Below are positions 1-64,000 of a DNA stretch of 64,000 nt, piece after piece. Both the position numbers and the translations under genes were made by a program. Source of the stretch: Akkermansia muciniphila. Lineage in GTDB: Bacteria; Verrucomicrobiota; Verrucomicrobiia; Verrucomicrobiales; Akkermansiaceae. The number at the start of each line of letters is the position of its first letter. Position 1 is the stretch's first letter. The stretch covers positions 1,550,001 through 1,614,000 of the forward strand of contig NZ_CP156688.1 in the NCBI RefSeq assembly GCF_040616545.1, in the 5' to 3' direction. The notes beneath the pieces are model-generated. The model saw only the letters and a program-made list of their open reading frames with translations, had not been told where the DNA came from and made no database searches.

Positions 1-228
1 CCACTCCCCCGGCGCGGGAGCGGGCGCATTCCTTTTCAAACCGCCGGGAAGGGCGGGGAGGGATGGAGGGGAACGCTGTATCTTGCCCTTGTTCCAGTGT
101 TCCGGGAGCATGGAGCCGATGGGAAGCCGCTCCGTTTTCAACCGTTCCCGCGCTGTTCCGCCATGGCGGGCACGGGGCCGTTCCACATGGCGCTTTCTTT
201 TAAGGGACGGATGTAGTATGCATGGCGC

Positions 229-1209
229 ATGGAAGGGCGGACGGACATAGGCGGCTTTTTCGGTCTGGAACTGCCGGAATACGGCAATTTCCCGCAATGG
301 CATCCGGGCCGGAGCGTGGCCGTGAATTCCGGCAGGCGCGCACTGGAGCATATCCTGCGCCGTCTGGGAGATGTGCGGCGCGTCCATGTTCCCCTGTATA
401 CGTGCCCGGCTGCGCTGGAACCGATGGAACGGCTCCGGGTGCCCGCCGTCTTTTACCGCCTGGACGAACGCCTGGAGCTGGAGAAGCTGCCGGAACTGGA
501 GGAGGGGGAATACCTGCTGTACGCAAATTACTTCGGCATCAAGGAGAAGTATGTGGACCTGCTGGCCTCCCGGTATGGAGGGAGGCTGATTGTGGACAAT
601 GCGCTGGCCCTGTATTCCCCGCCGCGTTCCGGGGCGTGCGCCCTGTATAGCCCGCGCAAATTCTCCGGGCTGCCGGACGGGGGTATTGCCGTCATGGGGG
701 CCGGGGATCCGCTGCCGGAGGAACGGGATGAATCCCTGCCGGACGCCGCCTTCCTGCTGGAATGGCTGGAACATGGGCCGGAGGGGGCGTCTGCGGCCTG
801 CGGGCGCAACGAGGAGCGTTTGCGGAACGCCCCCTTGCGCAGGATGTCCCGTTTGACGGAACGTTTGATTGGCGGCATTGACTATGAGCGGGCAAGGCTC
901 CGGCGCATGGAGAACTTCCGGTTTCTGCACGAAAGGCTGGGGCCGTTGAACCGGCTGTCCGTGGACCTTGATTCCGTGTCCGGGCCTTTCTGCTATCCGT
1001 TTTGGACGGCTTTTCCGGAATTGAGAAACGCTCTGATTGATGAACGCATCCTGGTTCCCCTGCTGTGGCCGGAGGTACTGGAACGGGCTCCGGCGGACAG
1101 CCTGGAATGGAAGCTGGCGCTGCATCTGCTGCCGCTGCCCGTGGACCAGCGCTGCGGTCCGCAGGACATGGAGCGCATGGCGCGGGCGGTGGAGGCGTTT
1201 TATTCCTGA
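229..1209 (+). CDS. DegT-like PLP-dependent aminotransferase-fold protein
   Basis: A 326-residue cytoplasmic protein with no signal peptide or membrane segment. Its fold resembles the DegT/DnrJ/EryC1 sugar aminotransferases: an early SGRRALEHIL segment, a YANYFG strand-turn, a VDNALALYS stretch like the PLP-binding aspartate strand, then SPRKFSGLPDGGI near residue 145, where the lysine sits at the usual Schiff-base position. It is shorter than typical DegT enzymes (about 370-400 residues), and the C-terminal half is weakly conserved to my eye. The ATG at 229 has no clear ribosome site, so the start is uncertain by a few codons. It stands alone upstream of a membrane protein. A sugar-nucleotide role is inference from the fold only. 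Confidence 0.6.
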   Translation: MEGRTDIGGFFGLELPEYGNFPQWHPGRSVAVNSGRRALEHILRRLGDVRRVHVPLYTCPAALEPMERLRVPAVFYRLDERLELEKLPELEEGEYLLYANYFGIKEKYVDLLASRYGGRLIVDNALALYSPPRSGACALYSPRKFSGLPDGGIAVMGAGDPLPEERDESLPDAAFLLEWLEHGPEGASAACGRNEERLRNAPLRRMSRLTERLIGGIDYERARLRRMENFRFLHERLGPLNRLSVDLDSVSGPFCYPFWTAFPELRNALIDERILVPLLWPEVLERAPADSLEWKLALHLLPLPVDQRCGPQDMERMARAVEAFYS

Positions 1210-1250
1210 AAGGGAGGAATAAACTATTTTGTTAGAGATGGAATAAGGCG

Positions 1251-1279
1251 TTGACGGTGTGGGGTAGCTTATCTAACAT
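1251..1279 (+). promoter_or_regulatory. promoter of the 1286 gene, leaderless geometry
   Basis: TTGACG at 1251-1256, a 17-base spacer and TAACAT at 1274-1279. Six bases separate the -10 box from the ATG at 1286, so transcription should begin at the start codon. No Shine-Dalgarno sequence is present. Confidence 0.5.
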
Positions 1280-1285
1280 TTCCGC

Positions 1286-1963
1286 ATGTCCGACTACCTC
1301 TCTTCTTTGGGCTACCCTTTCCGGGGGCGCCCCATGGTGTTTATTTTTGGAGTGCTTATTATATGGGCCATGTATTTGGCTTCATGGGCTTCCCTCATTG
1401 GCCTGATTGCCAATTTCTGCTTCCTGCTGCCCTTCATGGGCGTCTTTTTCATGAAGATGGTGCAGCAGTCCGCCATGGGTGAAGAGGAAATCTGCCTTTT
1501 CCCGGAGCTGGAGGACTGGCTGGACAGCATGATGATGCCTTTCATTCAACTGGTGGCGTGCATGGTGGTGTCTTCCCTGCCTCTGGTTATTTACCTGAAC
1601 GTGGCGGACTGGGATTTGGACGGCTCCCTGGCCTGGCTTTTCATTGCGGCGGGGGCGGTGTACTTCCCGGGCGCGTTCATGAGAACAGCCGTTCTGGAAA
1701 GTTTTTCCGGGCTTTCACCCGTGGGCTGGTGGATGCTGGTCCGGAGGGCGCCCCTGGCCTATGCCGGGGTGCTTGCCGCCATTGGCGCAGGAGGATGGGT
1801 GATCCTGAACCTTCCTTCCGGTCTGCTGCTGGATTTTGTCATGGCCCCCGTGAAGCTCTACATCACCTGCGTGCTGATGAACGTGTGCGGCCTCTTCATG
1901 CTCAAGCATGAATTTGCCGAAGAAGGGGAAGAAGACGACTTTTCCATCTCCGGCCCGGCTTGA
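1286..1963 (+). CDS. polytopic membrane protein of unknown function
   Basis: A 225-residue protein with about five to six hydrophobic segments (roughly residues 15-55, 75-100, 112-130, 150-175 and 180-205), separated by short acidic loops, and a strongly acidic tail (EEGEEDD). The pattern is reminiscent of DUF4013-type membrane proteins, but I see no diagnostic motif. A leaderless-type promoter lies directly upstream. The following 415 bases hold no gene, so it appears monocistronic. Function unknown. Confidence 0.7.
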   Translation: MSDYLSSLGYPFRGRPMVFIFGVLIIWAMYLASWASLIGLIANFCFLLPFMGVFFMKMVQQSAMGEEEICLFPELEDWLDSMMMPFIQLVACMVVSSLPLVIYLNVADWDLDGSLAWLFIAAGAVYFPGAFMRTAVLESFSGLSPVGWWMLVRRAPLAYAGVLAAIGAGGWVILNLPSGLLLDFVMAPVKLYITCVLMNVCGLFMLKHEFAEEGEEDDFSISGPA

Positions 1964-2378
1964 GGGCCGCCCCCCTTCCGGCGTGCCGGGGGGACGCTTG
2001 CTCAATTGCGCGCGCACGACGGGGCGAAAGGCTGCCGGATGAAATTGCAGAGGGTAGGGGCCTGCGCCCCCGCACCAATGACGGTCACTGCGGGAGTGGT
2101 GAAGGATGATGGTTTGTTCTTGAGAAAGTAGTTGCAGGGGTGTGTCCCTGCATAAATGAGGTGGGCGGAAACCAGGTTTCCTTTTCCCGGGCCGCGTGCG
2201 GAATCCGGTGCTGGGAGACGTTGCGGAGACGGTGGACTGTCAAAGTACGTCCTCCGCTGAACGGAGGAGCGCGGAAGAAATGTCTTATCCGTTAAAGGTT
2301 GTCCGTTTCCGTGCAGGATGTTTCCGGCAGCGTGCCGGAATGCGGCGGCGGAAATGGACGTTATCTGAATTCAAGGTC
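1964..2378. other. gene-free, hairpin-rich interval
   Basis: This 415-base stretch has no convincing reading frame once the downstream epimerase is started at its nucleotide-binding motif (2379). Perfect stem-loops are visible at 2057-2070 (GGGGC/GCCCC), 2134-2151 (GCAGGG/CCCTGC), 2251-2267 (CCTCCG/CGGAGG) and 2322-2340 (8-bp stem, GCG loop). A second possible pairing, 2069-2073 with 2090-2094, excludes the first. It could be a structured RNA or a long regulatory leader. I could not match it to 6S, RNase P, SRP or tmRNA signatures. Confidence 0.45.
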
Positions 2379-3245
2379 ATGAATGTAGCCATTACGGGAT
2401 CCAGCGGATTTATCGGCAGCCATTTGTCCAGCCGCCTGGCGGTGCTGGGGCACCAGGTCACGCCCTTGTGGCGCTACCTCTTCACGCAGGACAGTGTGGA
2501 CTGCCTGGCAGAAGCCCTGGCGGGGTGCAATGCCGTCATCAATCTGGCCGGGGCGCCCATCGACCGGCGCTGGACGGATGATTACAAAAAGGAGCTGGTG
2601 GAAAGCAGAATCATGACCACCCGCAAGCTGGTGGAAGCGGTCAACCGCCTGCATGAGCCGCCGGAAGTGATGATTTCCACTTCCGCCGTGGGGTACTACA
2701 GCCCGTCCGGGTGCCATGGTGAGAAAGATGACCCAACGGCGGATTCCTTTCTGGCGGAATTATGCCTGGCCTGGGAAAAGGAGGCTGAGCTGGTGAATGG
2801 CTCCGTGCGGCTGGTCCGCACCCGGTTTGGCGTGGTTCTTTCCCCGGATGGCGGAGCCCTGCCCAGAATGGTGAGGCCCGCCCGGTTCGGCATCACGGCT
2901 TCCGTAGGGGACCCGGACCATTCCTTCTCCTGGGTGGCCCTGGAGGACCTGGTGGACGCCCTGATCTTCATCATGGGGAAGGGAGACATCTCCGGCCCGG
3001 TCAATGTGACGGCCCCGGAACGCACCACCAACCGGGAATTCTACAAGGCCGCCGCGGAGCATTTCCACACCCGCCTGTCCATCCATGTGCCGGACGCCGT
3101 TCTGCGCCTGCTGATGGGGGAGGCTTCCCAGGTGATTACCCGCGGGCAGTGCGCCGTGCCGGAAACGCTGCTGCGGGAGGGATTTGAATTTCAATATCCG
3201 GATATCCGCACTTTTTTCAACAAGGCATTCCCCGACAAATCATGA
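2379..3245 (+). CDS. TIGR01777 family NAD-dependent epimerase (YfcH-like)
   Basis: A 288-residue protein opening with MNVAITGSSGFIGSHL, the Rossmann dinucleotide motif of extended short-chain dehydrogenases. NLAGAPI and STSAVGYY segments follow, as in the YfcH/SULA subfamily, and the C-terminal DUF1731-like part includes LLMGEASQVI. An open frame continues upstream to 2196 but its sequence is low-quality, so the start is placed at the ATG before the Rossmann motif. The stop overlaps the next start (ATGA at 3242), so it is translationally coupled to the lipocalin. The substrate of this family is not established. Confidence 0.85.
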   Translation: MNVAITGSSGFIGSHLSSRLAVLGHQVTPLWRYLFTQDSVDCLAEALAGCNAVINLAGAPIDRRWTDDYKKELVESRIMTTRKLVEAVNRLHEPPEVMISTSAVGYYSPSGCHGEKDDPTADSFLAELCLAWEKEAELVNGSVRLVRTRFGVVLSPDGGALPRMVRPARFGITASVGDPDHSFSWVALEDLVDALIFIMGKGDISGPVNVTAPERTTNREFYKAAAEHFHTRLSIHVPDAVLRLLMGEASQVITRGQCAVPETLLREGFEFQYPDIRTFFNKAFPDKS

Positions 3246-3769
3246 GCATCATCCAAACCATCTTCACTTCACTGTTTCCCGGCCATTCTGTCAAGACGGC
3301 TCCCATGCCGGATTTCAACCTGGAACGTTACCTGGGGGACTGGCATGAAATTGCCCGTCTGGAAAACTGGTTTGAGCGCGGGCTGCGCAAGGTGACGGCC
3401 CGGTACGACCACGGAGAAAACGGCACCGTTTCCGTTACCAACAGCGGCTATGACGTCCGCACCGGGGAGCGGAAGGAGGCTCATGCGCGGGCCGTGGTGG
3501 CGGATGCCCCCAACCATTTGAAAGTATACTTCGTGCCTCTGGTGTACGGACGGTATGAAGTGGCTTTTCTGGATGAGGATTACAGCCGCGCCGTGGTTTC
3601 CGGCGGCTCCCTCAATTACCTGTGGCTGCTGGCCCGGAGGCCGCAGCTTGATGACGGCGAACTTCAGCCCATGCTTCATTGCGCGGAGGAACTGGGGTAC
3701 GATACCTCCCAGTTGATTTACAGCAATTCCCCGTCTTCCCAGGAGCATGCCGTGGGGCGGGATTTGTGA
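3242..3769 (+). CDS. bacterial lipocalin (Blc-like)
   Basis: A 175-residue protein with the lipocalin hallmark GDWHEIARLENWFERGL near residues 35-51, and later YEVAFLDEDYSRAVVSGGS and LWLLARRP, which match the Blc/apolipoprotein D-like family. Bacterial Blc proteins are usually outer membrane lipoproteins, but no lipobox cysteine is present here, so it may be cytoplasmic or exported without a lipid anchor. It overlaps the epimerase by four bases. Pairing of these two families suggests a shared lipid or small hydrophobic ligand; that is inference. Confidence 0.85.
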   Translation: MSIIQTIFTSLFPGHSVKTAPMPDFNLERYLGDWHEIARLENWFERGLRKVTARYDHGENGTVSVTNSGYDVRTGERKEAHARAVVADAPNHLKVYFVPLVYGRYEVAFLDEDYSRAVVSGGSLNYLWLLARRPQLDDGELQPMLHCAEELGYDTSQLIYSNSPSSQEHAVGRDL

Positions 3770-4139
3770 GGGTTGCAGTCCGTGAACCGGGAAGAAGCGG
3801 CAGCTTGATGGAAAAGCTGTGTTCCGTTATGGGAAAAACGCCTTCGCTCCGTTCCGGGGAAATACAACTGTGAAGGCCGGGAAGCCGGGCGTGCCCGGTT
3901 GGACGGAATGCGAAGCATGAAGCCCGCGGTGCCGGGGAATCTGGAAGATGAACGAATCAAACCTTCTCCCAGTTGGCCGTGTTTTGTTCAAACCGTGGGA
4001 AAACAGTCCTTCCGCCGCGTCCTCTGATAGCTGCTCTGCAGGGAACCGTGGGGTGATTCATTGGCCTTTCAAACTTTTTCCCTGTTGCCTTTTCTCCGTC
4101 CACATCATTTAAAAAACGCGGCTATCCGGTTAAAAGCGC

Positions 4140-4167
4140 TTGCAATCGGCCCGCGGACGGCTATGTT
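4140..4167 (+). promoter_or_regulatory. putative ilvC promoter
   Basis: TTGCAA at 4140-4145, a 16-base spacer and TATGTT at 4162-4167. The predicted start site falls near 4174, inside the left arm of the inverted repeat. Unlike many genes here, ilvC then has a leader of about 50 bases and a ribosome-binding site. Confidence 0.45.
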
Positions 4168-4170
4168 GTC

Positions 4171-4201
4171 ATTCATCCAAACATTGGATGTTTGGATGAA
4201 T
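4171..4201 (+). promoter_or_regulatory. inverted repeat (operator or leader hairpin) before ilvC
   Basis: A perfect 12-bp inverted repeat, 4171-4182 against 4190-4201, with a 7-base spacer. A second overlapping palindrome pairs CATCCAA (4174-4180) with TTGGATG (4184-4190). The element therefore contains three copies of the half-site TTGGATG, two direct and one inverted. It spans the predicted transcription start, as an operator would. The GntR regulator encoded at 6108 is one candidate ligand; that link is speculation. Confidence 0.55.
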
Positions 4202-4223
4202 TCTACTTAAAGAAGGAGTAACA

Positions 4224-5204
4224 ATGGATATTATTCATGATAACGCCGCTGATCTCAGCGCTTTGAACGGCAAGACCGTTGCCGTGATCGGATATGGCGC
4301 CCAGGGCCGCGCCCAGGCGCTTTGCATGCGTGACTCCGGTGTGAACGTGATTATCGGCGTTCGCCCCGGCAAGTCTTTTGACGCCGCCACCCAGGACGGT
4401 TTCCAGGTGATGACCGTAGCTGAAGCCGCCGACAAGGCGGACATCATCCACATTCTGCTGCCTGATGAAAGCCACGGCGCCGTGTATGAAGCTGAAATCA
4501 AGCCCTATCTGAAGGCTGGCAAGACGCTTTGCTGCTCCCACGGCTTTGCCTACGTGTTCAACACCATCGTTCCTCCCGCGGACGTGGATGTGATCATGGT
4601 GGCCCCCAAGGGCCCGGGCACGGAAGTGCGCCGCGTGTTTGAAGAAGGCTTCGGCTGCCCCGGCCTGATCGCCGTGCACCAGAACCCCTCCGGCAATGCC
4701 CGCAACGTGGCCCTTGCCATGGCGAAGGCTGAAGGCCTGACCCGCGGCGGCGTGCTGGAATGCACCATGGCCCAGGAAACGTATGAAGACCTCTTCGGTG
4801 AACAGAATGTGCTGTGCGGCGGCATTGTGGACCTGATGAAGTACGGTTTTGAAACCCTGACGGAAGCCGGGTATCCGCCGGAAATGGCTTACTTTGAATG
4901 CGTGCATGAAGCCAAGCTGATCGTGGACCTGATTTACACGGGCGGCATCCAGAAGATGAATTCCGTGATTTCCAACACCGCTGAATTCGGTGAATACTAC
5001 AACGGCCCGCAGATCCTGCCCGCCGATGTGAAGGAACGCATGAAGGAATCCCTCAAGCGCATTGAATCCGGCAAGTTCGCCAAGGACTGGCTGGAAGAAG
5101 CCGCCAAGGGCGCGCCCAACCTCAAGGCCAAGCGCGAAGCCCTGGGCCAGCACCCGGTGGAAATCGTGGGCGCCAAGATTCGCAGCCTGTTTGAAAGGAA
5201 CTAA
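4224..5204 (+). CDS. ilvC: ketol-acid reductoisomerase
   Basis: Converts acetolactate or acetohydroxybutyrate to the dihydroxy acid in valine, leucine and isoleucine synthesis. At 326 residues it is a class I (short) enzyme. The N-terminal GYGAQGRAQ is the nucleotide loop, followed by GVRPGKS, whose Arg and Ser favour NADPH. The C-terminal knotted helical domain carries ETYEDLFGEQNVLCGG and FECVHEAKLIVDL with the Mg-binding acidic residues. The start follows AAGAAGGAG at good spacing. It is not clustered with ilvB, ilvN or ilvD here and seems to be transcribed from its own promoter. Confidence 0.97.
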   Translation: MDIIHDNAADLSALNGKTVAVIGYGAQGRAQALCMRDSGVNVIIGVRPGKSFDAATQDGFQVMTVAEAADKADIIHILLPDESHGAVYEAEIKPYLKAGKTLCCSHGFAYVFNTIVPPADVDVIMVAPKGPGTEVRRVFEEGFGCPGLIAVHQNPSGNARNVALAMAKAEGLTRGGVLECTMAQETYEDLFGEQNVLCGGIVDLMKYGFETLTEAGYPPEMAYFECVHEAKLIVDLIYTGGIQKMNSVISNTAEFGEYYNGPQILPADVKERMKESLKRIESGKFAKDWLEEAAKGAPNLKAKREALGQHPVEIVGAKIRSLFERN

Positions 5205-5224
5205 GGTTTCTTTTGACTCTTTCA

Positions 5225-5259
5225 CGGGCCGTTCCGCCGTATTCCGGAGGAACGGCCCG
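5225..5259 (+). terminator. stem-loop downstream of ilvC
   Basis: An 11-bp perfect stem (5225-5235 with 5249-5259) begins 20 bases after the ilvC stop. No T-run follows on either strand, so it may be a weak terminator or a 3' end stabiliser rather than a classic intrinsic terminator. Confidence 0.4.
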
Positions 5260-5303
5260 CATACAACCCGGACTTCCCCCGGAAGCCCGCCATCTTTCAG
5301 TTT

Positions 5304-6101
5304 ATGGACAATTCCTTCCCGGCCGTCAATGTGGAGAACGCCAGAGTGTTTCTGGGCGGACATGAAATCCTGCACAATATTTCCTGGCAGGTGCAGCGCG
5401 GAGAACGCTGCTTCATCCTGGGCGCGAACGGCGCCGGGAAAACGACGCTGGTCAAGGTGCTGATGGGGTTTGCCTGGCCTCTCTTCGGCGCCAAGGTCCA
5501 GGTGCTGGGCAAGACCTTCGGGCAGGTGAACCTGCTGGAACTGCGCAAATCCATTGCATGGGTGAGCCCGTTCATGCACAAATGGCTGGAGGACGGAGCC
5601 TGGAGCGGGCGCGACATGGTGCTTTCCGGCCCCGACGGGACGATCGGCCTGCTGAGGGAGCCTACGCCGGAAGAGGAGGAAAAAGCCGCCGGGATCATGC
5701 AATCCCTGAAGGCGGAGCATCTGATGGACAGGCCCGTGGTGGCCATGTCTTCCGGGGAGCAGGTGAAGGTGCTGATTGCGCGCGCCCTGATGACGAACCC
5801 GGAGCTGATGATCCTGGACGAGCCCAGCGTTTACCTGGACCTGGCCGGGCGGGAATTCTTGCTGAACACCATTGAGGAGCTGGCGGAGACGCGGCCTGAT
5901 CTGACCATCGTGTTCATCACCCAGCGCATTGAGGACATTCTGCCCGTCTTCAACCGCGGCATGATTTTAAAGTCCGGCGAGATTGTGGCGCACGGAAGCC
6001 GGGACGAGGTGCTGACGGAGGAAAACCTGAAAGACGCCTTTGAGCTGGATATCCAGCTGATCAAGACGGAAAAGGGGCGCCTCTGGACCGTTATCCGTTA
6101 A
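5304..6101 (+). CDS. ABC transporter ATP-binding protein
   Basis: A 265-residue single nucleotide-binding domain. It has Walker A GANGAGKTT near residue 47, a signature region MSSGEQVKVLIARAL (degenerate relative to LSGGQ), Walker B LMILDEPSVYLD and a switch histidine replaced in the VFITQRIEDI segment. This combination resembles the ModF/YlmA-like stand-alone ATPases rather than an importer subunit. No permease or binding protein is nearby. A GntR-family regulator starts six bases downstream, so the two are probably co-transcribed. Substrate unknown. Confidence 0.85.
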   Translation: MDNSFPAVNVENARVFLGGHEILHNISWQVQRGERCFILGANGAGKTTLVKVLMGFAWPLFGAKVQVLGKTFGQVNLLELRKSIAWVSPFMHKWLEDGAWSGRDMVLSGPDGTIGLLREPTPEEEEKAAGIMQSLKAEHLMDRPVVAMSSGEQVKVLIARALMTNPELMILDEPSVYLDLAGREFLLNTIEELAETRPDLTIVFITQRIEDILPVFNRGMILKSGEIVAHGSRDEVLTEENLKDAFELDIQLIKTEKGRLWTVIR

Positions 6102-6107
6102 CTTTTC

Positions 6108-6803
6108 ATGAAGAAAGCCAAGAAAATGGAGTTGAAGAAGCCTGTAAGGGTGTCCCTGTCCCGCCAAGTGCTCACCGCCATGGAATCCATGATACGCTCC
6201 GGCAAGTGGAAGGTGGGGGACCGCATTCCCGCAGAGCCGGAACTGGCGCGGGCCTTCTCCGTCAGCCATAATACCATTCGGGAGGCCCTGCAATCCCTGA
6301 TTCACATGGGGATGCTGGAAGCGCGGCCCGGAGACGGCACCTACGTGATGGCGTCGGACCGGTTTGCCGTAGCGGTAAGCAACCGCCTGAAGGAATCGGA
6401 ACTGCCCCAGATTCTGGAGGCCCGCCTGGCGCTGGAAAAGGAGATTGCGCGGCTGGCCGCCGTTAAAAGGACGGAGGAGGATTTGAAGGAGCTGGAAAGC
6501 TCCCTGAGGGATTGCCATGCCAGGGTAAGGCCGGGCATTGAGGACGACATGCTGTTCCATGCCGCCGTGGCCCGCGCCACGCATAACCCGGTGCTGGCGG
6601 AATTGTACAACGTGGTTGTCCGCCATGTGCAGGAAAATCTGGAAGGGCTGCTGGAGGAGAAGCAATATGACACCGGCGCCATGAAGCTGCATGACGATCT
6701 GCTGGATGCCATCCGGAAGCGGGAGGCGGACACCGCGGAAAACATCATTGTGAAAATCGTGGAATTTGACACCGTCAGCATAGGCGGCCAGTTCCGCGCC
6801 TGA
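6108..6803 (+). CDS. GntR-family (FadR/FCD subfamily) transcriptional regulator
   Basis: A 231-residue regulator. The N-terminal winged helix (about residues 12-80) contains GDRIPAEPELARAFSVSHNTIREALQ, the canonical GntR recognition helix, followed by GDGTYV. The C-terminal part is the all-helical FCD ligand domain, with D..FH.AVARATHNPVL supplying the usual metal-binding Asp and His. Members of this subfamily usually sense small carboxylates or amino acid derivatives. It sits six bases after the ABC ATPase. A second in-frame ATG at 6126 is possible. It may regulate its own operon or ilvC; the sequence alone does not decide this. Confidence 0.9.
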   Translation: MKKAKKMELKKPVRVSLSRQVLTAMESMIRSGKWKVGDRIPAEPELARAFSVSHNTIREALQSLIHMGMLEARPGDGTYVMASDRFAVAVSNRLKESELPQILEARLALEKEIARLAAVKRTEEDLKELESSLRDCHARVRPGIEDDMLFHAAVARATHNPVLAELYNVVVRHVQENLEGLLEEKQYDTGAMKLHDDLLDAIRKREADTAENIIVKIVEFDTVSIGGQFRA

Positions 6804-7036
6804 TGGCTGTGTGCCTTGCCGCTTGAACCGGCAGTTGATCCGGCGCCAGGAAGTCCGGGCGCCTTCTGCGTGATGGAGGCCGCCATTTTTTGCGGGAAGC
6901 GGACACCACTCCGGAAAGGGAGGGAAGAGTGCTCGTAATTTATTAAGGGTGATTAAGATTTTTAACTTTTTCTTTACATCTGCAAACAAATAAATTACCC
7001 GGATAGGGCAACAACTTGCCAGCTTTCCTTCCTGCT

Positions 7037-8044
7037 ATGTCGTCTCTGTTTCAAATACGTTCGGTTTCCCTGATGTTGATGATCCACTGGTTTGGCGCTT
7101 TTGCACAAGCTGTGGAAGATATCCCTGATGAGGTACAGGCGCTGGAAATTAAATCGGAAACTGTAAAATGTTCTGCCGATTTCTATATTGCCAGGGAACA
7201 GGGGAAGGATGTGGATGAAAAGGCGGATAAGGAGCGGAAAAAGCTGGGCATGGGGGAAAAGGTTGTGTTGACCTTGGCCGGAAAACCCAAGGGAGATATT
7301 TCCCAACTGCAGTGGAAGGTTACCAAGGGAGAATCCCTTGCCACTCTCCCCCAAAAAACGGAGGGGCACGAAGAAGTTACTTTGACTGTCAGCAAACGAG
7401 TGGAAAAGAAGGGAGAGGTGGAAGTTACCGTCACTACGAGTGAAGGCCTGGAAAAAACCATTACCTTTGAGATTCTTGTGCCGACCAAACTGACGGCAGC
7501 CGTTCCCGTTAAATCCAGTCTTCCGAGTGATCCCAATATCGTTGTTGTGGCGGCGGATGTCAAACTGACGGTAGAGCCTACGGCGGTGAGTTTCAGCAAT
7601 ATCAAACTGATTGAGCGTGATGGAGGGTTGACCTATGTCATGCCGGATCCGCCTCCCGATCCCCAGAAAGGTGAAATAAAGTTGGGCGTGCCGCATACGG
7701 GTCATGGATGCAATGACGCCAGGATCATTGAACTAAATAATTCGTTGATTGATCAGGTGGCTTATGCGGCGTATTATAATACAGTATGGGGCGCCAAACT
7801 GCCGCAGGAATGGTTCTGGACCTGTGATTGGAAAGTGCATGATGGAAATGGAGGCAAGGAGTCTGCCAACGACGATATTTTCAAAGTAGGGACCGTGGAG
7901 CAGAGATTCAAAGTTGAATATATGAAATTTGAGGCAATAGATGGCGAGATTAAAGAAGTCCAGATTGCCATCAGGAAATTCGGGCGCGCCATCTCTTATG
8001 ATTTATACAATCACCAAATGAATTATGAATATGCCTGGAAATAA
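7037..8044 (+). CDS. secreted protein of unknown function with Ig-like region
   Basis: A protein of about 335 residues with an N-terminal hydrophobic segment ending in GAFAQA, a likely signal peptide. Residues about 65-150 are rich in alternating Val/Thr strands (VTLTVSKRV, VEVTVTTSEGLEKTITFEILV) and look like an Ig or invasin-type beta sandwich. The last 110 residues are aromatic-rich (WFWTCDWKVHDGNGG) and unlike any family I know. A TTG at 7016 in the same frame is an alternative start. It is followed after four bases by two paralogous secreted proteins and probably forms an operon with them. Confidence 0.65.
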   Translation: MSSLFQIRSVSLMLMIHWFGAFAQAVEDIPDEVQALEIKSETVKCSADFYIAREQGKDVDEKADKERKKLGMGEKVVLTLAGKPKGDISQLQWKVTKGESLATLPQKTEGHEEVTLTVSKRVEKKGEVEVTVTTSEGLEKTITFEILVPTKLTAAVPVKSSLPSDPNIVVVAADVKLTVEPTAVSFSNIKLIERDGGLTYVMPDPPPDPQKGEIKLGVPHTGHGCNDARIIELNNSLIDQVAYAAYYNTVWGAKLPQEWFWTCDWKVHDGNGGKESANDDIFKVGTVEQRFKVEYMKFEAIDGEIKEVQIAIRKFGRAISYDLYNHQMNYEYAWK

Positions 8045-8048
8045 TCTG

Positions 8049-8912
8049 ATGGACCTGTTTGCCTGCCTTGCCGTGTTGTTCTGCGCGGCTGCGCTGGGGC
8101 ATGCCATTCCTGCTCCGGCATGCATGGACCCGTTTAAATCTCCCCCTGCGGAGTTGTCCGGCTTGCAGGAAAAGCTGAAGCAGGGGAAGTTGAGGGAGTT
8201 TTATGAGGAAGCCGATGCCCTGCTGGGTCAATGCGCTTCCGTTGACAACAAACAGATCACGAGGGAGGAGCTGGCGTTGCAGCTCTGGCTGTTCCATGAC
8301 ATTGCCGCCGCGCCCCTGTATCCCGCGGACTACGATAAGGCCACGCCGGAGAGCATTTTTGACGATAAGGATCTGGACGTCAAACATGACATGCTGTCCT
8401 TCCTCTACGTGATGAGCCGAGACGCTGCGCCGATGGCGCGCCGCCTGCATCTGCGGGGCAAGGCGCTGTGCGACTTGCTGGCCACGTACGCTGCTGCTAC
8501 CTATGCGCAGTTCCGGGACCATTACGACCCGAATATAGAGGCGAAGCACGAGGCCCTGAAAAAATCGTTTATTCCGTTGAACCGGAAGTACGTGGAAGAA
8601 GAGTTCAAGAAGAAGGAGATCGGCAGTCTGGTCAACCCCCAGTACCACGTTTTCCTCAACAAGCTGGGGGTAAATAATAACCGGAATGAACTGTTAAAGA
8701 ATTTCATTTCCACTCCCAGGATGAAGTATTTTGTGGAAATGCTGGTGAATCTGTTTCCCGGTCAAAGCGGGGCGGTAAAGAACTACCTCCGGATGGCGGG
8801 GTATGCGGACAAGGAAATTCCGGACTTGATCAACCGGACATTGGGTCGGACCCCGGCTACGGAATTTTTGTACAGGGGAATGCCGAAGAATGTACAAAAG
8901 GCAAAACCGTGA
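8049..8912 (+). CDS. secreted tandem paralogue A, function unknown
   Basis: A 287-residue protein with a clear signal peptide (FACLAVLFCAAALGHA, cleavage before IPAP) and a largely helical, charged mature part with no recognised domain. It contains MARRLHLRGKALCDLLATYAAATY and ends in TEFLYRGMPKNVQKAKP. The start is set at 8049 by comparison with its neighbour; ATGs at 8025 and 8031 are alternatives. It lies four bases after the preceding secreted gene and 19 bases before a copy of itself with equal length and about 90% amino acid identity. Akkermansia-restricted secreted family by inference. Confidence 0.75.
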   Translation: MDLFACLAVLFCAAALGHAIPAPACMDPFKSPPAELSGLQEKLKQGKLREFYEEADALLGQCASVDNKQITREELALQLWLFHDIAAAPLYPADYDKATPESIFDDKDLDVKHDMLSFLYVMSRDAAPMARRLHLRGKALCDLLATYAAATYAQFRDHYDPNIEAKHEALKKSFIPLNRKYVEEEFKKKEIGSLVNPQYHVFLNKLGVNNNRNELLKNFISTPRMKYFVEMLVNLFPGQSGAVKNYLRMAGYADKEIPDLINRTLGRTPATEFLYRGMPKNVQKAKP

Positions 8913-8931
8913 GAAGGAGGGTAATGATCTG

Positions 8932-9795
8932 ATGAACCTGTTTATCTGCGTTGCCGTGTTGTTCTGCGCGGCTGCGCTGGGGCATGCCATTCCTGCTCCG
9001 GCATGCATGGACCCGTTTAAATCTCCCCCTGCGGAGTTGTCCGGCTTGCAGGAAAAGCTGAAGCAGGGGAAGCTGAGGGAGTTTTATGATGGAGCCGATG
9101 CCCTGCTGGGTCAATGCGCTTCCGTTGACAACAAACAGATCACGAGGGAGGAGTTGGCATTGCAGCTCTGGCTGTTCCATGACATTGCCGCCGCGCCCCT
9201 GTATCCCGCGGACTACGATAAGGCTACGCCGGAGAGCATTTTTGACAATAAGGACCAGGATATCAAACATGACATGCTGTCTTTCCTCTACGTGATGAGC
9301 CGAGACGCTGCGCCGATGGCGCGCCGCCTGCATCTGCGGGGCAAGACGCTGTGCGACTTGCTGGCCACGTACGCTGCTGCTACCTATGCGCAGTTCCGGA
9401 GCCATTATGATCCGGATTTGGAGGCGAAGCATGAGGCCCTGAAGAAGTCGTTTATTCCGTTGAACCGGAAGTACGTGGAAGAAGAGTTCAAGAAAAAGGA
9501 GATCGGCAGTCTCGTCAACCCCCAGTACCATGTCTTCCTCAACAAGCTGGGAGTAAACGATACCCGGAATAGAAGGCTGGAGCATTATCTTTCCGATTGC
9601 TGGATGGAGGAGTTTGTGGAAATGCTGGTGAATCTGTTTCCTGGACAAAGCGGGGCGGTAAAGAACTACCTCCGGATGGCGGGGTACGCGGACAAGGAAA
9701 TTCCGGACTTGATCAACCGGACATTGGGGCGGACCCCGGCTACGGAATTTTTATACAAGGGAATGCCGAAGGATGTACAAAAGGCAAAACCGTGA
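8932..9795 (+). CDS. secreted tandem paralogue B, function unknown
   Basis: A 287-residue near-copy of the preceding gene with the same signal peptide, length and C-terminus. The start at 8932 follows a GAAGGAGG Shine-Dalgarno sequence, which is strong for this window. By my count about 27 residues differ between the copies, and about half of these fall in one short stretch (residues about 210-228: NDTRNRRLEHYLSDCW here, NNNRNELLKNFISTPR in copy A). The rest, including synonymous positions, is almost unchanged. That suggests recent duplication or ongoing gene conversion with a locally diversified surface patch. Confidence 0.75.
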   Translation: MNLFICVAVLFCAAALGHAIPAPACMDPFKSPPAELSGLQEKLKQGKLREFYDGADALLGQCASVDNKQITREELALQLWLFHDIAAAPLYPADYDKATPESIFDNKDQDIKHDMLSFLYVMSRDAAPMARRLHLRGKTLCDLLATYAAATYAQFRSHYDPDLEAKHEALKKSFIPLNRKYVEEEFKKKEIGSLVNPQYHVFLNKLGVNDTRNRRLEHYLSDCWMEEFVEMLVNLFPGQSGAVKNYLRMAGYADKEIPDLINRTLGRTPATEFLYKGMPKDVQKAKP

Positions 9796-10060
9796 ATATC
9801 AATATGCCCCCCTCCGCAGGCAGCCTTTGAAGGTAAGAGAGCTGATGGAGTGAAGAGCATCGCTGTCTCTGGGGAGCGCCTTCCGTATAATCAAAAGCCA
9901 TTCATGGGAAAGGTTGGCTTGTTCTTTTTCCGGACGAATGGCAGCGTTGTTTCATCCCCCTTGAAAGAGGGGATTCCGGTGAAAGGGTGGCGGTGAAATA
10001 GATGGTAACAGGATGATTTTTATGCTTTGCAGGGTATGAAAGTTTGTTAGAGTTCCGGGC
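9796..10060. other. intergenic region, 265 bases
   Basis: No gene seen. It contains a small hairpin near 9956-9976 (ATCCCC/GGGGAT) and, at its right end, a promoter for the zinc-ribbon gene. Confidence 0.5.
10026..10053 (+). promoter_or_regulatory. putative leaderless-type promoter of zinc-ribbon gene
   Basis: TTTGCA at 10026-10031, a 16-base spacer and TAGAGT at 10048-10053, ending seven bases before the ATG at 10061. No Shine-Dalgarno sequence is visible. Confidence 0.4.
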
Positions 10061-10723
10061 ATGACTACCCCTGTTGAATTGAAGTGCCCGAAGTGCGGCG
10101 CCCTGCTGGCGATGGAAGATGTGAATATGGCCACGGATATGGCTTTATGCCGCGCCTGCAATAAGATAAGCAGGTTTTCAGACCTTGTGCAGGAGGAACG
10201 GGATGAGGAAATCCTTGATTCCATTCCCCGGCGCATGAGCGTGGTAAAAACGGCGCGGGGACTGGAAGTGACTTATAAGAAGCCGAAGGGCGCCGGATTT
10301 TTCTTTTTGCTGTTTTCCGTGATATGGAATGCCATTACGTATAGCATCTTGTTTGCGATGATGGGGAAAATGACCCATGAGGGTTTATTCGGGCAGTTGT
10401 TCCTGATTCCTTTCGTCCTGGTTGGATTCGGCACGTTGCTGGGCGCCGTTTATGTGCTGTTCGGCCGCATGACGCTGACTCTGACGCCGGGCAGGGGAGA
10501 GCTGTTCCGCGGAGTGGGGAGCCTGGGCCGCCGCCAGCAGTTTCTTCTGGCGAAGGATGCCCGCGTTTCCATTGAAGCGAGCAACATGCAGCAGAATCAT
10601 AAAGTGCTGAACAAGATTGTGGTGGATCAGCCGGACGGCAAGCCGTTCGAGTTCGGCACGGGTATCGCGGAAAAGGAAGCCCAGCAGTATGTAGCGGCCC
10701 TTCTGCGGCAGATGAGGGGGTAG
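10061..10723 (+). CDS. zinc-ribbon membrane protein (paralogue of 14161-14817)
   Basis: A 220-residue protein. An N-terminal treble-clef zinc ribbon (CPKCGALL ... CRACNKI, residues 9-33) is followed by two transmembrane segments (about residues 80-105 and 115-140) and a soluble C-terminal domain ending AAQQYVAALLRQMRG-like. The same architecture, including FRGVGSLGRRQQFLLAKDA against FRGIGPVGSTWTFLLPAQA, recurs in the protein encoded on the other strand at 14161-14817. The zinc ribbon could bind protein or nucleic acid at the membrane. Function not known. Confidence 0.75.
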   Translation: MTTPVELKCPKCGALLAMEDVNMATDMALCRACNKISRFSDLVQEERDEEILDSIPRRMSVVKTARGLEVTYKKPKGAGFFFLLFSVIWNAITYSILFAMMGKMTHEGLFGQLFLIPFVLVGFGTLLGAVYVLFGRMTLTLTPGRGELFRGVGSLGRRQQFLLAKDARVSIEASNMQQNHKVLNKIVVDQPDGKPFEFGTGIAEKEAQQYVAALLRQMRG

Positions 10724-10853
10724 GGCCGCAGTTCCGGCAGGCCGCTGGTTTGGAAGAAAGGCGGGAGAAAAGGGAGGGGCAGGGACTGCCGTGACCGCAT
10801 TTGAAATGTGCGGGCCATGGGATTCTCCGGAAGAAGCCGGGACGGTTTTTTGA

Positions 10854-10881
10854 TTGATAGGAACGGAGAACCGTGTAGATT
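10854..10881 (+). promoter_or_regulatory. sulfatase promoter, leaderless-type geometry
   Basis: TTGATA at 10854-10859, a 16-base spacer and TAGATT at 10876-10881, then nine bases to the ATG at 10891. The nine bases carry no Shine-Dalgarno sequence. Confidence 0.5.
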
Positions 10882-10890
10882 TAGCAGACT

Positions 10891-12285
10891 ATGAAGAGAG
10901 CGCATTTGTTGTTGATGCTGTTCGGCCTGCTTTGCGGGGTGGCGGGGGCGCAGAGCCGTCCTTCCACGCCGCCGAACATGATCGTTATTCTGGCGGATGA
11001 CCTGGGGTACGGAGATCTGGGCTGCACAGGGTCCAAACAGATCAAGACTCCTTCCCTGGACCGGCTGGCGAAGGAGGGCGTGTTCTGTTCCCGGGCGTAC
11101 GTAACGGCGCCGATGTGCTCACCTTCCCGCATGGGGCTGCTGACGGGCCGTTTCCCGAAGCGCTACGGCATTACCACGAATCCCAATGTGAAGGTGGATT
11201 ACCTTCCGGAGTCCCATTACGGACTGCCCCAGACGGAGAAGCTGATTCCGGAATATTTGAAGCCTTACGGCTACCGGAGCGCCGTGTTCGGCAAGTGGCA
11301 TCTGGGCCACACGAAGGGGTACACGCCGCCGGAACGCGGCTTCACGCACTGGTGGGGGTTCCTGGGCGGTTCACGGCCTTATTTCCCCATCAAGAAGGAG
11401 GCTGAAGGCCTGAGCCCCTCCGCCATTGAGTCCAATTTCACGGATAAGAAGGATATTACCTACCTGACGGATGACATTACGGACCGGGCGGTGGAGTTCC
11501 TGCAGGAAGCCGGAAAGGACAAAAAGCCGTTTTTCATGTTCGTTTCCTACAATGCCCCCCACTGGCCCTACCAGGCCAAGCCGGAGGATCTTGCCAAATT
11601 CAAGAACGTGCAGAACCGGGACCGCAGGATTTACTGCGCCATGGTGTATGCCATGGACAAGGGCGTGGGGCGCATTCTGGACGCCTTGAAGAAGGACGGC
11701 CTGGAAAGGGACACGATTGTCGTGTTCCTGTCGGACAACGGCGGCGCTCCGGAAGCTCCTTCCTGCAACGCCCCTTTCCGTGGAGCCAAGAGACAGCATT
11801 TTGAAGGGGGGGTGCGCGTGCCGTTCATCATCAGGTATCCTGCGGACAAGAGGCTGGCGGCAGGGAGCGTTTGCAGGCAGCCCGTTTCCACGGTGGACCT
11901 GCTCCCCGCGTTGCTGAAGGCAAACGGCCACCAGATTCCGAAGAAGCTGGACGGCATGGATATTCTGGAGCTGGTAGGCAATGAGAAGGCTTCCGTCCCG
12001 CGTACGTTCTTCTGGTGCACGGATTACACCTCCGCTGTGCTGGACGGGGATTTGAAGTACCTGCTGGTGGCGGACCGCGCGCCGCAGTTTTACAGCGTTA
12101 CGGATGATCCCCAGGAGCAGAAGGATTTATATTTTTCCAAGCATCAGGATGCGGAACCCCTCGCCAAAAAGCTGGGAACCTACCTGACCACTACGCCCGC
12201 GTGCCGCTTCCCGGACAGCATCAGCTGGTCCTCCAAGCTCATGCGGGAGTATGACAAGACCACGCCGGATAAGCAGCCTGAATGA
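10891..12285 (+). CDS. secreted sulfatase, formylglycine type (family S1)
   Basis: A 464-residue hydrolase of sulfate esters, probably acting on host or mucin glycans. It has a signal peptide (LLLMLFGLLCGVAGA), the metal-binding pair DD at residues 36-37 (ILADDLGYGD) and the active-site signature CSPSRMGLLTGR, with Cys76 predicted to be converted to formylglycine by an anaerobic or aerobic maturase not in this window. FGKWHLGH and FLSDNGG supply further catalytic and metal residues. Length and order match arylsulfatase-type enzymes. Mucin as the substrate is inferred from the likely organism; the exact sulfated sugar cannot be read from sequence. Confidence 0.93.
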   Translation: MKRAHLLLMLFGLLCGVAGAQSRPSTPPNMIVILADDLGYGDLGCTGSKQIKTPSLDRLAKEGVFCSRAYVTAPMCSPSRMGLLTGRFPKRYGITTNPNVKVDYLPESHYGLPQTEKLIPEYLKPYGYRSAVFGKWHLGHTKGYTPPERGFTHWWGFLGGSRPYFPIKKEAEGLSPSAIESNFTDKKDITYLTDDITDRAVEFLQEAGKDKKPFFMFVSYNAPHWPYQAKPEDLAKFKNVQNRDRRIYCAMVYAMDKGVGRILDALKKDGLERDTIVVFLSDNGGAPEAPSCNAPFRGAKRQHFEGGVRVPFIIRYPADKRLAAGSVCRQPVSTVDLLPALLKANGHQIPKKLDGMDILELVGNEKASVPRTFFWCTDYTSAVLDGDLKYLLVADRAPQFYSVTDDPQEQKDLYFSKHQDAEPLAKKLGTYLTTTPACRFPDSISWSSKLMREYDKTTPDKQPE

Positions 12286-12373
12286 GCCATGGGTCGGGGC
12301 TGCCCGGGCACGCGGAGGGCGGCGGCCCGCGTTCCGTACGGGACCATGGTATTCAGGGTCCCGCTTTTCCATT

Positions 12374-12400
12374 AAAAAAGCGCCTTATTTAAGGCGCTTT
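12374..12400 (-). terminator. intrinsic terminator of the eno-ftsB operon
   Basis: On the minus strand a perfect 10-bp stem (12391-12400 with 12377-12386, four-base loop) runs into six Ts (12379-12374). The ftsB stop codon (12385-12387) lies inside the hairpin. The palindrome may also slow plus-strand transcription from the sulfatase. Confidence 0.8.
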
Positions 12401-12753
12401 GGTTCCGCGATGCGGAGGATATGCTCACCGGGAAGGGCCAGGTTGCCCTTGTCCCGCGCGATCATTTCAAAGTAATGGGGGTCCTGGGAAATCCAGATGA
12501 ATTCATTCTTGGCCTGTTCCATCTGCTTCCTGGATTTTTCCAGATGCGCCTGGAGGAAGGAACGCTCATGCTCCAGAGAGCGCAAGTCCTTCCACGGCTT
12601 GAAACACACCAGGGAAAGCAGCATGGTGAGGCACAGGGCCAGGACGATGGCAAAGAGGCGCAGGGCCCTCTGGACGATCAGGGCACGTTTCTCCCGGCGG
12701 ATTTCAAGTTCCGCCAAGGTAAAACGATGGTAATAGCGGCGTCTCCAGAGCAT
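12385..12753 (-). CDS. ftsB: FtsB/DivIC-family septum formation protein
   Basis: A 122-residue bitopic membrane protein. A basic cytoplasmic N-terminus (MLWRRRYYHRF) precedes one transmembrane helix (about residues 32-52), then a coiled coil (SLEHERSFLQAHLEKSRKQMEQAKNE) and the family C-terminal block DPHYFEMIARDKGNLALPGEHILRI. FtsB links FtsL and FtsQ at the divisome. It lies 28 bases downstream of eno, the arrangement also seen in many proteobacteria. DivIC is the alternative name; sequence alone does not separate the two. Confidence 0.85.
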   Translation of the reverse strand: MLWRRRYYHRFTLAELEIRREKRALIVQRALRLFAIVLALCLTMLLSLVCFKPWKDLRSLEHERSFLQAHLEKSRKQMEQAKNEFIWISQDPHYFEMIARDKGNLALPGEHILRIAEPKRLK

Positions 12754-12781
12754 TCTTTGCAGTTAAACAACATATTTTTGA

Positions 12782-14137
<1,356 letters not shown>

Positions 14138-14160
14138 TCATGACCGTGAAAATTCCGGCT

Positions 14161-14817
14161 TCAGGCGCGGAACTGACGCAGAACGGCGGCAATGTATTCA
14201 AGAGTCTCCGGGTCTGAAATGCCGCCGGAAAAGTAAAACGGCCTTCCGGTGGGCTGGGGCACGGAGATGCGGCAGTAGTCCGTTTTTTCCCCTCCCTTGC
14301 GCTCCATCATGATCGGGGCCTGCGCGGGAAGAAGAAAAGTCCATGTGCTCCCCACCGGGCCTATGCCCCGGAAAAGGGACGCTTTACCCGGTTCCACCCG
14401 GAGAACGGCTTTTCCCAGCATCATGTCAACGCAGAGAAAGATGATGAAGGCTTCCGTGATGGCAAAGAAAGTGGTGAAGACGGGCAGCGCGAAGTCCGTT
14501 TTCCCCGGTCCGAAGGAGATGAGGACGAGCACCAGGGTAACCAGCCCCCAAACCACGGCCAGCCCCGTATAAAGAAGTATTTTGGAAAGGGAATGCCTGT
14601 AGGTGAGCGTGACCTTTCCATTGACGGATGTTACCGTCAGATGCCTGGAAGGGGCAGCAGGCACATCATGGAATTCCTGCTCCCGGACCAGGGACGTCCA
14701 GGGGGTGGAAAGTCCGCAGCTTCCGCAGGTGACCGTGTCCCGGCGGTTGTCCACATCCGCCGCGGAAAACGGAGTGCCGCATCCGGGGCATTTGAATTGT
14801 TGAGGGCTGGAAGACAT
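14161..14817 (-). CDS. zinc-ribbon membrane protein (paralogue of 10061-10723)
   Basis: A 218-residue protein with an N-terminal zinc ribbon (CPGCGTPF ... CGSCGLST, residues 10-34), two transmembrane segments (about residues 80-105 and 110-138) and a C-terminal soluble domain ending EYIAAVLRQFRA, which closely parallels the other copy. The start is set at 14817, just before MSSSPQQFKCPGCG; the longer open frame upstream overlaps the divergent alkD region and lacks sense. The two paralogues bracket the sulfatase and eno-ftsB genes on opposite strands. Confidence 0.75.
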   Translation of the reverse strand: MSSSPQQFKCPGCGTPFSAADVDNRRDTVTCGSCGLSTPWTSLVREQEFHDVPAAPSRHLTVTSVNGKVTLTYRHSLSKILLYTGLAVVWGLVTLVLVLISFGPGKTDFALPVFTTFFAITEAFIIFLCVDMMLGKAVLRVEPGKASLFRGIGPVGSTWTFLLPAQAPIMMERKGGEKTDYCRISVPQPTGRPFYFSGGISDPETLEYIAAVLRQFRA

Positions 14818-14965
14818 AGGGGACGGCTTGCTGCCTGTCCGCAGGCTACCACAGAAAGAGGGGAGCCGCCATTTCTTTTTAGGTGCGCCTCCGGAAAGGC
14901 AGGAAGAGCGTTTCCAAAGGAGGATTCCGCATGGATTCCACCGCTTCTCACACGGGAATTCCCCC

Positions 14966-14994
14966 TTGTGCGGCGCATGGCCTCCATGTAGGAT
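14966..14994 (+). promoter_or_regulatory. alkD promoter, leaderless geometry
   Basis: TTGTGC at 14966-14971, a 17-base spacer and TAGGAT at 14989-14994. Seven bases separate the -10 box from the ATG at 15002. The AGGA here could be misread as a Shine-Dalgarno sequence, but it is part of the -10 hexamer. Confidence 0.45.
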
Positions 14995-15001
14995 GGCGCC
15001 C

Positions 15002-15697
15002 ATGATTGAGAGCAGGCGGAAGCTGAGGGAAAAGATTGAGTCATTGGCGGAACCGGAGTTCCAGAAGTTTTCCGCTGCCCTGATTCCCGGCGTCAGCCGC
15101 CTGCTGGGCGTCCGCCTGCCCGTGCTCCGGAATCTTGCCCGTGAGGAGTTGAGGGGGAATTGGCGGGAGCTGCTGGAGAACCCCGCCGGGGATCCGTATG
15201 CAGAGGAAGTGATGCTGGACGGCATGCTGATAGCGCTGGCGCGCATGGAGCCGGAGGAACGCCTGGAACACGTCGCGCGCTTTGTGTCCCGCATGGATAA
15301 CTGGGCCGTTTGCGATACCTTCTGCTCCGGGCTGAAGTTCAGCAAAAAGCATCCGTCCCTGGTGTGGGAGTTCATTCAGCCGTATTTGAATTCCACCCGT
15401 GTGTATGATGTCCGCTTTGCCGTGGTGATGATGCTGGCCCACTTCATTACGGAGGATTACGTGGAACGGGTGCTTTCCCTGCTGGACGGGGTGCGGCATG
15501 AGGATTACTACGTGGGCATGGCCGTAGCCTGGGCGGTTTCCGTCTGTTATGTGAAGTTCCCGGCGCTGACGCTGGAATATTTGCGTAATTCCTCCCTGTC
15601 CGATTTCACTTACAACAAGGCATTGCAGAAGATCATCGAATCCCTGCGGGTGAGCCGGGAAGACAAGGAACTGATGCGGAGCATGAAGCGCAAATAG
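15002..15697 (+). CDS. alkD: AlkD-like DNA alkylation repair protein
   Basis: A 231-residue all-helical HEAT-like repeat protein of the AlkD/AlkC DNA glycosylase superfamily (COG4912). Markers are [23 protein letters not shown] near residues 30-50, [14 protein letters not shown], and the core [19 protein letters not shown], where the W and D correspond to the lesion-facing Trp and catalytic Asp. [20 protein letters not shown] and [19 protein letters not shown] follow. Members excise N3- and N7-alkylpurines without base flipping; some small variants have other roles. The start is chosen from promoter spacing and from loss of similarity upstream. Confidence 0.85.
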
Positions 15698-15836
15698 GCC
15701 GCGGGCCCTCCCTGCACACGCGGGGAGGCGGAGAGACCCGCGCGGAATTGTGACGCAGGGAGGCGGGGGATGCCGGAACCGGGCCTTGATTCCGTTCCGT
15801 GCAAGGTATGGAATGGGTACACTTACTATTAAAACC

Positions 15837-17078
15837 ATGCCTAATATTAACGATAACTTCCTCAAGCTGCAGGCGGGATATTTGTTCCCGGAAATAGGGC
15901 GCCGCGTGAATGCGTTCATGGAGTCCCACCCGGAGGCGGCTAAAAGGCTGATCCGCTGCGGCATTGGAGACGTGACGGAGCCTCTGCCCATGGCGGCTAT
16001 TGAGGCCATGCATGAGGCGGTGGACGATCTGGCCTGCCATGAGCGTTTTCACGGCTACGGGCCGGAACAGGGGTATTTCTGGCTGCGGGAGGCGATTGCC
16101 AAAAAAGCCTACCAGGCCCATGGCGTGCATGTGGAGGTGGATGAGATTTACGTGTCCGACGGCGCCAAGTGTGATACGGGCAACATTCTGGACATTTTCG
16201 GCCCGGGGAACAAGATTGCCGTGCCGGACCCGGTTTATCCCGTATACGTGGATACCAATGTGATGGCCGGCAATACTGGTGAGGCCGGTGCGGACGGCTC
16301 CTATGAAGGGCTGGTGTACCTTCCCTGCACGCCGGAGAATAATTTTGTGCCGGAATTGCCGGATGAACACGTGGATTTGATTTACCTGTGCTTCCCGAAC
16401 AATCCTACGGGTGCCGTCGCCAACCGGAATGAACTGTTGAAGTGGGTGGAGTATGCGCGGGCGAACCATGCCATTATCCTGTATGATTCCGCGTATGAGG
16501 CCTTTATTCAGGATTCTGCCGTTCCCAGGTCCATTTTTGAGATTCCCGGCGCGCGCGACTGCGCCATTGAGTTCCGCTCCTTTTCCAAGCAGGGAGGCTT
16601 TACGGGGGTGCGCTGCGGCTACGTGGTGATTCCCAAAGACCTGCACGGCCATGATTCCCGGGGGAACAAGGTGCTGATCAGCCAGCTCTGGAGCCGGCGC
16701 ACCAGTACGAAGTTCAACGGCGCTTCCTACATCGTCCAGCGGGGCGCCGCGGCCCTGTTCACGCTGGAAGGCATGGCGCAGACTGCCGTGCTGATCAGCC
16801 ATTACCTAGGGAACGCCGCGCTGCTGCTGAATGCCTGCCGCCAGGCGGGAATGCGCGTGTGGGGCGGGGAAAACGCCCCGTACGTCTGGGTGCAGTGCCC
16901 GGACGGCCTGGATAGCTGGCAGATGTTTGACAAGATGCTGTATGAGGCGAATGTGGTCATTACGCCCGGTTCCGGCTTCGGTTCCAGAGGGGAAGGGTTC
17001 TTCCGCATTTCCGCGTTCAATTCACGGGAGAACGTGGATGAGGTCTGCCGCCGCATTCACTCCCTGTTCGCCAGATAG
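15837..17078 (+). CDS. dapL: LL-diaminopimelate aminotransferase
   Basis: Converts tetrahydrodipicolinate directly to LL-diaminopimelate for lysine and peptidoglycan, bypassing DapD, DapC and DapE. It is 413 residues from [24 protein letters not shown], the conserved start of the family. Motifs include [47 protein letters not shown] and the Schiff-base lysine in [17 protein letters not shown]. The pathway is typical of Chlamydiae, Verrucomicrobia, cyanobacteria and plants. In-frame ATGs at 15750 and 15813 are upstream but not conserved. Confidence 0.96.
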
Positions 17079-17096
17079 GCAGGCGCACGGTAAATG

Positions 17097-17137
17097 AAAA
17101 CAGGCCGCGGCGGCAGAACGCCGCGGCCTGTTGTTTT
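17097..17137. terminator. bidirectional intrinsic terminator
   Basis: A perfect 12-bp GC stem (17101-17112 with 17119-17130) with a six-base loop. TTGTTTT follows on the plus strand and four Ts on the minus strand. It serves dapL and the convergent autotransporter gene. Confidence 0.85.
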
Positions 17138-17155
17138 GAACGGCTGTCCGGGGAA

Positions 17156-19648
17156 TTAGAAAGCCGCCCGGAATTGGAGGCTTCCGCTCACTCCCTCGCG
17201 TTTGCCCGCGTATCCTTTCACTCCAAGATCAACGAACATGGGTTTGCCGGCTACGGGCTGGAAGATCACGCCCAGTTCCGCCATTCCCGTACCGCCGCGC
17301 AAGGTGGGCGCGGCGATGTCCTGGCCGTAGACGGAGGCGCGGGCCGTTCCATTACATTGCCATTCATACGCCGCTCCCGCGTACGGGCGGATGGCTTGCG
17401 TCATCTCATAGTGGAAGCGCGCACCGCCCTGGAGCCGACTGGAGTTCATGTCCCGGAACCGGATATGGTCCCCGGAGACCGTGGCGTGGTCACCGTCCTG
17501 GCGCGTCCACAGGAAGCGCCCATAGGCCTCCATGTTCACTTTCCGGTCCAGCTCCCTTGTCAACGCCGCTCCAGCGTGGCCGCCGTAGTAAGGGGAGGAA
17601 AGGTTATAGGCGGAGGGATTGCCCGCCCCGTCCACCAGGTCTCCGCTGCGGTAGTCCGAGTCCAGCCGTCCCGCGCGGAAGGAAGCCTCCAGCGCGATTC
17701 CTCTGAGGCCGTTATCCGTGAGGTCCCAGCGGGCCAGAAGGCCGCCGCCGTAATAGGAGGTGTCCCCGGAAGCCCGTACAAAGGGGGCGTCTGCAAAGGC
17801 GTTGTGAGCCGTGTAGCTGCCCCAGCCGCTTTCCATGAAACCGCCCAGCACTACAGAACGGTTTTTGGAAAATCCGGCGGAAACGCCTGCCAGAACGGCG
17901 TAGCCGTCCTGTTCCACACGGGAGCCGGTGGCGTAGTTGGAATGGGAGCCTTCCATGGCGAGGAATGTTTCCATGCCGGAGGGGGAGCCTCCCTGCATGG
18001 CGACCATGGCGGCGCGGCTGATTCCCAGCCCGGCGGCAAGGTCCGCGCCCTGGTTGTTCAGGGCCATGGCGGCGGTGCGGCCCTCGGAAAGGGATTTCAA
18101 CTGGGGATTCAGGCGGCTGGAAGTGACGGTAGCGTCAATGCTGGTGTTTCCCACGGAGACGGCGGCGTCATAGAGCATGGCGATGCCGCGTTTGAAGGAG
18201 ACGAAAGGGGTTTTCAGGATCACGCCGTTGGTGATGAGCCCCATGTTGTTGCGGATGAGGGAAATGGTGTCTCCCACAGCAGGGCCGGGGCTTCCCGGAG
18301 AAACACCGGTGATTTCCACCCGGATGGTGGAGCCGGAAAGGTCCGTAGCCGAGGGAGCGGTGGAAGAAGTTCCGTTGGAGACGGTAAGCATGGGGCCGCC
18401 GTTTTCGTTCCAGGACGACAGGCGGAAAACGTAGTGCTCAAAATTGCCCACGTTCGTTGCGCTTCCCTGAAAGTTTTCCAGAATGAGCATGTTGCCCGTT
18501 GTTACATCCATAGCCGTGGCTCCTGGACTGGAGGCATAGGCGTCCCATCCGCCGAAAACACCGTTAAGGTTGAAATTGCCTTCCAGAATAACGGTATTGT
18601 CGCTGGCCGTTCCTTTGTCCGCTCTGCCTCCGTAGATATATCCCCCTACCGTGCCTCCCCGGATTTCCACCACATTGCCGCTGGAAGATCCCTGGAAACT
18701 CATTCCACCCGTGACGGAGCCGTCAATGTTCCCTCCCAGAATAAGAACATGGTTGCCGGAAGCGGCCCCTCCGTTGGAGGAAGTCCCCCCGTCAATGAAT
18801 CCTGTATGGCCACCGAGGAAGATTACCCGGTTGCCGGAGGCGTTCCCTTCACTGGCCCTCCCTCCCATGATTCCATGGCCTACGCCGGGTATTTCTCCGT
18901 TGAGCCCCACTTCTCCTCCATGCATGATGAACAGGTTGTTGCAGGCGTTTCCCGTGCCGGATTCCACAAAGCCTCCGAAGGCATTGTTGTTGACGCCGCC
19001 GCTGGTGATGATTACCCGGTTGCCGGAGGCATTCCCTGTAGAGGAATAGCCGCCGTTGAGCCAAGTTGCCGTGGCATTGCCAAGCCGCACGCTGTTGGAG
19101 ATAGCGTCTCCGCCGGCTGTTTGGCCTCCGTTGACGCCGCCGCTTAACGTACCGCCGGAAATAAGGACTTCGTTCCCCGTGACGTTGCCGGAATCACTGT
19201 AGGCCCCCTGTACCCATTGAGCGCTTCCCCCCGTCATTGTGATGGAATTATATTGAGCGTTTCCGCTGCCGCTTTCTCCGCCATAAACGTTGCGGGCGAC
19301 CGTCCCGCCCCCAAGAATGACGGAATTATATTCCACGGTTCCCGTCGCGGAATAAGCTCCGAGAAGATGGAGGACAGAACCTCCGGTCATGGAAATCCGG
19401 TTACGGACAGTGTCTCCGTCTGTTGTTTTGGCTCCATAGGCGTTTCCGGGAATGGAGCCTCCCGTGATGGAGACCGTGTTGTCCGACAGGCTGTCCTGCG
19501 GGAACAGGAGGCCGTTTTCGTCCAGTGGGGCTCCGGGATAGGTGAGTTCCACACCTGCGCCTTCCGCCAGGAAATTTCCGGCCATTGTAATGCCGGCGAT
19601 GCAAAAGAGCCGGGATATTACTGGTTTAAATGGCAATATCGTTTTCAT
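17156..19648 (-). CDS. autotransporter with beta-helix passenger
   Basis: An 830-residue type V secretion protein. After a signal peptide (to about residue 30), the passenger has about 12 imperfect repeats of 25-30 residues built on xxNxVxIxGGxxxGxxxGGxS, for example GNRVIFLGGHTGFIDGG and GNHVLILGGNIDGSVTGG, predicting a parallel beta-helix. From about residue 560 comes a C-terminal autotransporter barrel with alternating strands (GYAVLAGVSAGF, YGGHAGAALTRELD) and a terminal Phe (LQFRAAF), which directs BamA insertion. The passenger is asparagine- and glycine-rich, typical of surface adhesins of Akkermansia-like bacteria. Ligand unknown. A palindrome lies 15 bases before the start. Confidence 0.9.
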   Translation of the reverse strand: MKTILPFKPVISRLFCIAGITMAGNFLAEGAGVELTYPGAPLDENGLLFPQDSLSDNTVSITGGSIPGNAYGAKTTDGDTVRNRISMTGGSVLHLLGAYSATGTVEYNSVILGGGTVARNVYGGESGSGNAQYNSITMTGGSAQWVQGAYSDSGNVTGNEVLISGGTLSGGVNGGQTAGGDAISNSVRLGNATATWLNGGYSSTGNASGNRVIITSGGVNNNAFGGFVESGTGNACNNLFIMHGGEVGLNGEIPGVGHGIMGGRASEGNASGNRVIFLGGHTGFIDGGTSSNGGAASGNHVLILGGNIDGSVTGGMSFQGSSSGNVVEIRGGTVGGYIYGGRADKGTASDNTVILEGNFNLNGVFGGWDAYASSPGATAMDVTTGNMLILENFQGSATNVGNFEHYVFRLSSWNENGGPMLTVSNGTSSTAPSATDLSGSTIRVEITGVSPGSPGPAVGDTISLIRNNMGLITNGVILKTPFVSFKRGIAMLYDAAVSVGNTSIDATVTSSRLNPQLKSLSEGRTAAMALNNQGADLAAGLGISRAAMVAMQGGSPSGMETFLAMEGSHSNYATGSRVEQDGYAVLAGVSAGFSKNRSVVLGGFMESGWGSYTAHNAFADAPFVRASGDTSYYGGGLLARWDLTDNGLRGIALEASFRAGRLDSDYRSGDLVDGAGNPSAYNLSSPYYGGHAGAALTRELDRKVNMEAYGRFLWTRQDGDHATVSGDHIRFRDMNSSRLQGGARFHYEMTQAIRPYAGAAYEWQCNGTARASVYGQDIAAPTLRGGTGMAELGVIFQPVAGKPMFVDLGVKGYAGKREGVSGSLQFRAAF

Positions 19649-19661
19649 CCTAATGATAATT

Positions 19662-19678
19662 GCGGATTATCAATCCGG
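19662..19678 (-). promoter_or_regulatory. palindrome close to the autotransporter start
   Basis: Read on the minus strand this is CCGGATTGATAATCCGC, a 6-bp inverted repeat around GAT. It ends 15 bases before the ATG and contains a TGATAAT sequence that could serve as a -10 box. A regulator bound here would cover the promoter. The same motif recurs at 19935-19951. Confidence 0.4.
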
Positions 19679-19932
19679 TATGCATTAAAACAGCACATAA
19701 ATACCTGCCTCTGCAAGGAGCGTCGTGGCACCTGAATATGGAACTGAGCGGCAGCGAACTGTATTCTCGGAAAGGCAGTACGTCCTGACGGACACATCTA
19801 GTGCAGACGCCGCATGGGCATGCGGCGCTCCCGGAACGTGTGGGGCGAATCCGGGGAAGTTAATGCGGGGGAACGCTTCATGATACAGTAGCCGCTCCGT
19901 ACAAAATCCTGACTCTTAGAATTCGCTCTTGA

Positions 19933-19953
19933 CTCCGGATTGATAATCCGGAG
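19933..19953. repeat. second copy of the palindrome
   Basis: A perfect 9-bp inverted repeat, CTCCGGATT/AATCCGGAG, around GAT. No T-run follows on either strand, so it is unlikely to be a terminator for the gene ending at 19987. Confidence 0.5.
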
Positions 19954-19986
19954 AGCTCTGAAAAAAGTTGTATGAATATTTTAGGA

Positions 19987-23526
<3,540 letters not shown>

Positions 23527-23533
23527 TTAAAAC

Positions 23534-24562
23534 ATGATTACTCAGTTGCGCATGATCTCTTTTTCCCGACAGTCCGTTGTTATGATGCTATGCCTGTTGA
23601 TCGCCGTGGGAATGGATTGTGCGCACGGGGCGGAAAAGGAGGGCGCGCCGCTGAACCCGCTTTCCTGCGTGCATGCCGCGGACGGCAGGGTGACGGTCCG
23701 CGGCGCAGCCATGGGGACGGTGTTTACGGTACGCGCCTATCCCGGGAAGGGCATGGACGCGGCGGAGACGGAAAAAGCCTGTACGGAGGCGTTGGCCTGC
23801 GCCGTTCACTGGGAGAAGGTGATGTCCGCCATGGATGCGGAAAGCTCCCTGGCCGCATTTAACGCGGCGGAAAGCGGCGTGATCGTGCCCATACCTGTGG
23901 AACTGAAAGAGGTTCTGCTGCTGGCCATGAAATATTCCCGGTTGACGGACGGCGCGTTTGATCTCACGCTGGGGCCCTGCATCCGCCTGTGGAAGAAGAG
24001 CCGCCGCCGGGACGTTCTCCCGTCCCATGAGGAGTTGGAATGCGCACGCCGGGCTTCCGGTTGGGAAAAGCTGTGCGTGGGGAAGAGAGGGGCGCTCAAG
24101 AAGGTTCCCGGAATGAGGTTGGACCTGGGAGGCATCGGCAAGGGGTTTGCCGTGGACCGGATGGCGGAGCTTTTAAAGGGAAAAGGGGTGCTTTCCTTCT
24201 TCATTGACAGTACCAGCGACGTGCTGGCGGGAGCTCCCCCGCCCGGGGAGAAGGGATGGCGGCTGCGGGTGGAGGCCGGGCACGGAGAAGGAAGAACGCT
24301 GCTGTTGAGCCATGCCGCCGTTTCCACCTCCGGGAACGCCCGCCAGATGGTGAAGATTGGCGGAGTGGAGTATTCCCACGTGCTGGACCCGAATACGGGG
24401 CTGGGCGTTACCGAAGGGCGCCAGGCAAGCGTGCAGGCGCCCAGCGCAGCCATGGCGGATGCGCTGGCGACGGCCGCCTGCGTGATGAGTGAAGAGGATT
24501 TCCGTTCCCTGGCGGAGTGCCTGCCCGGAGTCTTTCTACTGAGCTCTTTCGTGAACCCCTAG
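23534..24562 (+). CDS. apbE: FAD:protein FMN transferase (ApbE family)
   Basis: Attaches FMN to Thr or Ser of target flavoproteins such as NqrB/NqrC or RnfG/RnfD. A 342-residue exported protein with an N-terminal hydrophobic segment (about residues 12-32) and no clear lipobox. Family motifs are AMGTVFTVRAY, DGAFDLTLGP, DLGGIGKGFAVDR (Mg and FAD binding) and SHVLDPNTGLGV. The C-terminal ADALATAACVM segment is also conserved. Its Nqr or Rnf partners are not in this window. A second ATG at 23552 is possible, but promoter spacing favours 23534. Confidence 0.92.
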   Translation: MITQLRMISFSRQSVVMMLCLLIAVGMDCAHGAEKEGAPLNPLSCVHAADGRVTVRGAAMGTVFTVRAYPGKGMDAAETEKACTEALACAVHWEKVMSAMDAESSLAAFNAAESGVIVPIPVELKEVLLLAMKYSRLTDGAFDLTLGPCIRLWKKSRRRDVLPSHEELECARRASGWEKLCVGKRGALKKVPGMRLDLGGIGKGFAVDRMAELLKGKGVLSFFIDSTSDVLAGAPPPGEKGWRLRVEAGHGEGRTLLLSHAAVSTSGNARQMVKIGGVEYSHVLDPNTGLGVTEGRQASVQAPSAAMADALATAACVMSEEDFRSLAECLPGVFLLSSFVNP

Positions 24563-24667
24563 TTCTCCACCGGGAGACGGGGATGGCGCACATGGTTTCC
24601 GCGGAAGAATTCAGATGAAAGAAGAAGGGCGGATGCGGCGTTGTTAGTAGACACTCCTGTCACACTG

Positions 24668-26269
24668 ATGAAAATGTCCCCGTTATTTATTTCCGCCCTT
24701 ATGGGCGCCGCCGTCTCCGCCGCTTTTGGCGCGGAATTTCCAAATCCCTACCCGGCGGCGGAATCCGGAGTGCGCCTGACGCCTGAAACGTCTCCCGCGC
24801 CTTCCATCAACGGAGCGCGCGTGTTCGGCGCCAGGCCCGGTTCCAGCGTGTTGTTCCAGGTTCCGGTTTCCGGAGAGAGGCCCATGAAGATTCAGGCGTC
24901 CGGCCTTCCTCCGGGATTGAAGATGACCCCGGGTGGTCTGATTACGGGGAAGGCCCCGGCAAAGAGGGGAGAATACAAGGTCGCGCTGAAGGCCGCCAAC
25001 AGCCATGGGAAGGATTCCGGGGAATGGGTGCTGAAGGTGGGCGACGATCTTTGCCTGACGCCTCCCATGGGGTGGAGCAGCTGGTATTCCTACAGTGAGG
25101 CCGTGGGGCAGGACAACGTGCTCAAGACGGCGCGGCTGTTTGTGGAACTTGGATTGACCAACCATGGCTGGAGCTACATTAATATTGACGATTGCTGGCA
25201 GGGGGAGCGCGGAGGAAAGAATGGCGCCATCCAGCCCAACAAGCGTTTTCCGGACATGAAGGCCATGTGCAGCGCCATCCATGCCATGGGAATGAAAGCG
25301 GGCATTTATTCAAGCCCGTGGATGGGGACGTATGCCGGATTCATCGGCGGCAGCGCGCCCAACAAGAAAGGGGATTATACGGAACTGACCATTCCGAAAA
25401 AGGACCGCAAGCAGGAGAACCAGGTGTATGGCGGCTATCCCGGAGTGCATCAGAGGAAGGCGGACCGCACGGGCCCCGTGTGGTTCTTTGACCGGGACGC
25501 CAGGCAATGGGCTGACTGGGGCTTTGATTATGTAAAGGTGGACTGGAACCCCAACGACGTGCCCACGACGGAACGCATCCGCAAGGCACTGGACGCAAGC
25601 GGGCGGGACATCGTGCTGAGCCTGTCCAACGCCGCTCCGTATGAGCACGTGGAAGGGCTGGCCAAGCTGGCCAACCTGTGGCGGACTACAGGTGATATTG
25701 AGGACCACTGGGGCAGCGTCAGCAGGATAGGTTTTTCCCAGGAACGCTGGCAGAAGCACATGCGCCCCGGGCACTGGAATGATCCGGACATTCTTCAGAT
25801 CGGGAAGCTGGGCAAGCCCAACAATGCCAATACCACGTTTGTGCAGACGCGGCTTTCTCCGGATGAGCAGTATACGCACGTGACTCTGTGGGCCCTGCTG
25901 TCCGCTCCGCTGATTATTTCCTGCGATCTGGAGAACATTGATTCGTTCACGATGGGCCTTCTTACGAATGACGAGGTGATTGCCGTGGACCAGGACCCGG
26001 CGGCCCGTCCGGCCCGCAAGGCATGGCACCGGGGGGATTTCCAGGTTTGGACGAAGGAGCTGTCCGACGGCTCCGTGGCGGCGGCCTTTTTCAATACGGG
26101 AGGCGCCAGGGGCGTTCTGAGCGTGAACCTGGGGGAACTTGGCCTGCCGGATACGTATGAGGTACGCGACCTGTGGAAGCGCGCCGACCAGGGCACGGTG
26201 AAGGGAAAAATGTCCGTGGAGCTTAACAGCCACGGAGCCGCCATGTTCCGGTTCATCAAAAAGAACTGA
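24668..26269 (+). CDS. secreted alpha-galactosidase or alpha-N-acetylgalactosaminidase, GH27
   Basis: A 533-residue retaining glycosidase. After a signal peptide ending AAFGA there is a putative-Ig domain of about 100 residues (residues 40-125; IQASGLPPGLKMTPGGLITGKAP), then the GH27 barrel beginning TPPMGWSSWYSY. The nucleophile is Asp292 in YVKVDW, and the acid/base is Asp343 in WRTTGDIEDHW, aligned with the RNFADIDDSW of human GLA. HWNDPDIL is also conserved. A C-terminal beta-sandwich follows. Members cleave terminal alpha-Gal or alpha-GalNAc; Akkermansia-type bacteria use them on mucins and blood-group glycans. The start is the ATG at 24668 or 24674. Confidence 0.93.
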   Translation: MKMSPLFISALMGAAVSAAFGAEFPNPYPAAESGVRLTPETSPAPSINGARVFGARPGSSVLFQVPVSGERPMKIQASGLPPGLKMTPGGLITGKAPAKRGEYKVALKAANSHGKDSGEWVLKVGDDLCLTPPMGWSSWYSYSEAVGQDNVLKTARLFVELGLTNHGWSYINIDDCWQGERGGKNGAIQPNKRFPDMKAMCSAIHAMGMKAGIYSSPWMGTYAGFIGGSAPNKKGDYTELTIPKKDRKQENQVYGGYPGVHQRKADRTGPVWFFDRDARQWADWGFDYVKVDWNPNDVPTTERIRKALDASGRDIVLSLSNAAPYEHVEGLAKLANLWRTTGDIEDHWGSVSRIGFSQERWQKHMRPGHWNDPDILQIGKLGKPNNANTTFVQTRLSPDEQYTHVTLWALLSAPLIISCDLENIDSFTMGLLTNDEVIAVDQDPAARPARKAWHRGDFQVWTKELSDGSVAAAFFNTGGARGVLSVNLGELGLPDTYEVRDLWKRADQGTVKGKMSVELNSHGAAMFRFIKKN

Positions 26270-26286
26270 TGAGCGGGATCAGGATT

Positions 26287-26323
26287 AAAAAAGAACCGTT
26301 CCGGGATAACCGGAACGGTTTTT
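26287..26323. terminator. intrinsic terminator after the GH27 gene
   Basis: A perfect 11-bp stem (26294-26304 with 26310-26320) and GATAA loop. Five Ts follow on the plus strand (26319-26323), and a run of As on the left gives a T-tail on the minus strand. Confidence 0.85.
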
Positions 26324-26363
26324 AAAAGGAGTTGATGTGACTTGCCTTTACCTCCTGGCGGAC

Positions 26364-26588
26364 TTACGCGGCAATGCCGAAGTGCTGCTGGATGGAGGCG
26401 AAAATCTTGTCGCGGCGGGCGCGGGCTTTTTCGATGTCACGGGTCTTCAGGGAGAATCTCAGGCGTTCAGCCGTTGAGTCAGGCTTGTGAACCGTAACGT
26501 GGCACCACCATACCCCCCTGTTGTTCCACAGGTGGTGGTTGGGGTTGTCATCATTAATTCTCAGAGCGATTTTGGTTTGGGCTTTCAT
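26364..26588 (-). CDS. small protein resembling an integrase arm-binding domain
   Basis: A 74-residue basic protein. GVWWCHVTVHKPDSTAERLRF followed by SLKTRDIEKARARRDKIFASI has the three-strand-plus-helix look of the N-terminal arm-type DNA-binding domain of tyrosine recombinases, but no core-binding or catalytic domain follows; the frame simply ends. The gene has GGAAAAG upstream as a weak ribosome site. It lies beside an A/T-rich gap near rpmB. It may be a domesticated DNA-binding protein or a remnant of an integrated element. Confidence 0.5.
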   Translation of the reverse strand: MKAQTKIALRINDDNPNHHLWNNRGVWWCHVTVHKPDSTAERLRFSLKTRDIEKARARRDKIFASIQQHFGIAA

Positions 26589-26785
26589 CTGTGTGATCTT
26601 TTCCAGTAGTGGACTCTTTATCTACGTCCTTTGGTATATTAATATTTCAATAAAACCTTCAACTTGGAGGTGCCTCACTTAAGCAGATGATCCCTTGTCT
26701 TTTTGGACATCTTTTCTTTCAGTTGCTCACCTCGTTGAAGCCTTAGAGTTCAAGTGGTGTAACAACGTTCAAAAAAAGAATCTTT
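26589..26785. other. A/T-rich gap downstream of rpmB
   Basis: A 197-base stretch clearly richer in A+T than its surroundings. An imperfect inverted repeat pairs 26657-26672 (CTTCAACTTGGAGGTG) with 26728-26740 (CACCTCGTTGAAG). No tRNA-like cloverleaf could be drawn and no gene is seen. Confidence 0.4.
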
Positions 26786-27049
26786 TTACAGGAGACCTAC
26801 CTTTTTAAGAGTATTGTAAGCACCGTTCTTGTTAATCGTACGCAGCGCCTTGGCAGAAATCTTCATTTTAACGAACTGGCCCAGTTCAGGAACCCAGATG
26901 CGTTTTTCCTGGAGATTGGGGAAAACGGTACGATTGACAGTCTTAGTGACGTGACGACCAATACCGCCCTTTTTCTTGGCAAGACCGGAGCGATGGATAC
27001 GACGACCTTTGTGAGGCGTGGTGCCTCGGATGATACAAATTCGGGACAT
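26786..27049 (-). CDS. rpmB: 50S ribosomal protein L28
   Basis: An 87-residue basic protein matching L28: MSRICIIRGTTPHKGRRIHRSG at the start, then FPNLQEKRIWVPELGQFVKMKISAKALRTI and a short C-terminus. Only one cysteine is present, so this is the zinc-free form. It is a structural component of the large ribosomal subunit. It is alone here rather than paired with rpmG. Confidence 0.95.
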   Translation of the reverse strand: MSRICIIRGTTPHKGRRIHRSGLAKKKGGIGRHVTKTVNRTVFPNLQEKRIWVPELGQFVKMKISAKALRTINKNGAYNTLKKVGLL

Positions 27050-27082
27050 GGCAATCGAAGTTATTGTTAATACGAGAGAGAT

Positions 27083-27110
27083 AATCTAGCGTATTTTCGC
27101 CTAAGGTCAA
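27083..27110 (-). promoter_or_regulatory. rpmB promoter
   Basis: On the minus strand, TTGACC (27110-27105), a 16-base spacer and TAGATT (27088-27083). This leaves a leader of about 27-34 bases before the ATG at 27049, in contrast to the leaderless genes nearby. Confidence 0.5.
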
Positions 27111-27379
27111 GAATAACCGGATAAAAGACTCGGAATTTGTTTGGGCGGCGTTCGGAAGAAGGCCGGAGAACACATCCGGCTCCCGGAGAGCGGCCGGGAC
27201 CGGGGCAGGGAGGTAATTTGGGGGTGGAATCCGGCGGCCGGGCGCGTTCCCGCGATGTTAAAATGTCCTCCTGGAACATCATTTCAGTCAGAGCCTTCCG
27301 GCCTTTTACCGAAGGAGGAATCCTGGGATGGTCCCGGTTTCCCCGGAAGCGGTATGGCTGCGTAAAACGTATCCCGCGC

Positions 27380-27408
27380 TTGCACGGAGGGATGCTCCGT
27401 GAGAGATT
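27380..27408 (+). promoter_or_regulatory. promoter of the enoyl reductase gene
   Basis: TTGCAC at 27380-27385, a 17-base spacer and GAGATT at 27403-27408. The first ATG (27409) abuts the -10 box; the second ATG (27415) is six bases away and is the better leaderless start. Confidence 0.4.
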
Positions 27409-27414
27409 ATGACC

Positions 27415-28416
27415 ATGAATGAAAATCATTATGCAGAGTTTTCCGAGTGCAGTATGAAGCCCCAGGATGTGCTGGAGTACGTTTCCGGCCCCATGCCGGT
27501 TCCGGCGGAAGGGGAGGTGCTGGTCCGGATGAAGGCCGCTCCCATTAATCCGGCGGACATCAACTTTGTGCAGGGCGTGTACGGCGTGAAGCCCGTACTG
27601 CCCCATTCACGCGCCGGGCTGGAAGGCTGCGGAGTGGTGGAAGAGTCCCGTGCAGAGGGTTTCCGCAAGGGGGATGAGGTGATTCTGCTGAGGGGCGTAG
27701 GTTCCTGGAGCGAGTATGTGGCGGTTCCCGCCGTGAATGTGATGAAGCTTCCCGTGAAGGTGGATCCGGTCCAGGCCGCCATGCTGAAGGTGAATCCCCT
27801 GACGGCCCTGCGCATGCTGGAGGGGTTCGTTTCCCTGGTGCCGGGAGACTGGGTGGTGCAGAACGCCGCCAATTCCGGCGTGGGCAGGTGCATTATCCAG
27901 CTGGCGCGCGAGATGGGCGTCAAGACGGTGAATTTTGTGAGGAGGCCGGATGAATTGAGGGATGAGCTGACCGCCCTGGGCGCCGACCTGGTGGTGGGAG
28001 AGGATGACGAGGACGTGGTGAAGAAGACGCTGGCACGCCTGGACGGGAAGAGGCCCGTGCTGGCTTCCAACGCCGTGGGCGGGGAAAGCGCCCTGCGCCT
28101 GATGGACATGCTGGCCCCCGGCGGCAGCATGGTGACGTACGGCGCCATGAGCAGGAAGAGCATCAAGGTGCCGAACGGTTTCCTGATTTTCAAGGGAATC
28201 AGGCTGGAAGGCCTGTGGGTGACGCAGTGGCTCAAGAATGCCCCCGTTCCGGAGATTGAGGCCGCTTACGACAAGCTGGCGCGGCTGATGGCGGACGGCA
28301 GGCTGAAGCAGGCCGTGGATACCGTTTATCCGCTGAACGACGTCCGGCAGGCCGTAGAGAAGGCCCAGGAGGAGTTCCGCAGCGGCAAGGTGGTGCTGAG
28401 CATGGACAACGCCTGA
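27415..28416 (+). CDS. MDR-superfamily 2-enoyl thioester reductase (MECR/ETR1-like)
   Basis: A 333-residue NADPH oxidoreductase. The sequence tracks mitochondrial trans-2-enoyl-CoA/ACP reductase along its length: INPADINFVQGVYG (MECR has INPSDINMIQGNYG), VNPLTALRMLEGF, VVQNAANSGVGRCIIQLA (cofactor site), LASNAVGGESAL and LIFKGIRLEGLWVTQW. The catalytic Tyr is in VQGVYG. In mitochondria it performs the last step of each fatty acid elongation cycle, so here it could replace or supplement FabI. No zinc ligands are seen. It overlaps the next gene (TGATG). Confidence 0.85.
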   Translation: MNENHYAEFSECSMKPQDVLEYVSGPMPVPAEGEVLVRMKAAPINPADINFVQGVYGVKPVLPHSRAGLEGCGVVEESRAEGFRKGDEVILLRGVGSWSEYVAVPAVNVMKLPVKVDPVQAAMLKVNPLTALRMLEGFVSLVPGDWVVQNAANSGVGRCIIQLAREMGVKTVNFVRRPDELRDELTALGADLVVGEDDEDVVKKTLARLDGKRPVLASNAVGGESALRLMDMLAPGGSMVTYGAMSRKSIKVPNGFLIFKGIRLEGLWVTQWLKNAPVPEIEAAYDKLARLMADGRLKQAVDTVYPLNDVRQAVEKAQEEFRSGKVVLSMDNA

Positions 28417-28955
28417 TGACCGGAGCGGAAGAACGGTTGTTTTCCCGTACTGCGGAGCGCTGGAGGGATTTTTTCAGCGTTCCCTGGTTTGGGTGGTACT
28501 GGTTGCTGGCATGGGTCATGGCGGTTCTGAGCCTCTATTCCATCTGGCAGGCCTGTAATTTTTTCCTGGAAAAGAACCTGTTTGCACGGGAGGGGTTGTG
28601 CACAACAGGGGAGGTTCGGAAAATTACGGAGGATAAGGTGAGACTTTGGCCCCGTTCGCGGTCTGTCTCCAGCTCCTCTCTGCCTGTCTGGGCCCCGGAG
28701 GTGTGGTTCCTGACGCAGACCGGGGAAGGGGAAGTCACGTTCCAGTCTCCTGCCTTCCTTTTCTGGTCCGCGTATTCCAGAGGGGATGCGGTGAAGGTAT
28801 GCTATCAGCCGGGACATCCGCAGGACGCCCGTGTGGCGGACGGCTTCATCTGGTGGCCGGAAACGCGCCGGGCCCTGTGGCTGACGGCGTTTCTGCTTGC
28901 CGGGGGAACGGTCCTGCTGAGGAAGAGAGAGGTGCGGAGCTCCGTCGGCGCATAG
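28416..28955 (+). CDS. DUF3592-like membrane protein
   Basis: A 179-residue protein with a transmembrane helix near residues 28-48, an extracytoplasmic beta-rich segment of about 90 residues containing VWFLTQTGEGEVTFQSPA and GDAVKVCYQPGHPQDARV, and a second transmembrane helix near 150-168. The two-helix frame with a VxVxYxPxxPxxAxV strand is the DUF3592 pattern; function is unknown. It overlaps the reductase stop by TGATG, so the two are translationally coupled. Confidence 0.75.
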   Translation: MTGAEERLFSRTAERWRDFFSVPWFGWYWLLAWVMAVLSLYSIWQACNFFLEKNLFAREGLCTTGEVRKITEDKVRLWPRSRSVSSSSLPVWAPEVWFLTQTGEGEVTFQSPAFLFWSAYSRGDAVKVCYQPGHPQDARVADGFIWWPETRRALWLTAFLLAGGTVLLRKREVRSSVGA

Positions 28956-28992
28956 AGCGGGAATTGCGCCGCGGCGTGCGCCGTTTGCCGTT

Positions 28993-29418
28993 TCAGCCCA
29001 GCGTGGAGTCAAGCCATGTGCTGAGGATTTCCACGGCGGCCACCTGGTCAATGATGGGGCGGAAGCTTTTTTGCTTTTTCCCGGCGGCGTGCAGTTTTTC
29101 CTGGGCGATGACGGTCGTGAGGCATTCATCCATGAATACCATCGGCAGGCCGGGAAGTGCGGCAGCCAGTTCCTTGCCGAAGGCGCGCACCTTGGCGGCG
29201 GCGGTTCCTTCCGTGCCGTCCATGCGCACGGGGATGCCCAGCACCAGGGTACGGATTCCCCGCTCCTGGACGAGCTGGACGATGCGGGTGACGCCGTCCG
29301 TCTTGTGCCTGTGGATGGTTTCCACGGGGTGGGCCATGATGCCCACGGGGTCCGTGGCGGCTATGCCGATGCGGGCTTCTCCGTAGTCAATGCCCAGGGC
29401 CGGATGCTGCGGGGTCAT
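28993..29418 (-). CDS. ruvX: putative pre-16S rRNA nuclease / Holliday junction resolvase (YqgF)
   Basis: A 141-residue RNase H-fold nuclease. LGIDYGEARIGIAATDP holds the first catalytic Asp, VLGIPVRMDGTEG is the second block, and VFMDECLTTVIAQEKLH plus IIDQVAAVEILSTWL hold the remaining acidic residues. YqgF processes the 5' end of 16S rRNA in E. coli. It is the last gene of the parE-uppS-manC-ruvX operon, and its ATG overlaps the manC stop. Confidence 0.93.
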   Translation of the reverse strand: MTPQHPALGIDYGEARIGIAATDPVGIMAHPVETIHRHKTDGVTRIVQLVQERGIRTLVLGIPVRMDGTEGTAAAKVRAFGKELAAALPGLPMVFMDECLTTVIAQEKLHAAGKKQKSFRPIIDQVAAVEILSTWLDSTLG

Positions 29419-30473
29419 CTGAGTTCGTCCGGAAGCTGGTTGACGATTTTTTTAATTTCGTCCGCCTTGTTTTTATCCGCAATGAGGATGGCGTCCGCCG
29501 TCTCCACCACGATCAGGTTTTCCACGCCCAGCAGGGCCACGTGCTTGTCCCCCCGCTGGGAGAAGACGATGTTTCCGGAGGCGTCCTGCACGGTGAGGTC
29601 CGTGTTGGCGGTGTTCCGGCTGTGGTCTTCTAGGTAGTTGGAGACGGAGATCCATGAGCCTACGTCATCCCAGTCAAAGGTGGCTTCAAAGTTCAGTACC
29701 CGGTCCGCGTTTTCCATCAGCGCGAAGTCAATGGAGATGGGCGTGAGTTCCGGAAATTCCTCCCGGAGGGTTTCCTGCTTGTCCGGGGATTCCGCGATGT
29801 GCTCCACGAAGGAGGCCAGCTCCGGGCAGTGCTTGTCAAGCTGTTCGCACACGGTGGGAATGCTCCAGACGAACATGCCGGCATTCCAGCAGAAGTTTCC
29901 CTGGGCCAGGTAGGCGGCGGCCGTAGCCGTGTCCGGCTTTTCCCGGAACTGGACGACTTCCCGGCAGGAGCATCCCGGAGCGGAGGCGATTTCCTCCCCG
30001 CGTTCAATGTAGCCGTAGGAAGGGCACGGCCAGGTGGGCTTGATGCCCACGGTGACAAGGGCCTTTTCCCGGGCCGCCGTGTTCATGGCGGCTTTCATCA
30101 GGGAGCGGAAGGCCGCCTGGTCCTGAATGAGCTGGTCCGAGGGGATGACGAGCATGACCCCGTGCGGGTCCGCCGCCTTGATGAGGCCGATGCCCAGGGC
30201 AATGGCGGGGGCGGTGTCCCGGCGCACGGGCTCGGAGATGATGTTGCTTGCGGGAACGTCCGGGGCCTGCCGGCGCACTTCCGCTTCCTGAAGGTGGTTG
30301 GTCAGGATGAAGATGTTCTGCCGGGGCACCAGGCCGTCCAGCCTGTCGATGGCCTGGCGGAGCAGGGTTCCTTCTCCGAACATGTTCAGGAGCTGCTTGG
30401 GGCGGTGGTCCCGTGAAAGCGGCCAGAAACGGGTGCCGCTTCCGCCTGCCAGAATGAGAGCGTATTGGTTCAT
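29415..30473 (-). CDS. manC: mannose-1-phosphate guanylyltransferase
   Basis: Makes GDP-mannose from GTP and mannose-1-phosphate for surface polysaccharides. It is 352 residues, the short single-domain form without the isomerase half. LAGGSGTRFWPLSRDHRPKQLL is the nucleotidyl transferase signature, followed by EPVRRDTAPAIALG, VIPSDQLI, FREKPD, NAGMFVW and the DWDDVGSW motif near the C-terminus. It overlaps ruvX by four bases and follows uppS by 31 bases. A weak CTGACC/TACGGA pair upstream could give it an extra promoter. Confidence 0.95.
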   Translation of the reverse strand: MNQYALILAGGSGTRFWPLSRDHRPKQLLNMFGEGTLLRQAIDRLDGLVPRQNIFILTNHLQEAEVRRQAPDVPASNIISEPVRRDTAPAIALGIGLIKAADPHGVMLVIPSDQLIQDQAAFRSLMKAAMNTAAREKALVTVGIKPTWPCPSYGYIERGEEIASAPGCSCREVVQFREKPDTATAAAYLAQGNFCWNAGMFVWSIPTVCEQLDKHCPELASFVEHIAESPDKQETLREEFPELTPISIDFALMENADRVLNFEATFDWDDVGSWISVSNYLEDHSRNTANTDLTVQDASGNIVFSQRGDKHVALLGVENLIVVETADAILIADKNKADEIKKIVNQLPDELR

Positions 30474-30504
30474 GGCGATTCCGTAAGGATGGTTTTTAAA
30501 GTGG

Positions 30505-31221
30505 TCAGAGGGCGCCGAAGCGGCGCTTTCTGCGGGAATAGTCCAGCAGGGCGGCTTCCATGTCCCGGTCGCTGAAGTCCGGCCACAGCGTGTCCGTCAC
30601 ATAGAGTTCCGAATAGCTGATCTGCCAGAGCAGGAAGTTGGAGACGCGCATTTCACCGGAGGTGCGGATGAGCAGGTCCGGTTCCGGCATGCCGGCGGTT
30701 TCCAGGTGCTGGTTGAAGAGGTCTTCCGTGACTTGGTCCGGGTGGATTTCCCCCCGCGCGGCTTTTTCCGCAATTTTCCTGGCGGCGGCGGTAATTTCCG
30801 CCCTGCTGCCGTAGGAGAGAGCCAGAACCAGGTTGAGCCGGGTGTTTTCCCGGGTGGCGTCCATGCTGGATTGAAGCAGCTTCTGGGTGCGTTTGGGGAG
30901 GCGGGAGATGTCTCCGATGGCGCGGAGGCGCACGCCTTTTTCCTGCATCTGGCCGAGGCGTTTTTTCAGGAACTCATGCAGGAGGACCATCAGGGCGTGA
31001 ACTTCCATTTTCGGGCGGTTCCAGTTTTCCGAGGAGAATGCGTACAGGGTCAGCCAGGGGATGCCGTGGTCAATGCAGAAGTCCACGCAGTGTTCCACAG
31101 TATCCGCTCCCGCACGGTGCCCCGCCTGGCGGGGCAGATGGCGGCTGTGAGCCCAGCGCCCGTTGCCGTCCATGATGCAGGCGATATGGACCGGCAGTTT
31201 TTCCTTGGGAATGGTAAGCAT
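30505..31221 (-). CDS. uppS: undecaprenyl diphosphate synthase
   Basis: Cis-prenyltransferase that extends farnesyl diphosphate to the C55 lipid carrier for peptidoglycan and O-antigen. It is 238 residues from MLTIPKEKLPVHIACIMDGNGRWA, with the catalytic Asp in MDGNGRWA, then RQAGHRAGADTVEHCVDFC, TLYAFSSENWNRP, SYGSRAEI and the C-terminal PDLLIRTSGEMRVSNFLLWQ and WPDF. The start is set at 31221, since the upstream extension overlaps parE. Its place between parE and manC fits an envelope precursor role. Confidence 0.96.
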   Translation of the reverse strand: MLTIPKEKLPVHIACIMDGNGRWAHSRHLPRQAGHRAGADTVEHCVDFCIDHGIPWLTLYAFSSENWNRPKMEVHALMVLLHEFLKKRLGQMQEKGVRLRAIGDISRLPKRTQKLLQSSMDATRENTRLNLVLALSYGSRAEITAAARKIAEKAARGEIHPDQVTEDLFNQHLETAGMPEPDLLIRTSGEMRVSNFLLWQISYSELYVTDTLWPDFSDRDMEAALLDYSRRKRRFGAL

Positions 31222-31243
31222 AGATAGATGTGGCTCCGCTACT

Positions 31244-33085
31244 CTAGTCCATGACCGGGTCCAGTTCAACACGCAAGTTTTTCAGGATGTATTCCTGTCT
31301 TTCCCGCGTATTTTTCCCCATGTAGAAGGAAAGGAGGTCTTTCACCTTGTGGGAATCTTCCAGGCGCACGCGGTCCAGGCGGATTCCCTCCCCGATGAAG
31401 GCTTTGAATTCCTGGGGGGAAATTTCCCCAAGGCCCTTGAAACGGGTAATTTCCGGGTTTTTGCCCAGCAGGGCGATGGCCGCTTCCCGCTCCGCGTCCG
31501 AGTAGCAGTAAATGGTCTTCTGCTTGTTGCGCACGCGGAAGAGGGGCGTCTGGAGGATGAAGAGGTGCCCCTCCCGGATCAGTTCCGGGAAGAACTGGAT
31601 GAAGAAGGTCATCAGCAGGATGCGGATGTGCATGCCGTCGTCATCGGCGTCCGTGGCGATGACCACCTTGTCATAGCGCAGGTCTTCCAGCCCGTTTTCA
31701 ATGTTCAGGGCATGCTGGAGGAAGTTGAATTCCTCGTTTTCATAGACGACCTTGCGGCTCATGCCGAAGGAGTTCAGGGGCTTGCCCCGCAGGGAGAAGA
31801 CCGCCTGGATTTCCGCGTCGCGCGCCGTGGTGATGGAGCCGGAGGCGGAGATGCCTTCCGTAATGAACAGGGTGGTTTCCCCGGCGCGGGCGTGTTTGGA
31901 GTTGTAGTGCACGCGGCAGTCCCGGAGGTTCTTGTTGTGGATTTTTGCCTTGCGGGCGTTTTCACGCGCCAGCTTCTGGATGCCGGAGAGCTCCTTGCGG
32001 TCACGTTCGGAGTCCTTGATCTTGGCTTCCAGCGCCCTGGCCGTTTCCGGATTCTTGTGCAGGTAGTTGTCCAGCTCCTTGGCAATGAAGTTGCCTACGA
32101 AGGTGCGGATGGTTTCCCCCTCCGGGCTGATGGTGTTGGACCCCAGCTTGGTCTTGGTCTGGGATTCAAAGACGGGTTCCTTCACCTTGATGGAGATGGC
32201 GGCCACGAGGGAGGAGCGGATGTCCCCGGCCTCATAGTTCTTTTTGTAAAAGTCCCTCAGGGTTTTGACGATGGCCTCCCGGAAGGCCGCCTGGTGCGTG
32301 CCCCCCTGCGTGGTGTGCTGCCCGTTGACAAAGGAGTAGTGCTCTTCCCCGTACTGGCCGCCATGGGTGAAGGCCACCTCGATGTCATGCCCTTCCAGGT
32401 GGATGATGGGGTACAGCGGTTCCTCGCTCATGGCCTCCGTGAGAAGGTCCAGCAGGCCGTTTTTGGAGACATAGCGGCGGCCGTTGTAGTGCAGGGCCAG
32501 CCCCTTGTTGAGGTAGGAGTAGTACCGGCACATTTTTTCAATGTATTCCGGCCGGAACTGCGTGTTTACCGGGAAAATGTCCGCGTCCGCATGAAACGCC
32601 GTGCGCGTGCCGTTGGGTTCCTCCGTGGCGCCGTCCTTCCGCCCCTTGGGGATTTCCTTCCCGCGGCAGAACTGGTAGGAGCGGGTTTCCCCGTCCCGGT
32701 AGGCCTGGATTTCAAAAAAGTCGGAAAGGGCGTTGACCGCCTTGATGCCCACGCCGTTGAGACCCACGGATTTTTTGAAGGCGTCGCTGTCGTACTTGGC
32801 GCCGGTATTGATCTTGGCGGCGCAGTCCAGCAGTTTGCCCAGGGGGATGCCGCGGCCGAAGTCGCGCACCTCGCACAGGCCGTCCGGAGTCACGTCAATG
32901 GTGATTTTTTTGCCGTAGCCCATGACGAATTCGTCAATCGAGTTGTCGATGACTTCCTTCAGCAGGACGTAAATGCCGTCGTCCGGAGAGGTGCCGTCGC
33001 CCAGTTTGCCGATGTACATCCCCGGACGCATGCGGATATGCTCCCTCCAGTCCAGGGTTTTAATGCTGTTTTCGTCGTAAGCCAT
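31244..33085 (-). CDS. parE: type IIA topoisomerase ATPase subunit, ParE-like
   Basis: A 613-residue topoisomerase IV B subunit (GyrB-like). The GHKL ATPase part has [34 protein letters not shown] and [10 protein letters not shown], then QTKTKLG in the transducer. The TOPRIM domain has [14 protein letters not shown] where EGDSAGG is usual, plus [15 protein letters not shown] and PLFRVRNK. The [19 protein letters not shown] and SASGS forms are those of Bacteroidota ParE. A longer frame to 33205 exists, but homology begins at [13 protein letters not shown]. It leads the operon with uppS, manC and ruvX; no parC is seen. Confidence 0.93.
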
Positions 33086-33104
33086 GTGCAGCGGGGTCGC
33101 AACT

Positions 33105-33133
33105 ATTATAGCGGAGCCCCCGGAATTTGCGAA
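33105..33133 (-). promoter_or_regulatory. parE operon promoter
   Basis: On the minus strand, TTCGCA (33133-33128), a 17-base spacer and a perfect TATAAT (33110-33105). This gives a leader of about 12 bases without a Shine-Dalgarno sequence before the ATG at 33085. It diverges from the ispE promoter about 40 bases away. Confidence 0.55.
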
Positions 33134-33172
33134 GAAAAAATGCGTGTCCGCCCATTTGCGCCCAATGGGGGC

Positions 33173-33201
33173 TTGACCCGGAGGCCGTCCCTTGGTGGAA
33201 T
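33173..33201 (+). promoter_or_regulatory. ispE promoter, leaderless-type geometry
   Basis: TTGACC at 33173-33178, a 17-base spacer and TGGAAT at 33196-33201, nine bases before the ATG at 33211. No Shine-Dalgarno sequence. Confidence 0.5.
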
Positions 33202-33210
33202 CCATGACGT

Positions 33211-34059
33211 ATGATCAGTCGCAGCGCTCCGTGCAAGGTGAACGTTTTCCTCCGCGTTCTGGGAAAGAGGCCGGACGGTTTCCATGAAGTGGATACCGTG
33301 ATGGTTCCCCTGGAATTGTGCGACGTGCTGGAGTTTTCCCCGGCGGACGCCCTGGAAATGAGCTGCGACGCTCCGGGCGTTCCGCTGGATGAAAGCAACC
33401 TGGTCATGAAGGCGGGGCGCCTGATGGAGCGGGAGCTGGGGCGGCCCATGCCGTGGCATGTGCATCTGGTCAAGAACGTGCCCCATGGCGCGGGGCTGGG
33501 CGGCGGCAGCAGTGACGCCGCATGCGTGTTGCGCGCCCTGAATGAGCTGGAACACGGGGGCTTGCCGCCGGAACGCCTGGCGGAACTGGCCGGGGAGATC
33601 GGTTCCGACGTGGGATTTTTCATTTACGGCGCGGCGTGCCGCTGCACCGGGCGCGGGGAGAAGGTGGAACCCCTGCCGGAATGGGGAGAATGGCAGCCCC
33701 AGGTAGTGCTGCTGAAACCGTCCTTCGGCGTTTCCACACCGGACGCTTACCGCCGCTGGGCAGGTTCAAGGGAACTGCCGGGCATACCTTACGGGGAGCA
33801 GAGGGTGGACGGCCATGTGCTGGTGAACGATCTGGAAAGGCCCGTGTTTGAGAAGCATCTGTTTCTGGCGGAAATGAAGAGCTGGCTGCTGGAAAGGCCC
33901 GGTGTGCGCGGCGCCATGATGTCCGGCTCCGGCTCCACCATGTTCGCCGTGGCGGAGGACGCGGAAGCGGCCCGCAGGCTGATGGAGGATGCCGCCCAGG
34001 AGCTGGACCCCACCCTGTGGATGTGGTCCGGCCGCGTGATGCAGCGGGGCGCCCGGTAA
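33211..34059 (+). CDS. ispE: 4-diphosphocytidyl-2-C-methyl-D-erythritol kinase
   Basis: ATP-dependent kinase of the methylerythritol phosphate isoprenoid pathway. It is 282 residues. [27 protein letters not shown] at the N-terminus includes the substrate-binding Lys and His. [21 protein letters not shown] is the GHMP kinase ATP loop, and [17 protein letters not shown] is motif 3. The catalytic Asp is in GSDVGFF. It is divergent from the uppS-containing operon, whose product consumes the isoprenoid units it helps make. Confidence 0.96.
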
Positions 34060-34086
34060 AAACATGTTGCCGCAGGCGGCGTTGCC

Positions 34087-34116
34087 TTGACGGCGGGGGA
34101 GGCATGCCGTTACACT
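34087..34116 (+). promoter_or_regulatory. promoter of the small secreted protein gene
   Basis: TTGACG at 34087-34092, an 18-base spacer and TACACT at 34111-34116. The first ATG (34123) is six bases away and the second (34126) nine bases away, both within the leaderless spacing seen elsewhere. Confidence 0.5.
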
Positions 34117-34122
34117 CCTGCC

Positions 34123-34689
34123 ATGATGAAGAGTTTGTTTGCAGGCGTGGCCCTCGTGGCCGCGTGCGCCGTCCAGGCCGGGGAATATGGAGCCAGCGCG
34201 GTCCAGGCCGCCCGCGAGCTTTCCGGAGCGGTGAAGACGGGCGACATGATGTGGATGATTGAGAAGATGTATGCGCCCATGAAGAAGCAGCTCGTTTCTT
34301 CCTTCCCCGGCGGGGAGGCCGCTTTCATGACCACCATGAGGGAAAAGATGCAGGCTGCCGCCGCCGTGATGAAAGAGCGCGGCATGGTGGTGGAGACGTA
34401 TGAAATCGGCAATCCCACGGCGGAACACCTGGTGAAGAACGGGGACGAGGTGCTGGTGGTGCTCCCCACCCGGATGGTCATTTCGATGAAGCGCCCGGAC
34501 GGGATGCCCGTGAAGATGGAGAATACCGGCGTTCTGGTGCTGGTGAAGGATTTGAAGGACAAGGGCCCCTGGACGTTCATCGACGCCTCCAGGATGAATG
34601 CGAATGCCCTGCGTTCCATGTTTTATGACCTGCCGGAAAAGGTGAACCTGCCTCCGGTTTCCTCCCGCCAGCTTCCCGTGGGCCAGTAG
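34123..34689 (+). CDS. secreted protein of unknown function
   Basis: A 188-residue protein with a signal peptide (SLFAGVALVAACAVQA, cleavage before GEYG). The mature part is methionine-rich and helical at first (MMWMIEKMYAPMKKQL, MREKMQAAAAVMKERGM), then forms a small alpha/beta segment (EVLVVLPTRMVISMKRPDGMPVKMENTGVLVLV) resembling the NTF2/DUF4019-like folds. It ends in a proline-rich tail. Residue conservation suggests a genuine family; no function is assigned. MM at the start leaves two candidate initiation codons. Confidence 0.7.
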   Translation: MMKSLFAGVALVAACAVQAGEYGASAVQAARELSGAVKTGDMMWMIEKMYAPMKKQLVSSFPGGEAAFMTTMREKMQAAAAVMKERGMVVETYEIGNPTAEHLVKNGDEVLVVLPTRMVISMKRPDGMPVKMENTGVLVLVKDLKDKGPWTFIDASRMNANALRSMFYDLPEKVNLPPVSSRQLPVGQ

Positions 34690-34704
34690 GGAACGCATTC
34701 CCGT

Positions 34705-36690
34705 ATGAATGGCGCCGGGGCAGATGAAGGGGAAGGCGTTAGCGCCTTTGAGGCTTATGTCCACCGGGCATTTGCCCCGGACGGCCTGTTTTCCCGCGCC
34801 AGGGATTTTGAATACCGGGCGGAGCAGCAGAGCATGGCCCTGGCCGTGGCCAGGGCGCTCCAGGTGGACGCCCCGCTGCTGGTGGAAGCCGGCACGGGCG
34901 TGGGCAAGTCCCTGGGCTACCTGCTGCCTGCGGTGAAGTTTGCGCTGGATTTTGACCGGAAAGCGGTCATTTCCACACACACGATCAACCTTCAGGAGCA
35001 GTTGTTCAACAAGGATATTCCTTTGCTCCGGGCCGCCCTGGGGATTGATTTTTCCGCCGCCCTGCTGAAGGGCAGGCAGAATTACCTGTGCCACACGCGC
35101 CTGCGGCGCGCGCTGTCCCAGATGGATTCCCTGTTTACGCAGGGAGAAGCCGCGGAGCTGACGCGGATCCAGGACTGGGCGCTGAGAACGCAGGACGGCA
35201 CCCTGAGCGACATGACGTTCCGCCCCTCCCCCAAGGTGTGGGCCATGGTGTGCAGTGAACCGCATGCGTGCAGCATGCGCCATTGCGGCCCCTCCTGCCC
35301 GTACCAGGTGGCCCGCAAGAGGGTGCTGGAGGCCAAGGTGGTGGTGCTGAACCATACCCTGTTTTTCGGCCTGATGGCCCAGGCGGAGGACTCCGAGGAG
35401 GCGGGGTTCGTTTTTCCCGGTGATTTCGTGGTTCTGGATGAGGCCCACATGATTGAGAACATCGCCGCCAAGCAGCTGGGCGTGCAGTTGTCCCAGCCGC
35501 ATTTGAATTATGAACTGCTGCGCATGTTTAATCCTCGCACGCGCAAGGGGCTGCTGAAACCGCTGAATAATGCGGCCCTGTTCCAGTGCGTGCAGGAGGT
35601 GATTGACGCGTCGGACCTGTTCTTCCAGAACGCGCGGGATGACCTGGGATTTGCGGGTTCCGGAAAGATTGTCCGCATTCTCCAGCCGGAGTGGTCCCAG
35701 GACATTCTTTCCCTCCCTCTGGCGGAGCTGGTGGGGGAACTGAAGCGGGAAGCCGCAAAGCAGGAGGAGAACACGGCCGTGAAGGATGAACTGGCGGACA
35801 TGGCCGCCCGGATGGAGGAGGCGCAGGCCTCCCTGAAGGTGCTGATGGACATGACGGAGGAGGGGCACGTGTACTGGGCGGAGCGGTCCGGCCCGGAAGG
35901 CAGGAGCATGAGCGTGTGCTCCGCTCCCGTGGAGGTGGGGGATATTCTGAGGGAGCGCCTGTTTTCCGCCGGGCGTTCCGCCATTCTGACCTCCGCCACG
36001 CTGGGGACGGGGGATGCGGACATGAGTTACTTTGCGGGGCGCGTGGGGGCGGAAAGCGTCCGGAAGCTCCAAATAGGCAGCCCGTTTAATTACCGGGAGC
36101 AGATGCGCCTGATCGTGGCCCGCTCCATGCCGGAGCCGGACCAGCCGGAGTACGCGGAAGTGCTGCCGGAGTGGATTAAAAGGTATCTGGCGGAGTCCCG
36201 CGGCAGGGCCTTCGTGCTGTTCACCAGCTACCGCCTGATGGTGCAGGTGGCGGAGAAGGTGCGCCCGTTCTGTGAGGAACAGGGTTGGACGCTGTACGTG
36301 CAGGGGCAGGACATGCAGCGGCACGCCATGCTGGAGGCGTTCCGGAAGGATGTGAACAGCGTGCTCTTCGGCACGGACAGTTTCTGGACCGGGGTGGACG
36401 TGCCGGGAGAGGCCCTTTCCAACGTGATCGTGACGCGCCTGCCGTTTGAGGTGCCGGACCACCCGCTGGTGGAATCCCGCTTTGAGAGCATCAGGGCGCG
36501 GGGAGGCAATCCGTTTTACGAGTATTCCGTGCCCGTGGCCATTCTGAAGCTGCGGCAGGGGGTGGGGCGCCTGATCCGCACGAAAAGCGATTCCGGCATG
36601 GTGGTGATCCTGGACCCCCGCGTAGCCACCAAGAGGTACGGGGCGCGGTTCATCAAGTCCCTGCCGGATGCCCGGCTGGAATTCGTGTAA
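34705..36690 (+). CDS. DinG-family ATP-dependent DNA helicase
   Basis: A 661-residue superfamily 2 helicase of the XPD/DinG group. Walker A is EAGTGVGKS near residue 62, motif Ia STHTINLQEQL, and the iron-sulfur cluster region has four cysteines near residue 180-200 (VCSEPHACSMRHCGPSCPY). Motif II is DEAH in FVVLDEAHMIENIA. Later motifs include SATLGTG, FTSYRLM, FGTDSFWTGVDVPGEALSNVIV and RQGVGRLIR. DinG unwinds D-loops, R-loops and G4 structures. It starts 15 bases after the secreted protein gene; whether they share a transcript is uncertain. Confidence 0.93.
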   Translation: MNGAGADEGEGVSAFEAYVHRAFAPDGLFSRARDFEYRAEQQSMALAVARALQVDAPLLVEAGTGVGKSLGYLLPAVKFALDFDRKAVISTHTINLQEQLFNKDIPLLRAALGIDFSAALLKGRQNYLCHTRLRRALSQMDSLFTQGEAAELTRIQDWALRTQDGTLSDMTFRPSPKVWAMVCSEPHACSMRHCGPSCPYQVARKRVLEAKVVVLNHTLFFGLMAQAEDSEEAGFVFPGDFVVLDEAHMIENIAAKQLGVQLSQPHLNYELLRMFNPRTRKGLLKPLNNAALFQCVQEVIDASDLFFQNARDDLGFAGSGKIVRILQPEWSQDILSLPLAELVGELKREAAKQEENTAVKDELADMAARMEEAQASLKVLMDMTEEGHVYWAERSGPEGRSMSVCSAPVEVGDILRERLFSAGRSAILTSATLGTGDADMSYFAGRVGAESVRKLQIGSPFNYREQMRLIVARSMPEPDQPEYAEVLPEWIKRYLAESRGRAFVLFTSYRLMVQVAEKVRPFCEEQGWTLYVQGQDMQRHAMLEAFRKDVNSVLFGTDSFWTGVDVPGEALSNVIVTRLPFEVPDHPLVESRFESIRARGGNPFYEYSVPVAILKLRQGVGRLIRTKSDSGMVVILDPRVATKRYGARFIKSLPDARLEFV

Positions 36691-36699
36691 GGCTTTTCC

Positions 36700-37470
36700 T
36701 TAAAGCTGGCCGGAGTTTTCCCGCTCCCTGCCGTACTGCATCAGGCGGTAGCTGAGGGGCTGTTCCAGGCGCGCCTCCTCCAGCAGGGCGCAGTCCGCAA
36801 AGATGTCCGGAACGGGGGCGTCCGCCAGAATGGCGCCGTCCTTCATCACGATGCAGCGCGTGCACAGGTCCATGACCATGTCCAGGTCGTGGGTGGCGAT
36901 GATCTTGGTATGGGAGAACTGGCGCAGCAGGCTGATGAGCGTGCGGCGGGAGGCGGGGTCCAGGTTCGCGCTGGGCTCGTCCAGCACCAGGATGTCCGGA
37001 CTCATGGAAAGGACGGTGGCGATGGAGACGGCGCGCTTTTCCCCGCCGGAAAGATGATGGGTCATTTTATCCGCCAGAGCTTCCGCATGGACGTCCCGCA
37101 GGGCCTGCCGCACGCGGCGGTCCACTTCTTCCGGGGGGAGGCCCATATTGAGGGGGCCGAAGGCCACGTCTTCCCGGACCGTGGGCATGAAAAGCTGGTC
37201 GTCCGCCTGCTGGAACACCATCCCCACGCTCTCCCGGACGCGGGCGGCGGTCCTGGGAGTTACGGGTATGTCTCCCACCCTCACCTGGCCGGAGGAGGGC
37301 TCCAGCAGGCCGTTGAGATGCAGGAGCAGGGTGGATTTTCCCGCTCCGTTCCCGCCCACGACGGCAACGGATTCCCCGTGGGTGATGCGCAGGGAGACGC
37401 GGTTCAGCGCCGGAGGGGAATCCGGGTAGCTGAAGCACAGGTCAATGGTTTCTACAAGGTGGTGGCTCAT
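36700..37470 (-). CDS. cbiO: cobalt/nickel ECF transporter ATPase
   Basis: The 256-residue nucleotide-binding subunit. Walker A is VGGNGAGKST near residue 40, Q-loop GMVFQQADDQLFMPTVREDVAFGP, signature HHLSGGEKRAVSIA, Walker B LVLDEPSANLDP and switch IATHDLDM. The QQADDQLF stretch is characteristic of CbiO and EcfA proteins. The start at 37470 overlaps the cbiQ stop by four bases. It energises uptake through CbiMQ at the inner membrane. Confidence 0.94.
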   Translation of the reverse strand: MSHHLVETIDLCFSYPDSPPALNRVSLRITHGESVAVVGGNGAGKSTLLLHLNGLLEPSSGQVRVGDIPVTPRTAARVRESVGMVFQQADDQLFMPTVREDVAFGPLNMGLPPEEVDRRVRQALRDVHAEALADKMTHHLSGGEKRAVSIATVLSMSPDILVLDEPSANLDPASRRTLISLLRQFSHTKIIATHDLDMVMDLCTRCIVMKDGAILADAPVPDIFADCALLEEARLEQPLSYRLMQYGRERENSGQL

Positions 37471-38279
37471 GAGAGGAGGCCGCGGGCGCACTGGCCCGCC
37501 AGCATGGTGACGTTAAAACAGCGGAAGAGGATGACGAGGGCACAGAAGAGGAGGCCGCCCGCTATGCCGCGCCAGGTGATAACGCCGGGGGCGCTGACGA
37601 ATTGCGGGTCTTCCCCGCCCCGGCACAGGACGGCCTGGTAGATGCGTTCCGCGCGCCCGAAGGTGCGCAGCAGGAGCTGGCCGGTCATGGCCCCCCAGGT
37701 GGAGAGGGGGACGGAACCGGAGCCGCCCCGCCGGGAACGGAACGCCATCAGCATGTTCTGGAATTCATCCATCAGGATGAAGGCGTACCGGTACAGGAAG
37801 GCCAGCAGCGTGATCAGGATGCGCGGCACGCCAAGCTGCCTTAAGCCGCGGCACAGCGGGGCGAAGCCCGTGGCGGCCAGCAGCGTGAAGGCCCCCAGGA
37901 TGGTGAGCATGCACCGCAGGATGATGGAGATGAAGGAGATCATGCCCCGGGTGACGGGAATGCCGAACCATTCCCCTGCGGGCGTCCTGTCCACCAGCGG
38001 ATTGAAGATGCCTATCATGATGGCGACGGGCAGCAGCCACAGGGTGCGTTTCAGCAGGTATCCCAGGGGCAGCCCCGCCATGCGGATGACGCAGACCGGG
38101 AACAGGAAGAAGGGCAGCAGCCCCGTGATTTCCTGAGGAGGCCAGGAGAGCACGCAGATTTGAAAAACGAGGAAGGCCCCGATTTTGATGCGGGCGTCCA
38201 GACGGTGGAAGCCGGTGTTTCCGCAGGAAAACCGGTCCATCTGGCGGAAGTGCCGCGCGGCGTCCGTGAACAGGGCCAT
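37467..38279 (-). CDS. cbiQ: cobalt/nickel ECF transporter transmembrane subunit
   Basis: A 270-residue membrane protein (the T component) with five to six hydrophobic segments. HRLDARIKIGAFLVFQICVLS at the N-terminus and AFRSRRGG plus AERIYQAVLCRGG in the coupling-helix region are the paired Ala-Arg-Gly motifs that dock into the ATPases. It lies eight bases after cbiM and overlaps cbiO, so cbiM-cbiQ-cbiO form one operon. Confidence 0.92.
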   Translation of the reverse strand: MALFTDAARHFRQMDRFSCGNTGFHRLDARIKIGAFLVFQICVLSWPPQEITGLLPFFLFPVCVIRMAGLPLGYLLKRTLWLLPVAIMIGIFNPLVDRTPAGEWFGIPVTRGMISFISIILRCMLTILGAFTLLAATGFAPLCRGLRQLGVPRILITLLAFLYRYAFILMDEFQNMLMAFRSRRGGSGSVPLSTWGAMTGQLLLRTFGRAERIYQAVLCRGGEDPQFVSAPGVITWRGIAGGLLFCALVILFRCFNVTMLAGQCARGLLS

Positions 38280-38287
38280 GGGGAGGG

Positions 38288-39334
38288 TCAGCGGGGGCAG
38301 TGGCCGTGCGGTTTTTTGCCGAACAGGAAGCCGGCGCCGAAGATGACGGCCGCAATGATGACGCTCCCCAGAATGCCGGCCAGGCTCGTTTCAGGGTTGA
38401 CGATGGAGGAGGTTTCCCCCGTTTCCCCGGCGGAGGCCGTTTGCTCCGCGGCGGGAAGGGCGTAATCCGGCATAATGGCGGTGGATTCCTGCACGGATTC
38501 CAGGCTGCGGTGGAGGGAGGAAGGTTCCGCCAGAGTGGTTTCCTCCGATCCGGTGACGCCGGCCACGGACCATTCCAGGCCGTCCGGATAGGCGGAGGCG
38601 AACCAGGAGAGGGCCGCCCCGCAGAGCAGGGCCGCTACCGCAAAGATGCCCAGGACGGTGAAGGAGGCTTTTTTAACCGGGCCCGTTTCCAGGTCCGCCG
38701 GGCGCAGCAGGGAGGGCTGGGCCTTGCTGATGAAGATGACGATGGCCGCCGTGGCAAGCCCTTCCACAATGCCGATCGCCAGATGGATGGGCAGCATCAG
38801 TTCCACGAACTGGGCGAAGGGCAGCGCGGAAATGCCGGAGGCCGTCGTTTCCAGGACTACGGAGAAGGCGCCCAGCAGAAGACCGATGACGGCGGCGGTG
38901 ATGCTGGCGAGCGTGATGCGCCCCGTGCCGGGAGTTTTCCCGGCCAGAGGCCTGTAAATGAAGGGATAGGCCACCAGGCAGGAGAAGAAGCCCAGGTTGA
39001 AGATGTTGCAGCCCAGGGCCAGCAGGCCGCCGTCCGCAAAGAAAAGAGCCTGCACCGCCAGGATGGCCGCCATGACCAGGAACCCGGCGTACGGCCCCAG
39101 CAGAACTGCGAGAATGAGCCCGCCACCCAGATGACCGCTGGACCCGGTGCCGGGAATGGTGAAGTTCAGCATCTGGCAGGCAAAGATGAAGGCCCCCAGC
39201 ACGCCCATGAGCGGGACAAGCCGCACTTCCTTTTCCTGCCTGACCTTGCGCGCGCAGAGCGTCGTGATGGCCGCGGAAGCCGCCAACATGGTGCAGCCTA
39301 CCGCCGGTGAGATGAAGCCGTCCGCCATATGCAT
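38288..39334 (-). CDS. cbiM: cobalt/nickel ECF substrate-binding subunit, CbiM with C-terminal CbiN-like part
   Basis: A 348-residue metal-specific S component. MHMADGFISP places His2 and the free amino terminus as Co(II)/Ni(II) ligands, and FTIPGTGSSGHLGGG carries further ligands. Six or so transmembrane helices run to about residue 215. After a linker, residues 220-340 contain one helix, an SAYPDGLEWSVAG segment like CbiN, a loop and a final helix, so CbiN is fused rather than separate. The tail KKPHGHCPR could bind metal. Cobalt versus nickel cannot be decided, and I found no cobalamin riboswitch box upstream. Confidence 0.92.
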   Translation of the reverse strand: MHMADGFISPAVGCTMLAASAAITTLCARKVRQEKEVRLVPLMGVLGAFIFACQMLNFTIPGTGSSGHLGGGLILAVLLGPYAGFLVMAAILAVQALFFADGGLLALGCNIFNLGFFSCLVAYPFIYRPLAGKTPGTGRITLASITAAVIGLLLGAFSVVLETTASGISALPFAQFVELMLPIHLAIGIVEGLATAAIVIFISKAQPSLLRPADLETGPVKKASFTVLGIFAVAALLCGAALSWFASAYPDGLEWSVAGVTGSEETTLAEPSSLHRSLESVQESTAIMPDYALPAAEQTASAGETGETSSIVNPETSLAGILGSVIIAAVIFGAGFLFGKKPHGHCPR

Positions 39335-39624
39335 GATGTTTGTGTCTTTCTATTGGATGAAGTGAAGTATTGGTAAAGGCCCGGACCGGGCAGATTGACG
39401 CCACTTTAGCATAAACACCGCCAGGCCGAAGAAGGAAATGCGTTCCGGGAAGAAGTATTTTTCTGCCCCGCCAGGGCTTTTTCCGGCGGTGGGACGGGAG
39501 GGGGTTATTCCCGGGAATGGCGGCTTTCCATGGGCAGGGGGAGCGTGTTCCGTCCGGGCAGGGCCGGGAACATGGACGGATCGGGCGTGATGCGGTCCGG
39601 CCCGTGATTTGCTAGACGGGACCC
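39335..39624. other. divergent intergenic region cbiM / small membrane protein
   Basis: A 290-base gap. A GCCCG/CGGGC stem-loop lies at about 39379-39391, and a CCGCC/GGCGG pairing lies near 39468-39487. No T-run, riboswitch box or gene was recognised. Confidence 0.45.
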
Positions 39625-39909
39625 ATGATGAATTTTTCCATAGCTAAGTGCTTGTTTTCCATAGGCGGATGTTCGACGATCCTGGGCAATATTTCCGTGG
39701 ATGGGGCTGTTTCCTCCGCCGGGGCCATCGGCGGCCTGGGCGTTTTGACGATTGCCGTGAATTATACGCTGAACCTGCTCAAGAAAAAGGATGAGCAGTT
39801 GATGGCGAAGGACGCCCGCATTGAGGCCCTGATGGACCGCCTGATTGACAAATGCCCGAATTGCGAGCTGGCGAAGGCGGCCAACAAATCCCTGCTGGAG
39901 GAGGAATAG
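39625..39909 (+). CDS. small single-pass membrane protein
   Basis: A 94-residue protein with one glycine-rich hydrophobic segment (about residues 28-50; GAVSSAGAIGGLGVLTIAVNYTLNL), then a charged coiled coil (KKKDEQLMAKDARIEALMDRLIDK) and a CPNC pair close to the C-terminus. The layout, a short helix followed by a charged coil, is like small phage holin-type or spanin-like proteins, but no phage genes are near. A TAGACG sequence six bases before the ATG could be a -10 box. Function unknown. Confidence 0.55.
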   Translation: MMNFSIAKCLFSIGGCSTILGNISVDGAVSSAGAIGGLGVLTIAVNYTLNLLKKKDEQLMAKDARIEALMDRLIDKCPNCELAKAANKSLLEEE

Positions 39910-39923
39910 GAGGGGCGTGCCGC

Positions 39924-40288
39924 TTATTGCTCCACGCACCGGGGCGTGCGCGTATAGGCCTCCCGGTTTCCGTCCGTGTTCAGGATGAGCGTGGTTTTGC
40001 TGAGACGGTCAATGGTGGAGGCCGTGGTGAAGACGGAGGAATTTCGTTGCCTGTGCTTTTTCCCGTCAGGGTCAGCCGGTTGCCGTCCAGGCGCCAGCCC
40101 GTGTAAAGGAGCGTGTGCATGTTGATGGAGCTGGCGCGACCGTCCGGCATGAGCGCCATGCCCTGGATGTGCTGCGGCTGTTCGGGAACGGGCTGGGTCC
40201 AGCAGCCGGAAAGGCTGGCGGCGGACGGCTTCACGGAGCAGGAAGCCGCCAGCAGGGAAAGAGCCGGAAGAAGGAGGAAGAGGCGAAT
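39924..40288 (-). pseudogene. frameshifted lipocalin-like lipoprotein
   Basis: The minus strand encodes a lipoprotein signal (LFLLLPALSLLAASC, lipobox LAASC), then SLSGCWTQPVPEQPQHIQGM and ASSINMHTLLYTGWRLDGNRLTLTGKSTGNE, matching the small lipocalin-like lipoproteins common in Bacteroidota. The frame breaks near 40037-40045. In the +1-shifted frame the protein resumes as SSVFTTASTIDRLSKTTLILN and ends in VEQ at 39924. Restoring one base in GGAATTTC (to GGAAATTTC) rebuilds one frame. The first codon is ATT (40288), ten bases after argB, where an ATG is expected, so there may be a second lesion. A sequencing error is possible. Confidence 0.75.
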
Positions 40289-40298
40289 GGCCGGGCAG

Positions 40299-41192
40299 TT
40301 AACGCTGTTCTCTGATGACCTCCGTGCCGATGCCGTCCGGGGTGAAGATTTCCAGCAGCAGGGTGTGGGGCAGGCGCCCGTCAATGAAGTGCACCTTGCG
40401 CACGCCCGCGTTCAGGGCGTCAATGGCGGAATGGATTTTGGGAATCATGCCGCCGGAAACGGTGCCGTCTTCAATCAGGTCCAGGGCTTCCGTGCGGGTA
40501 ACTGATTTGATGAGGGTGGAAGGGTCTGAGGGGTCCTTCATGATGCCGGGCACGTCGGAAATGTAGATGAGCTTGACGGGCTTGAGTTCCTTGGCGAGAG
40601 CCGCCGCAGCCAGGTCCGCGTTTACGTTGAGCGGCTTGTGGGTGCCCAGCTCCTTGGCTAGCGGGGAGACGATGGGGGTGATCTGGAGTTTCAGGGCTTC
40701 CGTGATGCGTTCCGTCAGGCAGCCGATGACGTTGCCCACTTCCCCGATGTCCACGGGGCTGCCCTGTTCGTCCTTTTCCTGGATTCGCTCTCCCACGAAG
40801 ATTTCCGTGCCGGGAATGCCCACGCCCTTGCCGCCGTAGTCACGGAACATCTGGACCAGGCCGGGATTGATGGTTCCGGAGAGGGTGCGTTCCACGATGG
40901 AGATGGCTTCCGGCGTCGTGACGCGCAGCCCGTTGACGAAGCGGGCTTCCAGCCCGGCTTCCGCCATGGCCTTGGAGATGGCCTTGCCTCCGCCGTGCAC
41001 GATCACGGGGTTGAAGCCCAGAGCTTCCAGCAGGACGATGTCCCGCATGAGCTTTTTGACCAGGCGGGCGTCGTCCATGGCGCTGCCGCCGAATTTGATG
41101 AGAAACGTCTTGTCCCGGTAGGCCTGGAGGTAGGGCAGTGCGCCGACGATGACGGAGGCCTGTTCAATCAGGCGGGTGATTTTGGAGTCCAT
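40299..41192 (-). CDS. argB: acetylglutamate kinase
   Basis: Phosphorylates N-acetylglutamate, the second step of arginine synthesis. It is 297 residues of the amino acid kinase family: FLIKFGGSAMDD near residue 30, VIVHGGGKAISKAM for phosphate binding, FVNGLRVTTPEA for the acetylglutamate site, NVNADLAAAALAKELKPVKLIYISDVPGI, and SGGMIPKIHSAIDAL near the C-terminus. The N-terminal helix before the kinase fold is consistent with the arginine-sensitive hexameric form. A damaged lipoprotein gene follows directly. Confidence 0.97.
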   Translation of the reverse strand: MDSKITRLIEQASVIVGALPYLQAYRDKTFLIKFGGSAMDDARLVKKLMRDIVLLEALGFNPVIVHGGGKAISKAMAEAGLEARFVNGLRVTTPEAISIVERTLSGTINPGLVQMFRDYGGKGVGIPGTEIFVGERIQEKDEQGSPVDIGEVGNVIGCLTERITEALKLQITPIVSPLAKELGTHKPLNVNADLAAAALAKELKPVKLIYISDVPGIMKDPSDPSTLIKSVTRTEALDLIEDGTVSGGMIPKIHSAIDALNAGVRKVHFIDGRLPHTLLLEIFTPDGIGTEVIREQR

Positions 41193-41256
41193 GTCAGTAA
41201 TGAAACGTAGGAATGGTTAAGAGAGAAAGAGGGTGGGAATCCGCGGGAGGGGCCGT

Positions 41257-42249
41257 TCAAAGCAGGCGCCTGTTCCTGAAATAAACCAGGGGAAGAATGA
41301 TGGAAACGAGCATGACCGCCAGGGAGATGTAATAACCGTATTCGTTTTCCAGGCCGGGCATGTGGGAGAAGTTCATCCCGTAAATGCTGGCGATGAGGGT
41401 GGGGGGCATGAAGACCACGGCCGCCACGGTGAAGATTTTCACGATTTCGTTCTGCTCAATGTTGATGAGGCCCAGAACGGCGTCCAGCATGAAGTTTACG
41501 TTGCTGGAAAGGAAGTTGGCGTATTCCGAGAGGGAGGTGACGTCGCGGCTCAGCGGGCGGAGCTTGATGTACAGGGTGGAGTTGGTGTCGTCCAGGGCTT
41601 CCTCATTGCTGGCGTACGTGAGCAGGCGCAGAAGGTTTACCAGGCAGTCCCGCTGGCGGGTGAGCAGGTCGCCCACGCGTCCCAGGTCCTGGAGGATGAG
41701 GCGCAGGGCGCTGGAGACGGGGGCGCGCTTGCCGCCCTTGCCTTCCGGTTCGTCCCTGCGGAAGATGTTTTTGGAAAGGCGGTCCAGTTCCGCGCCGAAG
41801 CGTTCCAGCACGTCCGCCTGGCGGTCCACGATGGTTTCCAGCAGGCCGGTGAAAACCTGGTCCCGGCTGATCTGCTTCTGGCGCAGGAGCTGGTGGGAGA
41901 AGACGCGGAAGGAGTAGGAGTCCGAATGGCGGATGGTGATGATCTTGGCCCCCATGAGGACGAAGGTGATTTCCGACAGGGAGGGGGATTCCGTGTCCAC
42001 GCGGCTGAGCACCGTAGTGGTCATGAAGCGGGCGCCGTCCTCCGTGTACAGGCGGCTGGTGGCCTCAATTTCCCGCATCTCGTCGTAGGTGGGCATTTCC
42101 AGCCCGCAGAGGCGTTCCACAAATTTGATTTCCGCCGGTTCCGGGGTAAGGAGGTCAATCCAGAAGACGGAGTCCAAGTTCTGTTCCGCCGCATCCACCT
42201 GGGTGGTGCGCTCAATGCCTTCCGGGGTTTGACGATAAAGTCGAATCAT
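41257..42249 (-). CDS. corA: CorA-family magnesium/cobalt transporter
   Basis: A 330-residue channel-type divalent cation transporter. A large cytoplasmic alpha/beta funnel (about residues 1-265) is followed by two transmembrane helices at about 268-288 and 305-322, separated by the signature YGMNFSHMPGLENEYGY, which holds the GMN pore motif. Family length and layout are normal. It is on the same strand as argB, with a 64-base gap. Cobalt and nickel may also permeate, which is notable beside cbiMQO. Confidence 0.95.
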   Translation of the reverse strand: MIRLYRQTPEGIERTTQVDAAEQNLDSVFWIDLLTPEPAEIKFVERLCGLEMPTYDEMREIEATSRLYTEDGARFMTTTVLSRVDTESPSLSEITFVLMGAKIITIRHSDSYSFRVFSHQLLRQKQISRDQVFTGLLETIVDRQADVLERFGAELDRLSKNIFRRDEPEGKGGKRAPVSSALRLILQDLGRVGDLLTRQRDCLVNLLRLLTYASNEEALDDTNSTLYIKLRPLSRDVTSLSEYANFLSSNVNFMLDAVLGLINIEQNEIVKIFTVAAVVFMPPTLIASIYGMNFSHMPGLENEYGYYISLAVMLVSIILPLVYFRNRRLL

Positions 42250-42358
42250 GCCGTTAATGTCGGTTAGGGGGTGGAACGATTCCGTGCATGATGTCGAGTG
42301 ACACCCAACGCGGGTATGATGCCTTGTTTATACAGGGAAGGAAAGTAAAAAGGGTGAC

Positions 42359-42396
42359 AAAAAAGAGGCCCGGTTCCCAAGGTGGGAACCGGGCCT
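42359..42396 (-). terminator. intrinsic terminator of rplI
   Basis: A perfect 13-bp stem (42384-42396 with 42366-42378) with a five-base loop. On the minus strand it is followed by CTCTTTTTT (42364-42359). It sits about 25 bases after the rplI stop. Confidence 0.9.
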
Positions 42397-42421
42397 GCCG
42401 GAAAAAAGGGATGTGCGCCGC

Positions 42422-42877
42422 TTAGGCGTTTTCCTTGACGACCACCTTGAGCGTGGCTTCCACCTGGGGATGCACCTTGATGGCAACTTCGTGTTCGCCT
42501 TCGCTCTTGATCGGCTTTTCAAGCTCAATCGCGCGGCGGTCCACTTCCACTCCCTGAGCGGTCAGGGCGTCATGAATGTTCTGGTTGGTGATGGCGCCGA
42601 ACGCCTTGCCGCCCTGGCCCACTTCAAGGACGAGGTCCACCGTCAGTCCGTTGATCTTAGCGGCCACTTCCTGGGCGGCGCTGAGTTCTTCCGCTTCGCG
42701 CTTGGCGCGGGCGGCCTGAAGATTGGCGATGAAACGGCGGTTGGAGGCCGTTGCTTCGTGGGCCAGACCCTGAGGAATGAGGTAGTTGCGGCCATAGCCA
42801 GCCTTAACGGTCACCAGGTCGGCTTCCGCGCCGAGTCCTTCAATTTTTGTTGCGAGAATTACTTCCATCGTTGCCAT
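42422..42877 (-). CDS. rplI: 50S ribosomal protein L9
   Basis: A 151-residue protein with both L9 domains: the N-terminal EVILATKIEGLGAEADLVTVKAGYGRNYLIPQGLA unit, the long connecting helix (NRRFIANLQAARAKREAEELSAAQE), and the C-terminal domain (AFGAITNQNIHDAL). L9 usually starts MEVIL, so the ATG at 42868 may be used instead of 42877. It binds 23S rRNA at the L1 stalk base. It is not next to rpsF or rpsR here. Confidence 0.96.
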   Translation of the reverse strand: MATMEVILATKIEGLGAEADLVTVKAGYGRNYLIPQGLAHEATASNRRFIANLQAARAKREAEELSAAQEVAAKINGLTVDLVLEVGQGGKAFGAITNQNIHDALTAQGVEVDRRAIELEKPIKSEGEHEVAIKVHPQVEATLKVVVKENA

Positions 42878-43013
42878 GGCTAAAAAGAAATGGTTATTTG
42901 TGAGCGGTTGAAGTAGTAAGTATTGGCCCGAATGTCAAGACAAGAGCGATAAAAAGGGTGTTTTTTTATGTTTTGGAAGGAAAAAATCCCCCCGGCTGTC
43001 ATGATAGGTGACA

Positions 43014-43041
43014 TTGCGCTTGCTTCACGCGGCGGTAGTAT
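43014..43041 (+). promoter_or_regulatory. putative purH promoter
   Basis: TTGCGC at 43014-43019, a 16-base spacer and TAGTAT at 43036-43041, leaving a leader of about 75 bases. The conserved bases of a purine or PRPP riboswitch were looked for in this leader and not found. Confidence 0.4.
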
Positions 43042-43122
43042 GTAGGGAAAGGAACCGCATTTATCGCGTTCGCTCCCAGAGAGGAGGGTCCGCCCGCGGA
43101 TACATTACAGATATTTGATTTT

Positions 43123-44670
43123 ATGGCTATTCAGCGCGCATTGATATCCGTTTCCGACAAGACCGGCCTGGAGGAGTTTGCCAAGGGCCTGCACGAGTTT
43201 GGAGTAGAGCTTATTTCCACCGGCGGCACCGCCGCTTTCCTGAAAGGCCTGGGCCTTCCGGTGATTGAAATTTCCGACTATACCGGAGAGCCGGAATTGT
43301 TTGAGGGACGCCTGAAGACGCTCCATCCCATGGTGCACGGAGGCCTGCTGCACCGCCGCGACAATGAGGAGCATGTACGCCAGGCGAAGGAAAACGGCAT
43401 CAAGCCCATTGACCTGGTCTGCGTGAACCTGTACCCCTTTGAGGAAACCGTCGCCAAGCCCGGCGTCACGCTGGAGGAAGCCATTGAAAAGATTGACATC
43501 GGCGGGCCGTCCATGCTCCGCTCCGCCTCCAAGAACTACGCCTCCGTCACGGTGGTCTCCGATCCCGCGGACTATCCCCGCATTCTGGATGAAATGCAGA
43601 CGCACAAGGGAGACACGACTCTGAAAACCCGTGAAAACCTGGCGGTGAAGGTGTTCATGCGCACGTCCAATTACGACAACGCCATCACCAACTACCTGGG
43701 CCACCAGAGCGCGGAGAGCACCAAGGGAAGCTTCTGCATCTGCGCGCCCCTGTACCAGGAACTGCGCTACGGGGACAACCCCCACCAGGAATCCAGCCTG
43801 TACGGCAATTTCGGCGATATTTTCCACCAGCTCCAGGGCAAGGAGCTTTCCTACACGAACGTGCTGGACATTGAAGGCGCCGCCGAGCTGATTACCCAGT
43901 TCCGCCGCCCGACGGTGGGCATCCTGAAGCACACGAACCCCTGCGGCGTGGGCCAGGACGACGAAGACCTGCGCAACGCCTGGCAGAAGGCTTTTGAAAC
44001 GGACACGCAGGCCCCCTTCGGCGGCGTGATCGTGGTCAACCGCCCGATGACGGAAGGCCTGGCCCGCGTGCTGAGCGCCATTTTCACGGATGTGATCATC
44101 GCCCCGGAATACGACGCGGAAGCCCGCGCCATTCTTCAGAAAAAGAAGAACTGCCGCATCATTCGCATGAACACGGAAGCCTGGATGAAGGCCCGCCTGG
44201 AACCCATCATCCGCTCCGCTCCCGGCGGCTTCATGACCATGAAGCGGGATACGGACGTGATGGGCCTGGACAACCTGGAAGCCAAGGTGGTGACCAAGCG
44301 TCCCCCGACGGAAGAAGAACTTACCGCCATGCGCTTCAACTGGCGCGTCGTGAAGCAGGTGCACTCCAACGCCATCGTCTTTGGCGGCACGGACCGCACG
44401 CTGGGCATCGGCGCCGGGCAGATGAGCCGCGTGGACTCCGCCCGCATTGCCGTCTGGAAGGCCGGACAGGCCGGACTGGACCTGAAGGGCAGCGTGGTGG
44501 CGTCAGACGCCATGTTCCCGTTTGCGGACGGCCTCCAGGTAGCCATTGACGCCGGGGCCACCGCCTGCATCCAGCCCGGCGGTTCCATCCGGGACGAGGA
44601 AGTGATCGCCGCCGCGGACGCCGCGGGCATCGCCATGGTGTTCACGGGCCACCGCCATTTCCTCCATTAA
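43123..44670 (+). CDS. purH: bifunctional AICAR formyltransferase / IMP cyclohydrolase
   Basis: Catalyses the last two steps of de novo purine synthesis. It is 515 residues. The N-terminal MGS-like cyclohydrolase domain (1-195) has ISVSDKTGLEEFAKGL, STGGTAAFL and GRLKTLHPMVHGGLL. The transformylase domain has LRYGDNPHQESSLY, the catalytic KHTNPCGV near residue 268, and SDAMFPFADGLQVAIDAGATACIQPGGSIRDEEVI at the end. It may be co-transcribed with pdxJ 40 bases downstream. Confidence 0.97.
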   Translation: MAIQRALISVSDKTGLEEFAKGLHEFGVELISTGGTAAFLKGLGLPVIEISDYTGEPELFEGRLKTLHPMVHGGLLHRRDNEEHVRQAKENGIKPIDLVCVNLYPFEETVAKPGVTLEEAIEKIDIGGPSMLRSASKNYASVTVVSDPADYPRILDEMQTHKGDTTLKTRENLAVKVFMRTSNYDNAITNYLGHQSAESTKGSFCICAPLYQELRYGDNPHQESSLYGNFGDIFHQLQGKELSYTNVLDIEGAAELITQFRRPTVGILKHTNPCGVGQDDEDLRNAWQKAFETDTQAPFGGVIVVNRPMTEGLARVLSAIFTDVIIAPEYDAEARAILQKKKNCRIIRMNTEAWMKARLEPIIRSAPGGFMTMKRDTDVMGLDNLEAKVVTKRPPTEEELTAMRFNWRVVKQVHSNAIVFGGTDRTLGIGAGQMSRVDSARIAVWKAGQAGLDLKGSVVASDAMFPFADGLQVAIDAGATACIQPGGSIRDEEVIAAADAAGIAMVFTGHRHFLH

Positions 44671-44709
44671 TTTGAATGATCGGCCCCGTCCCCTTGTCTT
44701 AAAACCGAT

Positions 44710-45450
44710 ATGTTGCTAGGTGTAAATATAGACCACATCGCCACGCTAAGGCAGGCCCGCTATGCGACCATGCTTGATTCCTTCAACGTGGAGCCGAGCG
44801 TTTTGGACGCCGCCTATGCGGCGCAAAGGGGCGGGGCGGATTCCATCACCCTCCACGTCCGGGGCGACCGCCGCCACATGCAGGACACGGACGCCCTGAG
44901 CGTCCGGGAAAGCGTGGCTCTTCCGCTGAACCTGGAAATGGGGAATACCCCGGGGATGGTGGACTTTGCCCTCCGGTTAAAGCCGGACTATGTGTGCATG
45001 GTTCCGGAAAAGCGGGAGGAAATCACTACGGAAGGCGGGCTGGACGCCGTCTTTCATGAAAAGGAACTGGCCCCGACCATGGCAAGAATGGCGGACAACG
45101 GCATTCAGGTGAGCCTGTTCATTGATCCGGAGCTGGCCCAGGTGGACGCCGCCGCCCGTCTGGGCGCGCCCATGATTGAGCTGCATACCGGATGCTTCGC
45201 CAACCATGCCGGAAAGGAACGCACGGCGGAACTGGCCCGGCTGAAACGCGCCGCGGAACAGGCCCACTCCCTGGGAATCCAGGTGAATGCGGGCCATGGC
45301 ATCAACTACCAGAATCTGGAACAGTTGATGGCCGGCGTGCCTTACCTGCATGAGCTGAACATCGGCCATACGATCGTAGCCCGCGCCCTCTTTGTGGGGA
45401 TGGAGCAGGCCGTGAGGGAAATGCGCCAGGCGATCGACCGCCTGAGCTGA
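44710..45450 (+). CDS. pdxJ: pyridoxine 5'-phosphate synthase
   Basis: Condenses 1-deoxy-xylulose 5-phosphate with 3-amino-2-oxopropyl phosphate to form vitamin B6 phosphate in the DXP-dependent route. It is 246 residues of TIM-barrel type: GVNIDHIATLRQARY, ITLHVRGDRRHMQDTD, NLEMGNTPGM, VPEKREEITTEGG, ELHTGCFAN and VNAGHGINYQNL. A TTGAAT sequence and a weak TGTCTT box nine bases before the start hint at an additional leaderless promoter. The pdxJ-acpS order matches that of enterobacteria. Confidence 0.97.
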   Translation: MLLGVNIDHIATLRQARYATMLDSFNVEPSVLDAAYAAQRGGADSITLHVRGDRRHMQDTDALSVRESVALPLNLEMGNTPGMVDFALRLKPDYVCMVPEKREEITTEGGLDAVFHEKELAPTMARMADNGIQVSLFIDPELAQVDAAARLGAPMIELHTGCFANHAGKERTAELARLKRAAEQAHSLGIQVNAGHGINYQNLEQLMAGVPYLHELNIGHTIVARALFVGMEQAVREMRQAIDRLS

Positions 45451-45486
45451 TGCTTCCGTTTCAACGCTAACCCCGGTTGCAGGAAC

Positions 45487-45888
45487 ATGAGCCGCATTGC
45501 AGGATTGGGAATGGACCTGGTTGACCTGGAACGCGTGCGCCAGGCCCTCCAGAAAAACGGGGAGGCCTTTGCCCTGCGCATCTGCACCCCGGATGAATGG
45601 GCCTACTGCCGGATGCATGCGGACCCCGTGCCGCGCCTGGCGGCCCGTTTTGCGGCCAAGGAGGCCGTGGCGAAGGCGCTGGGTACAGGCATTGGGGAAA
45701 AATGCTCTTTCACGGAGGTGGAAGTGGTGCGCAATGATGCGGGCTCTCCCTCCATCCTGCTGCACGGCACTGCCGGGGTGACGGCCCGGGAGCAGGGCAT
45801 CACGGGCTGGTTGCTGAGCATGACCCACTCCCCCCATAGCGCCGCCGCCACCGTCATCGCTCTTGCGGAAGCTCCGGAATTTTCCTGA
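45487..45888 (+). CDS. acpS: holo-[acyl-carrier-protein] synthase
   Basis: Transfers the phosphopantetheine arm of CoA to apo-ACP. It is 133 residues with IAGLGMDLVDLERVRQAL (Mg-binding Asp) and RFAAKEAVAKALGTGI (catalytic Glu and Lys), then LLSMTHSPHSAAATVIA. It lies 36 bases after pdxJ with AGGA before the ATG. Length and motifs match the trimeric AcpS type. Confidence 0.95.
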   Translation: MSRIAGLGMDLVDLERVRQALQKNGEAFALRICTPDEWAYCRMHADPVPRLAARFAAKEAVAKALGTGIGEKCSFTEVEVVRNDAGSPSILLHGTAGVTAREQGITGWLLSMTHSPHSAAATVIALAEAPEFS

Positions 45889-46025
45889 CGCTTCAGAAGC
45901 GCTGCAAGCCTTTGCTGCATCCGGGACCGTTTTCCCTGCGCCAAAGCCGGCCGAACATAATCCGGTCCTGCGCCCCGGAAATTTTTACCGGATACCTTAC
46001 CAGCGGGCCGGCGGACACGGTGTTC

Positions 46026-47096
46026 CTACAGGTTTTCAAGATTCTTCCTGATGATCTCCATATTCAGCTTGCGGAGGGCGCCCAGAATTTCAAAGCTTGG
46101 CGCTTCGGCAAAATCGGTTTCCAGCTCGTTCATTTTCTTCTCGTAGTCCGCCACAGAACCGCCGTCCCTTTTCAGGATGGAGATATTTTCCCGGGTGTTA
46201 TCCGCAAGCTCGGAAAACGCCTTCCGGTCGGGGGCCGGGTTCCAATCAATGGATTTCAGGAAGCTTTCCACTTCCGGAACCGTCACGTTGAAGAATTCCG
46301 GACGGACCTCTTCCGGTTTCCGGTCTTTAAAATAACTGATGGCAAAGCTGAAGCTGTCCGACTCCGGCTTCAGCTCAAATTTGATGTCATCTCCATGAAT
46401 CCGGATCTGCCGGAGGGATTCTTTTTCAAAAACGATGAAAGTGCCGAATTCCTTGTAAGCATAACGGTTGAAGTTCATCACCCCGTTTCCCCCGGTCGTT
46501 TTCGTCAGAATCCAGTCCGGCTTTCCGCATGGCTTTGCCCCGGCTCCTTCTTTCAGAGCGTATTGTGACTCCAGTTCCGGCTTTCCGTAACCGTGAACAG
46601 GCGATGCCCATACTTCATTCAGTTGTCCGGGATAAGCGACCTTGACGAACAGCCAGTCCGGACGGTCCTTGAACTGCGCTATCCTGACGTCCAGAACACT
46701 ATTTTCCGGACGGAACGTGAAGACAGCCATTTCCATCCGGCCGTTTTCCACGGTGTCAATTTTTTCCGCCACTTTCCGGTCCAGCAGCGTTTTGCCGTCC
46801 CTGCCAATCACGGCAAGGAAATTGACGGGGCTCCAGCTCCCGGGAGTATTGGGGTTTCTCCAGTATTCGATGCCGAATCTGAAATCCCCCCATTCCTGCT
46901 GAATGGGCTTGTTGTCATTGGGATGGGTAACGGTGTGGTAATTGATCTTTCCATTGCCAAGGTTGACGGTATGGCGGGTCACAAGGACGGCAGTTCCCTT
47001 GCGGTCAAGTTGTTCTTCTTTCTTTTCAATGAAAGGGGCGGCGTACAGCAGTGTGCTGCACAATCCGGCCAGTACGGTCAGGGCGAGTTTCTGCAT
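46026..47096 (-). CDS. secreted protein of unknown function, partner of the GH42-like gene
   Basis: A 356-residue protein with a signal peptide (ALTVLAGLCSTLLYAA, cleavage before PFIEK). The mature part looks beta-rich for about 230 residues (WGDFRFGIEYWRNPN, MEMAVFTFRPENSVLDVRI, WLFVKVAYPGQLNEVW) and ends in a helical segment of about 70 residues. It resembles secreted beta-sandwich proteins found beside glycosidases, but no named domain is recognised. It starts two bases after the GH42-like gene stops, so the pair is co-transcribed. Confidence 0.7.
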   Translation of the reverse strand: MQKLALTVLAGLCSTLLYAAPFIEKKEEQLDRKGTAVLVTRHTVNLGNGKINYHTVTHPNDNKPIQQEWGDFRFGIEYWRNPNTPGSWSPVNFLAVIGRDGKTLLDRKVAEKIDTVENGRMEMAVFTFRPENSVLDVRIAQFKDRPDWLFVKVAYPGQLNEVWASPVHGYGKPELESQYALKEGAGAKPCGKPDWILTKTTGGNGVMNFNRYAYKEFGTFIVFEKESLRQIRIHGDDIKFELKPESDSFSFAISYFKDRKPEEVRPEFFNVTVPEVESFLKSIDWNPAPDRKAFSELADNTRENISILKRDGGSVADYEKKMNELETDFAEAPSFEILGALRKLNMEIIRKNLENL

Positions 47097-47098
47097 GA

Positions 47099-50000
47099 TT
47101 ATTTTACCTCTATTTCGTGTTGAGTGTTCAAGCCTGTAGCTGCATCTTCAATGGAGATGCGGTAGATGCCGGGCAGGTCGTTGAAGGCGAAATCCAGCGG
47201 GTATTCCGTCTTGCCGTAGATGGTTTTGCTGCGGTGCAGCATTTCCTTGCCGTCCGGGGCCGTTACCGTAATACGGTACGCGCGCTCCCGGGGATTGGCC
47301 GGTCCGGAAATTTTAAGCAGGGCACGGGTTCCTTTTGCCGCCTGGGCCGGAGCGGTTACCACGGGCGGCTGCTGCTCCCGGTCAAACAGGGCAAAGCAGC
47401 GGAACGGCGCTTCAGAGAATTTAAAGGCAAGCCGGTCTGATTTCCCGACCAGTCCCTTGCGGCATTCATAGATGTATTTTTCTTTCGGCAACTTGGCGGT
47501 GAATGATTTGCCGAGGTCCTTTTCCTGGCCGAGGGCGCCCAGAAGTTCGAATTCTCCGGCCTTCCGGGGACGGACCATCAGGGTGTCGCTGAAATCGGGA
47601 ATCACGGCCGGAGGACGGATGCCCACGCTCTTTACTACCTGGTCAAGGAACGCGTTCAGAGAGGAGCCGGGACGGAAATTATTTTCCAGAACGGAGAGCG
47701 AGGCATTCAGCAGGATGGCATTTCCTTTGCCGGCCTTGTGGAGCCGCAGGCCCGGATTACCGTGGACTGCATGCGCCTTTTCTCCCGCCAGGGCCAGGGC
47801 GCCGCTTGTGCTCTCATAGGGTTGGATTTCGAGCTCTTTCGCCTGGTCGAACGTCAGGTCTCCGAAAAGTTCGCTCAAGGGGTTATGGGGGCGTTTTTTC
47901 AGGTTTTCGTTCAAGAGCGCAATATTGGCGTCCGCCAGTACGGTGCCGCCGGATTTGACGAAATCCAGAATGGCCGCGCACTCTTTGTCGCTCAGAGAGG
48001 ACGTTCCGCAAAGGAAGAGGAGCCGGGCGTTCTTCAGGCGTTCCAGGGTGTTGGGAGAGACGAAATTGAAGCCCAGTCCGCGCTGGTAGCAATACCGGAG
48101 CAGCGGATTCATGCTGGCGTCCGGGTTGACGCAGCGGTTGTCCGCCTGGGCGGCAGATTTGGAGGAGTGGCTGTAGTAGAAGAGAATGCCGGTATCCGGA
48201 AACGGCGTTTTGATCAGGAGCTGCGCGAGGCCGTAATTCAGGTCATCGAGGTAGGGCATGTACTGGCGCAGGTATGCCGCCTCGGAGAGGTCGCCGGAAT
48301 GGCTGGTTTCTCCCAGGGCGGGGTTGATCAGGAACCAGGCGTGGCCGTTGATCGCTCCCTGGAGCAGGTGTTCCCAAAGTTTGTACGGATAAGATGAACG
48401 TTCCGAGCAATAGCCGCCCCACCAGATGGTCCGGACCCGGTCCGCCCCGAATGCGCGCAGCGCCTCGTTCTCCTGCATGCCGCTGTAAGGGCCCCAGAAG
48501 TCCAGCCCTTTAATCATTTCTTCAAGATTGCCGGGAGGCGAGCCTTCCGCGCCTACCCGGGCTCCGGGATGAACCTTTTTGATTTCCGCCGCCAGGAAGT
48601 GATGCATGTCCACGTACATTTTTTCAATGTATTCCCGGTGGTCGTTGTAGGCGACCAGGTTTCCTTCTTTTTTGGCCTCGTCCAGCCGGAGGTGGGGCAC
48701 TTCACTGAAGCCGGCGTAGGAGGCGCCGTATTCAAGGTTCAGGTTTTCAATGGTCTGGTACTTCCTCCGCAGGAAATCGGCGAACGGCTGTTTATCCGAC
48801 TCTCCGAATCCGGCGTCGTAGGTGTAAAAATTCTCGTCGCCCAGGTTGTACAGCACAGGGCTCAGGTCTTTCAGGTATTCTGCCTGGCGCCGCAGATCGT
48901 CGGCCCAAAGCTTCCGGACCAATGGGTGGTAGAACGATTCGTCGCCGTTCAACGTACCCAGCCGCTCCATATTTTCTTTCTGTTCCGACCATAGCTTGCG
49001 CAATATCCTGGTTTCATTGTTTGGTCCGGCTTCCATCCCGATCCGGCAAATATACGGGCACAGTTTTTCGTTCCGCAGGGTGTTTTCAATATCTCCCTTG
49101 CTGAAAAATTGCAGCGATACGTTCCAGCCGAGGCGGTCGATAATCCTCTCCCCGAAGGCGGGGTTGAAGGTGCAGCCAACCTGCCCCCAGGTAAGCTGGA
49201 GGTAATCCTCCAGAGAATAGTCCGGGAAAATCACCGGTTTTTCCGCATGCGCCGCGTGGCCCCGGGCATCGTAAACGGTACAGCGCAGATAACCGCCGAT
49301 GGTCGGCATCCGGTAATCTTCAAGGTCAAATGGGAACTCTTTCTTTCCGGCCTCCAAAGGAAATGTTTTGCTGAACCATACATTGCGGTAGGGGGCGTCC
49401 ATCAGCTCCACTTTGACGGAGTAACCGTTCTGCGCGGGCGAAGCCAGTTTCAGCGTGCCGGAAAAGGGGCCGCGGTTCTGCACCAGCCTGGGCGCTTCCA
49501 CCGATACGGCCCCGAAAGCGGATTCCACCGTAAAGGGAAAGGCGCCGAAGTTGACCAGCGCGCCATTCCGGCGGACCAATACGTCTGCGGTATATCTGCC
49601 CGCCGGAAGGTTCGTGAAATCAAGGCTGTTCCGGATGACGGAATTATCCGTCTGCCGGATACGGCCCTCCACAATGGTTTTCTCCGGAGAGGCCACGGCA
49701 AATTTGCCGCTGTCCTGCCGCACTGAAAATGCCGGCAGTTCCACTCCGCTGGCGTAATAGAGCACCTGGGCCAGAAAAGCCTGCGACGTTTCATAGAGAA
49801 AGAGCCAGTCCGTGGTGTAGTCAAAATACGGCGTCAGCCCCACTCCTGCCCGGTAGCCCGCGCCATAATCGACTTCGACGATCCGGCCATGGCCGAACTG
49901 CCAGGCGTTGAAGATACGTGATTCAAAATTTTCCGGCCTGGTTCCGGGCAGGCCGTTGCTTCCGGCAACCCATTCAGGCCGGGGCAATGGCCTGGCGTAC

Positions 50001-50506
50001 GGTTTTTTATAAGGCAGTTTCCTAAGTTCCACCCAAGGTTCACTGGATTGAATCCGGACCAGGCCGGTTCCGTTCCGCACCATCGTCATCAGGCGGAATT
50101 TCTGCTCGTCCGGCAGGATTGAAAAATCAACGTTCGCCATGACCACCAGGTCATAATCCTTCGCCAGCTTGGCGGCCAGCTCCTGATGTTTGTCGGCGGT
50201 GCCCAGCCCCGCAATCGGATTGCTGTAAATATCATCCGCTCCGATGCTCTTTTCGCTGGCTGTGAGAACCACTTCATATTCAAAGCCCGGGAAACGCTGG
50301 ACCAGCTCAATGACCTCGCGCGAGGCCGTCTGCTGCATGATAAAAAGTATGTTCTTATGGGGGAGCTCACCTTTTTCATCCCATGCGGCATGGGGCGTTT
50401 TCAGGGTCATTCCGGCCTCATTCATGTAAGTGCCGTCCAGTTTGCCGAATACGGGAGTAAGAAGGCCCGTCAGCAGGATGCAGAGCCATAGCGGTAACCG
50501 TTTCAT
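47099..50506 (-). CDS. large secreted GH42-like glycoside hydrolase
   Basis: An 1135-residue secreted protein with signal peptide LCILLTGLLTPVFG. The first 420 residues have an alpha/beta segment (HKNILFIMQQTAS ... DLVVMANVDFSILPDEQKF) and beta sandwiches. The middle resembles a GH42 barrel: SLEDYLQLTWGQVG, then VLYNLGDENFYTYDAGFGE with the likely acid/base Glu in GDEN, then FADFLRRKYQTIENLNLEYGASYAGFSEV as in beta-galactosidases. After about residue 780 a Rossmann-like trimerisation domain (LFLCGTSSLSDKECAAILDFVKSGGTVLAD) and two sandwiches follow. The nucleophile could not be fixed. Substrate unknown, with a beta-galactoside plausible. Confidence 0.75.
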   Translation of the reverse strand: MKRLPLWLCILLTGLLTPVFGKLDGTYMNEAGMTLKTPHAAWDEKGELPHKNILFIMQQTASREVIELVQRFPGFEYEVVLTASEKSIGADDIYSNPIAGLGTADKHQELAAKLAKDYDLVVMANVDFSILPDEQKFRLMTMVRNGTGLVRIQSSEPWVELRKLPYKKPYARPLPRPEWVAGSNGLPGTRPENFESRIFNAWQFGHGRIVEVDYGAGYRAGVGLTPYFDYTTDWLFLYETSQAFLAQVLYYASGVELPAFSVRQDSGKFAVASPEKTIVEGRIRQTDNSVIRNSLDFTNLPAGRYTADVLVRRNGALVNFGAFPFTVESAFGAVSVEAPRLVQNRGPFSGTLKLASPAQNGYSVKVELMDAPYRNVWFSKTFPLEAGKKEFPFDLEDYRMPTIGGYLRCTVYDARGHAAHAEKPVIFPDYSLEDYLQLTWGQVGCTFNPAFGERIIDRLGWNVSLQFFSKGDIENTLRNEKLCPYICRIGMEAGPNNETRILRKLWSEQKENMERLGTLNGDESFYHPLVRKLWADDLRRQAEYLKDLSPVLYNLGDENFYTYDAGFGESDKQPFADFLRRKYQTIENLNLEYGASYAGFSEVPHLRLDEAKKEGNLVAYNDHREYIEKMYVDMHHFLAAEIKKVHPGARVGAEGSPPGNLEEMIKGLDFWGPYSGMQENEALRAFGADRVRTIWWGGYCSERSSYPYKLWEHLLQGAINGHAWFLINPALGETSHSGDLSEAAYLRQYMPYLDDLNYGLAQLLIKTPFPDTGILFYYSHSSKSAAQADNRCVNPDASMNPLLRYCYQRGLGFNFVSPNTLERLKNARLLFLCGTSSLSDKECAAILDFVKSGGTVLADANIALLNENLKKRPHNPLSELFGDLTFDQAKELEIQPYESTSGALALAGEKAHAVHGNPGLRLHKAGKGNAILLNASLSVLENNFRPGSSLNAFLDQVVKSVGIRPPAVIPDFSDTLMVRPRKAGEFELLGALGQEKDLGKSFTAKLPKEKYIYECRKGLVGKSDRLAFKFSEAPFRCFALFDREQQPPVVTAPAQAAKGTRALLKISGPANPRERAYRITVTAPDGKEMLHRSKTIYGKTEYPLDFAFNDLPGIYRISIEDAATGLNTQHEIEVK

Positions 50507-50527
50507 CAGTTGGTGATCTTTCTTTTT

Positions 50528-50556
50528 AAATTAATTCAGGCTTTCTTCCAGGGCAA
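50528..50556 (-). promoter_or_regulatory. promoter of the GH42-like operon
   Basis: On the minus strand, TTGCCC (50556-50551), a 17-base spacer and TAATTT (50533-50528), giving a leader of about 15-20 bases before the ATG at 50506. Confidence 0.5.
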
Positions 50557-51158
50557 TTTTCCATTTGAGCGCCCGGCAGCGTTCTTTCAGGACGTAAAGG
50601 CGCCTTAATCCGCTGACCGTGGTTTTTTCTTTCTCCGGGACGTTGCATTCAGATACCGGACATTTCCGCTTTGGCGGCCAGGCCGCCGGCTATTTGTATT
50701 GTTATCCATCTTAAGCCAGGCATTACTCAAGCCGTCCCAGATAAATCCGGAGTTGATAAGTGAGCGCAGCATCATACCGGGAATGGCTTCCCAACATATG
50801 CCGCGGCTATAAAAAACCATGAAACACACGGCTGAACCTATTCCCTACTATACCCGTTTTCCCATTTCTTTCTTTCAGAAAACCCTAAATAAACATAATG
50901 TTTCAAGTCCAAATAGAGCTGCAAACCCAAAAAATGCTGAATATTATATTCAGGCGGAAAACGATTTTATTTTTTCTGTTCCTATCATCTCATTGCAGCT
51001 CTTTACGCCTTTTCATTCGCCCCGCCCCGATAGATAGAAAGACATGGCTACCTGCCATCTTTTAATGGGAAGCCGATAACGGGCAGAGATTTTTGACCAT
51101 GCCGTGTGAGCGGGCCTGCCGCGGTCCCTAAGTGCATGTTGAGAAGATGGGTGGAATG

Positions 51159-51192
51159 AAAAAGAGGCTGTCCCGTTCATGGGACAGCCTCT
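51159..51192 (-). terminator. intrinsic terminator of pckG
   Basis: A perfect 12-bp stem (51181-51192 with 51163-51174) and six-base loop, followed on the minus strand by Ts (51163-51159). It lies 37 bases after the pckG stop. Confidence 0.8.
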
Positions 51193-51228
51193 GCTGTTGA
51201 GTTGACGCTCAGTCAGGAGTTTCTCTGC

Positions 51229-53055
51229 TTAGGAGAAGCTCTTGATGAGGATCTGGCGCTGTTCTTCCAGTTCGGCCGGGAGCTTCTTGCCCACCTTGTC
51301 GAACAGTTCGGTCTGGCTTTCCAGTTCAGCCTGCCATTCGCTCGGGTTGAGAGCCATGTTGGCGTTGAACTGTTCTTCGCTGTAGTCCAGGCCGGTCTTG
51401 TCCAGTTCGGCATAGGTCGGGGAGACGCCCAGCACGGTCTTCTGGCCTTCCGTCTTGCCCTTGGCGCGGCGGAGGATCCAGTCGAGAACGCGCATGTTGT
51501 CGCCAAAGCCCGGCCAGATGAAGTTGCCGTCCTTGTCCTTGCGGAACCAGTTCACGTTGAAGATCAGCGGAGGATTGGCCACGGTCTTGCCCATGTCCAG
51601 CCAGTGCTGCCAGTAGTCGCCCACGTTGTAGCCGATGAAGGGAAGCATGGCCATCGGGTCGCGGCGGACCTGGCCGATGTTACCGAAGGCGGCGGCGGTC
51701 ATTTCGGAGCCCATCGTAGCGCCGACGTATACGCCGTGCGTCCAGTCGCGGGACTGGAAGACGAGGGGCATGGTGGTGGCGCGGCGGCCGCCGAACAGGA
51801 TCGCGGAGAGGGAAACGCCTTCCGGGTTCTGCCATTCGGGGTCGATCGTCGGGCACTGGGCGGCGGGAGCGGTGAAGCGGGCGTTCGGGTGAGCGCACTT
51901 GCGGCCGCAGTCCGGGGTCCAGTCATTGCCCTGCCAGTCGATGGCGTGGGCGGGAGCGGGGCCGTCCATGCCTTCCCACCAGACGTCGCCGTCGTCCGTC
52001 AGGCCCACGTTGGTGAAGATGACGTTTTCCTTGATGGTGTCCATGGCGATCGGGTTCGTCTTGTAGGACGTGCCGGGAGCCACGCCGAAGTAGCCGTTTT
52101 CCGGGTTGATGGCGTGGAAGGTGCCGTCTTCATGGGGCCAGATCCAGGCGATGTCGTCACCGATGATGGATGTCTTCCAGCCGGCTTCGCGGTAGGAAGC
52201 GGGGGGAACGAGCATGGCCAGGTTGGTCTTGCCGCAGGCGGACGGGAATGCGCCGCCGACATAGGCCTTCGTGCCGTCCGGGGATTCAATGCCCAGGAGG
52301 AGCATGTGTTCAGCCATCCACTTGTTCTTGCGGGCGATGGCGGAGGCGATGCGCAGGGCCAGGCACTTCTTGCCGAGCAGGGCGTTGCCGCCGTAACCGG
52401 AACCGAAGGACCAGATTTCTTCCGTTTCCGGGAAGTGGCAGATGTATTTTTCTTCATTGCAGGGCCACGGCACGTCGATCTGGCCGTCTGCAAGCGGGGC
52501 GCCCACGGTGTGGAGGCAGGGAACGAAGGTTCCGTAGCCGTCGCGCTTCGGGTTGCCGCCGCCCTTGACTTCGTCTTCCAGGCGCTTGAGAACCTGTGCG
52601 CCCATCTTGGTCATGATGCGCATGTTGACCACGACGTAGGGGGAGTCCGTGATTTCAATGCCGATCTTGGCCAGGGGGGAGTCCAGGGGACCCATGCAGA
52701 AGGGAATCACGTACATGGTACGGCCCTTCATGCAGCCCTTGAAGAAGCCCTTCAGCTTGGTCTTCATTTCGGCGGGGTCGGCCCAGTGGTTGGTCGGGCC
52801 GGCGTCTTCTTCCTTCTCGCTGCAGATGAACGTGCGGTCTTCCACACGGGCCACATCGGAGGGGGTGGAACGGGCGAGGAAGCATCCGGGGCGCTTCTCG
52901 GGGTTCAGTTTGATAAAGGTGCCCTTTTCAACCATCATGTTGCAAAGCTCATCATTTTCTTCCTGAGAGCCGTTGCACCAATAGATGGAGTCGGGTTGGC
53001 AAAGCTGGGCGATTTCTTCGACCCACTTCTTAGCTGCTTCGTGAGTGGTACTCAT
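51229..53055 (-). CDS. pckG: phosphoenolpyruvate carboxykinase (GTP)
   Basis: Interconverts oxaloacetate and phosphoenolpyruvate with GTP, for gluconeogenesis or anaplerosis. It is 608 residues from [15 protein letters not shown]. It has [19 protein letters not shown] near residue 60, then [18 protein letters not shown], the P-loop with active cysteine [24 protein letters not shown], and [40 protein letters not shown] near the C-terminus gives nucleotide contacts. The GTP type follows from overall similarity to vertebrate and actinobacterial enzymes. The frame stays open upstream, but homology and promoter place the start at 53055. Confidence 0.97.
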
Positions 53056-53064
53056 GGTGCAAAT

Positions 53065-53093
53065 AGTGTATGCACGGAAATGGGCGTTGGCAA
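53065..53093 (-). promoter_or_regulatory. pckG promoter, leaderless-type geometry
   Basis: On the minus strand, TTGCCA (53093-53088), a 17-base spacer and TACACT (53070-53065), nine bases before the ATG at 53055. The nine bases (ATTTGCACC) carry no Shine-Dalgarno sequence. Confidence 0.55.
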
Positions 53094-53307
53094 GTCTCCC
53101 GTGCGGCTTTTTGCGGGGCCGTTTTGTTTCTCCGGGAGGGAAAATCCGGTGCAGGGGAAGGCGTTGCCCGGAATACGGGGCGCTCCGGGCGGGACCGTTC
53201 CCGGGGCCCTGTTTTTTCCCTGTTGCCGTGTTCCCGTAAGCAGAAAAAAGGCTGTTTTGACTGGAAATCTGCTTGCCAGCTCGCGCGTGATAGTCTAGGG
53301 AAGAATC

Positions 53308-53979
53308 ATGAATGTTAGAAAGTTGATGGCAAATGCGGTGATTCTGGTGCTGCCGGCCCTGCTGGCGGCGTGTTCGGATGCCTCGCGGCCGCCCGCCGTC
53401 AGCTTCAAGATTCAGAACGCTCCCCCCGTGCCGCGCACCATGTCCCAGATGTCCCGGGAGGTGCATATCAGCCGTGATTTCATGTCCCCGCGTTCCCGCC
53501 CGCGCCGTGCGGCCCGTTCCATGCGTCCGCGCTTCATCACCATCCACAGCACGGCCAATCCCACGGGAGACGCCGCGGCGCACGCCCGGGCGCTGAAAAG
53601 GGGGGCCATGGGCTCCCTGAACTGGCATTTTACGGTGGACCAGTACCGGGCCATCCAGCATATTCCGCTGAATGAGACGGGGCGGCATGCGGACCGCGGC
53701 GGCCCCGGGGACATGTATTCCATCGGGATTGAAATGGGCGAGGTAAGAAGCCACAACCCCATCGTCACCTGGAACCGCTCCGCCAAGCTGACGGCCGTGC
53801 TGATGAAGCAGTACAACATCCCCCTCCGCAATGTAGTGCCCCATTATTACTGGACGGGCAAGAACTGTCCGGCCCCGCTGCTGACCAACGGGCGTCCGGG
53901 GCATAAGTGGAGCTGGTTCGTTTCCCGCGTGGATTACTACAGGCGCTGCCTGGAAACCCGTCCCGCCGCGGCGCTCTGA
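53308..53979 (+). CDS. N-acetylmuramoyl-L-alanine amidase, lipoprotein (Amidase_2)
   Basis: A 223-residue peptidoglycan amidase that cleaves between MurNAc and the stem peptide. The signal ends in LLAAC, a lipobox, so it is probably anchored to a membrane in the periplasm. The amidase_2 fold begins [22 protein letters not shown] (first Zn His), continues [28 protein letters not shown], and ends [15 protein letters not shown], where His and Cys complete the zinc site. A ribosome-like AGGGAAG precedes the ATG. recG follows after 16 bases. Confidence 0.9.
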
Positions 53980-53995
53980 CGGAGGCGCGCGCATC

Positions 53996-56095
53996 ATGAT
54001 GCGATCTGTGAGGAATACGCCTGGACCCATGGCCGGAGAGCTGCTTTTGACATCTCCCCTGGAGGAGTGCGCCTTCATCCGCCCCAGGGAGCTGGCGGCC
54101 ATGCAGGCCGCGGGAATGGCCACCGTGCGGGATTTGCTGTTCACGCTGCCGCGCAGGTATGAGGACCGCCGCATGTTTGACCATTATGATTCTCTGTCTT
54201 CCGGCGCGCCCGTTTGCCTGAGGGGGCGCGTGGTGGACGTGGGCTGGAAAGGCTGGGGAGGGAAGGGCGGCAAGGGCCGCGGGCGTTATGTGGAAGCCGT
54301 GCTGGAGGATGAGCAGTCCCTGGGGCGCGCTCGTTTTTCCTGCCTGTGGTTCAGCATGCCGGGCGTGGCCAGGATGCTGTGCGCCGGGCAGGAGATGATC
54401 GTGTATGGACGCATGAAGCTGTACGGGAAGAAGCTGAGCATCGTCCATCCGGATTTTGAACTCATCCGGGAGGGGGATGACCAGTCCATCCACTTGAACC
54501 GCATTGTTCCCGTATACAGCGGCCGCATGGGGATTGCCGTGCGCAGGCTGCGGGAAATCGTCTGGGAGGCTCTATCCTGTCTTTCCCCCGCGCCGGAACC
54601 GGAGGTTTACGAGTTTGTGCCGGACATCCCGTGCAAGACGGCGCTGAAGGACCTTCATTTTCCGGAATCCGTGGAGGCGCGGGACCGGACCAGAAGGCGT
54701 TTTGCGCTGGAAGAATGCCTGGCCCAGCAATTGAACGTGGCTTACCGGAGACGGCGCGCTGAGGCGGTGCCCGGCATGCGGACCGCAGGGTCCAGCCATC
54801 TGGTGAAGGACCTGGCGGATTCCCTGCCGTTTGAGCTGACGGAAGCCCAGAAGCGCTGCGTGAGGGAGATTTACCGGGACATGAAGGCCCCGCACTCCAT
54901 GAACCGCCTGCTCCAGGGGGATGTGGGGTCCGGAAAGACGCTGGTGGCCCTGTGCGCGATGCTGCTGGCCGTGGAGCACGGATATTCCGCCGTGATGATG
55001 GCCCCCACCCAGATTCTGGCGGAGCAGCATTATTTGAAGTTCCGCCAGATGCTGGACAAGCTGGACGTTCCCGTGTCCCTGGTGACGGCGGACAGGAAGG
55101 AGGAATCCCACGTGGCGTTCGGGAACCAGGGAGGAATTGTCGTGGGCACGCACGCGCTGCTGTACGGGAAAAACGTTCCGGAACGTGTGGGGCTGGTCGT
55201 GATTGACGAACAGCACAAATTCGGCGTGAACCAGCGGGAAAAGCTGATTGACCGGGAAGAGCGGCCGGACGTACTGGTGATGACCGCCACCCCCATTCCG
55301 CGCACGCTGACGCTGACTTTTTACGGGGATCTGGACGTCTCCATCCTGGACGGCGTTCCCGGGGGCCGCGGCCCCGTGGTGACGGCCATCCGCACGGAGA
55401 AGGACAAGGGGAAGGTGGTTGCGTTCGTTCGGAGCCAGCTGGAGGAGGGAAGGCAAATTTACGTGGTTTCCCCCCTCATTGACGGGGAGGAATCCCGGAA
55501 AGGGAAGGCCGTGACGAAGGAGCTGGACGAATGGAAGGCGCTTCTGCCCCAGGTGGATGTGGGGCTGCTGCACGGGAGGATGTCCTCTGAAGAAAAGGAG
55601 GCCGTGATGAAGGATTTCCGCGCCAACCGCATCAGCGTGCTGGTGGCCACTACGGTGGTGGAAGTGGGGGTGGATGTGCCGAACGCCACGGTGATGATTA
55701 TCAACAATGCGGAAAGCTTTGGCCTTTCCCAGCTGCACCAGCTCCGCGGGCGCATTGGCCGCGGAGCGCATAAGTCCTACTGCATCCTGATGACGGAGGC
55801 CCTGCCGGAAGATGAACAGTGGGAGAAACTGCGCATTGTGGAAACCACGGCCAACGGGTTTGACCTGGCGGAGCAGGATTTGAAGCTTCGCGGCCCCGGC
55901 GACGTGCTGGGGACCTCCCAGAGCGGCCTGAAGGGCGTACGCTTTGAGGAATGGCTGCTGGATGCGCGCCTGATCCACCGCGGGCGGGAGCTGGCGGAGG
56001 CCATTCTGGCGGAAGACCCCGATCTGGAATCCGCCAAGTACCGCCCGCTCCGTTTTCTACTGGAAAACGGGGAGGAAAGGCGTGTAACGGGATAA
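53996..56095 (+). CDS. recG: ATP-dependent DNA helicase RecG
   Basis: Remodels stalled forks and Holliday junctions. It is 699 residues with an N-terminal wedge/OB domain (about 60-170; [23 protein letters not shown]), then helicase motifs: [14 protein letters not shown], Walker A GDVGSGKT near residue 308, [34 protein letters not shown], and [33 protein letters not shown] and QLRGRIGRG. The C-terminal RecG motif [15 protein letters not shown] is present. The start at 53996 or a downstream Met (54029) is unresolved. Confidence 0.97.
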
Positions 56096-56233
56096 TATTG
56101 TTTGCTTGTGGCCTGCTGACAGTCAGCCGGTAGGAAGTGTATGACAGATACGGCGTGCAACGGTTTCTGTCTTGGAATGAATCTAAAGAGGCAAAGAGGA
56201 TGACTCTTCTTTAACCCGAACACCGATAAAACA

Positions 56234-56677
56234 ATGATTCAAACGTACCAAATACTCCCCGTGGTGGCCATCGTATGCTCCGCCTCCGCTCTTGCCCAGA
56301 ACGCTGCCGATCCCGTGCAGATGGTTAAGCAGAATATCGACCTCATTTCTTCCGCCAACAAGGTTCTGGACGACGTGAAGGACAATGCGGCGGTTGCCAT
56401 CGCCATCAAGCAGATCAATGCGCTGACCGAGCAGGCCAAGCAGCTGGACAAGGCCATGGAAAAGATGAAGCTCAATTCCGAACAGGCCATTAAAATCACC
56501 AAGATGAACGGCGATGCCCAGGATACCATCGTGGACATGCTGGAAAACTGCGAACGCATTCAGAAGGACAAGCTCATGACCCCCGCTCTGCTCAAGGCCG
56601 TGAACAACTTCGCTGACGCCGCCAACATTGAAGTGGTGGAAACGATCACGTCCGTGGAACAAATTGTGGAAGACTAA
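56234..56677 (+). CDS. small secreted helical protein
   Basis: A 147-residue protein with a signal peptide (ILPVVAIVCSASALA, cleavage before QNAAD). The mature part is predicted all-helical with heptad-like Lys, Asn and Met spacing (IKQINALTEQAKQLDKAMEKMKLNSEQAIKI) and a single Cys. It resembles periplasmic or surface helical-bundle proteins of unknown role. It is monocistronic with a hairpin downstream. Function unknown. Confidence 0.7.
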   Translation: MIQTYQILPVVAIVCSASALAQNAADPVQMVKQNIDLISSANKVLDDVKDNAAVAIAIKQINALTEQAKQLDKAMEKMKLNSEQAIKITKMNGDAQDTIVDMLENCERIQKDKLMTPALLKAVNNFADAANIEVVETITSVEQIVED

Positions 56678-56707
56678 GTGATCAGTTTGTAAAAACCTTT
56701 GACTGGT

Positions 56708-56739
56708 AAGGCCGTCCTTGGAAAAGGACGGCCTTATTC
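56708..56739 (+). terminator. terminator after the small helical protein gene
   Basis: A perfect 12-bp stem (56708-56719 with 56724-56735) with GGAA loop, followed by ATTCTTT. It also lies 45 bases after the convergent actB stop. Confidence 0.7.
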
Positions 56740-56780
56740 TTTGGCGGAGCGGATGTTTTAATGAATCCACCTCCGGGGGC

Positions 56781-59741
56781 TTACTCTTCCATGGCGGGGT
56801 TCGGGTTGCGCGCCGGGGCCAGGTAGCCGGTGCCGGGTTCCGTCCCCAGGGTGGGCAGCAGGTCCATATGGCGCGGCAGGGATTTGGCGCGGAAGACGGC
56901 GGAGGACGTATCCAGCACGTTTCCGAAGGTGATGGCGCCCATCGGGCACGCCAGCTGGCAGGCGGTCTGCGCCGCGCCGTCCGGCAGGAGCAGGTCCTTC
57001 TCCGTCACCCGGACGGAGGTGGAGGGCTGCCCCGGGTGCTCCTTCATCAGGCGGGATTTATGCCGGATTTTGGCGCGTTCCACCATCTGGACACAGTAGG
57101 TGCATTTTTCCATGACGCCGCGGGAGCGGACAGTCACGTTCGGATTGCGCTGGAGGCGGGTGGCTTCCTCAGACGCCTTCGCATAGTCAAAAAAGTTGAA
57201 GCGGCGCGCCTTGTACGGGCAGTTGGTGGCGCAGTACCGGGTGCCCCAGCACCGTGCGTACACCATGGCGTTCAGCCCTTCCGTGGTGTGGACGGTGGCG
57301 TTTACGGGGCATACGGACTCGCACGGGGCCTTGCCGCACTGCTGGCAGGCCACGGGAATGGCGGTAAGGGCCCCCTCCTCCGTGAAATACCTGTCAAGGC
57401 GTATCCAGTCCAGCGCGCGGCCCTTCGCCATCTGGTCACGGCCCACCACGGGAATGTTATTCTCCGCCCGGCAGGCAATCATGCAGGCGTTGCAGCCGAT
57501 GCAGCGCGAGGTGTCAATCGCCATTTTCCATTGATAAACGGTATCTGCGCCGGGAGAAGTGAACGGGGCTGAAGCCGGGGCCGTCCCGGCTGTGAAGGGG
57601 GAGGGCCGGACCACCGGGCTTTGAATGGCCTCCGTACGGTCCGGAAGGCCGCGCAGGACAACCTGGTCCGGTGAAATTCCGCAGCCGTGCGCCTGGTTCA
57701 CCTGCGTGCGGAGTTCATACCCGTTGGAATTCCGCTGGCCTTCCGCCACGTGGTTCATGCCGCCGTACCCCAGTGGTAGCACCAGCAGATTTTCCGCCAC
57801 TCCGGGAATGGGGCACAGGATCACTTCCATCCGCCCTGCGGGGGCCGTGATGGTACAGAGCATGGGGCCGGACCCCGCGCCGCCCAGCCGGCGGAAGGTG
57901 GCGGGGGAAACCTGTGCGGAAGCCGCCCAGCTGACGCCCGTGACGGGGTCCGGGCATTCCTGCATCCAGGCGTTGCGCTTCCAGCGGCCGTCCCCGATGG
58001 TGTAATCCGGGCAAAATTGCAGTTCCAGCAGTCCGCTCCCCGGCGCGTCCGCATGGGGGCGGGCCTCCGTAACGGACACATCCGGCGTGATGGCTGCGAA
58101 AGCGGATTCTTCCTGTGGGGAGAGGGGGGGGTACGCCGTTTCGTCCGAATAGCCGCGCTGGAGTGCCTCTGTCCAGGCGGCGGTCTTGTTCTCCGGATTC
58201 ACGGCACGTTCAAAGCATTTGCGCGCCCGGTGGTAAACGGGGGAAAGATGGGTGGGTGAATTGTCCGCCGTGATGAGCTGCCCCCTGGTGGAAAGCAGGC
58301 CGGAAAGCACTTCCTCCGGGGAAATTCCGCCATACAGGGGAAGGATGACGGGCTGGCGGTAGCAGAATCTCCCTCGGCGGTCCCTTTCCACTCCCCAGGC
58401 TTCCAGGGGGTGGGCCGCCGGCAGGTGCCACCGGCAGGCGCGGGAAGTTTCATCCTCATACATGCCCAGGTGGATGCTTTCCGTTCCGTTCAGGGCCTCC
58501 GCCAGTGCGGGGCCATGCCCGGAATCCAGCACGGGATTTCCCGAATCCAGCAGGAAAACGATGTCCACCTTTTTCTGGCGGATGTCCCGGATGAAATCCC
58601 CCAGCGTGCCGTGGGGCACGGAGGCCGGAGCCTCCAAAAGCTGGATGCAGGTTCCGATGGCGCCCAGGAGGCGGTTGAGCTTCCAGACCCACCCGGAAAG
58701 CTCCGGATGGTTATCCCCCAGCAGGACCAGGCTTTCTCCGGGATGGCTGTATAAATCATCCCCGCAGTGGCGGAGCCACGCGAATTCCCGTTCCGTCAGG
58801 GAGGCAGGGATACGTGGGGCGGCCTGGGGGGAGAATTTTCTGCTGGCGACGTAGTGGAACAGCTCCTCCGTAAAAACCGCCAGACGGGCGGGAGAAACAG
58901 GCAGCCTGTGGTCGGCATGGGCCCCGGTCAGGGAAACGCGGCCCTCCGCGGCGTAAAGGCGCGTGCGGTTCCGGTTCTCCTCCTTGTAATGGAGGCCCTC
59001 CGGAGAACGGGCGGCGATGAAGTCACGGGTGTTGCCGTAAGGATTTTCATGCAGAAAATCGCAGTCCAGGGCAAGGATGCGCTTGGCGCGGGTGAACCGG
59101 ACGCGGAACCGCACTTCCTCCGGCAGGCCTGCCTGCATGGCGGAGCCGGGAGCGGGAACGGGGGAGTCATGGTAAATCCGGATGCCGGGGTTTTTCCTGG
59201 TGATTTCCTCCAGCATGGAGCGCACCAGGGGGGAATCCGTTCCGGGAAGAAGAAGGCCCATCTTGCCGCCGTCCCGAAGATTGCGGGACCAGGAGGAAAA
59301 GGCGCCGCGGAACTCGTCCCCGGAGGCCGGCTTGCCATGGAACAGGATGTGCTTGCTGCGGCCCGGATCGTAAAGGTCCAGAATGGAGGCCTGGGCTGTG
59401 GCTGACAGGCCCGGACCCTCCGGATATGGCAGGGAGGGAAGCAGCTTGACGGGGCGCCCTTCATAGCAGGCGGCCAGGACGGGACGGGCGCTTCCCCCCA
59501 TGGTCAGGCAGGTGGCGTAAGCCGTCTCCACGCCGGGAACGGACCACTCCGGCCCTTCGTTATAGGGAACCAGGTACTTCTCCACGCGGCGGCAGGCGGG
59601 CAGCCCCACCCCCACCAGGGCGGCACCCGCTCCCATCCATTTCATAAAGGAACGGCGCGTCATCTCCCGCTCTTCTTCCGGAAGAAAAGCGGGATGGTTC
59701 TGGGGAACGTCATTCCCGGGAGCTGGCTGTTGGCTGGACAA
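56781..59741 (-). CDS. actB: ActB-like MopB/Fe-S respiratory subunit
   Basis: A 986-residue subunit of alternative complex III type. A Tat signal has RR at residues 29-30 (MTRRSFMKWMGAGAALVG). A long molybdopterin-oxidoreductase-like domain (about 80-680) appears to lack cofactor-binding signatures, as in ActB of Rhodothermus. A ferredoxin-like domain (about 735-950) has four cysteine clusters: CIGCNACMIACRAEN, CQQCGKAPCESVCPVNA, CWGTRYCATNCPYKARR and CTYC with CQLACPMG. ActB passes electrons from quinol to cytochrome c. The usual actC-F genes do not follow; the next gene is convergent. Confidence 0.88.
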   Translation of the reverse strand: MSSQQPAPGNDVPQNHPAFLPEEEREMTRRSFMKWMGAGAALVGVGLPACRRVEKYLVPYNEGPEWSVPGVETAYATCLTMGGSARPVLAACYEGRPVKLLPSLPYPEGPGLSATAQASILDLYDPGRSKHILFHGKPASGDEFRGAFSSWSRNLRDGGKMGLLLPGTDSPLVRSMLEEITRKNPGIRIYHDSPVPAPGSAMQAGLPEEVRFRVRFTRAKRILALDCDFLHENPYGNTRDFIAARSPEGLHYKEENRNRTRLYAAEGRVSLTGAHADHRLPVSPARLAVFTEELFHYVASRKFSPQAAPRIPASLTEREFAWLRHCGDDLYSHPGESLVLLGDNHPELSGWVWKLNRLLGAIGTCIQLLEAPASVPHGTLGDFIRDIRQKKVDIVFLLDSGNPVLDSGHGPALAEALNGTESIHLGMYEDETSRACRWHLPAAHPLEAWGVERDRRGRFCYRQPVILPLYGGISPEEVLSGLLSTRGQLITADNSPTHLSPVYHRARKCFERAVNPENKTAAWTEALQRGYSDETAYPPLSPQEESAFAAITPDVSVTEARPHADAPGSGLLELQFCPDYTIGDGRWKRNAWMQECPDPVTGVSWAASAQVSPATFRRLGGAGSGPMLCTITAPAGRMEVILCPIPGVAENLLVLPLGYGGMNHVAEGQRNSNGYELRTQVNQAHGCGISPDQVVLRGLPDRTEAIQSPVVRPSPFTAGTAPASAPFTSPGADTVYQWKMAIDTSRCIGCNACMIACRAENNIPVVGRDQMAKGRALDWIRLDRYFTEEGALTAIPVACQQCGKAPCESVCPVNATVHTTEGLNAMVYARCWGTRYCATNCPYKARRFNFFDYAKASEEATRLQRNPNVTVRSRGVMEKCTYCVQMVERAKIRHKSRLMKEHPGQPSTSVRVTEKDLLLPDGAAQTACQLACPMGAITFGNVLDTSSAVFRAKSLPRHMDLLPTLGTEPGTGYLAPARNPNPAMEE

Positions 59742-59811
59742 AGTGGGAGGGCTGGAGGTTTTTAGAAAAATTTAACGTGGAAATTAAGCGCTGCGGAGGC
59801 TTTCCGTACTG

Positions 59812-60516
59812 CTAGTGGTGGCATGTGGAGCAATCCAGTTTTGGCTGGATCTTCCACTGGCGTTTCAGGAAATCTCCCAACTGAAGGGGAGTCCGGAGGC
59901 GGTTTCCTTCCGCATCCCGGACGGAATGCGTGCGGAGGTAATCCGCGGCGGAATAATGGGAGGCGTCCGTCTCCTCCAGCGGGCGCAGGTGCGGCGCCGG
60001 GTTGCGGTGGCAGTCCAGGCACCACTGCATGCGGGCATCCCGCGGGGCCCTGATGCGTTCCATGCCCGCTACGTCGCCATGGCATGAAGTGCAGCCGATG
60101 CCGCGGTTCAGATGGGCCATGTGGTTGAAATAGGCGTGGCCGGACAGCCGGTTGACCATCACCCAGCGGACCGGTTCACCCGTGTAGCCGGGATATTGGG
60201 GATCGGCTGCCTGGCGCAGCGGAGCGATGAGCGGGCTGTTGGGAAGAATATGCTGGTGGCAGCCCATGCAGGACTTCGTATCCGGAATGCCTGCCCTGGG
60301 CGAGCGGCGGGCTGCGCTGTGGCAGGCCGTACAGCTCATGTTCAAGTCTCCGGCGTGGAGTTTATGGGAAAAACGGACGGGTTGCACGGGTTCGTACTCC
60401 GGAACCTGGAAATTGACGTAATACAGGCCCCCCAGCGCCAGTGCGGCGGCAAGCGCAATCAGCGCGACGCCTCCGTAAAAGCGCCTGTTGGTATTGGGTG
60501 GAAAGATGTTGGCCAT
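59812..60516 (-). CDS. actA: ActA-like membrane-anchored pentaheme cytochrome c
   Basis: A 234-residue cytochrome with one N-terminal transmembrane helix (about residues 14-36) and five CxxCH heme motifs: CTACH, CMGCH, CTSCH, CLDCH and CSTCH at the C-terminus. VRFSHKLHAGDLNMSC supplies distal His ligands. The pentaheme plus anchor pattern is that of ActA of alternative complex III, and actB follows 70 bases downstream. It is expected to face the periplasm. NrfB- or NapC-type cytochromes are less likely because of the pairing with ActB. Confidence 0.9.
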   Translation of the reverse strand: MANIFPPNTNRRFYGGVALIALAAALALGGLYYVNFQVPEYEPVQPVRFSHKLHAGDLNMSCTACHSAARRSPRAGIPDTKSCMGCHQHILPNSPLIAPLRQAADPQYPGYTGEPVRWVMVNRLSGHAYFNHMAHLNRGIGCTSCHGDVAGMERIRAPRDARMQWCLDCHRNPAPHLRPLEETDASHYSAADYLRTHSVRDAEGNRLRTPLQLGDFLKRQWKIQPKLDCSTCHH

Positions 60517-60548
60517 GGTCCGGTAGAGAGAAAAGGCGGGGCCCGCCG

Positions 60549-61832
60549 TCAGGCTGTCCTGCCCGGCCGCGGAATGCGGGCCGGGGGCAGCGGCGTATCC
60601 ATCGTCAGGTCTTCAGGCACCAGCCGCGTGGTATTCTTTTTAATCTGTTCCCAGGTGATGCGCTGCCCGGTATGGGCTGCCTCGCGTCCCATGATGGCCG
60701 CCAGGGTCTTGTTGGCCGCGCTTTCCAGCGTCTGCGTCCAGGTGCCGGAGCGGAGGAAACGGTAAAAGGCCACGTGCGTGTCTGCGTACATATTGCCCCG
60801 TTCTCCGCGGAAACGCCAGCGTTTATCCGCCTGGATGTGGGGACGGTACGGAGTGACCAGCATGCCTTTTTCACAAACCGTCCGGTCCACGATCTCCCCG
60901 TGGCAGCCTACCCACTGCCTGCATGAGATGTGGGCGGCCACGTTGTGGTCATATTCAAAATAAACGTCGTAATGGTCCCATACGTCTCCATCGTCCCGGC
61001 GCTGGGCGCGTCCGCCGGAGCCGAAAGCCGCCAGCGGAAGCTGCTCATTCATGGACCACACCATGCCGTCAATCGTGTGGACGATCTGTTCCACGAACTG
61101 GCCGCCGCTCAGCCAGTTCCAGGCAGTCCAGTTGCGGAGGGCCCAGGCCACGTCCGTATCGGACGCGGGGCGGGAATCCAGCGCCAGAGGGGACTTGGGC
61201 GGCGTGGTGTAATAAAGGCCGTCAAAGGAAAGCACGCGGCCCAGCTGGCCGGAAGACAGTTTGTGGTGGGCCGCTTCGTTCGCCTTGTCGTAACGCCAGC
61301 AGAAACCGTCCAGAATAACCAGGTTCCGGAGCTTGGCCAGCCGTGCGGATTCCAGGACGGAAAGCACGCCGGGAACGTCCACCGCCACGGGTTTTTCCGC
61401 ATAAATATGCTTGTTGGCGTCAATGGCCGCCGCCAGATGTTCCGGGCGGAAAGCGGGCGGCGTGCAGAGCAGCACCACGTCAATGTCCGTTTGCAGCAGC
61501 TTCTTGTAGCCGTCCAGGCCGTCGAACATGCGGCTCTTATCCACCTGCACGCGGCTGCCGTACTCCTCCGCCAGCAGGTTGGAGCCGAAATCAATCCGTT
61601 CCTGAAACACGTCCGCCAGTGCCCAGGCCACTGTTCCGGGGTCCGCGTCCAGCGCGTTCTTCATGGCGCCCAGGCCGCGGCCTCCGCAGCCGACCAGGCC
61701 CACCTTGAGCGGCCTGGCGTCCGGCACGGCTCCGGCGGCGGTTACATTCAAATAGGGCATGGCCGCCAGGAACCCGGCCGTTCCCGCGGCGGTTCTTAAA
61801 AAACTGCGTCTGTTCCAAATAGGGGAACCCAT
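60549..61832 (-). CDS. Tat-exported Gfo/Idh/MocA-family oxidoreductase
   Basis: A 427-residue protein with a Tat signal (NRRSFLRTAAGTAGFLAAM). The Rossmann domain begins VGLVGCGGRGLGAMKNAL, followed by DVVLLCTPPAFRPEHLAAAIDANKHIYAEKPVAVDVPG, where EKP is the family motif; the substrate domain follows. Such periplasmic members use bound NAD(H) and act on sugars; GH109 glycosidases belong to the same fold. This protein lacks the GGxQHD-like features I know from GH109, so it is called only as Gfo/Idh. It starts from its own TATAAT promoter and ends 33 bases before actA. Confidence 0.85.
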   Translation of the reverse strand: MGSPIWNRRSFLRTAAGTAGFLAAMPYLNVTAAGAVPDARPLKVGLVGCGGRGLGAMKNALDADPGTVAWALADVFQERIDFGSNLLAEEYGSRVQVDKSRMFDGLDGYKKLLQTDIDVVLLCTPPAFRPEHLAAAIDANKHIYAEKPVAVDVPGVLSVLESARLAKLRNLVILDGFCWRYDKANEAAHHKLSSGQLGRVLSFDGLYYTTPPKSPLALDSRPASDTDVAWALRNWTAWNWLSGGQFVEQIVHTIDGMVWSMNEQLPLAAFGSGGRAQRRDDGDVWDHYDVYFEYDHNVAAHISCRQWVGCHGEIVDRTVCEKGMLVTPYRPHIQADKRWRFRGERGNMYADTHVAFYRFLRSGTWTQTLESAANKTLAAIMGREAAHTGQRITWEQIKKNTTRLVPEDLTMDTPLPPARIPRPGRTA

Positions 61833-61841
61833 CTCGGTGGA

Positions 61842-61869
61842 ATTATACGTTGTCAGGCGGTGGAATCAA
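61842..61869 (-). promoter_or_regulatory. promoter of the Gfo/Idh gene, leaderless-type geometry
   Basis: On the minus strand, TTGATT (61869-61864), a 16-base spacer and a perfect TATAAT (61847-61842), nine bases before the ATG at 61832. No Shine-Dalgarno sequence lies between. Confidence 0.6.
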
Positions 61870-62136
61870 ACGCTGTATTGGGGTGGTGACGCAAAAAAGC
61901 AGACGCAACGCCCGTTGCCGGAAATTGCGTCTGCTGCAGGGAACCAATGAATGCACTATATTCTGGCTATTAGTTGAACAGGGATACTCCCCCCGTTCAG
62001 AAAGCAAAGCGTACGCAACGGAATATTTTGTCTGAAAAAACATTTCATAAGATTAAAAAACTGATTTGACTCCGGATTCCCCTGTGTCCATGATGGATTC
62101 ACTGAGGCCTCCGGCTTACCAATAGATCATTATTTT
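61870..62136. other. intergenic region with a possible small RNA on the minus strand
   Basis: Apart from the promoter and terminator described separately, this A/T-rich stretch holds no convincing gene. The minus strand could give an RNA of about 120-200 bases ending at the terminator at 61893. The 13-base string TTGACTCCGGATT (62066-62078) also occurs at 19929-19941; this may be chance. Confidence 0.35.
61893..61934 (-). terminator. intrinsic terminator with no assigned upstream gene
   Basis: On the minus strand, a 10-bp perfect stem (61934-61925 with 61908-61899), with an inner CAACG/CGTTG pairing in the loop, runs into six Ts (61898-61893). It lies 24 bases upstream of the Gfo/Idh -35 box, so it ends transcription coming from upstream, where no gene on this strand is seen before aroB's 3' side. 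Confidence 0.8.
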
Positions 62137-62550
62137 ATGAAACAAAATCTCATTCCTTTTACAATGGCCTTGGCGGCATTGGCCCTTGTTTCCTGCGACG
62201 GCGGCAAAAAGCCGGACCTGACCGGGAAGACTCCCGTTCCCTCCGAACAGGAGGTGCCTAAAACGCCGGGAGAAAAAATGCTGGCCGTTCTGGTGCTGAT
62301 CCAGGACCAGGCGACGGCAAACGCCCATGCGGAGGAGGTGAAAGAGCTGGCCGCCTCCCTTCCCAAGGATATTTCCAATGAGGAAGGCGTGAACATCGCC
62401 AATGAACTGATGCGCCTGGGCAGCCGGGAATGTTACGGCTCCCTGCCCCTGGAAGACGCCTTAAAAGGGATCAACCTGGACACCGGAGAATACACCGGCA
62501 GTGTGCCTCTGGATGTGGATGCGTTTGAACCTACTCCGGAGGAACCGTAG
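62137..62550 (+). CDS. small lipoprotein
   Basis: A 137-residue protein with a lipoprotein signal peptide (LAALALVSC, Cys at about residue 19) followed by a flexible, proline-rich linker and a short helical domain (AHAEEVKELAASLPKDISNEEGVNIANELM). The tail is acidic (VDAFEPTPEEP). No domain is recognised. It appears monocistronic and convergent with aroB. Function unknown. Confidence 0.7.
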   Translation: MKQNLIPFTMALAALALVSCDGGKKPDLTGKTPVPSEQEVPKTPGEKMLAVLVLIQDQATANAHAEEVKELAASLPKDISNEEGVNIANELMRLGSRECYGSLPLEDALKGINLDTGEYTGSVPLDVDAFEPTPEEP

Positions 62551-62597
62551 AAATCGCTTGCCTCCGTCCGGCAGTTGCGGACTGTATCAGCGTCTTT

Positions 62598-62637
62598 CCC
62601 TCCCCGTTTTTCAGGGAAGGGAGGGGCGCAATTTTTT
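62598..62637 (+). terminator. putative terminator after the small lipoprotein gene
   Basis: CCCTCCC (62598-62604) can pair with GGGAGGG (62619-62625), followed by GCGCAA and six Ts (62632-62637). The loop is long, so confidence is moderate. Confidence 0.5.
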
Positions 62638-62736
62638 GTGAGAGCGGTTTTCCCGCTTTAACGGGAAAAGGCTGTCTTTGAAACGGGGACATGGAATTCT
62701 CCTTTCCGGAGGATTGGGAAAACTCCGGAGAGAAAA

Positions 62737-63849
62737 TCAGGCCAGGGGGCGGCGTAATTCTTCAATGGCTTCCGCCATGTCTGCCCGCGTGATCTTCTTG
62801 GAAATGCCCGCTTCCCCCGCCTTGGAGAGAAGGACGAAGCGGATGGTACCGGCCCGGAATTTTTTGTCGGAGGCCGTTTTCTTGAGTACCAGTTCCGTGT
62901 CGATATCGTCCGGAAGGACCAGGGGCAGTTCCAGCGCTTCAAGAGCGCAAAGAACCTTCCGGGAATCGGAAGGGCTCAAGCCGGCCTTCCGCTCGCTCAG
63001 GAACAGGGCGGCGCGCATGCCCAGCGCCACGGCTTCTCCATGCAGGATGGTGCCGTAGGGAACGGCGGCTTCAATGCCGTGGCCGATGGTGTGACCGAAA
63101 TTGAGCAGGGCGCGGATATCAAGCGTCTCCAGCTCGTCGCTCTCCACAATGCGGGCCTTGATCGCCACGTTCCGGGCAATCAGCTCCGGAAGCCTGGAAA
63201 TGGTATTCAGGGAAAAGCCGATGGAAAGCTCCGGCCCCAGCCGTTTCAAATCATGAAGCATGGAAGCGTCCCTGATGGCGGCGTGCTTGACGGCTTCCGC
63301 CAGTCCTTCCGCCAGAGTCCGGCGGTCCAGCGTCACCAGCGTGGTGGGATCAATCACGACGACGGCTGGCTGGTGGAAAGCGCCCACCAGGTTTTTCCCT
63401 TCCGGAATGTTGACGGCTGTTTTTCCGCCCACGGAACTGTCCACCTGGGCCACCACCGTTGTGGGAATATGCATGAAAGGAATGCCCCGGTAATAAACGG
63501 AGGCTACAAAACCCGCCAAATCCCCCACCACGCCTCCGCCCAGGGCGGCGATGCATCCGGTGCGGTCAATGCCCGCCCGTACCAGTTCGGAACACAATTC
63601 CTGCGCCTGAAGCATATTCTTGGAGGCTTCCCCGGCTTCCACCACATGCAGGCTGGGCATAAAGCCCGCGCTCTCCAGGGACTTCATCACGCGTTCCGCA
63701 TAAAGGGGAGCCACGCGGGTATCCGTGATAATCGCGATCTTGCCGTCCAGTCCGGCGCGGTAGGCAAACTCACCCACGCGGTCCAGCGCGCCGTTTTCCA
63801 CGTGGATATCGTAGGAACGTTCCCCGAGAGCAAGAGAAATGGTAGGCAT
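62737..63849 (-). CDS. aroB: 3-dehydroquinate synthase
   Basis: Converts DAHP to 3-dehydroquinate in the shikimate pathway. It is 370 residues from MPTISLALGERSYDI. NAD-binding and metal motifs are intact: GGGVVGDLAGFVASVYYRGI near residue 105, IPTTVVAQVDSSVGGKTAVN, AEAVKHA for Zn binding, NFGHTIGHGIE and ILHGEAVALGM. The start at 63849 fits a leaderless promoter; the ATG at 63867 lies upstream of the -10 box and is unlikely. The next gene on this strand ends 75 bases before it. Confidence 0.96.
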   Translation of the reverse strand: MPTISLALGERSYDIHVENGALDRVGEFAYRAGLDGKIAIITDTRVAPLYAERVMKSLESAGFMPSLHVVEAGEASKNMLQAQELCSELVRAGIDRTGCIAALGGGVVGDLAGFVASVYYRGIPFMHIPTTVVAQVDSSVGGKTAVNIPEGKNLVGAFHQPAVVVIDPTTLVTLDRRTLAEGLAEAVKHAAIRDASMLHDLKRLGPELSIGFSLNTISRLPELIARNVAIKARIVESDELETLDIRALLNFGHTIGHGIEAAVPYGTILHGEAVALGMRAALFLSERKAGLSPSDSRKVLCALEALELPLVLPDDIDTELVLKKTASDKKFRAGTIRFVLLSKAGEAGISKKITRADMAEAIEELRRPLA

Positions 63850-63855
63850 GCGGCC

Positions 63856-63884
63856 AGTATGAGGCATTCCGGAAGGAAGCTCAA
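63856..63884 (-). promoter_or_regulatory. aroB promoter, leaderless geometry
   Basis: On the minus strand, TTGAGC (63884-63879), a 17-base spacer and CATACT (63861-63856), six bases before the ATG at 63849. Confidence 0.5.
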
Positions 63885-63923
63885 ACGGAAAGTGCGGATG
63901 AGGCGAAGAAGACGCGCCGTTTC

Positions 63924-64000
63924 CTAGTGCGTCCTTGTCTTGGGCGCGAGCGGGGAAAGCGTCTCCAGAATGACCTTTAAATGTTCCGCGCGTGCGGACG
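63924..64000 (-). CDS. 3' end of a gene cut by the window edge
   Basis: The minus strand is open from the window edge to a TAG at 63924-63926, reading SARAEHLKVILETLSPLAPKTRTH-like residues (given here only in part: AEHLKVILETLSPLAPK). The amphipathic composition suggests a real protein end. Too little is visible to assign a family. Confidence 0.45.
   Translation of the reverse strand, partial: SARAEHLKVILETLSPLAPKTRTH

Follow-up and report, generated by a model that had tools for sequence, protein, structure and literature searches.

Introduction

Transcription start sites of Akkermansia muciniphila have been mapped with Cappable-seq by Ettwiller et al. in 2016, and 10% of the high-confidence sites (886 positions) were reported to lie at annotated start codons, as compared to 0.4% in E. 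coli (PMC4782308). Leaderless messages in Akkermansia have therefore been known since that report. The data concern the same genus and include -35 and -10 elements upstream, as found here; the accessible part of the report gives the percentage only, with no gene names, comparison between species or distances from the -10 element to the ATG (PMC4782308). No later transcription start site map or promoter study of Akkermansia was found in the literature searched, in which subscription papers were mostly outside reach. The closest class described elsewhere are the TA-led leaderless genes of Zheng et al. (2011), in which the first T of a TANNNT motif lies about 12 bases ahead of the start (PMC3160421). 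A -10 element ending 6 bases before the ATG, as at several genes described below, likewise puts this first T at -12; neither Akkermansia nor Verrucomicrob occurs in the main text of that paper.

A. muciniphila and A. glycaniphila have also been listed as "SD-scarce" (SD, Shine-Dalgarno) with an intact CCUCC (PMC10783764), and the ribosomes of Bacteroidia have a hidden anti-SD, a typical rpsU SD there pairing below -13 kcal/mol (PMC9976891). As far as the accessible parts of these two papers go, both groups share with the present genome an intact 16S anti-SD and little SD use, and the word leaderless is absent from the main text of the Bacteroidia paper. With the genes described below the published percentage can be tied to individual, conserved genes of an intensively studied gut bacterium.

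Promoter Pairs at Eleven Genes of the Window

The window is the whole 64-kb stretch of A. muciniphila DNA that was analysed. The first-pass annotation had listed eleven genes in it at which a -35/-10 pair ends 6 to 9 bases before the ATG, and this was confirmed for all eleven (Table 1): the best spacing is 15-18, and the distance from the end of the -10 element to the ATG (d) is 6, 7 or 9. Scored with a two-box model for which 446 genes of the genome sample, all lying outside the window, served as training set, eight of the eleven exceed LLR 2, the sites at 10061, 15002 and 27415 being weak when taken alone. The weakest is 10061, where the model puts the best -35 element one base further on; the relatives score 3.4 and 2.9 at this site. 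The earlier statement that no SD precedes these starts also held on reading, since the only SD core at the usual spacing, AGGA at 15002, is part of the -10 element TAGGAT. The genes for GHMP kinase, GTP-type PEP carboxykinase and 3-dehydroquinate synthase are taken by us to be ispE, pckG and aroB.

Table 1. Predicted leaderless promoters of the window, and the SD-preceded start of ilvC for contrast
Gene	Range	Strand	Product	Arrangement	d	LLR
1286	1251..1288	+	225-aa protein without Pfam match	TTGACG-17-TAACAT-6-ATG	6	5.6
10061	10026..10063	+	220-aa protein without Pfam match	TTTGCA-16-TAGAGT-7-ATG	7	1.0
10891	10854..10893	+	sulfatase	TTGATA-16-TAGATT-9-ATG	9	3.1
15002	14966..15004	+	DNA alkylation repair family	TTGTGC-17-TAGGAT-7-ATG	7	1.7
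23534	23497..23536	+	ApbE family	TTGCCC-18-TAAATT-7-ATG	7	3.4
27415	27380..27417	+	zinc-binding dehydrogenase family	TTGCAC-17-GAGATT-6-ATG	6	1.5
33211	33173..33213	+	GHMP kinase (presumably ispE)	TTGACC-17-TGGAAT-9-ATG	9	3.7
34123	34087..34125	+	188-aa protein without Pfam match	TTGACG-18-TACACT-6-ATG (ATGATG)	6	2.7
53055	53053..53093	-	GTP-type PEP carboxykinase (presumably pckG)	TTGCCA-17-TACACT-9-ATG	9	4.7
61832	61830..61869	-	GFO/IDH/MocA oxidoreductase	TTGATT-16-TATAAT-9-ATG	9	4.8
63849	63847..63884	-	3-dehydroquinate synthase (presumably aroB)	TTGAGC-17-CATACT-6-ATG	6	3.0
ilvC	4213..4226	+		AAGGAG 5 bases before ATG; same AAGAAGGAGTAACA-ATG in G017 and G004

Two relatives (G017 and G004) retain all eleven start codons, and in each of these the pair scores LLR>1 at ten of the eleven genes. 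At 1286 it is kept in both despite an upstream identity to G004 of 0.32, and at 15002 it reaches LLR 3.8 in G004 at an upstream identity of 0.47. The site at 27415 scores 1.5, 1.4 and 1.5 across the three genomes, and the one at 23534 is weak in both relatives (0.5 and 0.9).

Extent in the Genome

The eleven sites were hand-picked, and the fair test is a sample of 1.26 Mb (41% of the genome) with 482 non-operon genes, that is, genes which are either divergent or separated from their neighbour by more than 60 bases. Promoter counts were restricted to ATG starts. The matrix used for the window sites, the named loci, G017 taken alone, the four genomes from other families and the separate Verrucomicrobiota aroB set was free of the window; the one used for the remaining counts, held-out scoring apart, and for the rows of the three genes inside and outside the genus was trained including it. 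TAnnnT ending 6-9 bases before the ATG was counted 70 times in front of the 482 genes, whereas the control stretch at distances 25-94 gave 6.46 for each position (Poisson p about 6e-13 for the excess). In held-out scoring (mean of 12 halves) 18.6% of the non-operon genes exceeded LLR 2, compared to 2.3% of operon-internal starts and 5.5% of offset windows; the latter are a severe control, as genuine promoters of leadered genes can lie in them. A model trained on the same sample yielded 120 of 482 (24.9%) against 6.5% for offset windows. The pattern extends beyond the window in this 41% of the genome. E. coli K-12, treated as a control, had no leaderless excess (3/64 vs 4.7%).

A fit seeded with TTGACA and TATAAT moved to a -35 element TTGmC, a spacing of 17 and a -10 element TAtaAT; the distances had peaks at 6, 7 and 9, and the mixture weight was 0.39 as compared to 0.18-0.23 in three shuffled sets. 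A TANNNT-like -10 element about 10-12 bases upstream of the start, above shuffled and offset controls, is present as in TA-led genes. As regards the secreted functions of the earlier claim, an enrichment of the leaderless set for secreted proteins was not found: signal-like N-termini, assigned with a crude rule, were counted in 23 of 95 leaderless genes and 49 of 276 others (p=0.18), a comparison that excluded 111 genes with a middling score or another distance.

Shine-Dalgarno Use and the Ribosome

SD cores occur before 8.8% of starts and in 10.2% of control windows (814 genes), the corresponding E. coli values being 58.7% and 5.5% (109 genes). Pairing to the 16S rRNA is weaker before starts than in the control window, and the 16S anti-SD is intact, as in the Bacteroidota-type SD-blind ribosome. 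There is a small SD class, with 26 six-base anti-SD matches ending 4-7 bases before the start among 923 genes, a count which keeps start codons other than ATG, where about 8 are expected from positions further up; SD use is marginal, at about 2% of genes at most. Within 2-12 bases before the start such a match was found in 28 genes, ilvC (AAGGAG) among them. The proposal that leaderless and leadered modes coexist stands, but the leadered genes are mostly without SD. In the sample of G017, SD cores were above control (16.7% vs 6.2% of 48). Streptomyces and Deinococcus, the leading examples of TA-led genes, use SD sequences for many other genes, unlike the marginal use seen here. Low-SD Akkermansia is a place to ask how the ribosome finds starts without SD, and expression constructs for it might use leaderless promoters without a ribosome-binding site.

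The protein bS21 is encoded in 39 of 39 genomes. Its gene rpsU was located by N-terminus patterns in only four of these (the own genome, G004, G015 and G017), one pattern set having matched eight genomes, four of them at places other than rpsU. A short AAGGA lies 9-10 bases upstream in all four. The very strong rpsU SD of Bacteroidota (PMC9976891) was not found: the pairing amounts to -5.8 kcal/mol in the own genome and G015, as calculated with ViennaRNA duplexfold, a method differing from that of the Bacteroidia paper, and 160 of 814 genes pair more strongly. As this pairing is weak although bS21 is present, a parallel to Bacteroidota-style bS21 autoregulation is not claimed.

Conservation in the Genus and Beyond

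Whether orthologous genes conserve the geometry was added as a test to the published TA-led definition, and they do. Within the genus, own genes included, the pair scores LLR>1 in 23 of 24 aroB rows, in all 17 pckG rows and in 25 of 31 ispE rows, the other six ispE rows being without it. These rows reach down to protein identities of 59% (aroB), 80% (pckG) and 47% (ispE), and the orthologues hold both boxes while the sequence between them diverges. For aroB d is 6-7 in 22 of the 23 matches and 8 in one, pckG has d=9 and spacing 17 in every row while its -10 element and spacer are variable in sequence, and in ispE d shifts between 6-7 and 9. The start was taken as the in-frame ATG closest to the homology start, at most 42 bases off (L079); three of 30 pckG loci without N-terminus and three of 25 outside ispE loci without ATG were dropped, and ilvC and purH, whose searches gave no loci, are absent from the counts. 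In G017 alone, with 80 kb only and poorly trained start calls, the pair showed no significant excess (4 of 35 genes vs 8.1%, p=0.31).

Outside the genus the results disagree. Rows of the three genes have the pair in only 2 of 38, whereas named aroB loci of other Verrucomicrobiota have it in 8, 9 or 10 of 21, depending on the background used, against 1.5-2.6% for offset windows. The latter set was drawn from 28 of 80 loci, assigned to Verrucomicrobiota by title, with L260 omitted as its match begins at residue 37; five without an in-frame ATG in range and two named A. muciniphila were set aside. Four genomes from other families of the order yielded no clear signal with the matrix trained here, at 17 of 218 compared to 6.0% for offset windows (p=0.17).

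Interpretation

The favoured explanation, to which we assign a probability of roughly 0.86, is that promoters of the sigma-70 type adjoin the start codon and give rise to predicted leaderless or nearly leaderless mRNAs. Transcription would begin at the A of the ATG from promoters with d 6-7 and about 2-3 bases before it from those with d 9. The messages would then be unable to carry an SD, and the ribosome would take them via the 5'-terminal AUG and fMet-tRNA, against a background of marginal SD use despite an intact 16S anti-SD. The box pair, its place before the start, its enrichment and conservation and the scarcity of SD are observed directly; where precisely each mRNA begins, and how the ribosome engages it, is what we infer from them. 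Counting against this explanation are G017, with no significant excess of its own and with SD cores above control, the six ispE rows lacking the pair, the low scores of 23534 in both relatives, and the tail of the distances to about 13 bases. A pyrimidine at -1 was considered as a YR mark of initiation at the ATG and rejected: C is found there at 62% of 194 operon-internal starts and 57% of 7089 in-frame Met codons, and being common at starts in general it is no proof of initiation at the A. T at -1 was found in 12 of 24 genes with d=9 and 7 of 35 with d 6-7 (p=0.02), which is suggestive only.

With SD hardly used some other start-context signal is to be expected, and non-operon genes have a mild rise of A and T at -15 to -9, so that the hexamers might be an AT-rich, unstructured feature of translation or composition with the real promoters further upstream. 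This is very unlikely, as operon-internal genes need translation signals and no promoter and yet have the pair at only 2.1-2.3% of starts, as the signal includes a -35 partner at spacing 16-18, raw counts of TTGAC and TTGCC peaking 28-35 bases before the ATG, and as both boxes persist in orthologues with diverged intervening sequence. That promoter-like hexamers are common and a reader picked the good ones is hardly credible: three of the eleven sites are indeed weak and offset windows do reach LLR>2, but the sample excess and the conservation of the same distance across the genus refute chance for the whole set, while the single weak sites 10061 and 27415 could be wrong.

A narrower form of the favoured explanation, compatible with it, would have real promoters with mostly 2-7-base leaders and zero-leader mRNAs as a minority. 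In the raw TAnnnT count before the 482 genes d=9 is the commonest single distance (25, with 13 at d=7 and 11 at d=8), and it occurs at four of the eleven window sites; the distances tail to about 13 bases, so that some mRNAs would carry a leader several bases long. On the other hand d=6-7 is jointly commoner (34) and is the state that aroB conserves, and the accessible part of the Cappable-seq report places 10% of start sites at start codons (PMC4782308); this form is possible, if on the unlikely side. More doubtful still is gene-specific selection on leader length in Akkermansia, with d 6-7 (AUG start) or d 9 (about 3-base leader) kept and d 8 disfavoured; the fixed d=9 of pckG and the d 6-7 of nearly all aroB matches would fit it. 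If true, it would mean that a ribosome with little SD use reads the exact geometry of the mRNA 5' end. Relative to its flanks, d=8 shows only a modest dip, this distance does occur (one aroB row, 10061 in G004, 10891 in G017), orthologues are non-independent, and the switching of ispE also speaks against such selection.

Start Codons and Annotation

A gene caller blind to upstream signals picked five of the eleven window starts; it missed those at 10061, 10891, 27415, 34123 and 53055, and at 63849 it gave an opposite-strand frame in place of aroB. At 27415 the start is kept in both relatives and an in-frame ATG at 27409 is not. At 53055 the open frame extends much further upstream of the 608-aa reading, but residue 10 of that reading is where the N-terminal domain of PEPCK begins, which supports this start. 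The leaderless promoter of pckG and the domain position together mark 53055 as the start, while the first ATG of the open frame lies 373 codons further upstream.

Promoter Pairs Next to the Start Codons

The first-pass annotation had listed eleven genes in the window, which covers 64 kb of the 3.055-Mb single-contig genome, as carrying a -35/-10 pair abutting the ATG. These sites were inspected by reading and then scored with a two-box promoter model (score, LLR) whose training set was 446 genes from beyond the window. The description held: at all eleven a -10-like hexamer ends 6, 7, or 9 bases before the ATG (this distance is called d below) with a -35-like partner at a spacing of 15–18, and LLR exceeds 2 at eight. 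Six of the eleven starts differ from the pick of the gene caller; their support comes from homology, domain position, or the first-pass annotation itself. For pckG the caller picked 53844, and automatic annotation may overextend genes such as this one. An additional candidate start, at 229, was absent from the list; there TAGTAT ends 9 bases before the ATG (10 in the genus relative G017), and the model prefers another hexamer at d 6 with an LLR of only 1.9.

Coordinates of the features discussed (window positions unless a locus outside the window is named)
Feature	Position	Strand	Remark
aroB start	63849	minus	
pckG start	53055	minus	
pckG open frame	51229–54174	minus	extends 373 codons upstream of the start
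ispE start	33211	plus	
Candidate extra leaderless start	229	plus	
ilvC upstream repeat	4171–4201		perfect inverted repeat ATTCATCCAAACAT-TGG-ATGTTTGGATGAAT; ilvC ATG at 4224
rpsU, own genome	locus L015, around 8243		
rpsU, genus relative G015	locus L206		

A count of -10 motifs near starts, which had been proposed along with the list, was run on a sample of 41% of the same genome, made up of 60 stretches of 20 kb and the window, and bore the idea out. Genes were called by a simple coding-potential caller blind to upstream signals (925 genes, 52 of them in the window), and 482 ATG genes were selected as non-operon, either because they were divergent or because more than 60 bases separated them from their neighbour. 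TAnnnT ended 6, 7, 8, and 9 bases before the ATG of these genes 21, 13, 11, and 25 times, the far-upstream background being 6.46 per position. An EM fit seeded with TTGACA/TATAAT yielded a -35 of TTGmC, a spacing of 17, a -10 of TAtaAT, and distance peaks at 6, 7, and 9. With held-out scoring in 12 halves, LLR exceeded 2 in 18.6% of genes; offset windows passed this threshold in 5.5% of cases and operon-internal starts in 2.3%. These percentages are probably lower bounds because the start calls are noisy. Escherichia coli K-12 taken through the same steps behaved as expected of a control, with no leaderless excess (3/64 versus 4.7%) and a clear Shine-Dalgarno (SD) signal (58.7% versus 5.5%, n = 109).

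Conservation

In syntenic sequence of the relatives G017 and G004 the start codons are retained at all eleven sites. The pair scores above an LLR of 1 at ten of the eleven in each, 23534 being the sole miss in both, and d agrees with the own genome within one base. For 1286, 10061, and 10891 an ungapped comparison of the upstream sequence with G004 gives an identity of only 0.30–0.38. The stretch of G015 offered a usable match for just 33211.

Three genes were followed across the genus, with starts picked by homology and the own gene counted in; these orthologues are non-independent observations. The pair was found in 23/24 aroB rows (d 6 in 16, 7 in 6, 8 in 1), 17/17 pckG rows (always d 9, spacing 17), and 25/31 ispE rows (d 6 in 14, 7 in 4, 9 in 7). 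The closest aroB among the named records retained is that of A. muciniphila CSUN-56 (99% protein identity), which places the genome in Akkermansia. Rows of the same genes outside the genus had the pair in 2/38 cases; at named aroB loci of other Verrucomicrobiota it occurred in 8–10 of 21 versus 1.5–2.6% of offset windows, and therefore the arrangement at aroB may reach further than the genus. Genus samples gave 19/164 versus 4.4% (G015, p = 0.0001), 7/36 versus 7.4% (G004, p = 0.015), and no significant excess in G017 (4/35 versus 8.1%, p = 0.31), and four genomes from other families of the order, taken together, gave no clear signal (17/218, p = 0.17).

Proposed Mechanism

A sigma-70-type holoenzyme starts RNA about 7-8 bases downstream of the -10 hexamer. 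A d of 6-7 would thus place the start on the A of the ATG and a d of 9 two to three bases before it, and the resulting mRNA would have no room for an SD sequence. The ribosome would take such an mRNA via its 5'-terminal AUG together with fMet-tRNA, the entry described in PMC10783764 for leaderless mRNAs of other systems. Sequence and conservation support the promoter part, we infer where exactly each mRNA begins and how the ribosome engages it, and the mechanism as a whole is the most likely working of these genes.

Three papers report 10% of A. muciniphila transcription start sites in mouse caecum at start codons (PMC4782308), place Akkermansia among the SD-scarce organisms whose CCUCC is intact (PMC10783764), and describe TA-led leaderless genes in bacteria (PMC3160421); what is seen here thus belongs to a phenomenon already known in the same genus. 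Gene-by-gene conservation and -10-to-ATG distances for Akkermansia were not found in the literature searched.

Shine-Dalgarno Use

SD cores precede 8.8% of 814 own-sample starts versus 10.2% of control windows, which is no excess, and the 16S tail pairs less strongly with the sequence before starts than with control windows (-4.08 versus -4.87 kcal/mol). The 16S 3' end reads GGATCACCTCCTTT, so the anti-SD is intact. Given this marginal signal, the genome as a whole makes little use of SD, and the leaderless genes form one portion of it. A small SD gene class exists: among 923 genes 26 six-base anti-SD matches end 4–7 bases upstream of the start, compared with roughly 8 predicted from positions 13–40, and AGGAGG-like strings show a weak peak at the same distance, also in operon-internal genes. 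Within the genus G017 is an exception (SD cores 16.7% versus 6.2%, n = 48). In four other families of the order (n = 56–84 each) SD cores were not clearly in excess (7.1 versus 6.0%, 4.8 versus 3.6%, 7.1 versus 10.7%, and 2.9 versus 8.7%).

Of 194 operon-internal starts, 62% carry C at -1 and 66% carry a pyrimidine at -2; C at -1 occurs in 49% of all 814 starts versus 17% of 109 in E. coli. It is a possible SD-free start context, yet in-frame Met codons also have C at -1 in 57%.

In the own genome, where SD sequences are little used, a short AAGGA stands 9-10 bases before the ATG of rpsU (bS21), and G004, G017, and G015 have it as well; as the pairing is weak (-5.8 kcal/mol), autoregulation of the Bacteroidota type was not concluded. 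The inverted repeat upstream of ilvC precedes the AAGGAG of that gene, is kept in G017 and G004 as judged by eye, and may represent a leader hairpin or an operator.
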